A stretch of 64,000 nt of DNA from the NCBI GenBank assembly GCA_032622095.1, contig CP136067.1:52307899-52371898 (forward strand), in the 5' to 3' direction. Below, in pieces: positions 1-64,000 of the stretch (within the stretch, counting starts at the first letter, position 1; each line of letters starts with the position of its first letter). The DNA is from Siphonodentalium dalli. Its lineage: Eukaryota; Mollusca; Scaphopoda; Gadilida; Siphonodentaliidae. Below the pieces are notes generated by a model. It ran no database searches. It had not been told where the DNA came from and was given only the letters and a program-made list of their open reading frames with translations. A program made the translations under genes and the position numbers.

Positions 1-1492
1 TATAGGCAGCATACTGTGATATCAATCCATCTTGCTTCGTTCGAAAATTATCTTTAATGCCCACATGTTCGATAATGTCAAGTCAAGTTCTCAAGACCTT
101 AAACAATCTTGAACCACACTTCGCGCAATTCGAGATGATTTTAAGAAAACTGAAGACGTTTATGGTGACCCTATCTCCCACGTATGGCCAATTCTAATGT
201 CGGAAATCGAATATCAGATTTCAAGTCCACACTCTACTCCGCCACACAATGTACTCATGGTATCCGTTTATACTTATGTGTTCTCGAAAAACAATCGATG
301 GATAAAAGCTATATCTGCCAGATACTTACAGAATATGCTAAATGTTTTACCAATACTGAATCTAAATACGAATATATGACCCGTGTACAATTAGTCCCGT
401 GCATCTCTGAGAAAAAAAATGCTAACCCCGGAACTAATTGAAACAGTTTTTTCCCCGCTGGAATAAGTACATAAACCCTCTACAAATAACATACTAAAAA
501 TAAGCAAAAATCGGAAAAAGGACAATTTGTGAATCTCATGAAATATATTTGGGGAAATTTGATCATATCCTCAATTTATGGATTTCATGGATCAAATGCA
601 CGAATATATTTCACCAAATTCTCCAATTTCCATTTTTCCTGGTCTTTAGTATTTTGTTTATGTGGGGTTTATGTACATATTCCAGAAAAAAAAATTCTGT
701 TGCAATTTGTTCTGGGTAAAACCATAAATGCACTCGACTAAATCTCCATTGCATTTCCAGTATCACTTGATTGTCGTTCTCATATATGTATATCGAATAT
801 AGGACTTGCATGGAACATTTCTCTCATTCCTAACCGTGTTCATGTTAGCACATGTGCCACGAATGTACAGGACAATCCCTGCTATACTCTCAACAATCGT
901 GGACATCAGTGGTGTGGTCTTCCCATGATATCATTTGCCATATGTCCCAAGTACAAACAAAAAAAAACAGACAAAGAAAATAACAAATTATGTTTTTCGT
1001 TACTTGGTTATTAGATTTTATTCTAATGTGAAAACATTCAGTATCCTTTATTGCCAACACACTTCATTGTATTGGTGAAAAATTAAAATGTACATGTATA
1101 TATGTCAAGTAAATCCTTATCAGACCAGCAAATGTCTCTCTTAATTAGAATGTTTCAATGCTCAAGCTAACACCGCGGGAACAGATATTGTGTTTACCCC
1201 ACAATACTGCACAATACCTTTCATAATAGTAAAGCTGGATATATAGTTGATGTATGTTGACTGAGCTGGATCTACAGGTGGTTACAGATGCACGGAGATT
1301 TACACAGATAGTTAATGGAACAAAAGGTACCACTGGATAACTACACAATGTGCCGGCCTCCAAGCGATGTCAACATAACCCGGCGATGGTCATTGCATTT
1401 GTGAACATTCCACTCTTGTCTCATTCCTGCCAACCCATTACGATTCTTCAATTGTCAACAATATGCCCACAGGCATACTTTAAAGAGTATTG
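1..1492. other. AT-rich sequence with no recognised gene
   Basis: Only short open frames with no recognisable motif are present, on both strands. I see no RNA gene, array or element border here. Old coding remnants cannot be excluded by eye. Confidence 0.5.
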
Positions 1493-1496
1493 TTAA

Positions 1497-1901
1497 AGCC
1501 ACATGGCGGTTTGCGCTCCAAAATACACATAATATTATTCGCTTTTAAATTTTTCTCAGAATCGAAATAGGTCTTAACTACGTTTCTACGAGCATTCTGT
1601 AACCTAAAGACGCATTGAAGTAATGAAAAATACAACTGTGAATACGGTATTTGGGTCCCAAACACAAAACAGCCATTTGCAGACATGGAACAGAAAAGAG
1701 CGTTCCGTGGTAGTCTATTCCAGATATGGCAGGTCACAAAGAGCGTTTATCTGACTTCTGGGAAAAGTTGAAAACGGCTGTGACTTTGGCAAGTGTTTTT
1801 TCGGAGCATATGAAGCCGGTATATCGATAGTTCGTTTATTTGTAACCGTCGCTCCAAATTATGTAGAAAAAAAATTGGAGGATCGAATGAGCCATGTCCA
1901 T
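1497..1901 (+). mobile_element. TTAA-flanked non-autonomous element, family iii, old copy
   Basis: This is a relative of 56735-57124 in the same orientation: both open with TTAA then AGCCACATGGCGG and end near GAGCCATGTCC. The left TTAA is at 1493-1496; the right one has decayed to TTCAA at 1901-1905. The ends form a weak inverted repeat (ACATGGC inside both). It carries the motif AAAGAGCGT near 1737 and GATATGG near 1720. No coding capacity is visible. TTAA flanks suggest the piggyBac or Kolobok superfamilies, which is inference. Confidence 0.65.
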
Positions 1902-2188
1902 TCAAAGTAAAGAAATAATAATGCTCAGCTCCTGGTCACATATTATACTCTTTCTCGGCTATAAGCAATGAATATTATTTTGGCCGCGGATACATAGAGA
2001 ATAATCGCTTGATTGAACTGGTGATTTTAACTAATTCACGAGAGGCGGGGACGTTTTACAAACACGAGCGCGCACGAGTGTTTTAAAAAATAGTTCCTGC
2101 CTCGAATGAAGTATTTCACGTCACCAGTTCAATAAAGTGATTATTATGAATACATAACGCGTTAGTTAATTTGACATAAATCACTAGT

Positions 2189-2545
2189 GAAATTATCCTT
2201 GCAAATACGCACGCATAATCGACCTATAATGAGAAATAGGTACATATTGTGATTATTTGATTCTGAAACAGGCAGATAATGGATTCAGTGCCGTTTGTTT
2301 TGTGAAACGGGCCACAGTGAAAACAGATATTATAGATTACATATGAAAAGTCGTTAATTTGCTTATTTCTGTAATTGTCCGCACATAATATGCTTAGAAT
2401 CGCCTCATTATGAGTCATAATGTGACCAAAACGCTCTCGTTTCAGCACATTATCGACTCAAAATGAAGCGATTCAAAGCAGATTAACTACCTAAAACTAG
2501 TTCTATTGTAAGCCGATAATGTGCGAATTTTCGGGAAACAGGCTG
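2189..2545 (-). mobile_element. Family A non-autonomous DNA transposon (minus strand)
   Basis: A ~360-bp element matching the other A copies read on the minus strand. Its low-coordinate end is a decayed form of CAACATATCCTCGC and its high-coordinate end reads GGGAAACAGGCTG. Inside are the usual repeated motifs GATAATGTGC, GAATCGCCTCAT and their reverse complements, plus the core GGGCCACAGTGAAAACA. No clear target duplication is left. Confidence 0.75.
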
Positions 2546-2758
2546 ATCCTATATCACTCGATAAATCAAGGTAAATCACATCGGAATGCAATAACGAGTT
2601 ATAACAACCCTGGTTAGGTGGTTCTGCAAATTTGCTATGATGTTGGTGTGTCCTACTGGATTGCTGCTGTGATGCTGGTAGAGCAAACTGATGAAGTTGG
2701 CATTTCCGCGGTGATCGGAAATTCTGAAAATATGGAGGAAACCAGGTATGTGTATAAA
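2546..2758. other. Non-repetitive 213-bp island between two inverted family A copies
   Basis: This segment lies between A copies in opposite orientation (2189-2545 minus, 2759-3122 plus). Both strands are open over most of it. The minus-strand frame is Gln/Ser/His-rich and the plus-strand frame ends near a donor-like CAG|GTATGT at about 2744-2752. It could be a captured exon or unrelated host DNA. I cannot assign a function. Confidence 0.35.
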
Positions 2759-3122
2759 CAGCCTGTTCTCCAGAAAACCGCATATTATCTGCTTATAATA
2801 GAACTAGTTTTTGATCGATACAATCTGCTTAGAATACCTAATTTTGAGTCGATAATGTGCTGAAAATGAGAGCGTTTTAGTCGCATTATCCACTCATAAT
2901 TAGGCAATTCTAAGCAGATTGTGTGGTGACAATGACACATATAAACCAACTCACGACTTTTCAGATGGACGCTCTTTAACATGTGTGCACTCTGGCCCGT
3001 GCCATAACACGAAGTAACGCATATGACTCCATTATCTGCTTATTTCCTAATCAAGTGATCACATTGTATACCTATTTCACATTTTAGGTCGAATATGTGC
3101 GAATTTGCGCGAGGATATGTTG
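2759..3122 (+). mobile_element. Family A non-autonomous DNA transposon, full length (364 bp)
   Basis: It starts CAGCCTGTTCTCC and ends GAGGATATGTTG, the imperfect inverted ends of family A. Flanking 7-mers are GTATAAA (2752-2758) and GTATACA (3123-3129), matching at 6 of 7 positions, as expected for an old target-site duplication. The internal GATAATGTGC-type motifs and the core CTCTTTAACATGTG are present. It encodes no protein. Confidence 0.85.
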
Positions 3123-3129
3123 GTATACA

Positions 3130-5051
3130 ACATTCAAAAACATCACATATATTATAAAATATTTTAATAATGGCTGCATTGGTAGATGCAAACCGACCAT
3201 AATCAAGATAGTCATTTGTTTTGTATTTTCTTTTGCAAAACACCAGCGCAGCAATTATTGTTATTATTTTTGAAAATATTTAAGATCTTGAATGTTTCGT
3301 AGATAACCGGCTTTTTCATAGATCTCTCTGATTGACCAAACATAACGAAAATGACAACATTAGAAAAAATAACGGTACCTTTTGTTAATAGTATCAGTTT
3401 CCCTATCAGCTGCATAGCCATTCAACAGGACCCAACAACATCATATTAAATTAACAGAACCGCTTAATCAGGGGTGATAACTAAGTTAAACTGTTTATAT
3501 GACTCGGTGCTGGTAGTCATCAAATGTATATAGTATATCTCACAAGTGAGTCTAATATAATACACATGTCTCACTTTGAAAGTTTTGATGTCTTCTGCTT
3601 CAACTAGGAAGTCGATTAGGTAATTCCACTGGTTATAAACACTAACCTGATGACTTTAGTGGTTCTGTTGCTCAGGATTGTGTTGGTGACTATCGTCGCC
3701 AGGAGTATATTTAAATATGAATAAATGTTCGAAGTGCCGGGGTGCACACACACTGGTATTTATTGATTTATCGATGTCACATTTTGGGATTATAAATATT
3801 TAAAATATATATAGCTTGACAAAAATCTCCATGTGAATAATACGTGCGGATATCAAAATAATCAGTTTAGTAAATTCCAAGTTGAAAAGAGAAATGATAA
3901 ATAAGTACGTAACAAATTATCGGACCGGATCCACATCTGCAAATTCTATGTCGAAAACGGGGACAGTCGCGCGTTATGTCCCAGAAAAAACGCATTTGAG
4001 ATCAGACTCCGAGCAAATACACACCGTGCAGTATGACGTCAAAAGTGAATATTAATAGGTGTATTGTTGAGTGCAAAACGCCAAGTAAATAACCAAGACA
4101 AACTATTTTGAATATATAACAATGTATAATGAAAACCGGAATATAGAAAGTGACCTCTGGTCTAAGAAAATAATACACATGAAGGGGATACTGTTTGATT
4201 CAGATAATATATAGCAGTTCAATTCTCATTGAATATTACATGTATCGTTATTCATGACAAGTCGTAGTCACTATATATATGCAGGAGTTAAAGGAAAAAT
4301 AGCGGTTTCCAAATGTAATTAGTTACACAGATTAAAGACAATATTATTTGCTTACTGCACTAGCTCAAACTAATATTTTACGTATCAGTCCTAATGCACC
4401 CATTTGAAGAAATTTCAGCGTCAATAAACTCTCATTGGAAAAATATCGGATGTGCCCTTTCGCAGAACACGAAATCTGAACTGCGCAAAAATGTAATAAA
4501 AAACGCCATTCGTCCCGAATAAACATACGAAAATTATTTCACCAACGGGTATCATTTGTTTAATTTATATCGGTAGAGTTAACTGTGCACATGGTGATTA
4601 CTCGAAAACAGCAAATGGTATAGTATAGTCGATATTAGTTTCATTATAAAACTATTCGGAGAAATCGACAATCATTTTTTTTTTCATTCGCCGGAAAACT
4701 GCGGGTAATTTAAACCGCTGTCTGAATAGATCTCAGGAGTCATAATTTCTTTGACATTCCAGAAGCACGGTCGTACTCATTTGTTAACGATTCATTGCGC
4801 GACCCACAGTTGAAAATCACAAATCAGAACTTCAAACAATCGAACTGCAAACACTTGCAAGCTGCGACGTGATAAAAATGACACAGGCAGCACGCAATCT
4901 GACGGGACACGAAATGAAAGAAGAGCTTCGATAGAGAGTGGCACAGTACGCCCTTTAGCCATTTTGAAATTGTACTACGGCAAAATCAAATAATTTTAGC
5001 TTACAAAGAATATTTGATATACCCCCTTATACCCCTAATTTCAATGCCAAA
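3130..5051. other. No recognised feature
   Basis: About 1.9 kb of AT-rich sequence. I see no long open frame, clear tandem repeat or element ends. Confidence 0.45.
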
Positions 5052-5343
5052 ATGCGGTCAAATTCTAAGTCTAAAAATGGCCGTAACTCATGTGAAAATA
5101 ATTGGAGAGAACCCATATCCAAACTTGGCCTATGGTGGCATCTAGGTAACACACATCCCATCTTTGGTTCAAATCAAATAATCCAAACAGGAGTTATCGG
5201 TCGGAACAGAAATGTTATGAAATCGGTCAAATTCTAAGTCGAATAAAAGGTCGGCCGACCCAGTGTCCCCCGACAAATTGCCAAGTTGATGCCGCTTTGT
5301 TAAAGAAATACAAAAAATGATGAAATGTTCTAAGTCGAAAGGG
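5052..5343 (+). repeat. Dispersed 'gccgtaactc ... gagttatc' repeat fragment
   Basis: This matches, with divergence, the repeat field at 47195-49150: a 'gccgtaact' block followed by 'ataattgga', then 'caaataatc' and 'gagttatcg'. It shows that host sequence on both sides of the giant insertion is of one type. The short frames are not genes. Confidence 0.6.
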
Positions 5344-5347
5344 TTAA

Positions 5348-5660
5348 AGGCACGTGAGGCCTTTAGTTGTCGAAAATATTCATATTTGTTCCAATCACTG
5401 TAAACAGAAAAACATTTAAAACGCATACAGTTTCGTTCATATATACCATGACCATCGCGTAAACAGCATGTTGTCATAAATATTTACTATATTTTACCTA
5501 AGCAAGAGCCTGATTGTGTTACAGAAGACAACACTATGCTGCTGGCTAATCACACACAAATGGCATAAACGCTCTTTATTCGTTCCCATATCAGGAATTC
5601 ACACACAAAGAACGCTCTTTATGTTTACCATCATAATATAAACAAACACCAGAAAAGTTC
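5348..5660 (+). mobile_element. TTAA element family i, left part, split by the giant insertion
   Basis: Begins after TTAA (5344-5347) with AGGCACGTGAGGCC and follows the intact relative 55575-56078 up to CCAGAAAAGTT. At that point homology stops. It resumes 41 kb away at 46998, and the copy closes at 47190 with GTACCT followed by TTAA (47191-47194). The element therefore pre-dates the giant insertion. No coding capacity is visible. Confidence 0.88.
5653..5660 (+). repeat. Left target-site duplication of the giant element (GAAAAGTT)
   Basis: Identical to 46998-47005. The uninterrupted relative has only one GAAAAGTT at the corresponding place (within 55885-55900), as expected for a duplication made on insertion. 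Confidence 0.85.
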
Positions 5661-5949
5661 TAATAGGGAATGCTCCAGACGGGAGACCAACCACCCACCC
5701 ACAACAAATAATATAAACACACAATGAAAACATCCACTAGCACATTGCGCCAATACGAGATCTGATATGATATTTTTACTACGAATGCAATGATAACGCC
5801 TATACTAGCTATCAGTAGTACAGTTGCAATCAAATTATTACAAACAATTACCAGATATATATATTCGTTTAGGCCCATGTTTGTGTTGGCAGGGGGGTTT
5901 TGTGTCATATATTACATATGTTGAAAACCGGTTCACTTGGGATCTATAA
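5661..5949 (+). repeat. Left terminal and subterminal region of the giant element
   Basis: The outermost ~50 bp pair with the inverse of 46950-46997, best over GGAGACCAACCACCCACCCA and AACAAA. The rest of the region is hardly alignable to the other end. A minus-strand frame of 82 codons with hydrophobic stretches lies at 5660-5908, but it overlaps the terminal repeat and has no counterpart at the other end, so I do not call it a gene. Confidence 0.75.
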
Positions 5950-8900
5950 TTATGACTTGGGCACATATAACTTATTAGAACCGATTTTGGGCTCAGGGCA
6001 GCCTAAGGCAACTATATGGTTTTTTTTAATATTAAAATTAGTATCATTCATTTAACTCCAATTTGGGCACTGTACATAACCTATTCCATCACTGTTAGGT
6101 ATCTACTTCCAGCACTTTTGTTGTTTGTGGATAGGTATGCATCTATGCAAATAGTTTGCACAAAGTTTGGGCTCCTCGGTGGGTTTTAAGGGTATGGAGA
6201 CAGCCCAACACCCACAGCACCCATGATAAAACCATACAGCACCCGTGCCTATGAAAACATATTTCTGAGTCAGCCATCTCTCAGACTATACCCATTCTGA
6301 AAATGATTCCACATTTCACTTTAGATATATAGAGGCAATGGGAAAAAATGATTTGGGCACCTGAATGGCATTTTGGGCTCTGGTCAGGGGGGAATATTTG
6401 GGTTTTTTAATGGTTAAATTGGTATATTTAACTGGAATTGGGTCCTGTGACCCATTATATGTATATACTTCTAGGTCTCCTAGTGTTTTTGGAAAGATCT
6501 GCATCATTATAAGAAGATATGCTAAAAGTTTGGGCTCCTTAGTGGGTTTTAAGGGTATGGAGACAGCCCAACACCCACAGCACCCATGACAATTCAAGTT
6601 AAATTGGTATATTTAACTTGAATTGGGCCATATGACCCATTATATGTATCTACTTCCAGCACTTTTGTTGTTTGTGGATAGGTATGCATCTATGCAAATA
6701 GTTTGCACAAAGTTTGGGCTCTTCGGTGGGTTTTAAGGGTATGGATACAGCCCAACACCCACAGCACCCATGATAAAACCATACAGCACCCGTGCCTATG
6801 AAAACTTATTTCTGAGTCAGCCATCTCTCAGACTATACCCATTCTGAAAATGATTCCACATTTCACTTTAGAATATATAGAGGCAATGGGAAAAGATGAT
6901 TTGGGCACCTGAATGGCATTTTGGGCTCTGGTCAGGGGGAATATTTGTTTTTTTTAATGGTTAAATTGGTATATTTAACTGGAATTGGGTCCTGTGACCC
7001 ATTATAGGTATATACTTCTAGGTCTCCTAGTGTTTTTGGAAAGATCTGCATCATTATAAGAAGATATGCAAAAGTTTGGGCTCCTTAGTGGGTTTTAAGG
7101 GTATGGAGACAGCCCAGCACCCATGACAATTCAAGTTAAATTGGTATATTTAACTTGAATTGGGCCATATGACCCATTATATGTATCTACTTCCAGCACT
7201 TTTGTTGTTTGTGGATAGGTATGCATCTATGCAAAAAGTTTGCACAAAGTTTGGGCTCCTCAGTGGGTTTTTAAGGGTATGGAAACAGCCCAACACCTAC
7301 AGCACCCATGATAAAACCATACAGCACACCCGTGCCTATGAAAACATATTTCTGAGTCAGCCATCTCTCAGACTATACCCATTCTGAAAATGATTCCACA
7401 TTTCACTTTAGAATATATAGAGGCAATGGGAAAAGATGATTTGGGCACCTGAATGGCATTTTGGGCTCTGGTCAGGGGGGAATATTTTTTTTTTAATGGT
7501 TAAATTGGTATATTTAACTGGAATTGGGTCCTGTGACCCATTATAGGTATATACTTCTAGGTCTCCTAGTGTTTTTGGAAAGATCTGCATCATTATAAGA
7601 AGATATGCAAAAGTTTGGGCTCCTTAGTGGGTTTTAAGGGTATGGAGACAGCCCAGCACCCATGACAATTCAAGTTAAATTGGTATATTTAACTTGAATT
7701 GGGCCATATGACCCATTATATGTATCTACTTCCAGCACTTTTGTTGTTTGTGGATAGGTATGCATCTATGCAAATAGTTTGCACAAAGTTTGGGCTCGTC
7801 GGTGGGTTTTAAGGGTATGGAAACAGCCCAACACCCACAGCACCCATGATAAAACCATACAGCACCCGTGCCTATGAAAACATATTTCTGAGTCAGCCAT
7901 CTCTCAGACTATACCCATTCTGAAAATGATTCCACATTTCACTTTAGAATATATAGAGGCAATGGGAAAAGATGATTTGGGCACCTGAATGGCATTTTGG
8001 CTCTGGTCAGGGGGGAATATTTGGGTTTTTTAATGGTTAAATTGGTATATTTAACTGGAATTGGGTCCTGTGACCAATTATATGTATATACTTCTAGGTC
8101 TCCTAGTGTTTTTGGAAAGATCTGCATCATTATAAGAAGATATGCAAAAGTTTGGGCTCCTTAGTGGGTTTTAAGGGTATGGAGACAGCCCAGCACCCAT
8201 GACAATTCAAGTTAAATTGGTATATTTAACTTGAATTGGGCCATATGACCCATTATATGTATCTACTTCCAGCACTTTTGTTGTTTGTGGATAGGTATGC
8301 ATCTATGCAAAAAGTTTGCACAAAGTTTGGGCTCCTCAGTGGGTTTTAAGGGTATGGAAACAGCCCAACACCCACAGCACCCATGATAGAACCATACAGC
8401 ACCCGTGCCTATGAAAACATATTTCTGAGTCAGCCATCTCTCAGACTATACCCATTCTGAAAATGATTCCACATTTCACTTTAGAATATATAGAGGCAAT
8501 GGGAAAAGATGATTTGGGCACCTGAATGGCATTTTGGGCTCTGGTCAGGGGGGAATATTTGTTTTTTTTAATGGTTAAATTGGTATATTTAACTGGAATT
8601 GGGTCCTGTGACCCATTATAGGTATATACTTCTAGGTCTCCTAGTGTTTTTGGAAAGATCTGCATCATTATAAGAAGATATGCAAAAGTTTGGGCTCCTT
8701 AGTGTGTTTTAAGGGTATGGAGACAGCCCAGCACCCATGACAATTCAAGTTAAATTGGTATATTTAACTTGAATTGGGCCATATGACCCATTATATGTAT
8801 CTACTTCCAGCACTTTTGTTGTTTGTGGATAGGTATGCATCTATGCAAATAGTTTGCACAAAGTTTGGGCTCCTCGGTGGGTTTTAAGGGTATGGAAACA

Positions 8901-11900
8901 GCCCAACACCCACAGCACCCATGATAAAACCATACAGCACCCATGCCTATGAAAACATATTTCTGAGTCAGCCATCTCTCAGACTATACCCATTCTGAAA
9001 ATGATTCCACATTTCACTTTAGAATATATAGAGGCAATGGGAAAAGATGATTTGGGGCACCTGAATGGCATTTTGGGCTCTGGTCAGGGGGGAATATTTG
9101 TTTTTTTTAATGGTTAAATTGGTATATTTAACTGGAATTGGGTCCTGTGACCCATTATAGGTATATACTTCTAGGTCTCCTAGTGTTTTTGGAAAGATCT
9201 GCATCATTATAAGAAGATATGCAAAAGTTTGGGCTCCTTAGTGGGTTTTAAGGGTATGGAGACAGCCCAGCACCCATGACAATTCAAGTTAAATTGGTAT
9301 ATTTAACTTGAATTGGATCATATGACCCATTATATGTATCTACTTCCAGCAATTTTGTTGTTTGTGGATAGGTATGCATCTATGCAAATAGTTTGCACAA
9401 AGTTTGGGCTCCTCGGTGGGTTTTAAGGGTATGGAAACAGCCCAACACCCACAGCACCCATGATAAAACCATACAGCACCCGTGCCTATGAAAACATATT
9501 TCTGAGTCAGCCATCTCTCAGACTATACCCATTCTGAAAATGATTCCACATTTCACTTTAGAATATATAGAGGCAATGGGAAAAGATGATTTGGGCACCT
9601 GAATGGCATTTTGGGCTCTGGTCAGGGGGGAATATTTGTTTTTTTTAATGGTTAAATTGGTATATTTAACTGGAATTGGGTCCTGTGACCCATTATAGGT
9701 ATATACTTCTAGGTCTCCTAGTGTTTTTGGAAAGATCTGCATCATTATAAGAAGATATGCAAAAGTTTGGGCTCCTTAGTGGGTTTTAAGGGTATGGAGA
9801 CAGCCCAACACCCACAGCACCCATGACAATTCAAGTTAAATTGGTATATTTAACTTGAATTGGGCCATATGACCCATTATATGTATCTACTTCCAGCACT
9901 TTTGTTGTTTGTGGATAGGTATGCATCTATGCAAATAGTTTGCACAAAGTTTGGGCTCCTCGGTGGGTTTTAAGGGTATGGAAACAGCCCAACACCCACA
10001 GCACCCATGATAAAACCATACAGCACCCGTGCCTATGAAAACATATTTCTGAGTCAGCCATCTCTCAGACTATACCCATTCTGAAAATGATTCCACATTT
10101 CACTTTAGAATATATAGAGACAATGGGAAAAGATGATTTGGGCACCTGAATGGCATTTTGGGCTCTGGTCAGGGGGGAATATTTGTTTTTTTTAATGGTT
10201 AAATTGGTATATTTAACTGGAATTGGGTCCTGTGACCCATTATAGGTATATACTTCTAGGTCTCCTAGTGTTTTTGGAAAGATCTGCATCATTATAAGAA
10301 GATATGCAAAAGTTTGGGCTCCTTAGTGGGTTTTAAGGGTATGGAGACAGCCCAACACCCACAGCACCCATGACAATTCAAGTTAAATTGGTATATTTAA
10401 CTTGAATTGGGCCATATGACCCATTATATGTATCTACTTCCAGCACTTTTGTTGTTTGTGGATAGGTATGCATCTATGCAAATAGTTTGCACAAAGTTTG
10501 GGCTCCTCGGTGGGTTTTAAGGGTATGGAAACAGCCCAACACCCACAGCACCCATGATAAAACCATACAGCACCCGTGCCTATGAAAACATATTTCTGAG
10601 TCAGCCATCTCTCAGACTATACCCATTCTGAAAATGATTCCACATTTCACTTTAGAATATATAGAGGCAATGGGAAAAGATGATTTGGGCACCTGAATGG
10701 CATTTTGGGCTCTGGTCAGGGGGGAATATTTGTTTTTTTTAATGGTTAAATTGGTATATTTAACTGGAATTGGGTCCTGTGACCCATTATAGGTATATAC
10801 TTCTAGGTCTCCTAGTGTTTTTGGAAAGATCTGAATCATTATAAGAAGATATGCAAAAGTTTGGGCTCCTTAGTGGGTTTTAAGGGTATGGAGACAGCCC
10901 AGCACCCATGCCAATTCAAGTTAAATTGGTATATTTAACTTGAATTGGGCCATATGACCCATTATATGTATCTACTTCCAGCACTTTTGTTGTTTGTGGA
11001 TAGGTATGCATCTATGCAAATAGTTTGCACAAAGTTTGGGCTCCTCGGTGGGTTTTAAGGGTATGGAAACAGCCCAACACCCACAGCACCCATGATAAAA
11101 CCATACAGCACCCGTGCCTATGAAAACATATTTCTGAGTCAGCCATCTCTCAGACTATACCCATTCTGAAAATGATTCCACATTTCACTTTAGAATATAT
11201 AGAGGCAATGGGAAAAGATGATTTGGGCACCTGAATGGCATTTTGGGCTCTGGTCAGGGGGGAATATTTGGTTTTTTTAATGGTTAAATTGGTATATTTA
11301 ACTGGAATTGGGTCCTGTGACCCATTATAGGTATATACTTCTAGGTCTCCTAGTGTTTTTGGAAAGATCTGCATCATTATAAGAAGATATGCAAAAGTTT
11401 GGGCTCCTTAGTGTGTTTTAAGGGTATGGAGACAGCCCAGCACCCATGACAATTCAAGTTAAATTGGTATATTTAACTTGAATTGGGCCATATGACCCAT
11501 TATATGTATCTACTTCCAGCACTTTTGTTGTTTGTGGATAGGTATGCATCTATGCAAATAGTTTGCACAAAGTTTGGGCTCCTCGGTGGGTTTTAAGGGT
11601 ATGGAAACAGTCCAACACCCACAGCACCCATGATAAAACCATACAGCACCCGTGCCTATGAAAACATATTTCTGAGTCAGCCATCTCTCAGACTATACCC
11701 ATTCTGAAAATGATTCCACATTTCACTTTAGAATATATAGAGGCAATGGGAAAAGATGATTTGGGCACCTGAATGGCATTTTGGGCTCTGGTCAGGGGGG
11801 AATATTTGTTTTTTTTAATGGTTAAATTGGTATATTTAACTGGAATTGGGTCCTATGACCCATTATAGGTATATACTTCTAGGTCTCCTAGTGTTTTTGG

Positions 11901-14760
11901 AAAGATCTGCATCATTATAAGAAGATATGCAAAAGTTTGGGCTCCTTAGTGGGTTTTAAGGGTATGGAGACAGCCCAGCACCCATGACAATTCAAGTTAA
12001 ATTGGTATATTTAACTTGAATTGGGCCATATGACCCATTATATGTATCTACTTCCAGCACTTTTGTTGTTTGTGGATAGGTATGCATCTATGCAAATAGT
12101 TTGCACAAAGTTTGGGCTCCTCGGTGGGTTTTAAGGGTATGGAAACAGCCCAACACCCACAGCACCCATGATAAAACCATACAGCACCCGTGCCTATGAA
12201 AACATATTTCTGAGTCAGCCATCTCTCAGACTATACCCATTCTGAAAATGATTCCACATTTCACTTTAGAATATATAGAGGCAATGGGAAAAAATGATTT
12301 GGGCACCTGAATGGCATTTTGGGCTCTGGTCAGGGGGGAATATTTGGGTTTTTTAATGGTTAAATTGGTATATTTAACTGGAATTGGGTCCTGTGACCCA
12401 TTATATGTATATACTTCTAGGTCTCCTAGTGTTTTTGGAAAGATCTGCATCATTATAAGAAGATATGCAAAAGTTTGGGCTCCTTAGTGGGTTTTAAGGG
12501 TATGGAGACAGCCCAACACCCACAGCACCCATGACAATTCAAGTTAAATTGGTATATTTAACTTGAATTGGACCATATGACCCATTATATGTATCTACTT
12601 CCAGCACTTTTGTTGTTTGTGGATAGGTATGCATCTATGCAAATAGTTTGCACAAAGTTTGGGCTCCTCGGTGGGTTTTAAGGGTATGGAAACAGCCCAA
12701 CACCCACAGCACCCATGATAAAACCATACAGCACCCGTGCCTATGAAAACATATTTCTGAGTCAGCCATCTCTCAGACTATACCCATTCTGAAAATGATT
12801 CCACATTTCACTTTAGAATATATAGAGGCAATGGGAAAAGATGATTTGGGCACCTGAATGGCATTTTGGGCTCTGGTCAGGGGGGGGAATATATATTTTT
12901 TTTTTAATGATTAAATTGGTATATTTAACTGGAATTGGGTCCTGTGACCCATTATAGGTATATACTTCTAGGTCTCCTAGTGTTTTTGGAAAGATCTGCA
13001 TAATTATAAGAAGATATGCAAAAGTTTGGGCTCCTTAGTGGGTTTTAAGGGTATGGAGACAGCCCAGCACCCATGACAATTCAAGTTAAATTGGTATATT
13101 TAACTTGAATTGGGCCATATGACCCATTATATGTATCTACTTCCAGCACTTTTGTTGTTTGTGGATAGGTATGCATCTATGCAAATAGTTTGCACAAAGT
13201 TTGGGCTCCTCGGTGGGTTTTAAGGGTATGGAAACAGCCCAACACCCACAGCACCCATGATAAAACCATACAGCACCCGTGCCTATGAAAACATATTTCT
13301 GAGTCAGCCATCTCTCAGACTATACCCATTCTGAAAATGATTCCACATTTCACTTTAGAATATATAGAGGCAATGGGAAAAAATGATTTGGGCACCTGAA
13401 TGGCATTTTGGGCTCTGGTCAGGGGGGAATATTTGGGTTTTTTAATGGTTAAATTGGTATATTTAACTGGAATTGGGTCCTGTGACCCATTATATGTATA
13501 TACTTCTAGGTCTCCTAGTGTTTTTGGAAAGATCTGCATCATTATAAGAAGATATGCAAAAGTTTGGGCTCCTTAGTGGGTTTTAAGGGTATGGAGACAG
13601 CCCAACACCCACAGCACCCATGACAATTCAAGTTAAATTGGTATATTTAACTTGAATTGGACCATATGACCCATTATATGTATCTACTTCCAGCACTTTT
13701 GTTGTTTGTGGATAGGTATGCATCTATGCAAATAGTTTGCACAAAGTTTGGGCTCCTCGGTGGGTTTTAAGGGTATGGAAACAGCCCAACACCCACAGCA
13801 CCCATGATAAAACCATACAGCACCCGTGCCTATGAAAACATATTTCTGAGTCAGCCATCTCTCAGACTATACCCATTCTGAAAATGATTCCACATTTCAC
13901 TTTAGAATATATAGAGGCAATGGGAAAAGATGATTTGGGCACCTGAATGGCATTTTGGGCTCTGGTCAGGGGGGGGAATATATATTTTTTTTTTAATGAT
14001 TAAATTGGTATATTTAACTGGAATTGGGTCCTGTGACCCATTATAGGTATATACTTCTAGGTCTCCTAGTGTTTTTGGAAAGATCTGCATAATTATAAGA
14101 AGATATGCAAAAGTTTGGGCTCCTTAGTGGGTTTTAAGGGTATGGAGACAGCCCAGCACCCATGACAATTCAAGTTAAATTGGTATATTTAACTTGAATT
14201 GGGCCATATGACCCATTATATGTATCTACTTCCAGCACTTTTGTTGTTTGTGGATAGGTATGCATCTATGCAAATAGTTTGCACAAAGTTTGGGCTCCTC
14301 GGTGGGTTTTAAGGGTATGGAAACAGCCCAACACCCACAGCACCCATGATAAAACCATACAGCACCCGTGCCTATGAAAACATATTTCTGAGTCAGCAAT
14401 CTCTCAGACTATACCCATTCTGAAAATGATTCCACATTTCACTTTAGAATATATAGAGGCAATGGGAAAAGATGATTTGGGCACCTGAATGGCATTTTGG
14501 GCTCTGGTCAGGGGGGAATATTTGTTTTTTTTAATGGTTAAATTGGTATATTTAACTGGAATTGGGTCCTGTGACCCATTATAGGTATATACTTCTAGGT
14601 CTCCTAGTGTTTTTGGAAAGATCTGCATCATTATAAGAAGATATGCAAAAGTTTGGGCTCCTTAGTGGGTTTTAAGGGTATGGAGACAGCCCAACACCCA
14701 CAGCACCCATGACAATTCAAGTTAAATTGGTATATTTAACTTGAATTGGGTCATATGACC
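5950..14760 (+). repeat. Left satellite arm: ~540-bp dimeric tandem repeats
   Basis: About 16 well-kept monomers spaced 538-547 bp (one landmark, 'ttccacatttcac', recurs near 6310, 6852, 7393, 7929, 8467, 9006 and on to 14430). Each monomer is itself two related halves, each having a 'gacccattata', 'gtttgggctcct' and 'gtgggttttaagggtatgg' block. The 9-bp presence or absence of 'aacacccac' explains most length variation. The first ~160 bp (5950-6110) are degenerate. A 1,089-bp two-monomer higher-order unit is repeated at 12226-13314 and 13315-14403. A 62-75-codon minus-strand frame recurs in most copies but is not preserved in the right arm. Confidence 0.95.
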
Positions 14761-16740
14761 CATTATAGGTATCTATTTCCAGCACTTTTATAGTTTTTGG
14801 ATAGGTATGCAACTATGCATCTATACAAATGGTTTGCACAAAGTTTGGGCTCCACGGTGGGTTTTAAAGTTATGGAGACAGCCCAACACACACAGCTCCC
14901 ATGAAAAAAAACCATACAGCACCCGTGCCTATGAAAACATATTTCTGAATCGGTGATCTCTCAGACTATACCCATTCTGAAAATTACTCTACAGTTGACT
15001 TTTAGAATATATATAGGCAATGAGAAAAAAAATTATTTGAGCATATGAATGGGATTTTGGGCTTTGGTCAGGGGGGGGGGGGGGAATATTTGGGTATTTT
15101 AAAAGTTAAATTGGTATATTTAACGTGAATTGTGACCCATTATAGATTTCTACTTCCTGTACTTTTAGTGTTTCATCTGTATAAGAATATGTGCAAAAGT
15201 TTTGGCTCCTCAGTGGGTTTTTAGGAGATGGTGACAGCCCAACACCCACGGCACCCATGATGAAACCATACAGCGGCTATGAAAACATATTTCTGGGTCA
15301 GTGTTCTCTCAGACTATACCTATTCTGAAAATTAATCCAGTTTACTTCAGAATATATGTAGGCAATGGTAAAACAATTCTTTGGGCACCTGAATGGTATT
15401 TTGGGCTCTGGTCAGGGGGAGGGGAATATTTGGGTTTTTTAATAGTTAAGTTGGTATATTTAACTTGAATTGTGACCCATTATAGATATCAACTTCCAGT
15501 ACTTTTAGTGTTTTTGGAAATATATTCATCTGTTTAAGAAGATGTGCAAAAGTTTGGGCTCCTCAGTGGGTTTTAAGGGTGTGGTGACAGCCCAACACCC
15601 ACGGCACCCATGATGAAACCATACAGCACCCGTGCCTATAAAATAATTTTTCTGGGTCTCAGACTATGCCCATTCTGAAAATGATATATTTTGGCACCTG
15701 GAAGTTATTTTGGGCTCTGGTCAAGGGGAGTGGAATATTAGGAATTTTAATAGTCAAGTTGGTATATTTAACTTATATTGTGCCATTATTGATATCTACA
15801 TCCAGGGCTTTTAGTGTTATTGAATAGGTAAGCACCTATGTAAATGATTTCCCGTATTGGATTTAAGAGTATGGAGCCAGCCCAACACCCACAGCACCAA
15901 TGGTAAACCATACAGCATCTGTGCCTATAGAATCATATTTTGGGGTCAGTGTTCAATCAGACAACACTCATTTATGAAACATGATTCCACATATGACTTT
16001 AGAGTATAGGCAGGCGATCAACAGAAAATATTTTGTTACCTGGAAGGGAATTTGGCGAGGGGAGAGGAATATTTGTGTTTTTAATAGCCATATTGGTATT
16101 TTAGGCTTAGGAATCAGTCCAACACCCATACCACCCATGATAAAACATATGGCACTGGTACCTATAAAATAATATTTTGGGGTCAGTGTTATCTCAGACA
16201 CCGAAAAAAATATTATTTGGGCACCTGGAAGGGATTTTGGGCTCAGGGGGAGGTGAATATTTGTGTTTAATAGTCAAATGGATAATTTTAACTTGAATTG
16301 GGCCCAGTAACCCATTTAATGTTTGGGCACGTTGAAGGGATTTTGGGCTCAGGTGAGGTGAATATTTGTGTTTAAAGTCGATTGGGTATTTTTTAACTTG
16401 AATTGGGGCCCAGTACCCATTAATTTGTTAATGGATAGATCTGCATCTGCATAAAATATTTACTGAAGTTTGAGCTCCTGGTTGGGATTGAAGGGCACGG
16501 AGCTGGCCCAACACCTGCAGCACCCATGATAAATTCCAATGGACCATGCAACACCTGTGATTATGAAATAATATTTTGGGGTCAGTCTCAGACTCTACTC
16601 ATTCTGAAAATGATTCCACATTTGACTTTAGAATATAGGCAGGCACTGAACAAAACAATTTGGCCACATGAAAGGGATTTTGGTCTCAGTGGGGAGGTGA
16701 ATATTTGTTTGTTCATGGTCTAATTGGTATTATTAAATTG
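14761..16740 (+). repeat. Degenerate inner edge of the left satellite arm
   Basis: The same satellite, but divergence rises and unit length falls toward the loop. Units near 15000-15650 are ~300-350 bp and single rather than dimeric, and beyond 15700 only blocks such as 'ttttgggctc' and 'cagcccaacacc' remain. This is the usual edge decay of an array where homogenisation fails. Poly-G occurs at 15071-15083. Confidence 0.85.
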
Positions 16741-16825
16741 CATTTGATGAGCGAAATAAGCTCATATCAATATAGGCTCTGTGTGGAGATAAACGTCCAA
16801 TATGGGACCATGATTTCCATACAAA
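16741..16825 (+). mobile_element. Family B arm fragment
   Basis: Contains GAGCGAAATAAGCTCATAT and CCAATATGGGACC, which are typical family B arm motifs. It sits between the decayed satellite and a fuller B copy. Confidence 0.55.
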
Positions 16826-17349
16826 TAAGCACGCAACGGTCTTATTTTAATGAGCGAAATAAGTCCCTATTGGTATTATTTAATCACAATATACGCTCTA
16901 TATGGACTTAAAATTCAGTTTTTAAAACAGTCGAATATGGGACTATCTCCGGACGCAAAAAGCCCATATTGGTATTATTAAATCTACCGTTTTTGATCGT
17001 AACATATCCTCACAAAAATAGGTTCATAGTGGAAATAAATATCAACATATGATTCAATAGACTTATTTGATTCAGAAATAAGCCCACAGTGAGCTTATAG
17101 CCATTACGCCATTGAATAGCGAGGGTCGCATATATAAAACATAAAGAGTGTGCATCTGATATTGGTCATGTCGATGAAAAAAGCTAGATTAATAATAATA
17201 ATATGGGTTTATTTCGTACGAAAATAGTCCCATATTGGACTGTTTAAAAAAACCGCGTTTTAGGTCCATATATAAAGCTTATATTAAATAACGCCAATAT
17301 GAGCTTATTTCGCACATTAAAATAAAACCGTTATGTGCTTATTTTCACG
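16826..17349. mobile_element. Family B non-autonomous element with long inverted arms
   Basis: Left arm (to ~16995) and right arm (from ~17176) are inverted copies built from AATAAGCNCATATTGG and ATTATTTAA motifs. The ~180-bp core between them begins TAACATATCCTCAC and carries TTGATTCAGAAATAAGC. The left end has lost the expected CAGCCTGTTCTCG, and the right end stops at TTTTCACGAGG. No protein is encoded. Confidence 0.7.
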
Positions 17350-17616
17350 AGGATGAAATGTACATGGAAAGTCTTGTGTTGGTTTATTCGTGTTATTTTT
17401 CAGCCTGTTCTTGAGAAAATAAGCCCATAATCTGATTATGAAATAAGCACATATTAAGCTTAAACCCTTATTCCGTTGATTGGCGCGAGCCACAGTGAGA
17501 ACACCGTACAAAGAGCGTAGCTTTGGTAAGTCGTGTTGATGGAAAAAGGTTAGATTAAATAATGCCAATATGGGCTTATTTCGTATGTAAATAGTCCCAT
17601 ATTGTACTGTTTTAAA
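17350..17616. mobile_element. Family B spacer and partial B element
   Basis: Holds the inter-element spacer ('ggaaagtcttgtgttggttt'), then CAGCCTGTTCTTGAG, a shortened core with GGCGCGAGCCACAGTGAGAA and CAAAGAGCGT, and a right arm ending GTACTGTTTTAAA where family A begins. Confidence 0.6.
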
Positions 17617-17978
17617 CAGCCTGTTCCCAAAAAAAAACGGGCACATTATCTGCTTATAATAAATATTTTTTTAGGTAGATAATCTGCTTAGAATCGCCTC
17701 ATTTTGAGTCGATAATGTGCTAAAAATGAGAGCATAGTCACATTATCGACTGACAATGAGTCGATTGTAAACAGATTGTGTGCGGAAAATGACACAAATA
17801 AGCCAACTTACGACTTTCAAGTGTAAGCTCTTTAACATGTGTTTTCAATGTGGCCCGCGCCATAGAACCAGATAACGATATGATCTATTATCTGCTTATT
17901 TTACAATTAAATAATCATATTATGTACTTATTTCACATTATGGGCCGATTATGTGCGTATTTGCGCGAGGATATGTTG
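17617..17978 (+). mobile_element. Family A element nested in family B
   Basis: CAGCCTGTTCCC to GAGGATATGTTG with all family A internal motifs. The left flank (TTTTAAA) matches the A insertion site at 22828, whereas the right flank (TGACACG) matches the site of the A copy at 32355. The two flanks thus come from different B positions. The right border is immediately followed by the 3.7-kb fold-back element. Confidence 0.8.
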
Positions 17979-17985
17979 TGACACG
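17977..17985 (+). repeat. Left 9-bp target duplication of the 3.7-kb fold-back element
   Basis: TGTGACACG here against TGTGACAGG at 21655-21663 (8 of 9). An unfilled relative of the site lies at 32705-32715, where GTTGCGACACGAC continues without interruption. Confidence 0.7.
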
Positions 17986-18890
17986 AGCTCCATGAATTCC
18001 GTTCCCAGTTCCCAGTTCCCTATTCTCCTAAAATTGCACTTTTCGTTTACTAAATCGGCTGCGTAGCCAGAGTCATGGAGACCACCCGGGAATCCTTGTA
18101 TTTTCGTGCGGTGCCACACAGCGGGGATCTATATGAAAGGGACGCGACCATGCAGCCCCTTCCCAATTTTCGAAAATTGGGCTGAAGTCGTGCATGGGGT
18201 GTCAAAATAGCACTTTTCGTTACTAAATCGGCTGCGTAGCCAGAGTCATGGTGTCCACCCGGGAATCCTTGTATTTTTGTGCGGTGCCACCCAGCGGGCA
18301 TCTATAGAAAAGGGACGCGACCATGCAGCCCCTTCCAAATTTTCGAAAATCGGACTGAAGGCGTGCATGGGGTGTCAAAATAGCACTTTTCGTTACTAAA
18401 TCGGCTGCGTAGCCAGAACCATGGCGGCCACCCGGGAATCCTTGCATTTTCGTGCGGTGCCACCCAGCGGGCATCTATTGGACAGGGACGCGGCCATCTA
18501 GCCCCTTCCAATTTTTCGAAAATTGGGCTGAAGTCGTGCATGTAGCTAAACATAGCACGCTTTGTTACTAAATCGGCTGCGTAGCCAGAACCATGGCGGC
18601 TACCCGGGAATTCTTTCATTTTCGTGCGGTGCCACCCAGCGGGCATCTTTATGACAGGGACGCGGCCATATAGCCTCTTCCAATTTTTTGAAAATTGGGC
18701 TGAAGTCGTGCATGGAGTTAATTTTTTTTAACTTTTTGTTACTAAATCAGCTGCGTAGACAGAACCATGGCGGCCACTCGGGAATCCTTGTATTTTCGTG
18801 CGGTGCCACCCAGTAGACATCTATTGGACAGGGACGAGACCTTATAGGCCTTTTCAATTTTTCGAAAATTGGGTTGAAGTCGTGCATGGA
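17986..18890 (+). repeat. Left arm of the fold-back element: ~172-bp tandem units
   Basis: The landmark 'cggctgcgtagccag' recurs about every 173 bp (near 18056, 18229, 18402, 18576; variant near 18748). Units carry 'gtgcggtgccacccagcggg' and 'ttcgaaaattgggctgaag'. Overlapping Arg/Pro-rich open frames on the minus strand arise because the period is close to a multiple of three. They are not genes. Confidence 0.9.
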
Positions 18891-19027
18891 GCGCTAAATC
18901 GCCCGCGTAGGCATAACCGTAGCAGACACGTGGCTATCCTTGCGGGATCTTCTTGTGCCACCACTATTACATCTAAAAATCACAAACTAGGTCACATAAA
19001 CTTGTCCAAAATAGGACATTTTTCGTT

Positions 19028-19306
19028 AGTCGATAATGTACTGAAAAGGAGACCCTATTAGTCACAATATCGACTCATATAGAGGCGATTCTAAGCAGAT
19101 TATGTGCGAACAATGACAAGAAATAAGCCAACCCACTACTGTTCAGCTGTACGCTCATTAACATGTGTTTTCACTGTGGCTCGCGACTTAACACAAAATG
19201 ATGACTATGACTCCATTATCTGCTTATTTCAGAATCAAATAATCACTTTATGTACCTAATTGGAATTATAGGTCGAATATGTGCGTATTTGTGCGAGGAT
19301 ATGTTG
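19028..19306 (+). mobile_element. Family A element, 5'-truncated, nested in the 172-bp array
   Basis: Begins within family A at AGTCGATAATGTAC and ends at GAGGATATGTTG. It is followed by CTAAATC (19307-19313), the point in the array unit where the next A copy is also inserted. The left ~85 bp of the element are missing. Confidence 0.8.
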
Positions 19307-20033
19307 CTAAATCGCCTGCGTTGGCATAACCATAGCAGCCACTGGGCTATCCTTGTGGATTCTTCTTTGCCCACCACTAGTCCATCTAGAAATCACAAAC
19401 TGGTTCACATATGCCTGTCCAGCTGTTAATAAATTGGATGTAAGTCGTGCATCGGATGAAAATAATGAAAAAAATGTCATTTTTCGTTGCAAATCGTCTG
19501 CGTAGGCATATCCATAGCAGCCACGGGGCTCTCGTTGTGGATTCTTCTTATGCCACCACTAGTCCATCGAGAGATCACAAACTGGTTCACATACGCCTGT
19601 CCAGCTGTTCAAAAATTGGGCGTAAGTCGTGCGTGGGGTCAAAATAATGAAACAAAGTTCATTTTTCGTTGCTAAATCGCCTGCGTAGGCATAACCATAG
19701 CAGTCACGAGACTATCCGTGTGGATTTTTCTTCTGCCACCACCAGTCCATCTAGAAATCACAAATCAATTAACATGCTCCCGTCCAGCTGTTCACAAATT
19801 GAGCGTAAGTCGTGCGTGGGGTTAAAATAATGAAAAAAAAAAAAAATTCGTTGCTAAATCGCCTGCGTAGGCATAACCATAGACGCTACGGGGCTATCCT
19901 TGTGGATTCTTCTTGTGCCGCTACAAGTCCATCTAGAAATCACAAAATATGTCATATAAACTTGTCCAGCTGTTCAACAGTTGGGCGTAAATCGTGCGTG
20001 GGGTAAAAATATGACATTTTTCGTTGCTTAATC

Positions 20034-20382
20034 CTGAAAACCAGCACATTATTTGCTGAGAAGAAACAATAATTTAGGTAGATAATCTGCTTAGAATCGC
20101 CTCATTTTGAGTCGACAATGTGCTGAAAATGAGTTCCTATTAGTCAAATTATCGACTCATATAGAGGCGATTCTAAGTAAATTATGTGCTGACAATGACA
20201 AAAATAATAACCAAACTTTTCAGGTGTACGCTCATTAGCATGTATTTTCACTGTGGCACGCGCCAAAACACGAAATGACGACTATGACTCCATTATCTGC
20301 TTATTTCATAACCAAATAATCACTTTAAGTACCTAATTAAAATTTAGGTCGGTTTTGTGCGTATTCGTGCGAGGATATGTTA
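20034..20382 (+). mobile_element. Family A element nested in the 172-bp array
   Basis: Nearly full length; about 10 bp of the left end are missing. Flanks are CTTAATC (20027-20033) and CTAAATC (20383-20389), 6 of 7 identical. The uninterrupted array unit carries one CTAAATC at this place, supporting a 7-bp target duplication. Confidence 0.82.
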
Positions 20383-20845
20383 CTAAATCGCCTGCGTTGG
20401 CATAACCATAGCAGCCACGGGGCTACCCTTGTGGATTCTTCTTATACCACAATTAGTCCATCTATAAATCACAAACTAGTTCACATACGCCTGTCCAGCT
20501 GTTCAAAAATTGGGCGTAAGTCGTGCGTGGGGTCAAAATAATGAAAAAAGAGATATTTTTCGTTGCTAAATCGCCTGCGTAGGCATACACATAGCAGCCA
20601 CGAGGGTATCCTTGTGGATGCTTCTTATGCCACCACTAGTCCATCTAAAAATCACAAACATAGTCACATAAGCCTGTCCAGTTGTTCAAAAATTGGGCGT
20701 AAGTCGTGCGTGGGGTCAAAATAATGAAAAAAATCATTTCTCATTGCTAAATCGCCTGCGTAGGCATAACCGTAGCTGCCACGAGTCTATCCTTTTGGAA
20801 TCTTCTTGTGCCACCAATAGTGCATCGAAACATCACAAACTAGGT

Positions 20846-21654
20846 CCCATAAAATGCAAGGAATTCCAGGGTGGCCGCCATGGTTCTGGCTACGCAGCCG
20901 ATTTAGCAACAAAAAAATGCAATTTTTAGCTCCATGCATGCACGACTTCAGCCCAATTTTCAAAAAAGTGGAAGGGCTATATGGCCGCGTCCCTGTCCTA
21001 TAGATGCGCGCTGGGTGGCACCGCACAAAAATACAAGGATTCCCGGATGGTCGCCATGGTTCTGGCTACGCAGCCGATTTAGTAACAAAAAGTGCGATTT
21101 TGAGCTCCATGCACGACTTTAGCCCAATCTTCGAAACATTGGAAGGGGCTATATGGTCGCGTCCCTGTCCTATAGATGACAACTGGGTGGCACCGCACGA
21201 AAATACAAGGATTCCCGTGTGGCCATCATGACTGTCTACGCAGCCGATTTAGTAACTAAAAGTGCTATTTTGACACCCCATGTACGACTTCAGCCCGATT
21301 TTAGAAAATTTGGAAGGGGCTGCATGGTCGCGTCCCTTTCCTATAGATCCCCGCTGGGTGGCACCGCACGAAACTACAAGGATTCCCGGGTGGCCACCAT
21401 GACTCTGGCTACGCAGCCGATTTAGTAACGAAAAGTGCTATATTGACACCCCATGCACGACTTCAGCCCGATTTTCGAAAATTTGGAAGGGGCTGCATGG
21501 TCGCGTCCCTTTCCTATAGATGCCAGCTGGGTGGCACCGCACGAAAATACAAGGATTCCCGGGTGGCCACCATGACTCTGGCTACGCATCCGATTTAGTA
21601 ACGAAAGGTGCAATTTTAGGGGAACTGGGAACTGGGAACGGAATTCATGGAGCT
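20846..21654 (-). repeat. Right arm of the fold-back element: inverted ~172-bp units
   Basis: Reverse complement of 17986-18890: 'ctacgcagccgattt' recurs near 20892, 21066, 21239, 21412 and 21585. The arm closes with GGGAACTGGGAACGGAATTC and AGCT. Confidence 0.9.
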
Positions 21655-21663
21655 TGTGACAGG
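21655..21663 (+). repeat. Right 9-bp target duplication of the fold-back element
   Basis: TGTGACAGG, one mismatch from 17977-17985. The sequence beyond it, GACATATCACGCTCTTTA, is the expected continuation of the interrupted family B core. Confidence 0.7.
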
Positions 21664-22740
21664 ACATATCACGCTCTTTACTTGCGCCAGTCTATGCTGG
21701 GCGCAAGCAATGTTTTCGGTCAGGATCTCTGTTTATCTGTTTATTTGTCTGTCCTTCCACGAATATGTTACGTCATACCGGAAGTACAGAATGTAAAGAA
21801 TGCACATGCGCTAATATGAAATGATGGCACCAATTGTAATTTAAATCCACATTTATACTAAATTTGCATTGTTATCTCGTTTTATTTTGGTAATAAATCG
21901 TTCATAAAAGAACAAAATTGAAAGATTGCTTTCTTTGAAACTCGGAAAATTATTTGAGATCGAGTCTAAAAGATGCGTGCGGAATCGTTTTTTTTTTCTC
22001 GCATAGAAAATGATGTGCGAACAAATTTCTGGAAACTTTCTTCGACGTTCAAAACATTTCCGAAAGACGCAGGTGCATATAAACCATGTCCGGCCAAACG
22101 ATCGAGCGCATGGTTCTAGACAAAATTGTACTGAAAAATATGTTGAAACATGGATTATTAAAGCGCCTTATTAATTAACTGGGAAAACAAGCTTTCTCAT
22201 TCTCAAAGCAATTGGCATTTTGATGATATGTTCCCGAAGACCGTAGATCAGTCGCTATAAGGGCATGTTCACATTGACACATTGATAATCAAAGACTAAC
22301 CAATGATCGCGTGTCTTTTATTTAATTGTGTCGGAATTGACTTTGACGTTTTTTGCCGCTGAAGTGCAATGACATACACAAAGCATTCTAGTCAAACTAG
22401 TAATGTAACCCAATTGGTATATACTATATAGCATCAGCGGCAACCAATCGTATTCACACCCTTCATATGAGCGATGTCTATATTGTTCTATAAATATGTC
22501 AAACAACTCTTACGTCATTACTAAGACCATAATTAGTGTAATAGATCAACTGGAGATAACAGAGATATTCTGTCCGTACACACAAATATTTCAGCGATGG
22601 ATGAACTGAAATTTGATATCTAGATTCTCTATCGATCTCTCAAAAGAGGGCCCAGCACCCGTGGTTCAAACTGCTGTTGGCAAGATATCACAAAACATGC
22701 CATACTGAATGTGTGATGGGTGCATTCTAGTGCAAATGTG
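21664..22740. other. No recognised gene
   Basis: The first ~20 bp are family B core. A small hairpin, TTGCGCC...GGGCGCAA, lies at 21682-21705. The rest is AT-rich sequence without an element signature that I recognise. Confidence 0.45.
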
Positions 22741-22834
22741 TTTTACTACGGTTCGCGTCATTCAACTGAATATCGGGTATAAGCTCACTAGGCTTATTTT
22801 GTATGTAAATAGTCCCATATTGTTCTGTTTTAAA
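22741..22834 (-). mobile_element. Family B fragment, left of a nested A copy
   Basis: Reads TTCGCGTCATTCAACTGAAT, CTCACTAGGCTTATTTTG and AGTCCCATATTGTTCTG, which are family B core and arm. It continues after the A copy with TTTTAAAAACCGTG. Confidence 0.65.
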
Positions 22835-23199
22835 CAGCCTGTTCTCCCTAAAATCCGCACATTACCTGCTTATAATAAAGCTTTTTAGGTATATAATCTG
22901 CTTAGAATCGCCTCATATTAAGTCGGTAATGTGCTGAAAATTAGAACATTTTAGTCATAATATCGACTCATAATGAGGCTATTCTAAGCAGATTATATGT
23001 GGACAATGAAATAAATAAGCGAACCCATGGCTTTTCAGGTGTACGCTCTTTAATATGTGTTTTCACTGTGGCCCGCGCCATAATACGAAATCACGGCTAT
23101 GACTCCAGTATATGCTTATTTGAGAATCAAATAATCACAATACGTAACTATTTCACATTATAGGTCGATTATGTGCGTATTTATGGGAGGATATGTTAG
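22835..23199 (+). mobile_element. Family A element with perfect target duplication inside family B
   Basis: CAGCCTGTTCTCCC to GAGGATATGTTAG. Flanking 7-mers TTTTAAA (22828-22834; 23200-23206) are identical. If the element ends one base earlier, the duplication is the 8-mer GTTTTAAA. The uninterrupted B arm elsewhere reads CTGTTTTAAAAACCG, giving the empty site. This is the best copy for defining the family. Confidence 0.9.
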
Positions 23200-23206
23200 T
23201 TTTAAA

Positions 23207-23624
23207 AACCGTGTTTTATGTCAATATAGAGCTTATATATATTGCGATTAAATAAGCCAACATTAGCTTATATGAATAAAATTAAGTGCTTATTTTCAAG
23301 AAAATAGCATGACCTCTGCATGGTAAATGTTGAGTTGTTTAATCGTCTTGTTTTCCAGCCTAGCTGTTCTCGTGAAAATAAGCACAACACGGGCCAATAT
23401 CATATTGGTATGTGCTTATTTTCACGAGACCAAGCACAACACGGGCCAATATCATATTGGTATGTGCTTATTTTTACGAGACCAGGCTGACATCTGCATG
23501 GTAAGTCTTGGGTTGGTTTATTTGTGTTATTTTCAACACGAATTGCTAAAATAAGCATAAGGCGGGCTTATCGCATATTGAAATATCCCAAGCATATATT
23601 TAGTGTTCAATTAATGACAATATG
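23207..23624. mobile_element. Family B right arm and duplicated spacers
   Basis: Continuation of the B arm after the nested A, then three B-type spacer/arm junctions in a row. An ~80-bp block containing 'caacacgggccaatatcata' is directly repeated (about 23387-23416 and 23437-23466). Confidence 0.6.
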
Positions 23625-24180
23625 CAGTCTGTTCTCGTAAAAATAAGCTCATAACGGGCTGATTTTAATGAGCGAAATAAGCTCATACTGGCATCATTTA
23701 ACCTCAATATACCTGAACTTTTTATATATTGACCTAAACACGGTTTTTAAAACAGTCAAATGTTGGACTATTTTTACACGGAATAAGCCTATCTTTGGTA
23801 TTATTTAATCTACTTTTTTTTCTTCGCAACACATCCTCATGTAATTAGGTTCATATTGGACCTAAATATTCACACTGTTCATATGGACTTATTTGATTCT
23901 AAAATAAGCCCACGGTGAGGTTATCTCTATCATTCCTTTGAATGGCGCGGGCCACAGTTAACACACATTATAAGGAGCGTGAATCTAGTAGGTCGTGTCG
24001 ATGAAAAAAAGGTAGATTAAATAATGCCAATATGGGCTTATTTCGTATGAAAATAATCCCATATTGGATTGTTTAAAAAAAATCCGTTTTAGGTCCATAT
24101 AGAACGTATATTGCGGTTAAATAATGCCAAAAGGAGCTTATTTCGCTCAGCAAAAAAAATCCCGTTATGAGCTGATAGCT
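23625..24180. mobile_element. Family B element with both arms and core
   Basis: Opens CAGTCTGTTCTCGTAAAAATAAGC. The left arm reaches ~23820. The core (23831-24003) has CAACACATCCTCATG, TTGATTCTAAAATAAGC, GGCGCGGGCCACAG and a variant of AAAGAGCGT, and it ends in GTCGTGTCGATG. The right arm mirrors the left arm. Arms fold back over ~180 bp. Confidence 0.75.
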
Positions 24181-24712
24181 ACATGGTAAGTCTTGATTTG
24201 GTTTATTTGTGTTGTTTTGCACAACACGAATTGCAAAAATAAGCACAAAACAGGCTTCTCGCATATTCAAATATCCCATATAGGGCTGTTTTAATAACTA
24301 TAGTTTAAGCACATATAGAGCGTATAGTGTTTTCGAATAATGTCAATATGCAGTGATACTGTACCCATGTATATGGTGCACATACCCAAATATACCGTGG
24401 TATCTACAAAAGTATACCCTCATACCCACATCTATAAGCGTTTTGTGTCCATATATAGCGTATATTGCGGTTAAATAATGCCAATATCAGCTTATTTCGC
24501 TCAAAATGTGCTTATTTTCACAAGAACAATCTGTATGGTAAGTCTTGAGATGGTTGATTCGTGTTTGTTTTCCACTCTATTGTCATGAAACTAAACACAA
24601 TATGGGCTTATCTCATATTTAAATATCCAATATACACAAAAAAGGGCTGTTTTAATAGCCAGCGTTAGGCCCACATGGAGCGTTTTTGAGTTTTCAAATA
24701 ATGTCAATTTGT
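24181..24712. mobile_element. Family B spacers and partial arms, with a short unrelated insertion
   Basis: Two spacer copies ('tggtaagtcttga' near 24184 and 24536) with partial arms. An unusual Cys-codon-free stretch, 24355-24420 ('atacccaaatataccgtgg'), has no match in other B copies. Confidence 0.5.
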
Positions 24713-25206
24713 AGCCTGTTCTCGTTAAAATAAACACATAACGGGGCTTATTTTAATGAGCGAAATAAACTAATATAGTCGTATTATTTAACCTAATATA
24801 CATGCACGCTATATATATGGACCTATTAAACGCGGTTTTTAAAACAGTCCAACATCTAATTTTTTTAATAGCAGCATATCCTCGGGTAAATACATGTAGG
24901 TTCATATTGGACCTAAGTATTCACATAGATTAATTTTTGGACTTGATTCTGTAGTAAGCACACAGTGAGCTTATAGCCATTATTCCGTTGAATGGCGAGG
25001 GCCGCATAGAAAACACATTATACAGAGCTTGAATCTGGTAGGTCGTGTCGATGAAAAAAGCTAGATTAAATAATACTAATATGGGCTTATTTTGCGTTAT
25101 TTATAGGTCCATATATAAACCGTATATTGCGGTTAAATAACGCCCAAAGAAGCTTATTTCGCTCATTAAAAAAAGCCCGATATGAGCTTGTTTTCACGAG
25201 AGGCTG
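24713..25206. mobile_element. Family B element, near full length
   Basis: TAGCCTGTTCTCG start, inverted arms, core from CAGCATATCCTCGGG to GTCGTGTCGATG, and end TTTTCACGAGAGGCTG. The spacer that follows is broken by the LINE insertion at 25218. Confidence 0.75.
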
Positions 25207-25559
25207 AAATGTGCATGTGCATACAACTACATGTATTTGAATCTAATCTGGATTCATCGAGCAGGTCGCTGTCACAATGTCAACAATTAGTCACATCCAT
25301 GTCCCCAAGTCACGGTATTAATGACTTCTTCGATAACTCAATACAGAAACAAATATTTAATGATAATATTCGCACCAAACTTCTCAAAAATAGCAATCGA
25401 CGTGATCATCCAAGGAACAAACTTAGAACGTATAGAACATTCAAAACGATGACTTCTTTGGAAATATATATCAACGTCATTTCCGTCCCAAAATAGCGTG
25501 AATCCCTGACAAAATTAAGAATAAGTTGCCACACCTTGGGCATCGAACGCGGACGCTAC

Positions 25560-25564
25560 TTCGA
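25560..25564 (+). repeat. Left TTCGA target duplication
   Basis: Matches TTCGA at 28117-28121. Removing 25565-28121 restores one TTCGA and the LINE reading frame. Confidence 0.65.
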
Positions 25565-25604
25565 TTTCTACGGCGGCCTGGAACCGCCACCCCCTCTTCA
25601 GTTA

Positions 25605-25970
25605 GTATCCTGATATATCAGGTTACGTATCCTGATATATCAGGTTAGTATCCTGATATATCAGGCTATTATCCTGATATATCAGGTTACGTATCCTGAT
25701 ATACCAGATTAGTATCCTGATATATCAGGTTATTATCCTGATATATCAGGTTACGTATCCTGATATATCAGGTTACGTGTCCTGATATATCAGGTTATTA
25801 TCCTGATATATCAGGTTACGTATCCTAATATATCAGGTTATTATCCTGATATACCAGGTTACGTATCCTGATATATCAGGTTACGTATCCTGATATATCA
25901 GGTTATTATCCTGATATATCAGGTTATGTATCCTGATATATCAGGTTATGTATCCTGATATATCAGGTTG
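25605..25970 (+). repeat. Left palindrome array, ~17 units
   Basis: The 14-bp perfect palindrome CCTGATATATCAGG is repeated with spacers TTACGTAT, TTAGTAT or TTATTAT, giving 20-22 bp periods. Few units carry changes (CCTAATAT, GATATACC). Confidence 0.97.
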
Positions 25971-26689
25971 TCTCGACCAATCCAGAATGTCGTCTTTCAT
26001 TGGCGGAGGCTTGTGGTTGGTTCCATATTAAGTTTGGTGACGATGAGGATGAGTGATGTGGCATGTACAATAGTACATGTAGGCGATTAACCACACACCC
26101 TCACCAAACTTCATATGGATCTTCAGGGTGACCTCTAGATGGGAGCCATCTATTTTTTCCCGAAATTCGTTAGAAAACATGGCCGCCATCAGTCATCTTG
26201 GATTTCAAATTTGGATCCATTGGCACACCCAGCAGAACAAATATCGGAACAAATATTTTAAAACTTTATACAGGCGTGTTTTGGGTCACCTCTGGGGATA
26301 TCAAATGTTTCCGAATTTCGTTGAAAGCATTTCCGCCCCTTTTGGATTTTAAACTTTGTATGACTAAATGATTTGGCACAAAATACAGACCACATCTTTT
26401 ATATAGTCCTTACTGAACTTCATATGGATCTTCTGGGAGATGGGAGCCACCAAAAATGTCATTGAAAAACATGGGAGGTATCCAATTATTACGCAATTCA
26501 TGAAAAGAAAACATGGCCGCCAGCAGGATTTCATTCGCACACCATGCATCCCTCATTTATTGGTGAAATGTTTTAAATGAAAACAAGAGATGGACTGTCG
26601 TCCGGTGCATACCCCCTTGTGGATTACCGCCTAGTGTGGGCATATCTATAACTTATGACTGCTATACTCAGACAGATTGGACCCAAAAA

Positions 26690-27215
26690 ATCTGAATTTT
26701 CATATAAACAAAGATGAATAACTATAGAACAAAAAACAAAACAAAACAGTTGAATGTGCCATTAAATGTCCTCATATTGGTGAACATCCATACAAAATTT
26801 CATTGAGATCCGAGCATTACTGTTCAAGTTATGACCTGAACAGACATCGGATGGACCAAACAGCCAACATTTCCAGATAAACAAAGATGAATAACTCTAG
26901 TATGGAAAAGCGAAACAGAACAATGGAACCCTCTATTGAATGTCATCATACTAGTGAACATCCATACCAAATTTCATTGAGATCCCAGCACAACTGTTGA
27001 AGTTACGACATGAACAGACATCAGACGGACCAAAAATCCAAAATTTCCAGATAAACAATGATGAATAACTCTAGAATGGAAAATCCGAACAAAACGATGG
27101 AAACCTCTATTTAATGTCCTCATAGTAGTGAACATCCATACCTAATTTCATTGAGATCTGAGCACTACTGTTAAAGTTATGACATGAACAGACATCGACG
27201 GACGTACTGACGGAC
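26690..27215 (+). repeat. Three ~172-bp direct repeats
   Basis: Units start near 26697, 26873 and 27049. Each contains 'ataaacaaagatgaataact', 'gtgaacatccatacc' and 'aatttcattgagatc', ending with 'catgaacagacatc'. A run of 'acggacg' follows at 27190-27242. This type of repeat is common in molluscan genomes as I recall them. Confidence 0.85.
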
Positions 27216-27575
27216 GCACATACAGACGCACGGACGGACGGAAAATGGGGTATAACAATATCATCTACAGAATACAAGCCCATTGCGTACATTATTGTAA
27301 CTTTTTGACTTTCCTTCTTCTATAGGAGTCCTTTATCATTCTATTGACAGCTCAGCATGAAATTAACACCTACCAACGTTGAGCTACAGTGTCATTGACA
27401 CTTTCATTTGAACTTATTATCTAATCATTTCCGAAGGGAACTACTCGTCAATGATTATTTAGTATAGAAAGGGTTAATAATGGACTGGTCATCGCTCAGT
27501 GGATGGTTCGGTTCTTGCTAACACTTCCGTGACTGGGGCTCCTTGAAATTTTGCAAACACCTGTGCCAATGAACT

Positions 27576-27640
27576 CTTTTATATATGCGAGTCTCCTACT
27601 GGTAGCCTCGCATATATAAGAGCATATACATTGGCCTAAC
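27576..27640. repeat. Hairpin related to the 52588-52654 palindrome
   Basis: Inverted arms 'ctcttttatatatgcgag' and 'ctcgcatatataagag', flanked by 'tgtgccaatg' and 'cattggcctaaca'. It shares these modules with the TTAA element at 52561-52948. Confidence 0.8.
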
Positions 27641-27710
27641 AATATTGACTAAGAATCCAACCAACCACAAGCCTCCGCCAATGAGACGACACTCTGGATT
27701 GGTCGAGACA

Positions 27711-28077
27711 TAACCTGATATATCGGGATAATAACCTGATATATCAGGATACGTAACCTGATATATCAGGATAATAACCTGATATATCAGGATACATAAC
27801 CTGATATATCAGGATAATAACCTGATATATCAGGATACGTAACCTGATATATCAGGATACGTAACCTGATATATCAGGATACGTAACCTGATATATCAAG
27901 AGAATAACCTGATATATCAGGATACGTAACCTGATATTTCAGGATACGTAACCTGATATATCATGATACGTAACCTGATATATCAGGATAATAACCTGAT
28001 ATATCAGGATACGTAACCTGATATATCAGGATACTAACCTGATATATCAGGATAGGTAACCTGATATATCAGGAAAC
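27711..28077 (-). repeat. Right palindrome array, ~17 units
   Basis: Reverse-oriented partner of 25605-25970. Its units are CCTGATATATCAGG with spacers ATACGTAA or ATAATAA; variants occur (TCGGGAT, TCAAGAG, ATTTCAGG, TCATGAT). The unit count equals that of the left arm. Confidence 0.97.
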
Positions 28078-28116
28078 TAACTGAAGAGGAGGTGGCGGTT
28101 CCAGGCCGCCGTAGAT

Positions 28117-28121
28117 TTCGA
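28117..28121 (+). repeat. Right TTCGA target duplication
   Basis: Partner of 25560-25564. Confidence 0.65.
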
Positions 28122-28684
28122 CGAAGCGGACCGAATTTGCGAAACATGCAATGAAATCGACAATTATTTACTGTACTTCTTCTGTCAGACGAGAACATAT
28201 CACCCAATCTGTTAAACATCCCCAACGAGAAACTATTTAAACAAATAATGATCAGCAGCGACTCAAAAACTATGCGGGCTTTGGTGCACACTTTGTCCAC
28301 TATGGATTGAAAAAGAAAGGGGTTTGGCAACAGAGTAACGACTCTTAAATCGAGTACAACAAAAAAGGAACAAAGATTCTTCGACTTGAGACCATGTCAG
28401 TGTTGCCAGTATCAACTCTGAATGGTATGTTTGCCAATCATCTACATATATTATCTGAACGTATGATAGGCATATACCGGTATAACATATGTATATTGTC
28501 ATATATAAGCATATACCGCCATATATCATTGTTGTTACATTGTACTTAACTTTGTTTCATGTAATCCGTCCATTTTGTCTTGTTATTCTGTGTTCATGTA
28601 CATTTGACCATATATGGTGTAACGTACAAATAAACATGATTGATTGATTGATTGGTAAGTCATGTGTTTATTCGTGTTGTTTTC

Positions 28685-29153
28685 CAGCCTGTGTTCGAGA
28701 CAATAATCCCATAACGGGCTTATTTTAATGAGCGAAATAAGCTCATATTGGAATTATTAAGACTCATTATATATGTATGCTATATTTGAACCTAAAACAA
28801 GGATGTTAAAACAGTCCAATGTGGGATTATTTCCATAAGAAATAAGCCCATATTGGTATTATTTAATCCACCTTTATTCATCGCAACATATATTCTCGTA
28901 AAAATAGGTTCATATTGGATCTAAAGATTCACATAGGTTCATATTGGACTTATTCGATTCTGAAATAAACCCACAGTGAACTACTACCCGCTATTCAGCT
29001 AAGTGGCATGGGCCACAGTTAAAACACATTTTAAAGAGCGTGAGTCTGGTATGTCGTGTCGATGAAAACATTGAGGTTAAATAATGCCAGTATGAGCTTA
29101 ATTCGCTCATTAAAATAAGCCCGTTATGTGCTTATTTTTATGAGAACAGGATG
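28685..29153. mobile_element. Family B element
   Basis: Starts CAGCCTGTGTTCGAG, ends GAGAACAGGATG, with inverted arms around a core containing CAACATATATTCTCG, TTCGATTCTGAAATAA and TTTTAAAGAGCGTGAG. It is followed directly by the core of another copy (from 29156). Confidence 0.72.
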
Positions 29154-29395
29154 AAACATATCCTCGTGCAAATAGGTTCATATTGGACCTACATGTAACT
29201 ATTCACAGGTTTATGTTGGAACTATCTGATTCTGAAATAAGTACATACTGAGTCCCTTATTCCGTTGAATGGCGCCAAACACCCTACAAAGAGCGTAGCT
29301 TTGGTAAGTTGTGTTTATGAAAAAAGGCAGATTAAATCATTCCGATATGGGCTCATTTCGTATGTAAATAGTCCCATATTGTACTGTGTTTTAAA

Positions 29396-29620
29396 CAGAC
29401 TGTTCCCCAAAATTCCGCACATTATCTGCTTATAAATAATTTATTTTAGGTAGATAATCTGATTAGAATGTCCTCATTTTCAGTCCATAATGTGCTGAAA
29501 ATGAGAATATTTTAGTCACATTATCGACTCATAATGGGGCAATTCAGATTATGTGCGGACAATCACACAACTAAGCCAACCCGTAACTTTTCAGATGTAC
29601 GCTATTTAAAGACATAATAT
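29396..29620 (+). mobile_element. Family A element, 3'-truncated
   Basis: Starts CAGACTGTTCCCC after TTTTAAA, as at 22835, and breaks off at GTACGCTATTTAAAG. The sequence after the break recurs after the A copy at 30644. Confidence 0.75.
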
Positions 29621-30643
29621 GGATTTGTTCGGGTATGTGAAACTGATAAGTTAGCATTCAGGCGCTATGTCAACTGTAGGAATGTAGCATTTTAGTAACA
29701 TATGGCAATAGTCCCATATTGTACTGCTTTAAAAGCCGAGATTTAGGTCAATATAGAGCTAATATATATTGCGATTAAATAATGCCAAAATTATCGCTCG
29801 TTAAAATACGGCCGTTAAGTGCTTATTTTCACGAAAATAGCTTGACATCTGCATGGCAAGTGTTGAGTTGTTTAATCGTGTTGTTTTCCAGCCTGTTGAC
29901 GTGAAAATAAGCACACCACGTGCCTATCTCATATTGTTATGTGCTTATTTTCATGAGAACAGGGTGACGTCTGCATGGTAAGTCTTGAGTTGGTTTATTT
30001 GTGTTGTGCCACAACACGAATTGCTAAAATAAGCATGACGAGCTTATCGCATATTGAAATATCTATATAGGGCTGTTATAATAACCAGCGTTTAGGCCCA
30101 TATGAAGCTTATTTAGTTTTCAAATAATGGCAGTTTGCAGTCTGTTTTCGTGAAAATAAACACAAAACAGGACTTATTTTAATGAGCGAAATAAGCTCAT
30201 ACAGAGGTATAATTTAACTTATATATATGGACCTATAAACGCGGCTTTTTAAACAGACAATATCAGACTGTTCTATCGAACTAGTCCCATGTTGGTATTA
30301 TTAAATCTAATTTGTTTTCATCGCAACATATCCTCATGTAAATAGGTTCATATTTGACCTTTAAGTATTCACATAGGTTCTTTTGATTCTGATATAAGTC
30401 CACAGTAAGCTTATAGCCATTATTCGGTTGAATGGCGAGGGCAGCATTGACTATAAAGAGCTTGAATCTGGTAGGTTGTGTCGATGAAAAAAGCTAGATT
30501 AATAATACTGATATGGGTTTATTTCAGTAAAAACAATACAATTAGGGTAGCTTTGGTAAGTAAGTGATAAACTAAGGTAGATAAAATAATGCCAATATGG
30601 GCTTATTTCTTATGTAAATAGTCCCATATTGTACCGTTTTAAA

Positions 30644-30867
30644 CAGCCTGTTCCCCAAATTCCCGCACATTATCTGCTTATATAAAAAGTAAATATTCTA
30701 GGTAGATAATCTGCTTATGAACGCTCTCATTTTGAGTCGATAATGTGCTGAAAATTATACAAAATTAGTCACATTATCGCCTCATAATGGAACAATTCTA
30801 AGCAGATTATGAGCGGACAATGACACAACTAAGCCAACCCACAGCTTATCAGATGTACGCACTTTAA
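30644..30867 (+). mobile_element. Family A element, 3'-truncated
   Basis: Starts CAGCCTGTTCCCC after TTTTAAA and breaks off at GTACGCACTTTAAAG. It shares its junction with 29396-29620, so the truncation happened once, before duplication. Confidence 0.75.
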
Positions 30868-31201
30868 AGACATATTATGGACTTGTACGGGTATGTGAAA
30901 CTGATAAGTTAGCATTCAGGCGCTATGTCAAGTAAATCGACCGTACCTCTCCATAGAAATCATCGTCTGAACTACGCTCAATTGTAAATATTTACTTCTG
31001 GAATCGGGACTATTGGCGACAATACGGGCTTATATCATATTATTATGTGCCTATTTTCACGAGAACAGTCTTGAGTTGGTTTATTTGTGTTGTATTCCAC
31101 AACACAAATTGCAAAAATAATCATAAGATGTTCTTATCGCATATTGAAATATCCCATATAGGGCTGTTATAATAATCAAATAATCAAATAATGACAATAT
31201 G

Positions 31202-31714
31202 CAGCTTGTTCTCGTAAAAATAAGCTCATAACGGGCTTATTTTAATGAGCGAATTAAGCTCATACTGCCATTATTGAACCTAAACGCGATTTTTAAAGCA
31301 GTCAAATGTTGGACTATTTCCATGTAAGCCCATATTGGTATTATTTAATCTACTTTTTTTCATCTCAACATATCCTCAGGTTTATATTGGACCTAAATAT
31401 TCACACAGTTCATATTGGACTTATTTTATTCTGAAATAAGCCCACGTGAGCGTATACCAGTTATTCCGTAGAATGGCGCAGGCCACAGTGAAAATACCTT
31501 CTAAAGAGCGTGAATCTAGTAAGTTATCTCGATGAGAATAGGTAGATAGATTAAATAGTGCCAATATGGGCATATTTCGTATGTAAATAGTCCCATGTTA
31601 GACTGTCTTAAAACCCGCATTTTCTGTCCATATCGTATACTGCGGTTAAATAATGGCAATATTTAGTTCATAATAACATGGCGTTTATGTGCTTATTTTC
31701 ACGAGAACAGTCTG
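31202..31714. mobile_element. Family B element, full length with both ends
   Basis: Starts CAGCTTGTTCTCG and ends CGAGAACAGTCTG. Inverted arms flank a core with CAACATATCCTCAGG, TTATTCTGAAATAAGC, GGCGCAGGCCACAGTGAAAA and AAAGAGCGTGAAT. Confidence 0.78.
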
Positions 31715-32354
31715 CATGTTGACATTATTTGAAAACTGAAATACGCTCCATAAGGCCTAAACGCTAGTTATTAAAACAGCCTTACATGTACATGTATATG
31801 GGTTATTTCAATATGAGGAAAACCCGTATTGTGCTTATTTCACGAGAACACGATTAAACAACTCAAGACTTGTCATGCTGTTCTCATGAAAATAAGTACA
31901 AAACGGACATATTTTAATGCGCGATATAAGCTGATATTGGAATTATTTTGCCACAATATACGCTCAATATGGATCTAACACACTGTTTTTATAAATAAAA
32001 CAGTACAATATGGGATTATTTCCATACATATCAAGCCCAAATTGAAATGATTTAATCTGCCTCTTTTCATCGACACGACTTACCAATTTCACGATCTTTA
32101 TAATGTTTTCACTGCGGCCATAACGGAATAACGATTTAAGCTCACTATGGAGTTATTTCATAATCAAATTATTTCAAATATCAACCTATGCGAATAGCTA
32201 CATGTAGGTCCAATTTGAACCTATTTGCACGACGATGTGTTTCATCCTGTTCTCGTAAAAATAAGCACATAACGCTGCGAAACGGGCTTATTTTAATGAG
32301 CGAATTAAGCTCCCATTGTCATTATTTAACAACCTAAACTTGTTTATCGACATG
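31715..32354. mobile_element. Partial family B copies
   Basis: Arms and a reversed core (CTGCGGCCATAACGGAATAA near 32113), then CCTGTTCTCGTAAAAATAAGC near 32237. The A copy at 32355 interrupts the 'atcgacacgac' end of a core. Confidence 0.6.
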
Positions 32355-32707
32355 CAGCCTGTTCTCCCGAAAACCCGCAGATTATCTGCTTATACATAAA
32401 CATTTTTAGGTAGATAATATGCTTATAATCTCATAAATTTAAGTCGATAATGTGCTGAAAATGAGACAATTTTAGTCACATTATCGACTGCTAATGAGTC
32501 GATTGTAATCAGATTGTGTGCAGAAAATGACACAAATAAGCCAACTCACGGTTTTCATGTGTATGTTCTTTATAGCATGTGTTTTCAATGTGGCCGCGCC
32601 ATAAAACGAAATGACGGATATGATCTATTATCTGCTTATTTCACAATAAAATGTACCTATTTCACATTATAGGCCGATTATGTGCCTATTTGAGGGAGGA
32701 TATGTTG
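32355..32707 (+). mobile_element. Family A element, full length, in a family B core
   Basis: CAGCCTGTTCTCCCG to GAGGATATGTTG (353 bp). Flanks CGACATG (32348-32354) and CGACACG (32708-32714) agree at 6 of 7 positions. The consensus B core reads ATCGACACGAC at this point. Confidence 0.85.
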
Positions 32708-32904
32708 CGACACGACATACCAGATTCACGCTCTTTATAATGTGTTTTAACTGCGGCTCGCTTCATTCAACTAAATAACGGGTATAAACTCACTAATGGC
32801 TTATTTCCGAATCAATTAAGTCCATTGAAACATATGTTAATATGTATGCCCAATATGAACCTATTTTCGCGAGGATAAGTTGCGATGAAAAACGGTAGAT
32901 TTAA
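32708..32904 (-). mobile_element. Family B core, minus orientation
   Basis: Carries CACGCTCTTTATAATGTG, CGAATCAATTAAGTCC and GAGGATAAGTTGCGATGAAAA, the reverse-oriented core and arm start. It is interrupted by the TTAA element. Confidence 0.65.
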
Positions 32905-33361
32905 AGGTACTCAATCCGTAAAAAGGGTCCCCATCTCAACAGATTCCAACAACAACAATCCGATCAGAGGGTCCTATATTACTATTTCTTTGGCTTTGGG
33001 GGTAAAAAATATTTGATTCGAGTCGAGGAACCCATCAAACAAAGCTCAGAGTTATTAGATATTGATTTTTGAAATTTGTTAATTGCTCGAGATGAGTACT
33101 AATAACTGCCGTCAATTTGGTAACCTGCTCGAGATTTTACGCCAAAACTCTATTCAAACAGACAAGGATGGATAACTCTAAAATCAAGTGGTAATAATAA
33201 CGAAATTTTGACTGTCTTCTGGGCCAGAAAGAATTCCCGATAATGAAAAATAATAGATTTCTAAAATCGATATCTAACAAATCTGAGCTTTGATGGGTGA
33301 CTTCCTCGACTCGAACCCATTGAAATAGTATTTGATAGGAGTTTTATCGGATTGAGTACCT
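32905..33361. mobile_element. TTAA-flanked fold-back element, family ii (457 bp)
   Basis: Perfect 14-bp inverted ends AGGTACTCAATCCG / CGGATTGAGTACCT with TTAA at 32901-32904 and 33362-33365. Longer imperfect inverted blocks continue inside (TTCGAGTCGAGGAA near 33017; partner near 33305). The interrupted family B arm normally reads GGTAGATTAAATAATGCC, so the empty site has one TTAA. Such ends fit the Kolobok or piggyBac superfamilies. No protein is encoded. Confidence 0.88.
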
Positions 33362-33365
33362 TTAA

Positions 33366-33640
33366 TAATGACAATATGGGAGATAGTCCCATATTGGACT
33401 GTTTTATAAACTGAGTTTTAGGTCCATATAGAGCGTATATTGTGATTAAATAATACCAATAGGGGCTTATATCGCTCATTAAAATAAGACCGTTACGTGC
33501 TTATTTTTATGGAAACCATACATGTACTCCCATAGTGTACGTTTATCTCCACACAGAGCCTATATTGATATGAGCTTATTTCGCTCATTAAAATAAGCCG
33601 GGAGTGTGGCTATTTTCACGAGAACAGGCTGTGAAGTAGC
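33366..33640. mobile_element. Family B arm fragments
   Basis: ATAATGACAATATGGG continues the arm broken by the TTAA element. It is followed by two GCTCATTAAAATAAG junctions and TTTTCACGAGAACAGGCTG ending at ~33632. Confidence 0.65.
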
Positions 33641-34020
33641 ATATACATGTACTATACATTCCTTTTTCATATACATATGTTGTACTTCCGTATATATTCA
33701 TATTAAAATATTCTTCATATTTCATACAGAATACTATATCATTATGTCCATGCAGTGTATCACAACTACAATTTACCATATCTTATCCTAATTTAATTAA
33801 AGGTTTAAACCAAAACATAGTTCGTACTTTAATTGGGTCGGGTTGTTCCGGGTCGCTTGGTGTCGGTTGTGCCTGGGGCGGATGGTCCCGTTCCTGTATA
33901 TACAACTATATACATGTGTATATAGTACATCTGACTACAGACCGAATCGGGACCACAGGGACAACTCGCGTATGTTAGGGTGGGTTGTCCAGATTTTCCG
34001 GGGCTGGTTGTCTCACGTTT
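33641..34020. other. No recognised feature
   Basis: AT-rich sequence, then a short GC-richer stretch near 33840-34020 with open frames but no motif that I recognise. Confidence 0.4.
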
Positions 34021-36540
34021 TTATTAGCTCGTCTCAGGTGGAGCTATTGTCATCACTCTTCGTCCGTCGTCCGTCCATCGTTCGTCCGTCCGTCCGTCCA
34101 TCCGTCCGTCTACAATTCTTTGAACATCTTCTCCTCTGGAACCATGAAACCGAATGGGTTCATATTTGGTGTGTATGTTTCCTAGGTGACTCTCATTCAG
34201 ATTTGTTCAAATGAGGACACTGGGTCAAATGGTTGCGAAGCCAGGGCCATAACTCTTTGCCACCATAGTAATTCTTACAACGACTTCTCAAATTTCATTG
34301 GGCCGAATGGGTTCGTATTTGATACAAAGGGTCCTTGGGGGACTGTTATTCAGATTTGTTCAAATGAGGTCACTGGATCGAATGTGGGCTCAATTTAACA
34401 AACAAAAAAATTAGTTTTTAAACATTTTATAAAATTTGAAAAAAGTGACACCATTATAACATCTGCAGAGTTATGAAACTTTAATCTTTAATGAAATTAC
34501 AGAAATATTCCATTACCCATCCCCCATCCCATATGGCCCAGACCCACCCCACCCTGCAGTGGCCTGCACCCAACCAACATCCCTTCCAACGGATATCATC
34601 TCCAGCTTCCAACTTTAATACCTATTCTATTAAAGTTGCAGATATATCTTTGTGGATAGACAGAGAGAGACACATGTCATTAATCTAGATTACAATAAAA
34701 TGTCACCTGGCAGCTTGTGTAAACATTACTGCTAGCAATTTTAAACAAACTGCCTGAATTTAGTGTCTGACATTTGCATAATGAGGTCCCCAGAGGGTCA
34801 ATTTAGTGTTGCAACCCTGTACAGCAGGCTAGCATCACCAAATACACCCTCCATGGACCTAATTCTGCTTAGGCATCATCTTCTGGGAAGTATCTTAAGT
34901 ATCAAATTGAAATTTTGTTTTAGTTACTTTTTTACTTTTTCCCTTCTGTTCAGTTTCTATGCCCCCCCCCCCAATTTGCAGAAGATAAAATGCATAATTG
35001 AGGTGCTCAATGGGTGTGCATTACAAACTTCAACTTTAGAACTTAAATCTGTTCCTATATAGGTTTCCCATGGCTGGTGAGGCCTAATCAGACTGAGGAT
35101 GAATCTGGTGATGCTAGCACACCTTGCGGAATATTGTCATTAAATTCACCATTTGGGGACCTCATTCTGCAAATGTCTGACACACTATATGCAGACATGG
35201 CTGGCATATTATTTTCTTAACCACCGCTTATCCAGATGAAATCATACCCTGATTTTTCAAAGAAACATTGGGGGGGGGGGGGGTATATTGGATTGAATTT
35301 GTCTTATGTCTGTCAGGCGGTCCTTCCACTCGTCTGTCTGTTGGGATGTCTATCCATCCGTCTATCAACAATTGTTTTCTTCTCCATATTAAAGACCAAA
35401 TATGTTCATATATTTCAGTGTGCATGTTCCCTAGGTGACTCACAATCAGATTTGTTCAAATAAGTTCATCATATCAAATAGGTGCGAAGCTAGGGCCATA
35501 ACTCTTTCACTCCATAGTAAATCTTAAAATTTCTTCTCAAGAACCATTGAGCATATATTAGCTTATATTTGGTATGGATGGGCCTTGGGTGACCGGGTTC
35601 AGATTTGTTCAAATTGGGTCATTTTAGGAAATGAGGTCCCCATATGGTGAATTCGTTGATGCTTTTCCACCTTGGGGAATAGTGTCATTAAATTCACCTT
35701 TTGTGGACCTCATTCTGCAAAGATCAGACATACTAAATACAGACTTGGCTGTTCCAATATTATTTTCTTAACCACGTACCACTTATCCAGGTGAAATCAT
35801 ACCCTATTGGATATTGGGGGTATATTGATATTACTAGATGAATGGATCTCATAGATGGGGATTCACATTTGTTCTAATAGGGGCAGAGATAAGAGATTTA
35901 ACTCTCCTATATCCTTGTACTAGTTGTAAAATTCAACCTAAGAGGGGTGTGCAAAATGATTTCTGTGAACTTAGTACTGTGGTATGGTTGTCTTCTGTAA
36001 AATGTAAGAGGTTGGAGATTTGTCAGTGGTGTGCAATTAGAAATTTCAAGTTGAAGAGCCCTGCTCATCGGAGAACCTCCATCTATGTCCATGTTTAGAA
36101 CTACTTGTCTTAAGTGATATTGTCACGTACTGACTCTTGTAGTCTTCAGAGTCCCATTCTTCTCAGTCTTTACAGTCTGGTGAGCGACCCACAGTCATTG
36201 ACTGTCTTGTTAAATATTTGTTGTCATCTTCACATTTTTTGTTTATTTATTCTTGGAAATGTAATTTTCATATTTTAAGACACTACTGTATTACACGATT
36301 TGAGATCCCAATATATTATTATCTTAAATTATTTGCCATCGTTTTGTCGACGTAATCGGTAGTATACGGATGGCGACGAGGTCGGTATTTGAGATTGGAC
36401 ACCTGAGAACTATCTGAATATGAACACCAAGTAACAGTCTGTTTATGTGAAACTGAGCTTATTTTAAAATTGCGCGAAATAAGCTCATGTTGGCAATATT
36501 TGAAAACTTAAATAAGCTCTATATGGGCCTAAACGAATAG
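34021..36540 (+). repeat. Dispersed repeats of mollusc-like type
   Basis: Two blocks are present twice. One (34030-34390 and 35300-35625) has a 'gtccgtccg' run followed by 'gggccataactcttt' and 'cagatttgttcaaat'. The other (35130-35245 and 35685-35800) has 'tgtcattaaattcacc' and 'gacctcattctgcaa'. Poly-G occurs at 35269-35282. The last part (36120-36540) includes a short direct repeat of 'gtatagattaccc'/'gtatagaatacccc'. No gene is recognised; the 123-codon frame at 33843 is repeat-derived. Confidence 0.6.
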
Positions 36541-36599
36541 CGTACAGGAAGGTAACACCCTGATTGTATAGATTACCCAGGGTGTCCCCCCTGAGTGTA

Positions 36600-36980
36600 T
36601 AGAATACCCCGGTTTACATGGCCCAATTCAAGTTAAATATACCGACATTAATATTAAAAAACATATTTTGTCCTTCACCTGAGCCCAAATATGATTTTAA
36701 AGACAAGGGTGCTGTATGATTTATCATGGGTGCTGTTGGTGTTGTGCCAGTCTCAGTAAACTTAGCGTACATTTGCTCCCATAGTTGCGCACGGTACGAG
36801 CGCGACTAGCAATTGTACTTCGAAATTCATTACGACTGGTGTTGTGCCACCTGCTCACCATTAAATCACTCCCAGGTGCCCAAACTTTTGCAAACCTTCT
36901 TATACTGATGCACATCTTTCCAAAAACACTACTAGTAAGAGACATAGAAGTAGATACCTATAATGGGTCACAGGGCTCAA
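36600..36980 (-). repeat. Degenerate inner edge of the right satellite arm
   Basis: Recognisable satellite blocks ('cccaattcaagttaaat', 'tatcatgggtgctgt', 'caaacttttgcaaa') are interrupted at ~36758-36865 by non-satellite sequence. Decay toward the loop mirrors the left arm, though over a shorter distance. Confidence 0.75.
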
Positions 36981-39900
36981 TTCAATTTGACCATTAAAAA
37001 ACCCAAATATTCCCCTCCCCTGACCAAAGCCCAAAATCCCATTCAGATGCCCAAATAATTTTTTCCCATTGCCTCTATATATTCTAAAGTGAACTGTGGA
37101 ATCCTTTTCAGAATGGGTATAGTCTGAGAGATGGCTGACTCAGAAATGTTTTCATAGGCACGGGTGCTGTATGGTTTTATCATGGGTGCTGTGGGTGTGG
37201 GGCTGTCTCAATACCCTTAAAACCCACTGAGGAGCCCAAACTATGTGCAAATCATTTGCATAGATGCATACCTATCCACAAACAACAAAAGTGTTGGAAG
37301 TAGATACATATAATGGGTCATATGGCCCAATTCAAGTTAAATATACCAATTTAACTTGAATTGTCATGGGTGCTGTGGGTGTTGGGCTGTCTCCATACCC
37401 TTAAACCCACTAAGGAGCCCAAACTTTTGCAAATCTTCTTATACTGATGCAGATATTTCCAAAATCACTAGGAGACCTAGAAGTATATACCTTTACAGGA
37501 CCCAATTCCAGTTAAATATACCAATTTAACCATTAAAAAAAACAAATATCCCCCCTGAATAGAGCCCAAAATCCCATTCAGGTGCCCAAATATTTTTTTT
37601 CCATTGCCTCTATATATTCTAGAGTGAAATATGGAATCATTTACAGAATGGGTATAGTCTGAGAGATGGCTGACTCAGAAATATGTTTTCATAGGCACGG
37701 GTGCTGTATGGTTTTATCATGGGTGCTGTGGGTGTTGGGCTGTCTCAATACCCTTAAAACCACTGAGGAGCCCAAACTTTGTGCAAACCATTTGCATAGA
37801 TGCATACCTATCCACAAACAACAAAAGTGTTGGAAGTAGATACATATAATTGGTCATATGGCCCAATTCAAGTTAAATATACCAATTTAACTTGAATTGT
37901 CATGGGTGCTGTGGGTGTTGGGCTGTCTCCATACCCTTAAAACCCACTAAGGAGCCCAAACTTTTGCAAATCTTCTTATACTGATGCAGATATTTCCAAA
38001 ATCACTAGGAGACCTAGAAGTATATACCTTTACAGGTCCCAATTCCAGTTAAATATACCAATTTAACCATTAAAAAAACCAAATACCCCCCCTGAATAGA
38101 GCCCAAAATCCCATTCAGGTGCCCAAATATTTTTTCCCCATTGCCTCTATATATTCTAGAGTGAAATGTGGAATCATTTACAGAATGGGTATAGTCTGAG
38201 AGATGGCTGACTCAGAAATATGTTTTCATAGGCACGGGTGCTGTATGGTTTTATCATGGGTGCTGCGGGTGTTGGGCTGTCTCAATACCCTTAAAACCCA
38301 CTGAGGAGCCCAAACTTTGTGCAAACCATTTGCATAGATGCATACCTATCCACAAACAACAAAAGTGTTGGAAGTAGATACATATAATGGGTCATATGGC
38401 CCAATTCAAGTTAAATATACCAATTTAACTTGAATTGTCATGGGTGCTGTGGGTGTTGGGCTGTCTCCATACCCTTAAAACCCACTAAGGAGCCCAAACT
38501 TTTTCAAATCTTCTTATACTGATGCAGATATTTCCAAAATCACTAGGAAACCTAGAAGTATATACCTTTACAGGACCCAATTCCAGTTAAATATACCAAT
38601 TTAACCATTAAAAAAAACCAAATATCCCCCCTGAATAGAGCCCAAAATCCCATTCAGGCGCCCAAATATTTTTTCCCATTGCCTCTATATATTCAAGAGT
38701 GAAATGTGGAATCATTTACAGAATGGGTATAGTCTGAGAGATGGCTGACTCAGAAATATGTTTTCATAGGCACGGGTGCTGTATGGTTTTATCATGGGTG
38801 CTGTGGGTGTTGGGCTGTCTCAATACCCTTAAAACCCACTGAGGAGCCCAAACTTTGTGCAAACCATTTGCATAGATGCATACCTATCCACAAACAACAA
38901 AAGTGTTGGAAGTAGTTACATATAATGGGTCATATGGCCCAATTCAAGTTAAATATACCAATTTAACTTGAATTGTCATGGGTGCTGTGGGTGTTGGGCT
39001 GTCTCCATACCCCTAAAACCCACTAAGGAGCCCAAACTTTTGCAAATCTTCTTATACTGATGCAGATATTTCCAAAATCACTAGGAGACCTAGAAGTATA
39101 TACCTTTACAGGTCCCAATTCCAGTTAAATATACCAATTTAACCATTAAAAAAACCAAATATCCCCCCTGAATAGAGCCCAAAATCCCATTCAGGTGCCC
39201 AAATATTTTTTCCCCATTGCCTCTATATATTCTAGAGTGAAATGTGGAATCATTTACAGAATGGGTATAGTCTGAGAGATGGCTGACTCAGAAATATGTT
39301 TTCATAGGCACGGGTGCTGTATGGTTTTATCATGGGTGCTGTGGGTGTTGGGCTGTCTCAATACCCTTAAAACCCACTGAGGAGCCCAAACTTTGTGCAA
39401 ACCATTTGCATAGATGCATACCTATCCACAAACAACAAAAGTGTTGGAAGTAGTTACATATAATGGGTCATATGGCCCAATTCAAGTTAAATATACCAAT
39501 TTAACTTGAATTGTCATGGGTGCTGTGGGTGTTGGGCTGTCTCCATACCCCTAAAACCCACTAAGGAGCCCAAACTTTTGCAAATCTTCTTATACTGATG
39601 CAGATATTTCCAAAATCACTAGGAGACCTAGAAGTATATACCTTTACAGGTCCCAATTCCAGTTTAAATATACCAATTTAACCATTAAAAAAAAACAAAT
39701 ATCCCCCCCTGAATAGAGCCCAAAATCCCATTCAGGTGCCCAAATATTTTTTCCCCATTGCCTCTATATATTCTAGAGTGAAATGTGGAATCATTTACAG
39801 AATGGGTATAGTCTGAGAGATGGCTGACTCAGAAATATGTTTTCATAGGCACGGGTGCTGTATGGTTTTATCATGGGTGCTGTGGGTGTTGGGCTGTCTC

Positions 39901-42900
39901 AATACCCTTAAAACCCACTGAGGAGCCCAAACTTTGTGCAAACCATTTGCATAGATGCATACCTATCCACAAACAACAAAAGTGTTGGAAGTAGATACAT
40001 ATAATTGGTCATATGGCCCAATTCATGTTAAATATACCAATTTAACTTGAATTGTCATGGGTGCTGTGGGTGTTGGGCTGTCTCCATACCCTTAAACCCA
40101 CTAAGGAGCCCAAACTTTTGCAAATCTTCTTATACTGATGCAGATATTTCCAAAATCACTAGGAGACCTAGAAGTATATACCATTACAGGACCCAATTCC
40201 AGTTAAATATACCAATTTAACCATTAAAAAAACCAAATATCCCCCCTGAATAGAGCCCAAAATCCCATTCAGGCGCCCAAATATTTTTTCCCATTGCCTC
40301 TATATATTCAAGAGTGAAATGTGGAATCATTTACAGAATGGGTATAGTCTGAGAGATGGCTGACTCAGAAATATGTTTTCATAGGCACGGGTGCTGTATG
40401 GTTTTATCATGGGTGCTGTGGGTGTTGGGCTGTCTCAATACCCTTAAAACCCACTGAGGAGCCCAAACTTTGTGCAAACCATTTGCATAGATGCATACCT
40501 ATCCACAAACAACAAAAGTGTTGGAAGTAGATACATATAATGGGTTCATATGGCCCAATTCAAGTTAAATATACCAATTTAACTTGAATTGTCATGGGTG
40601 CTGTGGGTGTTGGGCTGTCTCCATACCCTTAAAACCCACTAAAGAGCCCAAACTTTTGCAAATCTTCTTATACTGATGCAGATATTTCCAAAATCACTAG
40701 GAGACCTAGAAGTATATACCTTTACAGGACCCAATTCCAGTTAAATATACCAATTTAACCATTAAAAAAACCAAATATCCCCCCTGAATAGAGCCCAAAA
40801 TCCCATTCAGGTGCCCAAATATTTTTTTCCCATTGCCTCTATATATTCTAGAGTGAAATGTGGAATCATTTACAGAATGGGTATAGTCTGAGAGATGGCT
40901 GACTCAGAAATATGTTTTCATAGGCACGGGTGCTGTATGGTTTTATCATGGGTGCTGTGGGTGTTGGGCTGTCTCAATACCCTTAAAACCCACTGAGGAG
41001 CCCAAACTTTGTGCAACCATTTGCATAGATGCATACCTATCCACAAACAACAAAAGTGTTGGAAGTAGATACATATAATGGGTCATATGGCCCAATTCAA
41101 GTTAAATATACCAATTTAACTTGAATTGTCATGGGTGCTGTGGGTGTTGGGCTGTCTCCATACCCTTAAAACCCACTAAGGAGCCCAAACTTTTGCAAAT
41201 CTTCTTATACTGATGCAGATATTTCCAAAATCACTAGGAGACCTAGAAGTATATACCTTTACAGGACCCAATTCCAGTTAAATATACCAATTTAACCATT
41301 AACAAAACCAAATATCCCCCTGAATAGAGCCCAAAATGCCATTCAGGTGCCCAAATATTTTTTTCCCATTGCCTCTATATATTCTAGAGTGAAATGTGGA
41401 ATCATTTACAGAATGGGTATAGTCTGAGAGATGGTTGACTCAGAAATATGTTTTCATAGGCACGGGTGCTGTATGGTTTTATCATGGGTGCTGTGGGTGT
41501 TGGGCTGTCTCAATACCCTTAAAACCCACTGAGGAGCCCAAACTTTGTGCAAACCATTTGCATAGATGCATACCTATCCACAAACAACAAAAGTGTTGGA
41601 AGTAGATACATATAATGGGTCATATGGCCCAATTCAAGTTAAATATACCAATTTAACTTGAATTGTCATGGGTGCTGTGGGTGTTGGGCTGTCTCCATAC
41701 CCCTAAAACCCACTAAGGAGCCCAAACTTTTGCAAATCTTCTTATACTGATGCAGATATTTCCAAAATCACTAGGAGACCTAGAAGTATATACCTTTACA
41801 GGTCCCAATTCCAGTTAAATATACCAATTTAACCATTAAAAAAACCAAATATCCCCCCTGAATAGAGCCCAAAATCCCATTCAGGTGCCCAAATATTTTT
41901 TCCCCATTGCCTCTATATATTCTAGAGTGAAATGTGGAATCATTTACAGAATGGGTATAGTCTGAGAGATGGCTGACTCAGAAATATGTTTTCATAGGCA
42001 CGGGTGCTGTATGGTTTTATCATGGGTGCTGTGGGTGTTGGGCTGTCTCAATACCCTTAAAACCCACTGAGGAGCCCAAACTTTGTGCAAACCATTTGCA
42101 TAGATGCATACCTATCCACAAACAACAAAAGTGTTGGAAGTAGTTACATATAATGGGTCATATGGCCCAATTCAAGTTAAATATACCAATTTAACTTGAA
42201 TTGTCATGGGTGCTGTGGGTGTTGGGCTGTCTCCATACCCCTAAAACCCACTAAGGAGCCCAAACTTTTGCAAATCTTCTTATACTGATGCAGATATTCC
42301 AAAATCACTCGGAGACCTAGAAGTATATACCTTTACAGGTCCCAATTCCAGTTAAATATACCAATTTAACCATTAAAAAAAACAATATCCCCCCCTGAAT
42401 AGAGCCCAAAATCCCATTCAGGTGCCCAAATATTTTTCCCCATTGCCTCTATATATTCTAGAGTGAAATGTGGAATCATTTACAGAATGGGTATAGTCTG
42501 AGAGATGGCTGACTCAGAAATATGTTTTCATAGGCACGGGTGCTGTATGGTTTTATCATGGGTGCTGTGGGTGTTGGGCTGTCTCAATACCCTTAAAACC
42601 CACTGAGGAGCCCAAACTTTGTGCAAACCATTTGCATAGATGCATACCTATCCACAAACAACAAAGTGTTGGAAGTAGATACATATAATTGGTCATATGG
42701 CCCAATTCATGTTAAATATACCAATTTAACTTGAATTGTCATGGGTGCTGTGGGTGTTGGGCTGTCTCCATACCCTTAAAACCCACTAAGGAGCCCAAAC
42801 TTTTGCAAATCTTCTTATACTGATGCAGATATTTCCAAAATCACTAGGAGACCTAGAAGTATATACCATTACAGGACCCAATTCCAGTTAAATATACCAA

Positions 42901-45900
42901 TTTAACCATTAAAAAAACCAAATATCCCCCCTGAATAGAGCCCAAAATCCCATTCAGGCGCCCAAATATTTTTTCCCATTGCCTCTATATATTCAAGAGT
43001 GAAATGTGGAATCATTTACAGAATGGGTATAGTCTGAGAGATGGCTGACTCAGAAATATGTTTTCATAGGCACGGGTGCTGTATGGTTTTATCATGGGTG
43101 CTGTGGGTGTTGGGCTGTCTCAATACCCTTAAAACCCACTGAGGAGCCCAAACTTTGTGCAAACCATTTGCATAGATGCATACCTATCCACAAACAACAA
43201 AAGTGTTGGAAGTAGATACATATAATGGGTCATATGGCCCAATTCAAGTTAAATATACCAATTTAACTTGAATTGTCATGGGTGCTGTGGGTGTTGGGCT
43301 GTCTCCATACCCTTAAAACCCACTAAAGAGCCCAAACTTTTGCAAATCTTCTTATACTGATGCAGATATTTCCAAAATCACTAGGAGACCTAGAAGTATA
43401 TACCTTTACAGGACCCAATTCCAGTTAAATATACCAATTTAACCATTAAAAAAACCAAATATCCCCCCTGAATAGAGCCCAAAATCCATTCAGGTGCCCA
43501 AATATTTTTTTCCCATTGCCTCTATATATTCTAGAGTGAAATGTGGAATCATTTACAGAATGGGTATAGTCTGAGAGATGGCTGACTCAGAAATATGTTT
43601 TCATAGGCACGGGTGCTGTATGGTTTTATCATGGGTGCTGTGGGTGTTGGGCTGTCTCAATACCCTTAAAACCCGCTGAGGAGCCCAAACTTTGTGCAAC
43701 CATTTGCATAGATGCATACCTATCCACAAACAACAAAAGTGTTGGAAGTAGATACATATAATGGGTCATATGGCCCAATTCAAGTTAAATATACCAATTT
43801 AACTTGAATTGTCATGGGTGCTGTGGGTGTTGGGCTGTCTCCATACCCTTAAAACCCACTAAGGAGCCCAAACTTTTGCAAATCTTCTTATACTGATGCA
43901 GATATTTCCAAAATCACTAGGAGACCTAGAAGTATATACCTTTACAGGACCCAATTCCAGTTAAATATACCAATTTAACCATTAACAAAACCAAATATCC
44001 CCCTGAATAGAGCCCAAAATGCCATTCAGGTGCCCAAATATTTTTTCCCATTGCCTCTATATATTCTAGAGTGAAATGTGGAATCATTTACAGAATGGGT
44101 ATAGTCTGAGAGATGGTTGACTCAGAAATATGTTTTCATAGGCACGGGTGCTGTATGGTTTTATCATGGGTGCTGTGGGTGTTGGGCTGTCTCAATACCC
44201 TTAAAACCCACTGAGGAGCCCAAACTTTGTGCAAACCATTTGCATAGATGCATACCTATCCACAAACAACAAAAGTGTTGGAAGTAGATACATATAATGG
44301 GTCATATGGCCCAATTCAAGTTAAATATACCAATTTAACTTGAATTGTCATGGGTGCTGTGGGTGTTGGGCTGTCTCCATACCCCTAAAACCCACTAAGG
44401 AGCCCAAACTTTTGCAAATCTTCTTATACTGATGCAGATATTTCCAAAATCACTAGGAGACCTAGAAGTATATACCTTTACAGGTCCCAATTCCAGTTAA
44501 ATATACCAATTTAACCATTAAAAAAACCAAATATCCCCCCTGAATAGAGCCCAAAATCCCATTCAGGTGCCCAAATATTTTTTCCCCATTGCCCTCTATA
44601 TATTCTAGAGTGAAATGTGGAATCATTTACAGAATGGGTATAGTCTGAGAGATGGCTGACTCAGAAATATGTTTTCATAGGCACGGGTGCTGTATGGTTT
44701 TATCATGGGTGCTGTGGGTGTTGGGCTGTCTCAATACCCTTAAAACCCACTGAGGAGCCCAAACTTTGTGCAAACCATTTGCATAGATGCATACCTATCC
44801 ACAAACAACAAAAGTGTTGGAAGTAGTTACATATAATGGGTCATATGGCCCAATTCAAGTTAAATATACCAATTTAACTTGAATTGTCATGGGTGCTGTG
44901 GGTGTTGGGCTGTCTCCATACCCCTAAAACCCACTAAGGAGCCCAAACTTTTGCAAATCTTCTTATACTGATGCAGATATTTCCAAAATCACTCGGAGAC
45001 CTAGAAGTATATACCTTTACAGGTCCCAATTCCAGTTAAATATACCAATTTAACCATTAAAAAAAACAAATATCCCCCCCCTGAATAGAGCCCAAAATCC
45101 CATTCAGGTGCCCAAATATTTTTTCCCCATTGCCTCTATATATTCTAGAGTGAAATGTGGAATCATTTACAGAATGGGTATAGTCTGAGAGATGGCTGAC
45201 TCAGAAATATGTTTTCATAGGCACGGGTGCTGTATGGTTTTATCATGGGTGCTGTGGGTGTTGGGCTGTCTCAATACCCTTAAAACCCACTGAGGAGCCC
45301 AAACTTTGTGCAAACCATTTGCATAGATGCATACCTATCCACAAACAACAAAAGTGTTGGAAGTAGATACATATAATTGGTCATATGGCCCAATTCATGT
45401 TAAATATACCAATTTAACTTGAATTGTCATGGGTGCTGTGGGTGTTGGGCTGTCTCCATACCCTTAAAACCCACTAAGGAGCCCAAACTTTTGCAAATCT
45501 TCTTATACTGATGCAGATATTTCCAAAATCACTAGGAGACCTAGAAGTATATACCTTTACAGGACCCAATTCCAGTTAAATATACCAATTTAACCATTAA
45601 AAAAAACCAAATATCCCCCCTGAATAGAGCCCAAAATGCCATTCAGGTGCCCAAATATTTTTTTCCCATTGCCTCTATATATTCTAGAGTGAAATGTGGA
45701 ATCATTTACAGAATGGGTATAGTCTGAGAGATGGTTGACTCAGAAATATGTTTTCATAGGCACGGGTGCTGTATGGTTTTATCATGGGTGCTGTGGGTGT
45801 TGGGCTGTCTCAATACCCTTAAAACCCACTGAGGAGCCCAAACTTTGTGCAAACCATTTGCATAGATGCATACCTATCCACAAACAACAAAAGTGTTGGA

Positions 45901-46611
45901 AGTAGATACATATAATGGGTCATATGGCCCAATTCAAGTTAAATATACCAATTTAACTTGAATTGTCATGGGTGCTGTGGGTGTTGGGCTGTCTCCATAC
46001 CCCTAAAACCCACTAAGGAGCCCAAACTTTTGCAAATCTTCTTATACTGATGCAGATATTTCCAATTTCACTAGGAGACCTAGAAGTATATACCTTTACA
46101 GGTCCCAATTCCAGTTAAATATACCAATTTAACCATTAAAAAAACCAAATATCCCCCCTGAATAGAGCCCAAAATCCCATTCAGGTGCCCAAATATTTTT
46201 TCCCCATTGCCTCTATATATTCTAGAGTGAAATGTGGAATCATTTACAGAATGGGTATAGTCTGAGAGATGGCTGACTCAGAAATATGTTTTCATAGGCA
46301 CGGGTGCTGTATGGTTTTATCATGGGTGCTGTGGGTGTTGGGCTGTCTCAATACCCTTAAAACCCACTGAGGAGCCCAAACTTTGTGCAAACCATTTGCA
46401 TAGATGCATACCTATCCACAAACAACAAAAGTGTTGGAAGTAGATACATATAATTGGTCATATGGCACAATTCATGTTAAATATACCAATTTAACTTGAA
46501 TTGTCATGGGTGCTGTGGGTGTTGGGCTGTCTCCATACCCTTAAAACCCACTAAGGAGCCCAAACTTTGTGCAAACTATTTGTATATAGATGCATACCTA
46601 TCCACAAACAA
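36981..46611 (-). repeat. Right satellite arm: ~540-bp tandem repeats, inverted relative to the left arm
   Basis: About 18 monomers ('gtggaatcatttacag' recurs near 37632, 38166, 38706 and on to 46232). They are the reverse complement of the left-arm dimeric unit, but all lack the 'ataatgggtca' block between 'tatacct' and 'caggaccc' of one half. A five-monomer higher-order unit (~2,683 bp) is visible: marker 'attaacaaaacc' at 41298 and 43981, 'ggttgactcag' at ~41434, 44115 and 45734, and 'ataattggtcatatgg' at ~40002, 42686 and 45374. The array stops abruptly at 46611. Confidence 0.95.
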
Positions 46612-46997
46612 CAACAACCGTGTCTATAGTATAGTATTTGAGGAGCATTGCCATTATGGAATTTATTCTGTCATTTGTCAACTATTTACAGCTTATTTTT
46701 TTATATAAATAACTAAACACCTTATGAGATGTCTGGAAAATAATGATATATTATTGTGACCCATTATAGGTATATAACTGTAAGGAAACACAGATTTATA
46801 AAACTTTAGTCATGTTATCTGAGAGATAGATGTCTTTGTTAGCTATTCTGGTCATTACTGTATACTGTTATTCTGAAATTACGATCTTGCGCCGTTTCGC
46901 ATGCCCGCCCGGATGTTTACATTATTAGCGGTGTTTGTATACAATCGGTTTGTTATGGGTGGGTGGTTGGTCTCCGAGCTCGAGCTTTATGTCTCTC
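46612..46997 (-). repeat. Right terminal and subterminal region of the giant element
   Basis: Outermost ~50 bp (46950-46997) pair inversely with 5661-5710. A short satellite piece 'tgtgacccattataggtata' at ~46755-46775 lies in the opposite orientation to the neighbouring arm. The rest has no match to the left side, and the open frames are not gene-like. Confidence 0.7.
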
Positions 46998-47005
46998 GAA
47001 AAGTT
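46998..47005 (+). repeat. Right target-site duplication of the giant element (GAAAAGTT)
   Basis: Identical to 5653-5660 and directly followed by the resumed TTAA family i sequence (ACTTTTTATGCTTTTG). Confidence 0.85.
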
Positions 47006-47190
47006 ACTTTTTATGCTTTTGTTTACATAACAATGGTAAAAAATATAACAATAACATACTGTTTATGCGATATTTCTTATTTGTATACGGACAAAGTCTG
47101 TCTACATTTTGTTGTTCTTTCTGTTTGTGGCGGTTTTTGACGGGTGGAAATATTTTCACAGGATACCCACCGCCAAGGCCAACCGTACCT
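46998..47190 (+). mobile_element. TTAA element family i, right part
   Basis: Matches 55885-56078 closely, including GTGGCGGTTTTTGACGGGTG, and ends CCAACCGTACCT with TTAA at 47191-47194. Together with 5348-5660 it makes one ~500-bp element. Confidence 0.88.
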
Positions 47191-47194
47191 TTAA

Positions 47195-49150
47195 TAATTC
47201 CGTAAAAAAATAATTTTCCCGTCATCTATATACATGTTGCACATATCCAATATGTGGGTAACAATACTTTGAAGTTTAAAATATCTACGATCAAAACTGT
47301 AGGAGGAGTTGATTACACCATGAAGGTACCCTCATACAGAAAATATAAAAACTGTTTTTCAAAGTCGAATTTCCAATTAAACAATCCAAACTTGAGTTAT
47401 CATCCGGAAACCAAAGGAAAAAAACAAGAAAAATTGAATTTTCTAAGTCGAAAAGCCCATAACTCTGAGAAAAATCATCGGATCATACTCAACTTCGAAC
47501 TTAACCTGTATTTTGATATCAATGACTCACAATAAAACGGAATTTTCAATTGAACTGTCCAAACTTGAGTTATCATCCGGAAACCAAAGAAAAAAGGAGA
47601 AAATTAAATTTTCTAAGTCGAAAAAAGTCCATAACTCTAGGAATAATCATCGGATCAAACTCAAATTCGAATTCAACATGTATCCTGATATGACTGATCC
47701 ACATAACAACGGTATTTGCAATTAAAGGATCCAAACTTGAGATATCATCCGGAAACCGAAAAAGAGAGAAATTTTCTAAGTAAAAAAAAAGTTGAAAAAA
47801 GGTTGAGACACCTACATACCAAGTTTCAATCAAATCGGATGATCATTACTGGAGTTATAACTCCGGACGGACGGGACGCATGGACGGACGGGGCTGATTA
47901 CAATAGTCCCCCAAAAATATTTTTTTCGGTGGACTAAAAGGGCCGTAACTTATATAAAAAATAATTGGACGGAATCTGTATTTTTACAGCTGGGAAAAAC
48001 ACATACCAACTTTGATTCAGATCAAATAATCAAAACTAGAGTTATCGATCGGAAACCAAAAATGTTAACGGACGGATGGCTCGACGGACGGACGGACGGA
48101 CGGACACTGATTACATAATACGATTTATTTTTTCAAAAGGACGTATACAAACTACAACAAACGACACGAAGTAGGCTAATTCAAGCTACACGAAACACGA
48201 CGATGACATCCAGGCTGAGAATAAAAAATATAAGCAGGAACATCAAGGTGATCACGATGAGAGGTTGAAGAAAGTAAAACATTTAACCCATATAAAGACA
48301 AAACATGGCCTATCCGTACCGCAAATGTATGACGATTGTGGCGAGAGCAATGGTGACGAAGAAGACACATCAGAAGCAGAATCAGGAAGATCTAGAAAGA
48401 AAATACCACGAAGTTAATAAGAGAACAAATACAACGCCACAAAAGCAAGGAAGCAAAAGAGCAAAGAAGACGAAATAACCAGACTACAGAACAAGAAGAC
48501 AATAGGTGAAAAGGAAGTTATTAACAATAAAAAATATGAATCAACAGATATAGGTATATTGATAATTTGCGGAAAAAAAGAGAAATTAAAGAAAACAGCA
48601 AACGAATTATGAGAAAGAGCTACGCTGTGCGTGGTAAGATACGCCCGGTGTGCTTTTATGAAATGTACACAAACAATGGCAGTGTAAATTGTAGTAACAT
48701 CAAATATTGAAAATTCTAATTCGAAAAGAGCCATAAGTCAGCAAAACATATTCGTACAAAACCGATAATCGAACTTGACATGTCGATTGTTCTGGAAAAC
48801 TCACATAACAGATTTGGTTCCGATAAAATAAACGAAACTAAAGTCATCCGGAAACGGGCGTATAAATATTGAATTTTCCAAGTTGAAAAAGGTGCATAAC
48901 TTCGACAAAAATAATCGGGCCGCACCCAAATTCGAACTTGACCTGCATTTTAGTATTTCTGAGCCACATACCAAGTTTATATTAGTTGTGATCCAATAAT
49001 CCAAACTCAAGTTATCATCCGGAAACCCAAATTCGAACTTGACCTGCAATTTGGTCTGGAAATCTCACATACAAACTTTAGATCCAATAAAATAACCTAA
49101 TCTAAAGTTATCATCTGGAAACCAAAACTGTTAACGGATGGACGGACAGA
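47195..49150 (+). repeat. Degenerate tandem field of ~170-bp repeats
   Basis: Blocks recur in loose tandem: 'ccaaacttgagttatcatcc', 'ggaaacc', 'ttttctaagtcgaaaa', 'cataactct', 'aattcgaacttgacctg'. Simple (GGAC)n runs lie at ~47868-47890 and 48066-48105. An unrelated purine-rich stretch, 48120-48700, interrupts the field. Open frames such as 47254-47535 follow the repeat and are not genes. Confidence 0.7.
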
Positions 49151-49740
49151 CAGACCGACAAACCAATCGCATAATAGGGCCGTTTTTCAAACGGGCGTAT
49201 AAAAAAGTTGCATCTTTTTGCAGCTATTCGACAACAGTACCAAATATGATTCCTATGAGGATAATATTTTTCAAAAATTTCAGAAAATATGTTGCCAAAA
49301 CATGCAAAGAAAATGCAATGCCTTCATATAAGGTGAAATATCCACATAAATGTCATAACATGGAACGAAGATTCTGAAAACCAGACTTATCAACCAGACA
49401 AAGTATTTGAATGTAAGCGCTGTAACGTTTTTGGATGTCAAATACCAGTTTATTCAAAATGAAATACCGTATTCAAGTTTCTAGAATTTGGCTTCCCGAT
49501 ATATTTCGAGGGAGATAATACATAATTGAATTTAAGGAAGGTAAGAAAAACCACAAAGTGGCAAGGGATTTAGCAAATGAAATCGAACAATATTTACATG
49601 GGAAAACAATAAAAGTCAGTCATCGGGCCTTTCAAGAAGAACCCGTTTAATTCCAATATGATTCTATCACCACTTAATTCAGTACCGGAAAGAGATTCAA
49701 TTGAAGGAGGATTATATTCGAGTTTTCCATCCAGACAATT
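49151..49740. other. No recognised feature
   Basis: AT-rich sequence with a short open frame at 49138-49377 that starts inside a GGAC-type run. I see no element ends. Confidence 0.4.
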
Positions 49741-50088
49741 CAGCCTGTTCTCCCGAAATTCCACACATTATAGAGTTAGGTAGATAATCTGCTTAGAATC
49801 GCCTCCATTTCAGTCGATAATGTGCTGAAAGTGAGGGGGGGGGGGGCGTTTTAGTCACATTATCAACTCATTATTAAGCAGATTATGTGCGGACAATGAC
49901 ACAAATAAGCCGACTCACGACTTTTGAGGTGTACGCTCTTTATCATGTGTTTTCACTGTGGCCAGCGCCATAAAACGTAATAACGGATATGACTACATTA
50001 TTTGTTTATTTCAGAATCAAATAATCACATTATGTACCTATTTCACAGTATAGGTCGATTATATGCGTATTTGTGCGAGCATGTGTTG
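49741..50088 (+). mobile_element. Family A element, outside the giant element
   Basis: CAGCCTGTTCTCCCG to GAGCATGTGTTG (348 bp). Flanks GACAATT (49734-49740) and AACAATT (50089-50095) agree at 6 of 7 positions. Poly-G at 49837-49846 is internal. It shows that family A is not confined to the giant element. Confidence 0.86.
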
Positions 50089-50095
50089 AACAATT

Positions 50096-51762
50096 CGGTT
50101 AATCATTTCATACCGAAAGATAAATATTTTAGTAATACCATCAACAGTAGTTATCCTTCAACTATATAGGCCGTTTGTTAAACATCTTATCTCAACAATG
50201 AATGGGAATCCTTCAGGTCTTGTATCTTTTCATCTGCTCATTTTCCTTGAACACCCATCCTGATGAATAATAAACCATTCCAATGTATACTATTAAAACT
50301 GAGTTGGACCATCCATGTAGTAAAGAAATGGTTTATAAATTGTCACTGTGTCTAATCAATACCATAGCATAGTCAGAAAAAACCACCAGCATATCACAAT
50401 AGTAGGGCCACTAAACCAAGGTTGGTTACATCCCATATCATAGTTTTGTTTCCGATGATGAATCAAGAAAACGGGATAAGAAACGTAACTCTAATATCTT
50501 ATTATCAGGACTTGTATCTCAATCGTGTAAAGTCGATCATGATATAATAGAGTTACCGCACCTTTACCACCCTTAATGGCGGATAAAGCGTGTATGAATA
50601 GAAAAATATATTGTCGAGTAATCTTCGCAAAAAGCTATCCGCGATCAATTGTTGGTACCCACCATAATATCGGATGTCAAAGCCACGGATAGATGCTGCA
50701 TTGAGATGTCAAAGATGCGGATTATATATTTCGCATTGTGAATGTTCCGGTCGGCAAATTAGCACTGATGCGGACTAAATACCAGTACTTGGATAACCAT
50801 CGGAGCGTTGCATCATATTTTCACTATCAGTCAAATGAAGGATGTGTGTCACGTATTCCAATGGATCGAATATTAACTATTGTAGTATGTAATATTTATT
50901 AATTCATACTCAATTACGAGTTATGCGAACAATGTCATTGACCCCTCTGTTGAAATGCATATTGATGGATTAGTACTAATGTTGATAAACTTACGAACAA
51001 CGAGGCTGTATGAGGACTATCACTTCGCAAATCTGAACAGTATGCTTCCCTCCGTCAATTTTAAGTTCCGTTCATATATTTCTGTACAGCATACTCATTG
51101 ACGAGCAGTTCCCTTTGGGAATGGCCAGATAATAAATTAAAAAACGACCTATGAACTTATTATATGATCGTCTCCCATCATAGGTCGTTTGTTGAACATT
51201 TCCCACAAATGAATAAGAATCATTGTGTCTTCTGCTCAATTTCCCTCTAAATGAAGAACATAACATTAAATCATTTTAACCATTTCCTTTCATTTGCTTA
51301 AACAATTGGGCTCCGTTCCCTGTTTCAATTTGGCACCGTGGGTGTATGCTAGCGCCCGGGACGCAACATCTTCTTGATATGAACTTTCCGAAACATTTCA
51401 ACAATTCTTTCCAACAGTCTCTTTAACATTACCGGGGGTTTAGAAAGCATAATTAAGATAAAATGGACAGCACGCACAGGTTGGGGTAACAGCACGCACA
51501 GGTTGGGGTAACGAATGGTTATCATAATCTTCAAAATAGTAATCTTTGATAAAAGAGATAAACTTCTTAAAATATTAACAGACAAGCATAATCGTGCTAT
51601 GGCTAATTCAAAAATCAATGACAATTTGTTCACACATATCGATAAAATGAGACAGTATTTTATGTAATTAATACTCATACTGATCCAGTGAGTCCCATAT
51701 TATTAACACGAGCACTTAATGTCAACACCAGCAAGGTGTTAATTTTTGTTTTGTTGAAATTG
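50096..51762. other. Mostly unassigned; one ~110-bp diverged direct repeat
   Basis: 50165-50285 and 51178-51290 are related ('ataggccgtttgttaaacat' against 'ataggtcgtttgttgaacat'). A 21-bp unit 'cagcacgcacaggttggggta' begins twice, near 51469 and 51490. A 109-codon minus-strand frame (51349-51678) overlaps the latter and has no motif that I recognise. Confidence 0.5.
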
Positions 51763-51906
51763 CAGTAATGCCCTAAATAATCGACTCCTTAACCACAGCA
51801 TAATTATGGGTAACTTTTCAGGATTTAGTCGGAATTCCGACTAAATCCTGAAAAGTTACCCATAATTATGCTGTGGTTAAGGAGTCGTTTATTTAGGGGT
51901 TCACTG
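51763..51906. mobile_element. 144-bp near-perfect hairpin MITE
   Basis: Two 72-nt arms meet at GGAATTCC (51831-51838) and differ at only four positions, all in the outer ~20 nt. Ends read CAGTAATGCCCTAAATAA and CAGTGAACCCCTAAATAA inward, reminiscent of mariner-type ends. The right flank begins TA but the left flank is TG, so no duplication is proven. Confidence 0.8.
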
Positions 51907-52556
51907 TAGACACACAAGAACGCTAGTCATATCGATCCCGGAAATTGCAACGCAACTGCAGACTATTCCAGGTTCTCCTGCACCAGCATTGCAGGGAAGA
52001 CGTGATGCAAGTGGCTTGACGAGTAGCTTGTAATTTTGTGGCCGGGGCCGCTGCTATATACGTGCGGTTATTTTTCATTTGAGAGAGATTGTTTAGAATT
52101 CTTAGCAAATATAATGAACGTGACATACATAGCTCTGAAATATTAAAAAACGTGTTCAAACAAATTGCTTCTCAAATCAATAGAGGGTTACAAACAACAT
52201 CCTAATAATGCTCAGTGTTTGAGGCATGTAGAGAGGCTAATATATCAACAGATACCTTTTGGAAATGTAACTAATGAGAAAACTGATTGCCTTGCTGATA
52301 TCCCCCAACAAAACTAACTTTTAAAACGCGTTTTAAATGAAATATATGTATGAGTAACAGCCAATGTTTATCTTGCGCTCTTAGGGAATACTGGAGTTTT
52401 AAATTGAAATGTCGAACTTCGCCAGTCAAACAACATACTGAAATATTTCATAAGGTGTGTGGGGAGATCATGTCAAATGATAGCTGAACCTATGATATAT
52501 TAATAAATTCCTCATTCAACCGAGTGTGCATTGTTACGCATGAGTAGCGGTCTCGT
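51907..52556. other. No recognised feature
   Basis: Short open frames only (for example 51923-52159 minus). No motif recognised. Confidence 0.4.
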
Positions 52557-52560
52557 TTAA

Positions 52561-52948
52561 CCCTTTACCCAACAGAAGGGCCCTGTGCCAATGCATTCTC
52601 TTATATATGCGAGTCGACCATAGGTCGCCTCGCATATATAAGAGAATGCATTGGCTTAACACATTAAAAATTATAAAAATAAGAATGTAAGAAAAAATGG
52701 TAAAAAGTGTTAAACAAATATTTTTTTTAGGCCAATGCATTCTCTTATATATGCGAGGCGACCTATGGTCGACTCGCATATATAAGAGAATGCATTGGCA
52801 CAGGGCATAACTGTAACCATCACAATGTGGTCAATGAGCCGGTTCCAATGATATCCATATTTGTATGGTTCTATTGAGACAGACCAAAGATATTTTAGGC
52901 TGTTGAAGCTTTATTTGGCCGGTTTTGGCCGTTTTGTTGGGTAAAGGG
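52561..52948. mobile_element. piggyBac-like TTAA MITE with nested palindromes (388 bp)
   Basis: TTAA at 52557-52560 and 52949-52952. Ends CCCTTTACCCAACA and TGTTGGGTAAAGGG are perfect inverted repeats; TTAA plus CCC... is classic for piggyBac. Inside are two hairpins, 52588-52654 and 52731-52799, that are also inverted copies of each other (outer frame GCCCTGTGCC ... GGCACAGGGC). No protein is encoded. Confidence 0.88.
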
Positions 52949-52952
52949 TTAA

Positions 52953-53893
52953 TACTGACTAAATGTGTCTCGGAGACTCGAAACAGATGTGGAATATTTC
53001 ACGAGCTTCGTGTAGAAATTGAACGGCTATATCACTACTGATAATAATGTACAACCGCGGTCATAGACTCGAGTCTGGACAGTGTTTGACGTTGATTTTC
53101 AACACAAACTTTCCAAATATTGCAAACGTACCTCAAAAACAGTTTCATGACCTATATCGATTAAGTGAATGTCATCCCACCAAGTTGATAATGAACACGA
53201 CCTTTAGGGTGACCTGAACACCCAGAGTGTGAATGGAGTGACAAAAAAGATGTAAATGGTGCTAAATTGTTTCTGCATGCTATGTTAATCGGTACCAGAC
53301 AACAGGAAGATCTGGTCAAATTCGTGTGGTCTACGAAAGTAAGCGAATGTGACACACTTCCAGATGAGGTATATTGCTATTTTGTAGTTGACCATATATT
53401 TGTATATGTAGTTGCACTTTGCTATTTTTATGTATATATCAGTAATCCAGTAATCATCAAGTGCTCATGAAGAAGCATTTTTAGACAGGACTGGTCAGTC
53501 TTGAGCCCAGGGTGGCAAGCAACATTGTTCTGACATCCAGATAAGTATTTATTTGTGCAATATTTTTGGTGTATGATAATCAAATATTGAAAAATGAGCA
53601 TATTTACATCCTTAGGAGAGGCGTGGCAAAATGTGCCTTCTTCCTGCCGCCTATATCTGTAAATGGAACTCCAATAACATAATAACAAAACGACAACGTG
53701 AAATGGAGTAACATTTTGATGCAAGATACAACCGGAAAAATATCGGGTATCCAAACTACTTTAATTACGTGTATATATGATGTTATGTGTAATGGCTGAA
53801 CCATGAGCTCGGCTTAATATTAGTATATCATAGGCGAAGTATTGTGATTTATATAGGACCAAAGTCAGGGCCTTTTAATGTCGCTTTTCATTG
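52953..53893. other. No recognised gene
   Basis: Short frames on both strands. The segment 53545-53645 loosely resembles 61555-61650 ('tatttgtgcaat', 'cttcttcctgccgcc' against 'tatttgcacaat', 'cttcctgctgccc'), possibly a shared retrotransposon tail. Confidence 0.4.
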
Positions 53894-54267
53894 CAACATA
53901 TCCTCTCGCAAATACGCACACAATCGACCTATGAGTAATTTTTTTTTTTACCTATGAGTAATAGGCACATATTGTGATTATTCGATTCTGAAGTAAGCAC
54001 ACAATGGAGTCATGGCCGTTATTTCGTTTTATCGCGCGGGCTACAGTGAAAACACATGTTCAAGAGCGTACACCCCTGAATGTCGTGGGTTGGCTTATGT
54101 GTGTCATTGTCCGCACATAATCTTCTACTTATGGTCGATAAGGTGACTAAAACACTCCCAAATTCAGCACATTATTTACTCAAAATGAGGCGATTCTAGC
54201 CATATTATCTACCTAAAACAAGTTATATTAGAAACAGATAATATGCTGATTTTTCGGAAAACAGGCG
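53894..54267 (-). mobile_element. Family A element (minus strand), diverged
   Basis: Low-coordinate end CAACATATCCTCTCGC, high-coordinate end GGAAAACAGGCGG. The core GCGCGGGCTACAGTGAAAAC is present. A short duplication ('acctatgagtaat') lies at 53927-53962. No target duplication is recognisable. Confidence 0.8.
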
Positions 54268-54533
54268 GAACTACGGGTCCACCACTACAGTTTTCAACCA
54301 CAATAAACATAAACAAAACTGTCAGTTTGGTACAACTATTTATTACATAATATAAACTACGAACATCAAATACTTAAAAGTGAAGATAGTTGTATGATGT
54401 GGAGATGGGAACGGGGAGTATTTTACTGAAATTAACCATTGTATTCTTGGCGCTGTGGGAGCTCTCCCATTGAGATACAGACGGAGAAGCTTGTCCACTA
54501 CATCATGTTATTCTTAAAATGGCATCATATTGA

Positions 54534-54595
54534 TTATCTACCTAAACAAGTTCTTTACAAGCAGATAATGTACGAGTTTTCGGGAGAACAGGCTG
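54534..54595 (-). mobile_element. Family A end fragment (minus)
   Basis: TTATCTACCTAAACAAGTTC to GGGAGAACAGGCTG: only the last ~62 bp of the element. Confidence 0.75.
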
Positions 54596-54709
54596 TTCAT
54601 ACTCATCACAAAGACAAGTTGTCATATCATTCAGCCAAAATGCAAGGTGAACATATTAGGCTTTTTAATAACATCAGTAGCTGTACAATCTCGACAAAAG
54701 GTACAGCAG

Positions 54710-54775
54710 TAGCCTGTTCTCCCCAAAACCAGCACATTATCTGCTTATAACAGAACTTGTTTTATGTAGATTATT
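54710..54775 (+). mobile_element. Family A end fragment (plus)
   Basis: TAGCCTGTTCTCCCC to ATGTAGATTATTCC: the same element end as 54534-54595 but inverted, 114 bp away. Confidence 0.75.
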
Positions 54776-55570
54776 CCATTTTAATATTATTCGACTTGAA
54801 GTCATTACTGGTGGGATGTAATAACAAGTATTTACTTTTTGGTGCATTAATTGCTAATGTGTTGCTACAGCACCAATCATAAACTTTAATCAATTCCGAA
54901 TTATCTTACTGCTCATTTTGCCGATGGTCGTGGCCGGAAATATGAATAGATAGATTTATTTCCTCAAGCCATCAGATAATGGCGCGGAGAAACTAAACAA
55001 TTATCGGTCCACATTGTGAGAAGGAACAACATACAAATGATTTTTTTTAAATTAGACACGAAAACGACATGAGTTAGCTATGCGGATATGTTTCTGAGTT
55101 CTTTACATACATATTGTATGAATCTACATAATTTCCTGTTAATTGACATTTTAGTATTTGAAAGTAAAATTCTGAGTTTAGACATGCTCGGGCATTGTCG
55201 ATATGCTCGATGTATCAGCCTGTCCCTTTCTTTGTCAAAATGGGCACTGGAGTATATAATGATATTCGTCTCCTAAACGGTCATCTTGGCACAATAAACA
55301 AACTCGGTTATTTCTAGCTGTGTCATTCCACCGACCGGTTTTTATAGGCAAAGGGTGATTATTTGTTCTAAATCGGATTAGAGTTATTACACACGAATTA
55401 TCGCACTTAGATAATTAGGTAGCTTTCTTTTTCAAATTCCCGTTTCAGAAGTTTGTACAAATTTTCTCTGTCTATACACGCATGCCATTCCTGGATATAT
55501 TGGTCTTTTAACTTTTTTAATATCTATTTCGAGATTTTGAATTAGCCAGATGTACGACATCCCACAGTTA
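54776..55570. other. No recognised feature
   Basis: AT-rich sequence, short frames only. Confidence 0.4.
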
Positions 55571-55574
55571 TTAA

Positions 55575-56078
55575 AGGCACGTGAGGCCTTAGTTGTCGAA
55601 AATATTCATATTTGTTCTAATCACCGTAAACAGAAAAACATTAAAACGCATACAGTTTCGTTCATATATACCATGACCATAACGTAAACAGCATGTTATC
55701 ATAAAGACCTACTATATTTTACCTAAGCAAGAGCCTGATTGTGTTACAGAAGACAGCACAATGCTACTGGCTAATCACACACAAATGGCATAAACGCTCT
55801 TTATTAGTTCGGAATAGTTCCATATCAGGAATTCACCAACAAAGAACGCTCTTTATGTTTACAATCATAATATAAACAAAAACCAGAAAAGTTACTTTTT
55901 ATGCTTTTGTTTACATAACAATGGTCAAACATTTGACAATAACATACTGTTTATGCGATATTTCTTATTTGTATACGGGCAAAGTCTGTCTACATTTTGA
56001 TGTTCTTTCTGTTTGTGGCGGTTTTTGACGGGTGGAAATATTTTCACAGGATACCCACCGCCAAGGCCAACCGTACCT
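55575..56078 (+). mobile_element. TTAA element family i, intact copy (504 bp)
   Basis: TTAA at 55571-55574 and 56079-56082. Ends AGGCACGTGAGGCCTTAG and (inverted) AGGTACGGTTGGCCTTGG agree at 13 of 18. The left 313 bp match 5348-5660 and the right 190 bp match 46998-47190, giving the pre-insertion sequence of the giant element's target. Motif AACGCTCTTTAT occurs twice (near 55793 and 55847) around a GATATGG-type block. Confidence 0.88.
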
Positions 56079-56082
56079 TTAA

Positions 56083-56730
56083 GTGTACTTTTGCTACTTT
56101 TATCCAGGAAGAATTCTTCATGTAGAGTGCACATAAGTCTATATATCTTGTGACTGAATGTACTTCCTTGTTTATTCACCAACTTGGCCCAAAATTTAAA
56201 CATGCGAATTTGTATAAAGAGTGCTACAGTCGAATATCAGGTCTTTTTGTTGTTGTTTTCAGCAACAGGATTTAACTGGTGTTTTGAGGGGTGCGTTGTC
56301 GAGTGGGTTTCTGACATCTCTGAAGCCGAATTGTTTGTTATGTAGTGTATCAAATTGTGTTAGGAATGAATTTAGACCTCTTTTTGTTGAAAAAGTGGGC
56401 AAGATGCTTATTGGTCTGTTGTTTTCGATATTTTAGCACGTACTATTTTTGTAGGCCTATATGGGAACAACTTTAGAAATATTCAATTTGTTGGCACTAT
56501 TCCCTGTTTCAATGATAAGTGTATTATAAGTGCGTAAGCCGTTTCGTTGACAGTAATTTCAGCCGTTTATGTTTCAGAGAGAAAGAAGCTATTTTATTCA
56601 TCTCGGTCATATAGTAATGAATGTTTTCTATCTTGGCCGCGGTATTCTGACCAACTGTGGCGAAGAATTCGCCACATGATCGTGTAATTGCAGCCTCATC
56701 TGAATATGTTTTATTTAGAAAGGTGACATT
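56083..56730. other. No recognised gene
   Basis: A 71-codon plus-strand frame at 56221-56436 has no motif that I recognise. The surroundings are AT-rich. Confidence 0.4.
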
Positions 56731-56734
56731 TTAA

Positions 56735-57124
56735 AGCCACATGGCGGTTTGCGCTCCAAAATACGAATAATATTATTCGCTTTTGAATTTTTCCCGGTAT
56801 CGAAATAAGTCAATGACGCATTGAAGTAATGCAAAATGCAACTATGAACAATGTGTTTGCCCCCCCCCCCCCAAAACCATATGCACGACATGGAACAAAA
56901 AAGAACGTTCCGTGTTATTCTATTCCTGATATGGTAGCGCAACAAAGAGCGTTTATTACAGTTTCGAAAATTGAAAACGTCTGGAAAATGGTTGTGACTT
57001 TGGCAATTGTCTTTCAAAGCATATGAAGCCGGCATACCAATATTTACTGTATTTATCGACTTATCGAATCTGTCCCTCCAAACTACGTAGACGGAATTTG
57101 GAGATTCGAATGAGCCATGTCCGT
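56735..57124 (+). mobile_element. TTAA element family iii (390 bp)
   Basis: TTAA at 56731-56734 and 57125-57128. Ends AGCCACATGGCGG and, inverted, ACGGACATGGCTC share ACATGGC. It matches 1497-1901 along most of its length. It contains ATTCCTGATATGG and CAAAGAGCGTTTA (near 56922 and 56943), also seen in family i. Poly-C at 56862-56872. Confidence 0.8.
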
Positions 57125-57128
57125 TTAA

Positions 57129-58218
57129 TGGAGTTTATGCGGGGAAGATGATACTTTATGGTCCATGTTCTCCTCGTTTTATTCTTGCTTTCTCAAAGTT
57201 TTGATTGGTAGTAATCAGTTTTGTTCTTCTTGTTCACTTGGTTGAATATTGTGCAAAGAACTTTATAATTGTCTGTATTTTCTTTTGTTGGGTGAGAAAG
57301 CTTTTGAATGAATAGTGTTGTTATTCAGAGAAGATTGCAATAAGCCGTATATCACCCATGGTTCTCTTTTGATATATTTTTGTTCCTCTGATCGAGGTAT
57401 TTAAGTGCAAACGCTTGTTTATATGCTGAAATGTATTGTTCTGTAAAGTTATTGTAGGCTTGATCAGCAGTTGAGCAACTAAAACTGAGTCTAATGATAA
57501 GCGGAAAAATATGAATTTAGTCATGTTTTTCTCATTAATGACCCGAATGGTTACTAGTGGTTCGGTCTGTTAATATTATTTTGATTACATTCATTATCAA
57601 TATAAAAGGGTTCAAAATGATCGCGCAGCAAATGCGGCTTAGATGTGTTCTGCGTTTACACTTGTAAGTTTCCGTTGAACTCAGGGTATGTTTTAGTCGC
57701 GTATTTAAAAAAAAATAACTACATAATTAAGCGATGCAAATCAGTCCAAAACTGACCTAAACCGAAAAAGTGTTCCAGTTGTGCTATACCGTCATTGCAA
57801 ACGGCCGAATTTACCGAACTGAAACGCCGGATCCTTACCAGGAAAACTGAAATGTAGCTAATATAGCCAGAACTAGCTATTATTGCTCGTTCTGGCAATA
57901 GCTCGTTTTGCACGGAATATCATATCAAATCACAGTTCAGTTGATTTCCGGACTGCCAGAGTCACATTTATACTTGGCCTGTAGCAATGGTAGGTTTGGA
58001 AATTTCCTGAACACGCACACAATTGCACAAAATATGAGCCAAAGATAACTGTTGGGACTAAAACACTAGAAAATTTAGATATTATAAAATTTGAACGAAA
58101 CCTTGCACTTTTGGGAGTCAGCAAGCCGACGTTTTTAGTTTTCCAAGATATTCTTTCAGGCAACTTGCATTTAGTTTACTGAAAACATATTAATATATGC
58201 GTCCTTTCTCGTGTCTAC
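57129..58218. other. No recognised feature
   Basis: AT-rich, short frames on the minus strand without motifs. Confidence 0.4.
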
Positions 58219-58826
58219 TAGACACTTAGGTTTGTTTGTTTGGTTAGGATTTTACGTCGTTTAGCCGTTAGGCCACATCACGACTGAGAAAACTGAATCA
58301 GAATTATAGACGTAATAGACGTAACAGTGAATTGGACTAAAATAAAACTAAATTTGGGTATATATACAAATAAAACCACCCAAAATCAGAGCGAGAGAGC
58401 TCAATTGGGATCAGAACCATTAAGAAACTGACCACTGTGCAAACACATATAAAACAGAATATAAAAAAGACAGAATACTGCTTTGAGAACAGCCAAGTTA
58501 TAACACCTGCATAAAATTAATAAGCAAAATTAAATAATTTGATTTAACAAGACTGTGACAGACCATAATATTTTAAGTGGCTGTCAAAGAAGCATCCTGA
58601 TTGATTGATAAGATATTTATAATATCTGTTGAATCTGAATCAATTCATCAAGTTGACAATCGAGTGGTAGATTAGTCAGGCGATCCTGCGCCCACTCGTC
58701 AGCCGCAATCCACTCACCATGCAAGGTGCCCCCCCTCCTTCCAAGTGGACAGTTTATCCTTAAGCATCGTAGTGAGAGTCGAAACTTTTGACAGATTTCT
58801 GTTTTGGAACAATGGAATCAACTCCC

Positions 58827-59639
58827 TCAGTTGGTTTTGTAGCAAATTGTAAATATAACTACAGGAGCTGTATCCATTGCCTGTGAGACAGGTTCTGGAA
58901 CAGGTATACTATTCTCTTGAACTTGGGTTGCTAGTGAGATACCGACGAGTTTTGTTCGACTCTCAGTCTGTCTGATTGCCGGCATCAACATACTTTTTTC
59001 TAGAAACGGCAGCTGAGTATGTGACTTGAGCAATATATGGTCTGGTACCAACTATTTTGTTACATCTATATACGATAAATGTTTTTCAGCCTTACATATT
59101 TGTATCTTGAATTCGTAGTCCCATATGGGACATGAACGATCCATTGCAGCATGTGAACCTTGACAATTCAGACATGTTTTAGGATTTGTACAATCCTTAT
59201 GATCATGACCAGAAACAACATCATGCACAAATGGTTTCTTTAATTCTACAATGTTCCTGACCATGTCCATAGCCCTGGTATTTAAAACATCGTAATGGAT
59301 TTGGAACATAGGTACTTATATCTACCTTCATATACCCAACCTTCAATGTCGGTGGATGTTCGCACCGATTGAAGGTAAGAAGATAACTATTCAGAGGAAC
59401 TCGAATACCATTTTAAACTATTCTGTAACTCCCCGTGGTGCCAACATCTCCGATTCCGAACAATCAGCTATATCGCTGGGCCGCAACACAGCTCTGATAT
59501 TATTCAATGTATTGTGAGGAGTAACCAACACAGGTGTCTGTGCAATAGTTAACTGCAGCAGAGCATCAGATTGAACTTTCTTTGAACATTCAATAAGAGA
59601 GAGAGCCACCGTTTGGCCCAGTCCTGATTGATTTAACAT
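58827..59639 (-). pseudogene. LINE ORF1 (gag-like, zinc-knuckle) remnant
   Basis: ORF1 products of I/Jockey-group LINEs bind element RNA through CCHC knuckles. Three frames are chained here by frameshifts. 59418-59639 has VTPHNTLNNIRAVLRPSD followed by CSESEM, typical of the stretch before the knuckles. 59052-59309 has GHDHKDC and then CLNCQGSHAAMDRSC (CX2CX3HX6C; residues 46, 49, 53, 60). The first knuckle has lost its leading CxxC. 58827-59051 is the tail. Not functional as it stands. Confidence 0.75.
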
Positions 59640-60089
59640 ATTTCAATTGTCCAGCCTGCTTTGTAGTGTTTTATCAATGACACACATAGGTCTTTTCACA
59701 TTTGGGTCAAAGCCAAGAACCAAGTGCTGAGGGAACTTGGCGAGTCATCATTCTTACGAGCAAAACGTTGTTTTTTGTTTGTTTGAGTTGCCATATGGAA
59801 AGCAAAAAATCGACAACTAGCCCAGCAGCCGCCGTGGACTACCCTTTAAATTCTGGTCGGGCAAAAGTCTGGTACATAGCTGAAGCGGTGAACCGTTTAG
59901 CCACTGCATATAGCAGCCTTTCGGTACCTCTCAGCAGTGAGACAGGTGTAAACAATGCAGGATTCAAAACTCAACAATCATCAGGACAAACTCAACAGAG
60001 ACATGAGAGAACGGAAACATCATACATCAAAAAACAGAAAACAATACTTCAAACATACAACATATAACAACAATTGAATCTGAAACACT

Positions 60090-60345
60090 GAGAGGCGTGA
60101 CTAGCCGATTTGTTGAGCCGGGTCAACCCAACCACCCGTCTTGAAGTGACGTAGGACCAAATAAGACCATGAGGAAAGTCGTATCCGCAGGTCTATGCCT
60201 CACGTGATACAAACGCCCTAGTACCTCCATGACTCCTACACCACACCTCACGGGATGCATCCCACGGCAAACAGGGTGCCACATTATGGGATTTTTACCC
60301 CTCGCAGTGGGCGATAGGCATATTCTACCCCGGGCCCACACGGGG
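60090..60345 (-). other. GC-rich 5' leader of the LINE
   Basis: Clearly more GC-rich than its surroundings, with many CpG and GGG blocks, starting CCCCGTGTGGGCCCGG on the minus strand. In such LINEs the 5' leader contains the internal promoter; that role here is inferred. The 72-codon frame across it is probably not coding. Confidence 0.55.
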
Positions 60346-60355
60346 TAGACACTTA

Positions 60356-60811
60356 AGAGAAAGAATTGTATAGTGAAAGATGCACAACATGTGTTTTGGG
60401 GTAAAAGAGCGTGGAATGAGATTTTTAAATGTTTTCTTACATGTAGAAACGTGTGTAACTATGATGCTGTTCAATGTCGATACTTAACATTTCACCATGT
60501 CCGAGCCGCATACTAGATGTGCACCCTAAATTTAATCCTGGGAAAAACCACGTGGGAGCAGCCTTCTAGAGCAGTGGAACATCACAGGGGGGGGGAGATA
60601 CCTGTCCAATATTCGGCACAAAAGAAATACTCAACTGAGTGGGAGGAACGACACATTATTTATCAAAGTAAGTACGATTAAACTGTCAACTATTGTTTTA
60701 AAAGTTTTCTGGCCTATACAGAAAAAGAATATGTGAAATTGCCAACTCCATCATGTGTTGACTTGACCATAATACACAGATAAGATATAATCAAGAATTA
60801 CTATATCAGAT
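60356..60811. other. No recognised feature
   Basis: AT-rich sequence with a poly-G run near 60588-60597. Confidence 0.4.
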
Positions 60812-60883
60812 TTATATAAAGAACTGACCGTATTTCTCATTTATTATTACTAACGTACTTGTTGAATTAATCGTGAAACTTAC

Positions 60884-61218
60884 CTCTGCCCAGGACACAT
60901 CTGGCGCATATGCTCGTCGACCCTTTTTCTCTGCTGTTTCACCATCTCCTGCAACTCTTTCGCGAATATAACCAGGTCTTTCTTTAATGCCCGTTTTACC
61001 CCCTGGTCCCATCTGGCTTGCATGGTGTCGCTTTCCTCAACATACCCACTCATTCGCATCTGTTTTAATATTGTGGTAGCCATCTTTACCAGTTCAGGCT
61101 TCCTTTTATTGCATATGTCTTTCGCAGACTCTTCATCTTGTGTGATGATCAGAGCCCCATTGGTGTCTGGTATTCCAAATTTGGCTTTCTTGATGGAGTT
61201 GTCATAGTAGGCAGACAT
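60884..61218 (-). CDS. Possible host exon, Lys/Glu-rich, with splice donor
   Basis: An open frame of 112 codons starts at ATG (61218) with MSAYYDNSIKKAKFGIP. It is hydrophilic and rich in Lys, Glu, Gln and Met, with a likely helical or coiled-coil second half (ARWDQGVKRALKKDL, KELQEMVKQQRKR). The frame would end at a TAA that lies within CAGAG|GTAAGT, a near-consensus 5' splice site (GT at 60883-60882), so the stop is probably intronic and the exon continues elsewhere. No domain recognised. It may be a host gene or part of a domesticated or unrecognised element. This is the only non-repeat frame in the window that looks coding to me. Confidence 0.45.
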
Positions 61219-61985
61219 GGAGTCGGATCAAAAATTGTTGAAAAACTCCAACTGGCTACTCAGTTCCACACCACTCATACTAGTACTTGTATGCGGCAGT
61301 CTGTATTGTGGATATCTGAGTAGGTAGCCAGTCTTCCTCAGTTCCTGTCTACATCGAAGAACCTAATGTGCGAAATACTTACCTTATTGTAAAGTGGTTG
61401 GAAATGTATGTCGATGTGGTTTGTTTATTTTTTATATTATAAGTGGTTGTTATTTCCAGTGACATTCTTAGTATGGTTATGAAAACATATCCTCAACCCA
61501 TTTATAATCGACTAGTTTAACATGCACTGTCGTTGCTAGGGTAGATAGATCTTTATTTGCACAATAATATACGATACATTGACAAAGTAGTGAACAAAAA
61601 TGTATTATTGCACAGGAGCAGCATGACCTAGATGGCCGTCTTCCTGCTGCCCCTGAATGATAAGTGCAATATGAATATATGATAGCGTGTATAGAATTTG
61701 ACACAGACTATTTGGATGGCCGGTTGGTGCATACTAATATTTTATGCGATAATTGTAATCAAGACTGGGTTGAATTTTGAACAATACTTAACTATAATAG
61801 AGATTTGAATTTTTTTGGACAAGTTTAAGAGTTTGTAACCAAAATAGTGAGGTTGTTGTGACAGTCCTGTGTCACATTCGCAGACAGCACCGTGCATGTG
61901 ACACATGGCTATCTAGGATGTTCAGGGTAATAACTGGAGTGAATAATATTATGAGTTAAAAAGTTAACCTTGGTAGATCATTGAG
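61219..61985. other. Unassigned, probably including the 3' end of the right-hand LINE
   Basis: No motif or long frame. The LINE transcript (minus strand) must end somewhere here, but no microsatellite tail or target duplication is obvious. Confidence 0.4.
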
Positions 61986-63997
61986 TCAAGTTGATTTTTG
62001 CCGACTGCAAATGTAGCAATATTTGTTTGCACAGATAACCATTTGAGTATATTTACCTATTAGTTCCATAGACAATAACTTTTTGAATGTGTAACTAAAT
62101 TTACATTTTTTTATTTTGGAATTTATCGAGTTCCACACTTTAGGAAATGAATGATTTGGTAGGACTTCTGAAAAACATGTTCTAACCTTTTTGCTTCTTA
62201 ATTTATCCGCCTGTCTAGTGTTAACACCAAGGGAATACGTGAACATATTCTTAAACGATTGGGGGAGATTATTTCTGGACCAGTTGTACATGAAGACAGA
62301 TTCATTCACTGTGTATATAACTTTGAACATTAGGATATTTTCTTGTCTGAAGAGCGGTTCTGTGTGACTCCTATATTTTGTGTTGCATATAATACGAACT
62401 GCCCTTTTGTGTAGGGTAGATAGTACGCCCGCGTGAACCGAGTGTCCCCATATCGGGAGACCATAAATAAGTTGACTATGGATTAACGATTGATATAGTG
62501 TTTTTCGTGATTTTTTTGGTAAGAAGTTTTTAACTTTGTTCAATAAGTAGAGAGTGTGGTACAGTTTACGTTGTATCATTGATATATGGTTATTAAAAGT
62601 TTTCATCGGTCAAAATGCCTAAGAATTTTATTGATTTTTCTCGCATTTGATTACCAACTCTAATTAGTTCCATGTTATTCAATTTCAGTGTAAAATTTCT
62701 CCACTTGTCCTCATTGCCTCTAGGGTGGATCAATATGAATTTACTTTTAGTTGCGTTGATAGATAGTTTATTGCAACAACACCATTCAAAAATATGATTT
62801 AGTTCAGCCGTTGATGATTTTTTCAACTCTTTCCTATCATGACCAGAAAAGTAAAGCGTCGTATCATCGGCAAATGATAGTAAGTTCATCGAGGTACATT
62901 TGGGCATATCGTCAACATACAGAAGAAAAATTATCGGACCAAGAACTGACCCTTGGGGCACACCACACGTTATCTTCGCAAAATCGGACATTTCACCAAG
63001 ACAATCAACGTATTGTTTTCTTCCCTTTAAATAACTTTTAAACCATTCATAGGAAACCCCCCGAATTCCGTAGTGTTCTAATTTTTTCAATAAGATATCA
63101 TGGTTAATTGTATCGAATTCTTTTGATAAGTCTATGAAAATCGCTAATGTAGAATCCTTAGTTGGTTTGTCATTATTTGTTGCTACATGATCTAGAAGGT
63201 GCATCAAAGGATGTATGATAGAGTGATTCTTACGGAAGCCATATTGATTTTTATGCAAAATTTCATGTTTTTCGAGAAACGAAAAAAGCCTTTTATGCAT
63301 GAGTTTCTCTAACAACTTCGAGAAAACAGAATGCTTATTGGCCTATAGTTCGTTATTTTATCGGGAGATTCACTTTTATAAAGTGGAATTACTTTTGATA
63401 TTTTCATCCTATCGGAGAAAATGCCTTGTTTAAATGATAGATTGAATATATGCGTTAGCGCTGGTGACGTTTCGGGTATGGTCTGTTTCATTAATTTTGA
63501 TGACAGGTTATATATATCTTTGGTTCCTTTTCCAGTGATGTCATTCGATAGTTTTAAAACTTCATATGTATCTGTTGGGAACATGAAATTTTTTTTTGGA
63601 TTGGAATCAGTTAGATAGTCTGAAAATGTCATTGCGATGTTACAAGGCACCTGGTCACTAGTTTTTTTGACCTATTGTCGCAAAATAATCGTTAAATTCT
63701 TGAGCTATTTTTTCTGGTTGCGATATTAGTGTTTCCATATGATATATTTGTTGGTATTTTTGGAGTGTTATTTGTTACTTTAAGAGCATTTTTCAGGATG
63801 AGCCATGTCCGTCGCATGTCAAATCTATTTTCGTGGAGAATATTGTCGTAGTATAGTTTTTTGCTTTTCCGAATTAAGGATTTGTATATTCGACAATATA
63901 TTTTATAGTTCTCCGCGTTGTTGTCACAAGGAGCTTTTTGTTTTTTTATGTAAAGTTTGTTCTTGACTAAAGAGAAGTTAATGAGACCTTTTGTCAT
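61986..63997 (-). pseudogene. LINE reverse transcriptase, frameshifted, running off the right edge
   Basis: Minus-strand frames in order: 63997-63692 (pre-RT linker, RIYKSLIRKSKKLYYDNIL), 63650-63309 (TSPALTHIFNLSFKQGIF, then KVIPLYKS and NYRPISIL), 63315-62593 (RT palm and fingers: QYGFRKNHS, FIDLSKEFDTINHDILLKKL, GVPQGSVLGPIIFLLYVDD, and the catalytic FADD at residues 148-151), and 62606-61986 (thumb and C-terminus: SLIHSQLIYGLPIWG, LHKRAVRIIC). At least four frameshifts (near 63700, 63670, 63320 and 62600) and one in-frame stop (near 63667) break it, so it is inactive. Motif wording fits CR1/Jockey-group non-LTR elements; the clade is not certain. The endonuclease would lie beyond the window. 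Confidence 0.88.
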
Positions 63998-64000
63998 CCA

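Follow-up and report, generated by a model that had tools for sequence, protein, structure and literature searches.

A 41-kb insertion without recognised genes in Siphonodentalium dalli and a probable family of giant foldback-type DNA transposons

The window, i.e. the whole stretch of 64,000 nucleotides of Siphonodentalium dalli DNA that was analysed, contains a 41.3-kb block that belongs to a set of about a hundred very large elements, nearly identical to one another. We are confident, though short of certain, that these elements form a family of giant non-autonomous foldback-type DNA transposons, each inserting as a unit through a DDE-type transposase that acts in trans. This confidence concerns the giant non-autonomous DNA transposon itself and does not extend to the superfamily of the enzyme, the origin of arms and core, or the steps of aberrant transposition. 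A recent amplification of the family is the best reading of the data.

Borders and anatomy of the insertion

An 8-bp target duplication, GAAAAGTT, is present at both borders, as an earlier note on this DNA had claimed. Because its two copies sit at 5652-5659 and 46998-47005, the insertion runs from 5660 to 46997. The right border given in the earlier note (46997) was correct, whereas its left border (5661) was one base too late. The inverted block described 22 nt within each border was also recovered: GGAGACCAACCACCCACCCA has exact matches at 5682 (+) and 46956 (-), and only there in the window. The insertion interrupts a 512-bp target element that has TTAAAGG at its ends. When the flanks of the insertion were joined with one 8-mer, all 505 bases aligned to 55571-56082 at 93.6% identity. 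Hence, the empty site is real, and the interruption of a TTAA-family element with a visible empty site carrying a single 8-mer stands as first described. The features of the window are as follows.

5344-5659, + strand: target 512-bp TTAA-type element, left part
5652-5659, no strand: target site duplication GAAAAGTT, left copy, 8 bp
5660-46997, + strand: giant element, 41,338 bp
5660-5681, + strand: left tip, 22 nt; forms no terminal inverted repeat with the right tip
5660-6095, + strand: left terminal domain outside the tandem array
5682-5701, + strand: sub-terminal inverted repeat GGAGACCAACCACCCACCCA
6096-15260, + strand: left arm, ~17 tandem units of 538 bp, some of 547 bp
15261-36873, + strand: core
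36874-46610, - strand: right arm, the 538-bp unit of the left arm, inverted
46611-46997, + strand: right terminal domain
46956-46975, - strand: sub-terminal inverted repeat, other arm
46976-46997, + strand: right tip, 22 nt
46998-47005, no strand: target site duplication GAAAAGTT, right copy, 8 bp
46998-47194, + strand: target 512-bp TTAA-type element, right part
55571-56082, + strand: intact relative of the target element (empty site)

The inverted tandem-repeat arms that flank the core, with ~92% identity between the right arm and the left, bear out the proposed fold-back-like structure. The core is ordinary-looking DNA between nearly CpG-free arms: the observed/expected CpG ratio is 0.10 in the left arm and 0.07 in the right arm, and CpG content is ordinary from ~17 to 34 kb of the window. 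The two 22-nt tips resemble each other weakly, with 10 of 22 positions in agreement (shuffle mean 5.8, P = 0.047).

Distribution of the family and target duplications

The left tip had 104 and the right tip 118 genome-wide matches with at most two mismatches, while a reversed control pattern gave none in the same search. From 100 of the 104 left and 100 of the 118 right tips, which were listed, 86 left-right pairs were obtained; 14 of the 100 left tips and 14 of the 100 right tips listed had no partner. A second locus at which both ends occur as a pair, which the earlier note had proposed to look for by searching the ends, was thus found many times over. The 29-mer containing the tip was exact in 88 of the 100 listed copies of the left tip (of 104) and in 96 of the 100 listed copies of the right tip (of 118). 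Most copies are 25-95 kb long, with a median of 41.7 kb (84 of the 86 pairs, those <120 kb). At least 24.6 kb is spanned by 83 of the 86 paired copies, which excludes MITEs, short non-autonomous elements of a few hundred bp to ~1 kb.

We read the flanks of 64 pairs. Exact 8-bp duplications were found in 46 of these, duplications with a one-base difference in four, and exchanged duplications in four, located at two loci. For three further pairs, one or two additional C must be assumed at the left tip, and the flanks of five pairs (L069/070, L079/080, L091/092, L101/102 and L107/108) fit no simple event. The number of exact 8-bp duplications expected by chance among these pairs is ~0.001 with equal base frequencies and somewhat higher in AT-rich DNA. 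The duplication measured 8 bp in all clear cases. Target preference is symmetric and AT-rich, with the pattern nAA..TTn in 24 exact duplications outside the hotspot 8-mers; the hotspot lies in the 512-bp repeat. Helitrons, which insert between A and T and make no target duplication, are excluded by these 8-bp duplications.

Comparison between copies

A 64-kb copy is collinear with the window copy from tip to tip. Long pieces of the two are 97-99% identical and a few short array pieces 84-92%; the core differs by 53 substitutions in 19,885 aligned bases (0.27%), and the tandem arrays are longer in the 64-kb copy. Together with paired ends and 8-bp duplications at dozens of loci, this collinear copy supports the idea of a fold-back-like DNA transposon that is non-coding. 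The arms differ in length from copy to copy, in step with the number of repeats. In 37 copies, a core probe lay 12-62 kb from the left end and 13-44 kb from the right end, and 37 of its 40 scored matches fell within listed pairs. The core was flipped relative to the tips in two of the 37 copies, both with exact duplications. Furthermore, one copy of 1,758 bp consists of the left 812 and right 948 bp of the large form, again with an exact duplication.

Coding capacity

The coding check covered the window copy and the 64-kb copy, and it agrees with the earlier description of the element as non-coding. No open reading frame beyond chance was found in the window core: the longest encodes 141 aa, compared with a mean of 131 and a maximum of 190 in 60 simulations. 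A Pfam scan of 96 stop-free core frames of at least 55 aa gave one weak match only, to NleE (E = 0.0084), which we dismissed as chance, and neither Rfam (at gathering scores) nor a tRNA scan gave a match in the window. Giant eukaryotic transposons usually carry genes; Maverick, Teratorn and Starship elements encode an integrase, polymerase, capsid, tyrosine recombinase or other genes. No such genes were found in the window copy, and the longest frame in the 64-kb copy is 147 aa, so that these two copies do not fit elements of these kinds. Large size without a recognised gene is an unusual combination for elements this big.

Relation to known elements

The earlier note knew of no matching named family. 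For the architecture this does not hold, as it is already known from Foldback, Tm1, Galileo and Tetris: long inverted tandem-repeat arms of variable length around a middle domain. The size, in contrast, is as unusual as was claimed, since the foldback elements compared have inverted repeats of at most ~1.7 kb, and no precedent for this size was found among them. The sea urchin TU foldbacks have tandem-repeat arms with a short unit, 8-bp duplications and a length of a few kb; compared by description only, they resemble the present family in their foldback arms of tandem repeats and 8-bp duplications, and differ in their short unit and few-kb size. Galileo and the P superfamily have true terminal inverted repeats, whereas the tips here are not inverted and the duplications are 8 bp and AT-rich. 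Elements of the hAT superfamily have short terminal inverted repeats and the duplication consensus nTnnnnAn; the present family shares their 8-bp duplication length but neither of these two features.

Tm1 is described as a Mutator/Foldback, Phantom-like element of root-knot nematodes (PMC3169594). In that account it resembles the present family in its foldback arms, which contain tandem repeats in varying number, its short asymmetric tips outside sub-terminal inverted repeats, its 8-10-bp duplications and its mostly non-autonomous copies. It differs in its amplicons of ~0.9 and 2.3 kb (mostly 25-95 kb here), its repeated motif of ~14 bp (a 538-bp unit here) and its mostly 9-bp duplications (8 bp here; PMC3169594). 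A further difference is that no transposase copy was found here among the copies and ends examined. According to the same source, Mutator duplications are commonly 9 bp, so that 8 bp lies within the range of Tm1 but off the usual Mutator length, and sub-terminal inverted repeats with non-inverted tips, as seen here, occur in some Mutator/MULE members (PMC3169594).

Galileo, a P-superfamily element of Drosophila, is reported to share long, internally repetitive inverted repeats, ~210-bp tandem repeats that expand and contract, and inversions with exchanged duplications (PMC3573991, PMC2775673). Its duplications are given as 7 bp with consensus GTAGTAC (PMC2775673), as opposed to 8 bp and AT-rich here, its inverted repeats as at most ~1.2 kb, and its P transposase as known (PMC3573991, PMC2775673). 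Tetris, a foldback element of Drosophila virilis, is likewise described with an outer terminal domain, an array of ~220-bp units, a middle domain without apparent coding capacity and 8-10-bp duplications (PMC4079207). Conversely, its inverted repeats reach 1,735 bp at most, three copies are structurally complete, and its array unit forms satellite-like arrays elsewhere too; the same source mentions foldbacks of sea urchin (PMC4079207).

The mobilising enzyme

As no gene was recognised in the elements, their movement probably depends on an enzyme encoded elsewhere. An autonomous copy, for which the earlier note had hoped, was not found among the older-variant and unpaired ends examined, and we therefore only infer the mobilising enzyme. 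None of the 322 listed matches to MULE, P and hAT domains fell within the 86 paired intervals in a by-eye comparison, where ~0.6 would be expected by chance from the family's share of the genome. The matches came from 150 of 813 MULE candidates and 150 of 1918 hAT candidates scored and from 22 P-element matches; the comparison took in the copies with both tips listed. MULE domains occur in the genome, with none of the 150 listed inside a listed copy.

An older variant of the tip was found at nine left ends, two of which are short copies (L041/L042). The 4 kb inward of the other seven older left ends and of 13 of the 14 unpaired right ends contained young arms, older arrays and truncated ends, together with reading frames of unrelated kinds. 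Of the 57 inward frames of at least 80 aa, 56 were scanned, and none gave a convincing transposase. One, at L047, is a methyltransferase exon, one at L055 is PHD-like (E = 0.034), and one at L043 gave a marginal lambda-integrase arm domain (E = 0.0002; 21.7 bits, below the cut-off of 22). The terminal domains are 76-79% identical in the five older left ends that align; the contrast between their like tips and diverged terminal domains is biased, because these ends were found through the tip pattern.

The transposase would most plausibly belong to the Mutator (MULE/Phantom) superfamily, an assignment that we hold tentatively, at slightly less than an even chance. Mutator is favoured because Tm1 combines sub-terminal inverted repeats, foldback arms and 8-10-bp duplications (PMC3169594). 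A hAT or P-superfamily transposase acting on the same giant element is a doubtful but serious alternative. Both enzymes are able to make 8-bp duplications, which are strict here. The genome holds at least 150 hAT domain matches and 22 of P-element type; one hAT match lies 14 kb beyond an unpaired right tip (C8:111318574). Galileo, moreover, is described as a P-type element with long repetitive inverted repeats (PMC3573991). Against these points, the tips are not terminal inverted repeats, the target pattern nAA..TTn is not that of hAT, Galileo duplications are given as 7 bp (PMC2775673), and no listed hAT or P domain match lies inside a listed copy.

The 22-nt tips and sub-terminal repeats would form the transposase-binding ends. 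Unequal exchange of 538-bp units may have lengthened the arms; the core, judged by its composition, could be genomic DNA captured between them. Recombination between the arms would yield flipped cores and internal-deletion copies.

Possible chromosomal rearrangements

Exchanged duplications occur at C2:149.95/150.00 Mb and C6:159.47/159.57 Mb. Among 666 pairs of copies, only these two have right sides that agree within 5 bp; at C2 both sides agree to 1 bp, and at C6 the right sides are equal. Given these side lengths, the copies look like sisters rather than chimeras of unrelated copies. We suggest that sister copies may occasionally undergo aberrant transposition in which their ends are mixed (hybrid element insertion); this would leave an inverted segment between two like copies with their duplications exchanged. 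Similarly, two copies in direct orientation may move the DNA lying between them.

A possible 195-kb composite with a 29-kb spacer lies at C6:61.47-61.66 Mb. Its inner flanks, GATCATCA and CATTTATT, differ, and we therefore rejected a simple cointegrate. The left 980 bp of the spacer match C1:263284703-263285682 at 99%, where the site is empty, and bases 447-980 of this end match C1:275228939-275229467 at 97%; the right 980 bp match C1:275253904-275254875 at 98%. The spacer ends thus match two places on C1 that are 12 Mb apart. A donor near C1:263.25-263.29 Mb was rejected, since the right spacer end matches elsewhere and shows repeat similarity only to C1:263.253-263.260 Mb; C1:275.23-275.25 Mb is a possible donor. 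Composite insertions of maize Ac/Ds likewise combine host DNA and transposon ends within an outer 8-bp duplication, but these are hAT elements with a known enzyme and were shown genetically, according to PMC4270019, whereas the present case is a single one read from an assembly. The two inversions and the possible composite suggest that the element rearranges chromosomes, with misassembly possible at these loci.

Instead, flipped cores and exchanged duplications might both go back to ectopic recombination between separate copies, and the composite to a double exchange of a similar kind. We give this a minority chance, well below even. Exchanged duplications are described as its expected sign between opposed copies (PMC2775673), and the flipped cores suggest that arm recombination occurs; however, the C2 and C6 copies look like sisters by their matching side lengths, and three other neighbouring pairs of unlike length (C1:257.08/257.28, C4:123.42/123.68 and C7:28.34/28.63 Mb) have kept their own duplications. 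The sister copies may also have arisen by a local jump and recombined with each other afterwards.

Replicative (Shapiro/Mu-like) rather than cut-and-paste transposition is unlikely in our judgement. If it did occur, an intramolecular event would give two opposed sister copies with an inverted segment between them, as at C2 and C6, and would split the old duplication, and likewise the new one, between the two copies. It would also explain how gene-free units of 40-80 kb reached ~100 copies while diverging so little.

Mis-threading of ~40-kb near-identical repeats in the assembly could create false lengths, exchanged duplications and the composite. The copies exceed common read lengths, the two compared are ~98-99% alike, and the exchanged pairs and composite resemble a wrong path through a shared repeat. 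Random mis-threading would not yield the same duplication on both sides in so many pairs, however, and arm length varies freely between copies; as an account of the family as a whole it is very improbable, and less so for the rearrangements alone. A satellite or segmental duplication without transposition can practically be dismissed: tandem arms and a few duplicated loci would fit, but precise tips bordered by differing 8-bp duplications, each in other flanking DNA, and the empty site would not.

The giant foldback-type transposons suggest that a transposase can pair and move ends this far apart, that satellite-like arms can ride within a transposon, and that copies may invert chromosome segments and might even transport host DNA from one chromosome to another. 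The family lends itself to clear tests of how large such units can be, how satellites arise from transposons, and whether transposition in eukaryotes is aberrant or replicative in such cases. Flanks were shared at a few duplicated loci (L059/L060, L133/L134 and L041/L042).

Borders and structure of the giant element

The 8-mer GAAAAGTT occurs at 5652-5659 and again at 46998-47005, which bounds the giant element as 5660-46997 (41,338 bp). The left border in the earlier note, 5661, was one base too late according to these 8-mer positions; the other border, the 8-bp duplication and the inverted block 22 nt inside the borders were found as it described them. The 20-mer GGAGACCAACCACCCACCCA occurs once per strand within the window, 22 nt inward of each border. 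The sequence left of the element, up to 5659, and that right of it, from 46998 on, correspond to two portions of a 512-bp repeat, of which an intact copy stands at 55571-56082. The empty site recognized there was borne out, as the joined flanks aligned with this repeat over 505 of 505 bases at 93.6% identity. The element consists of five parts:

5660-6095, left terminal domain
6096-15260, left arm, a 538-bp unit repeated about 17 times, with some units of 547 bp
15261-36873, core
36874-46610, right arm, the 538-bp unit of the left arm inverted, about 92% alike
46611-46997, right terminal domain

Both arms are almost CpG-free, with observed/expected ratios of 0.10 (left) and 0.07 (right). Between 17 and 34 kb, the core has ratios of 0.88-1.21 in 1-kb bins, with one exception at 0.52, and the DNA around the element mostly 0.8-1.3. 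CpA is in excess on the left arm and TpG on the right arm, as expected from one unit in two orientations. Among 554 candidate matches to the 538-bp unit, the 16 that were scored all lay in known copies when compared by eye.

The core also contains inverted arrays (25601-25969 and 27711-28081) of a 22-bp unit with the palindrome CCTGATATATCAGG. In the GC-richest section of the element (18030-21617), 183-bp arrays are enclosed by inverted arrays of 173-bp units. The flank carries a 128-bp palindrome (51771-51898, 98% self-complementary) and, on the minus strand at 61986-63315, two adjacent ORFs of 240 and 206 aa, which look like a LINE reverse transcriptase, judging by eye from a FADD-like motif.

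Copies across the genome

We searched the genome (2.23 Gb, nine contigs, C1-C9) for the asymmetric tips of the element, using 29 bases and at most two mismatches. This yielded 104 left and 118 right tips, and a reversed control pattern gave no matches in the genome in the same search. With 100 tips listed per side, the partner of each listed left tip was taken to be the closest listed right tip that lay in matching orientation and no more than 250 kb away. The check proposed in the earlier note, for a second locus with both ends paired, thereby returned 86 pairs among the tips listed (100 of 104 left, 100 of 118 right); on each side, 14 of the listed tips stayed unpaired. The median length was 41.7 kb for the 84 pairs below 120 kb. 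Three of the 86 pairs measured 1.5-2.2 kb and all others at least 24.6 kb, with 13 pairs at 59-66 kb.

A core probe gave 3,916 candidates, of which 40 were scored, with 97-100% identity; 37 sit within listed pairs and three are 17-25 kb away from a tip that has no partner. A 64-kb copy on C6 aligned with the window copy from tip to tip, sharing its core but having longer arrays (long pieces 97-99%, a few short array pieces 84-92%). Over 19,885 aligned bases their cores differ by 53 substitutions, which is 0.27% with gaps left out of the count. The family is real, recent and unusual in size, and its architecture is known; its mechanism of movement is something we infer.

In the 37 copies, the distance from core probe to tip was 12-62 kb on the left and 13-44 kb on the right. 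Two of them (C2:41.07 Mb, C8:124.89 Mb) have the core flipped relative to the tips and retain exact duplications, as expected from recombination between inverted arms. A 1,758-bp copy on C5 comprises the outer 812 and 948 bp of the large form and has exact duplications. Two further small members (1.5 and 2.2 kb; C3:216.57 and 216.92 Mb) have near-identical tips but direct repeats of about 370 bp, and they share flanks, which marks a duplicated locus; they apparently represent an older lineage.

Target duplications

Flanks were examined for 64 pairs: 63 of the 86 and another whose left tip is of an older type. Identical 8-mers were present on both sides in 46 pairs, and four pairs differed by one base. 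Four pairs, at two loci, had exchanged 8-mers, and two pairs make up one composite. In three pairs the 8-mers matched, exactly or with one mismatch, when 1-2 extra C were allowed at the left tip, and the flanks of five pairs had no explanation. The hotspot repeat AGAAAAGTAACTTTTTATGC accounted for 22 of the 46 exact duplications, assigned by their 8-mer. Hotspot 8-mers come from the near-palindromic AAAAGTAACTTTT centre of the 512-bp repeat (55571-56082 and relatives), which has TTAAAGG ends. The target pattern of the 24 exact duplications outside the hotspot is symmetric, with A at positions 2 (17) and 3 (13) and T at positions 6 (14) and 7 (17). Among the pairs read, the longest non-hotspot pairs with exact duplications were 95.0, 81.5, 78.8 and 77.4 kb. 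Pairs of 180.6 and 113.9 kb also had exact duplications, but in the hotspot repeat, and are known from their flanks alone.

At C4:177890108-177932886 (ends L101/L102), CTAATAGG stands between the right tip and the target-like sequence. These are the 8 nt with which the left tip begins, and the arrangement may be the trace of an intermediate in which right and left ends were joined. On C2, a truncated left end that is old (L043) has at least 30 bp of flank, including the 8-mer GAAAGAGC, in common with a complete young copy on C6 (L164). Two left tips 32 kb apart (C9:116470271 and C9:116502152; L133/L134) have 40-bp flanks differing at one base, and stem either from tandem duplication or from the same DNA being assembled twice.

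Rearranged copies

On C2, two facing copies of 41,211 and 41,212 bp lie 7.5 kb apart. Their 8-mers AAAAATTA and GACTAATG are exchanged, such that the right 8-mer of each copy equals the left one of the other, and their sides are equal to within 1 bp. A pair on C6 (159.47/159.57 Mb) has equal right sides of 15,436 bp and left sides differing by 5.0 units; its 8-mers CATCAATG and GCCACGGA are also exchanged, as seen in flanks examined after the equal right sides. Only these two pairs, among 666 pairs of 37 copies, agreed in right-side length to within 5 bp.

In five further pairs of neighbours, up to 300 kb apart, the two copies were of unlike length. In three of these pairs each copy is still flanked by an exact duplication of its own (C1:257.08/257.28, C4:123.42/123.68, C7:28.34/28.63 Mb), and two had no clear-cut duplications (C3:250.31/250.60, C4:105.69/105.77 Mb). 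According to one study, exchanged duplications usually point to ectopic recombination, but a pair of identical, not chimeric, copies is the sign of hybrid element insertion (PMC2775673). The likeness of the C2 and C6 copies was judged by length. A local jump followed by recombination possibly produced the exchanged duplications, and misassembly is a possible source as well.

Two directly oriented copies at C6:61.47-61.66 Mb have AAAAGAGG in common at their outer ends only. The DNA adjoining one inner tip matches C1:263.29 Mb, where the site was read and is empty. The DNA adjoining the other matches C1:275.25 Mb, with no tip there among those listed; a partial left match of the spacer also occurs at C1:275.23 Mb. 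From these flanks, the locus looks like a 195-kb composite carrying 29 kb of host DNA. However, the two C1 matches are 12 Mb apart, and the spacer comparison covers its ends. The rearrangement claims await long reads.

Coding capacity and identity of the family

The longest stop-free frame was 141 aa in the window copy and 147 aa in the 64-kb copy, and 60 dinucleotide simulations of the core gave a mean of 131 and a maximum of 190 aa. A Pfam scan of 96 core ORFs returned one weak match only. No transposase ORF was found in the copy of the window, one copy of 64 kb, three short ones or the end regions of further copies. Domains of the MULE, P and hAT types occur in the genome; among those listed, none lay inside a listed copy when compared by eye.

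Like Tm1, the giant element has tips outside its inverted repeat, an arrangement that extracts of the Tm1 study also report for other Mutator-like elements (PMC3169594). Because of these tips and the arms, our best guess is that a Mutator-type enzyme moves the family. Titles and abstract openings of the literature, with few subscription journals covered, revealed no gene-free DNA transposon this large. The family may therefore already have a name elsewhere.

A hAT domain (C8:111318574-111318813) 14 kb outside an unpaired right tip (C8:111332890) is probably there by chance. A 190-aa ORF with a PHD-like finger (L055:1107-1676; Pfam E 0.034) has an old right end on one side and a repeat array on the other. 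Furthermore, a methyltransferase-like exon (L047:3562-3999; Pfam E 1e-8) lies about 3.4 kb inward of an old left tip.
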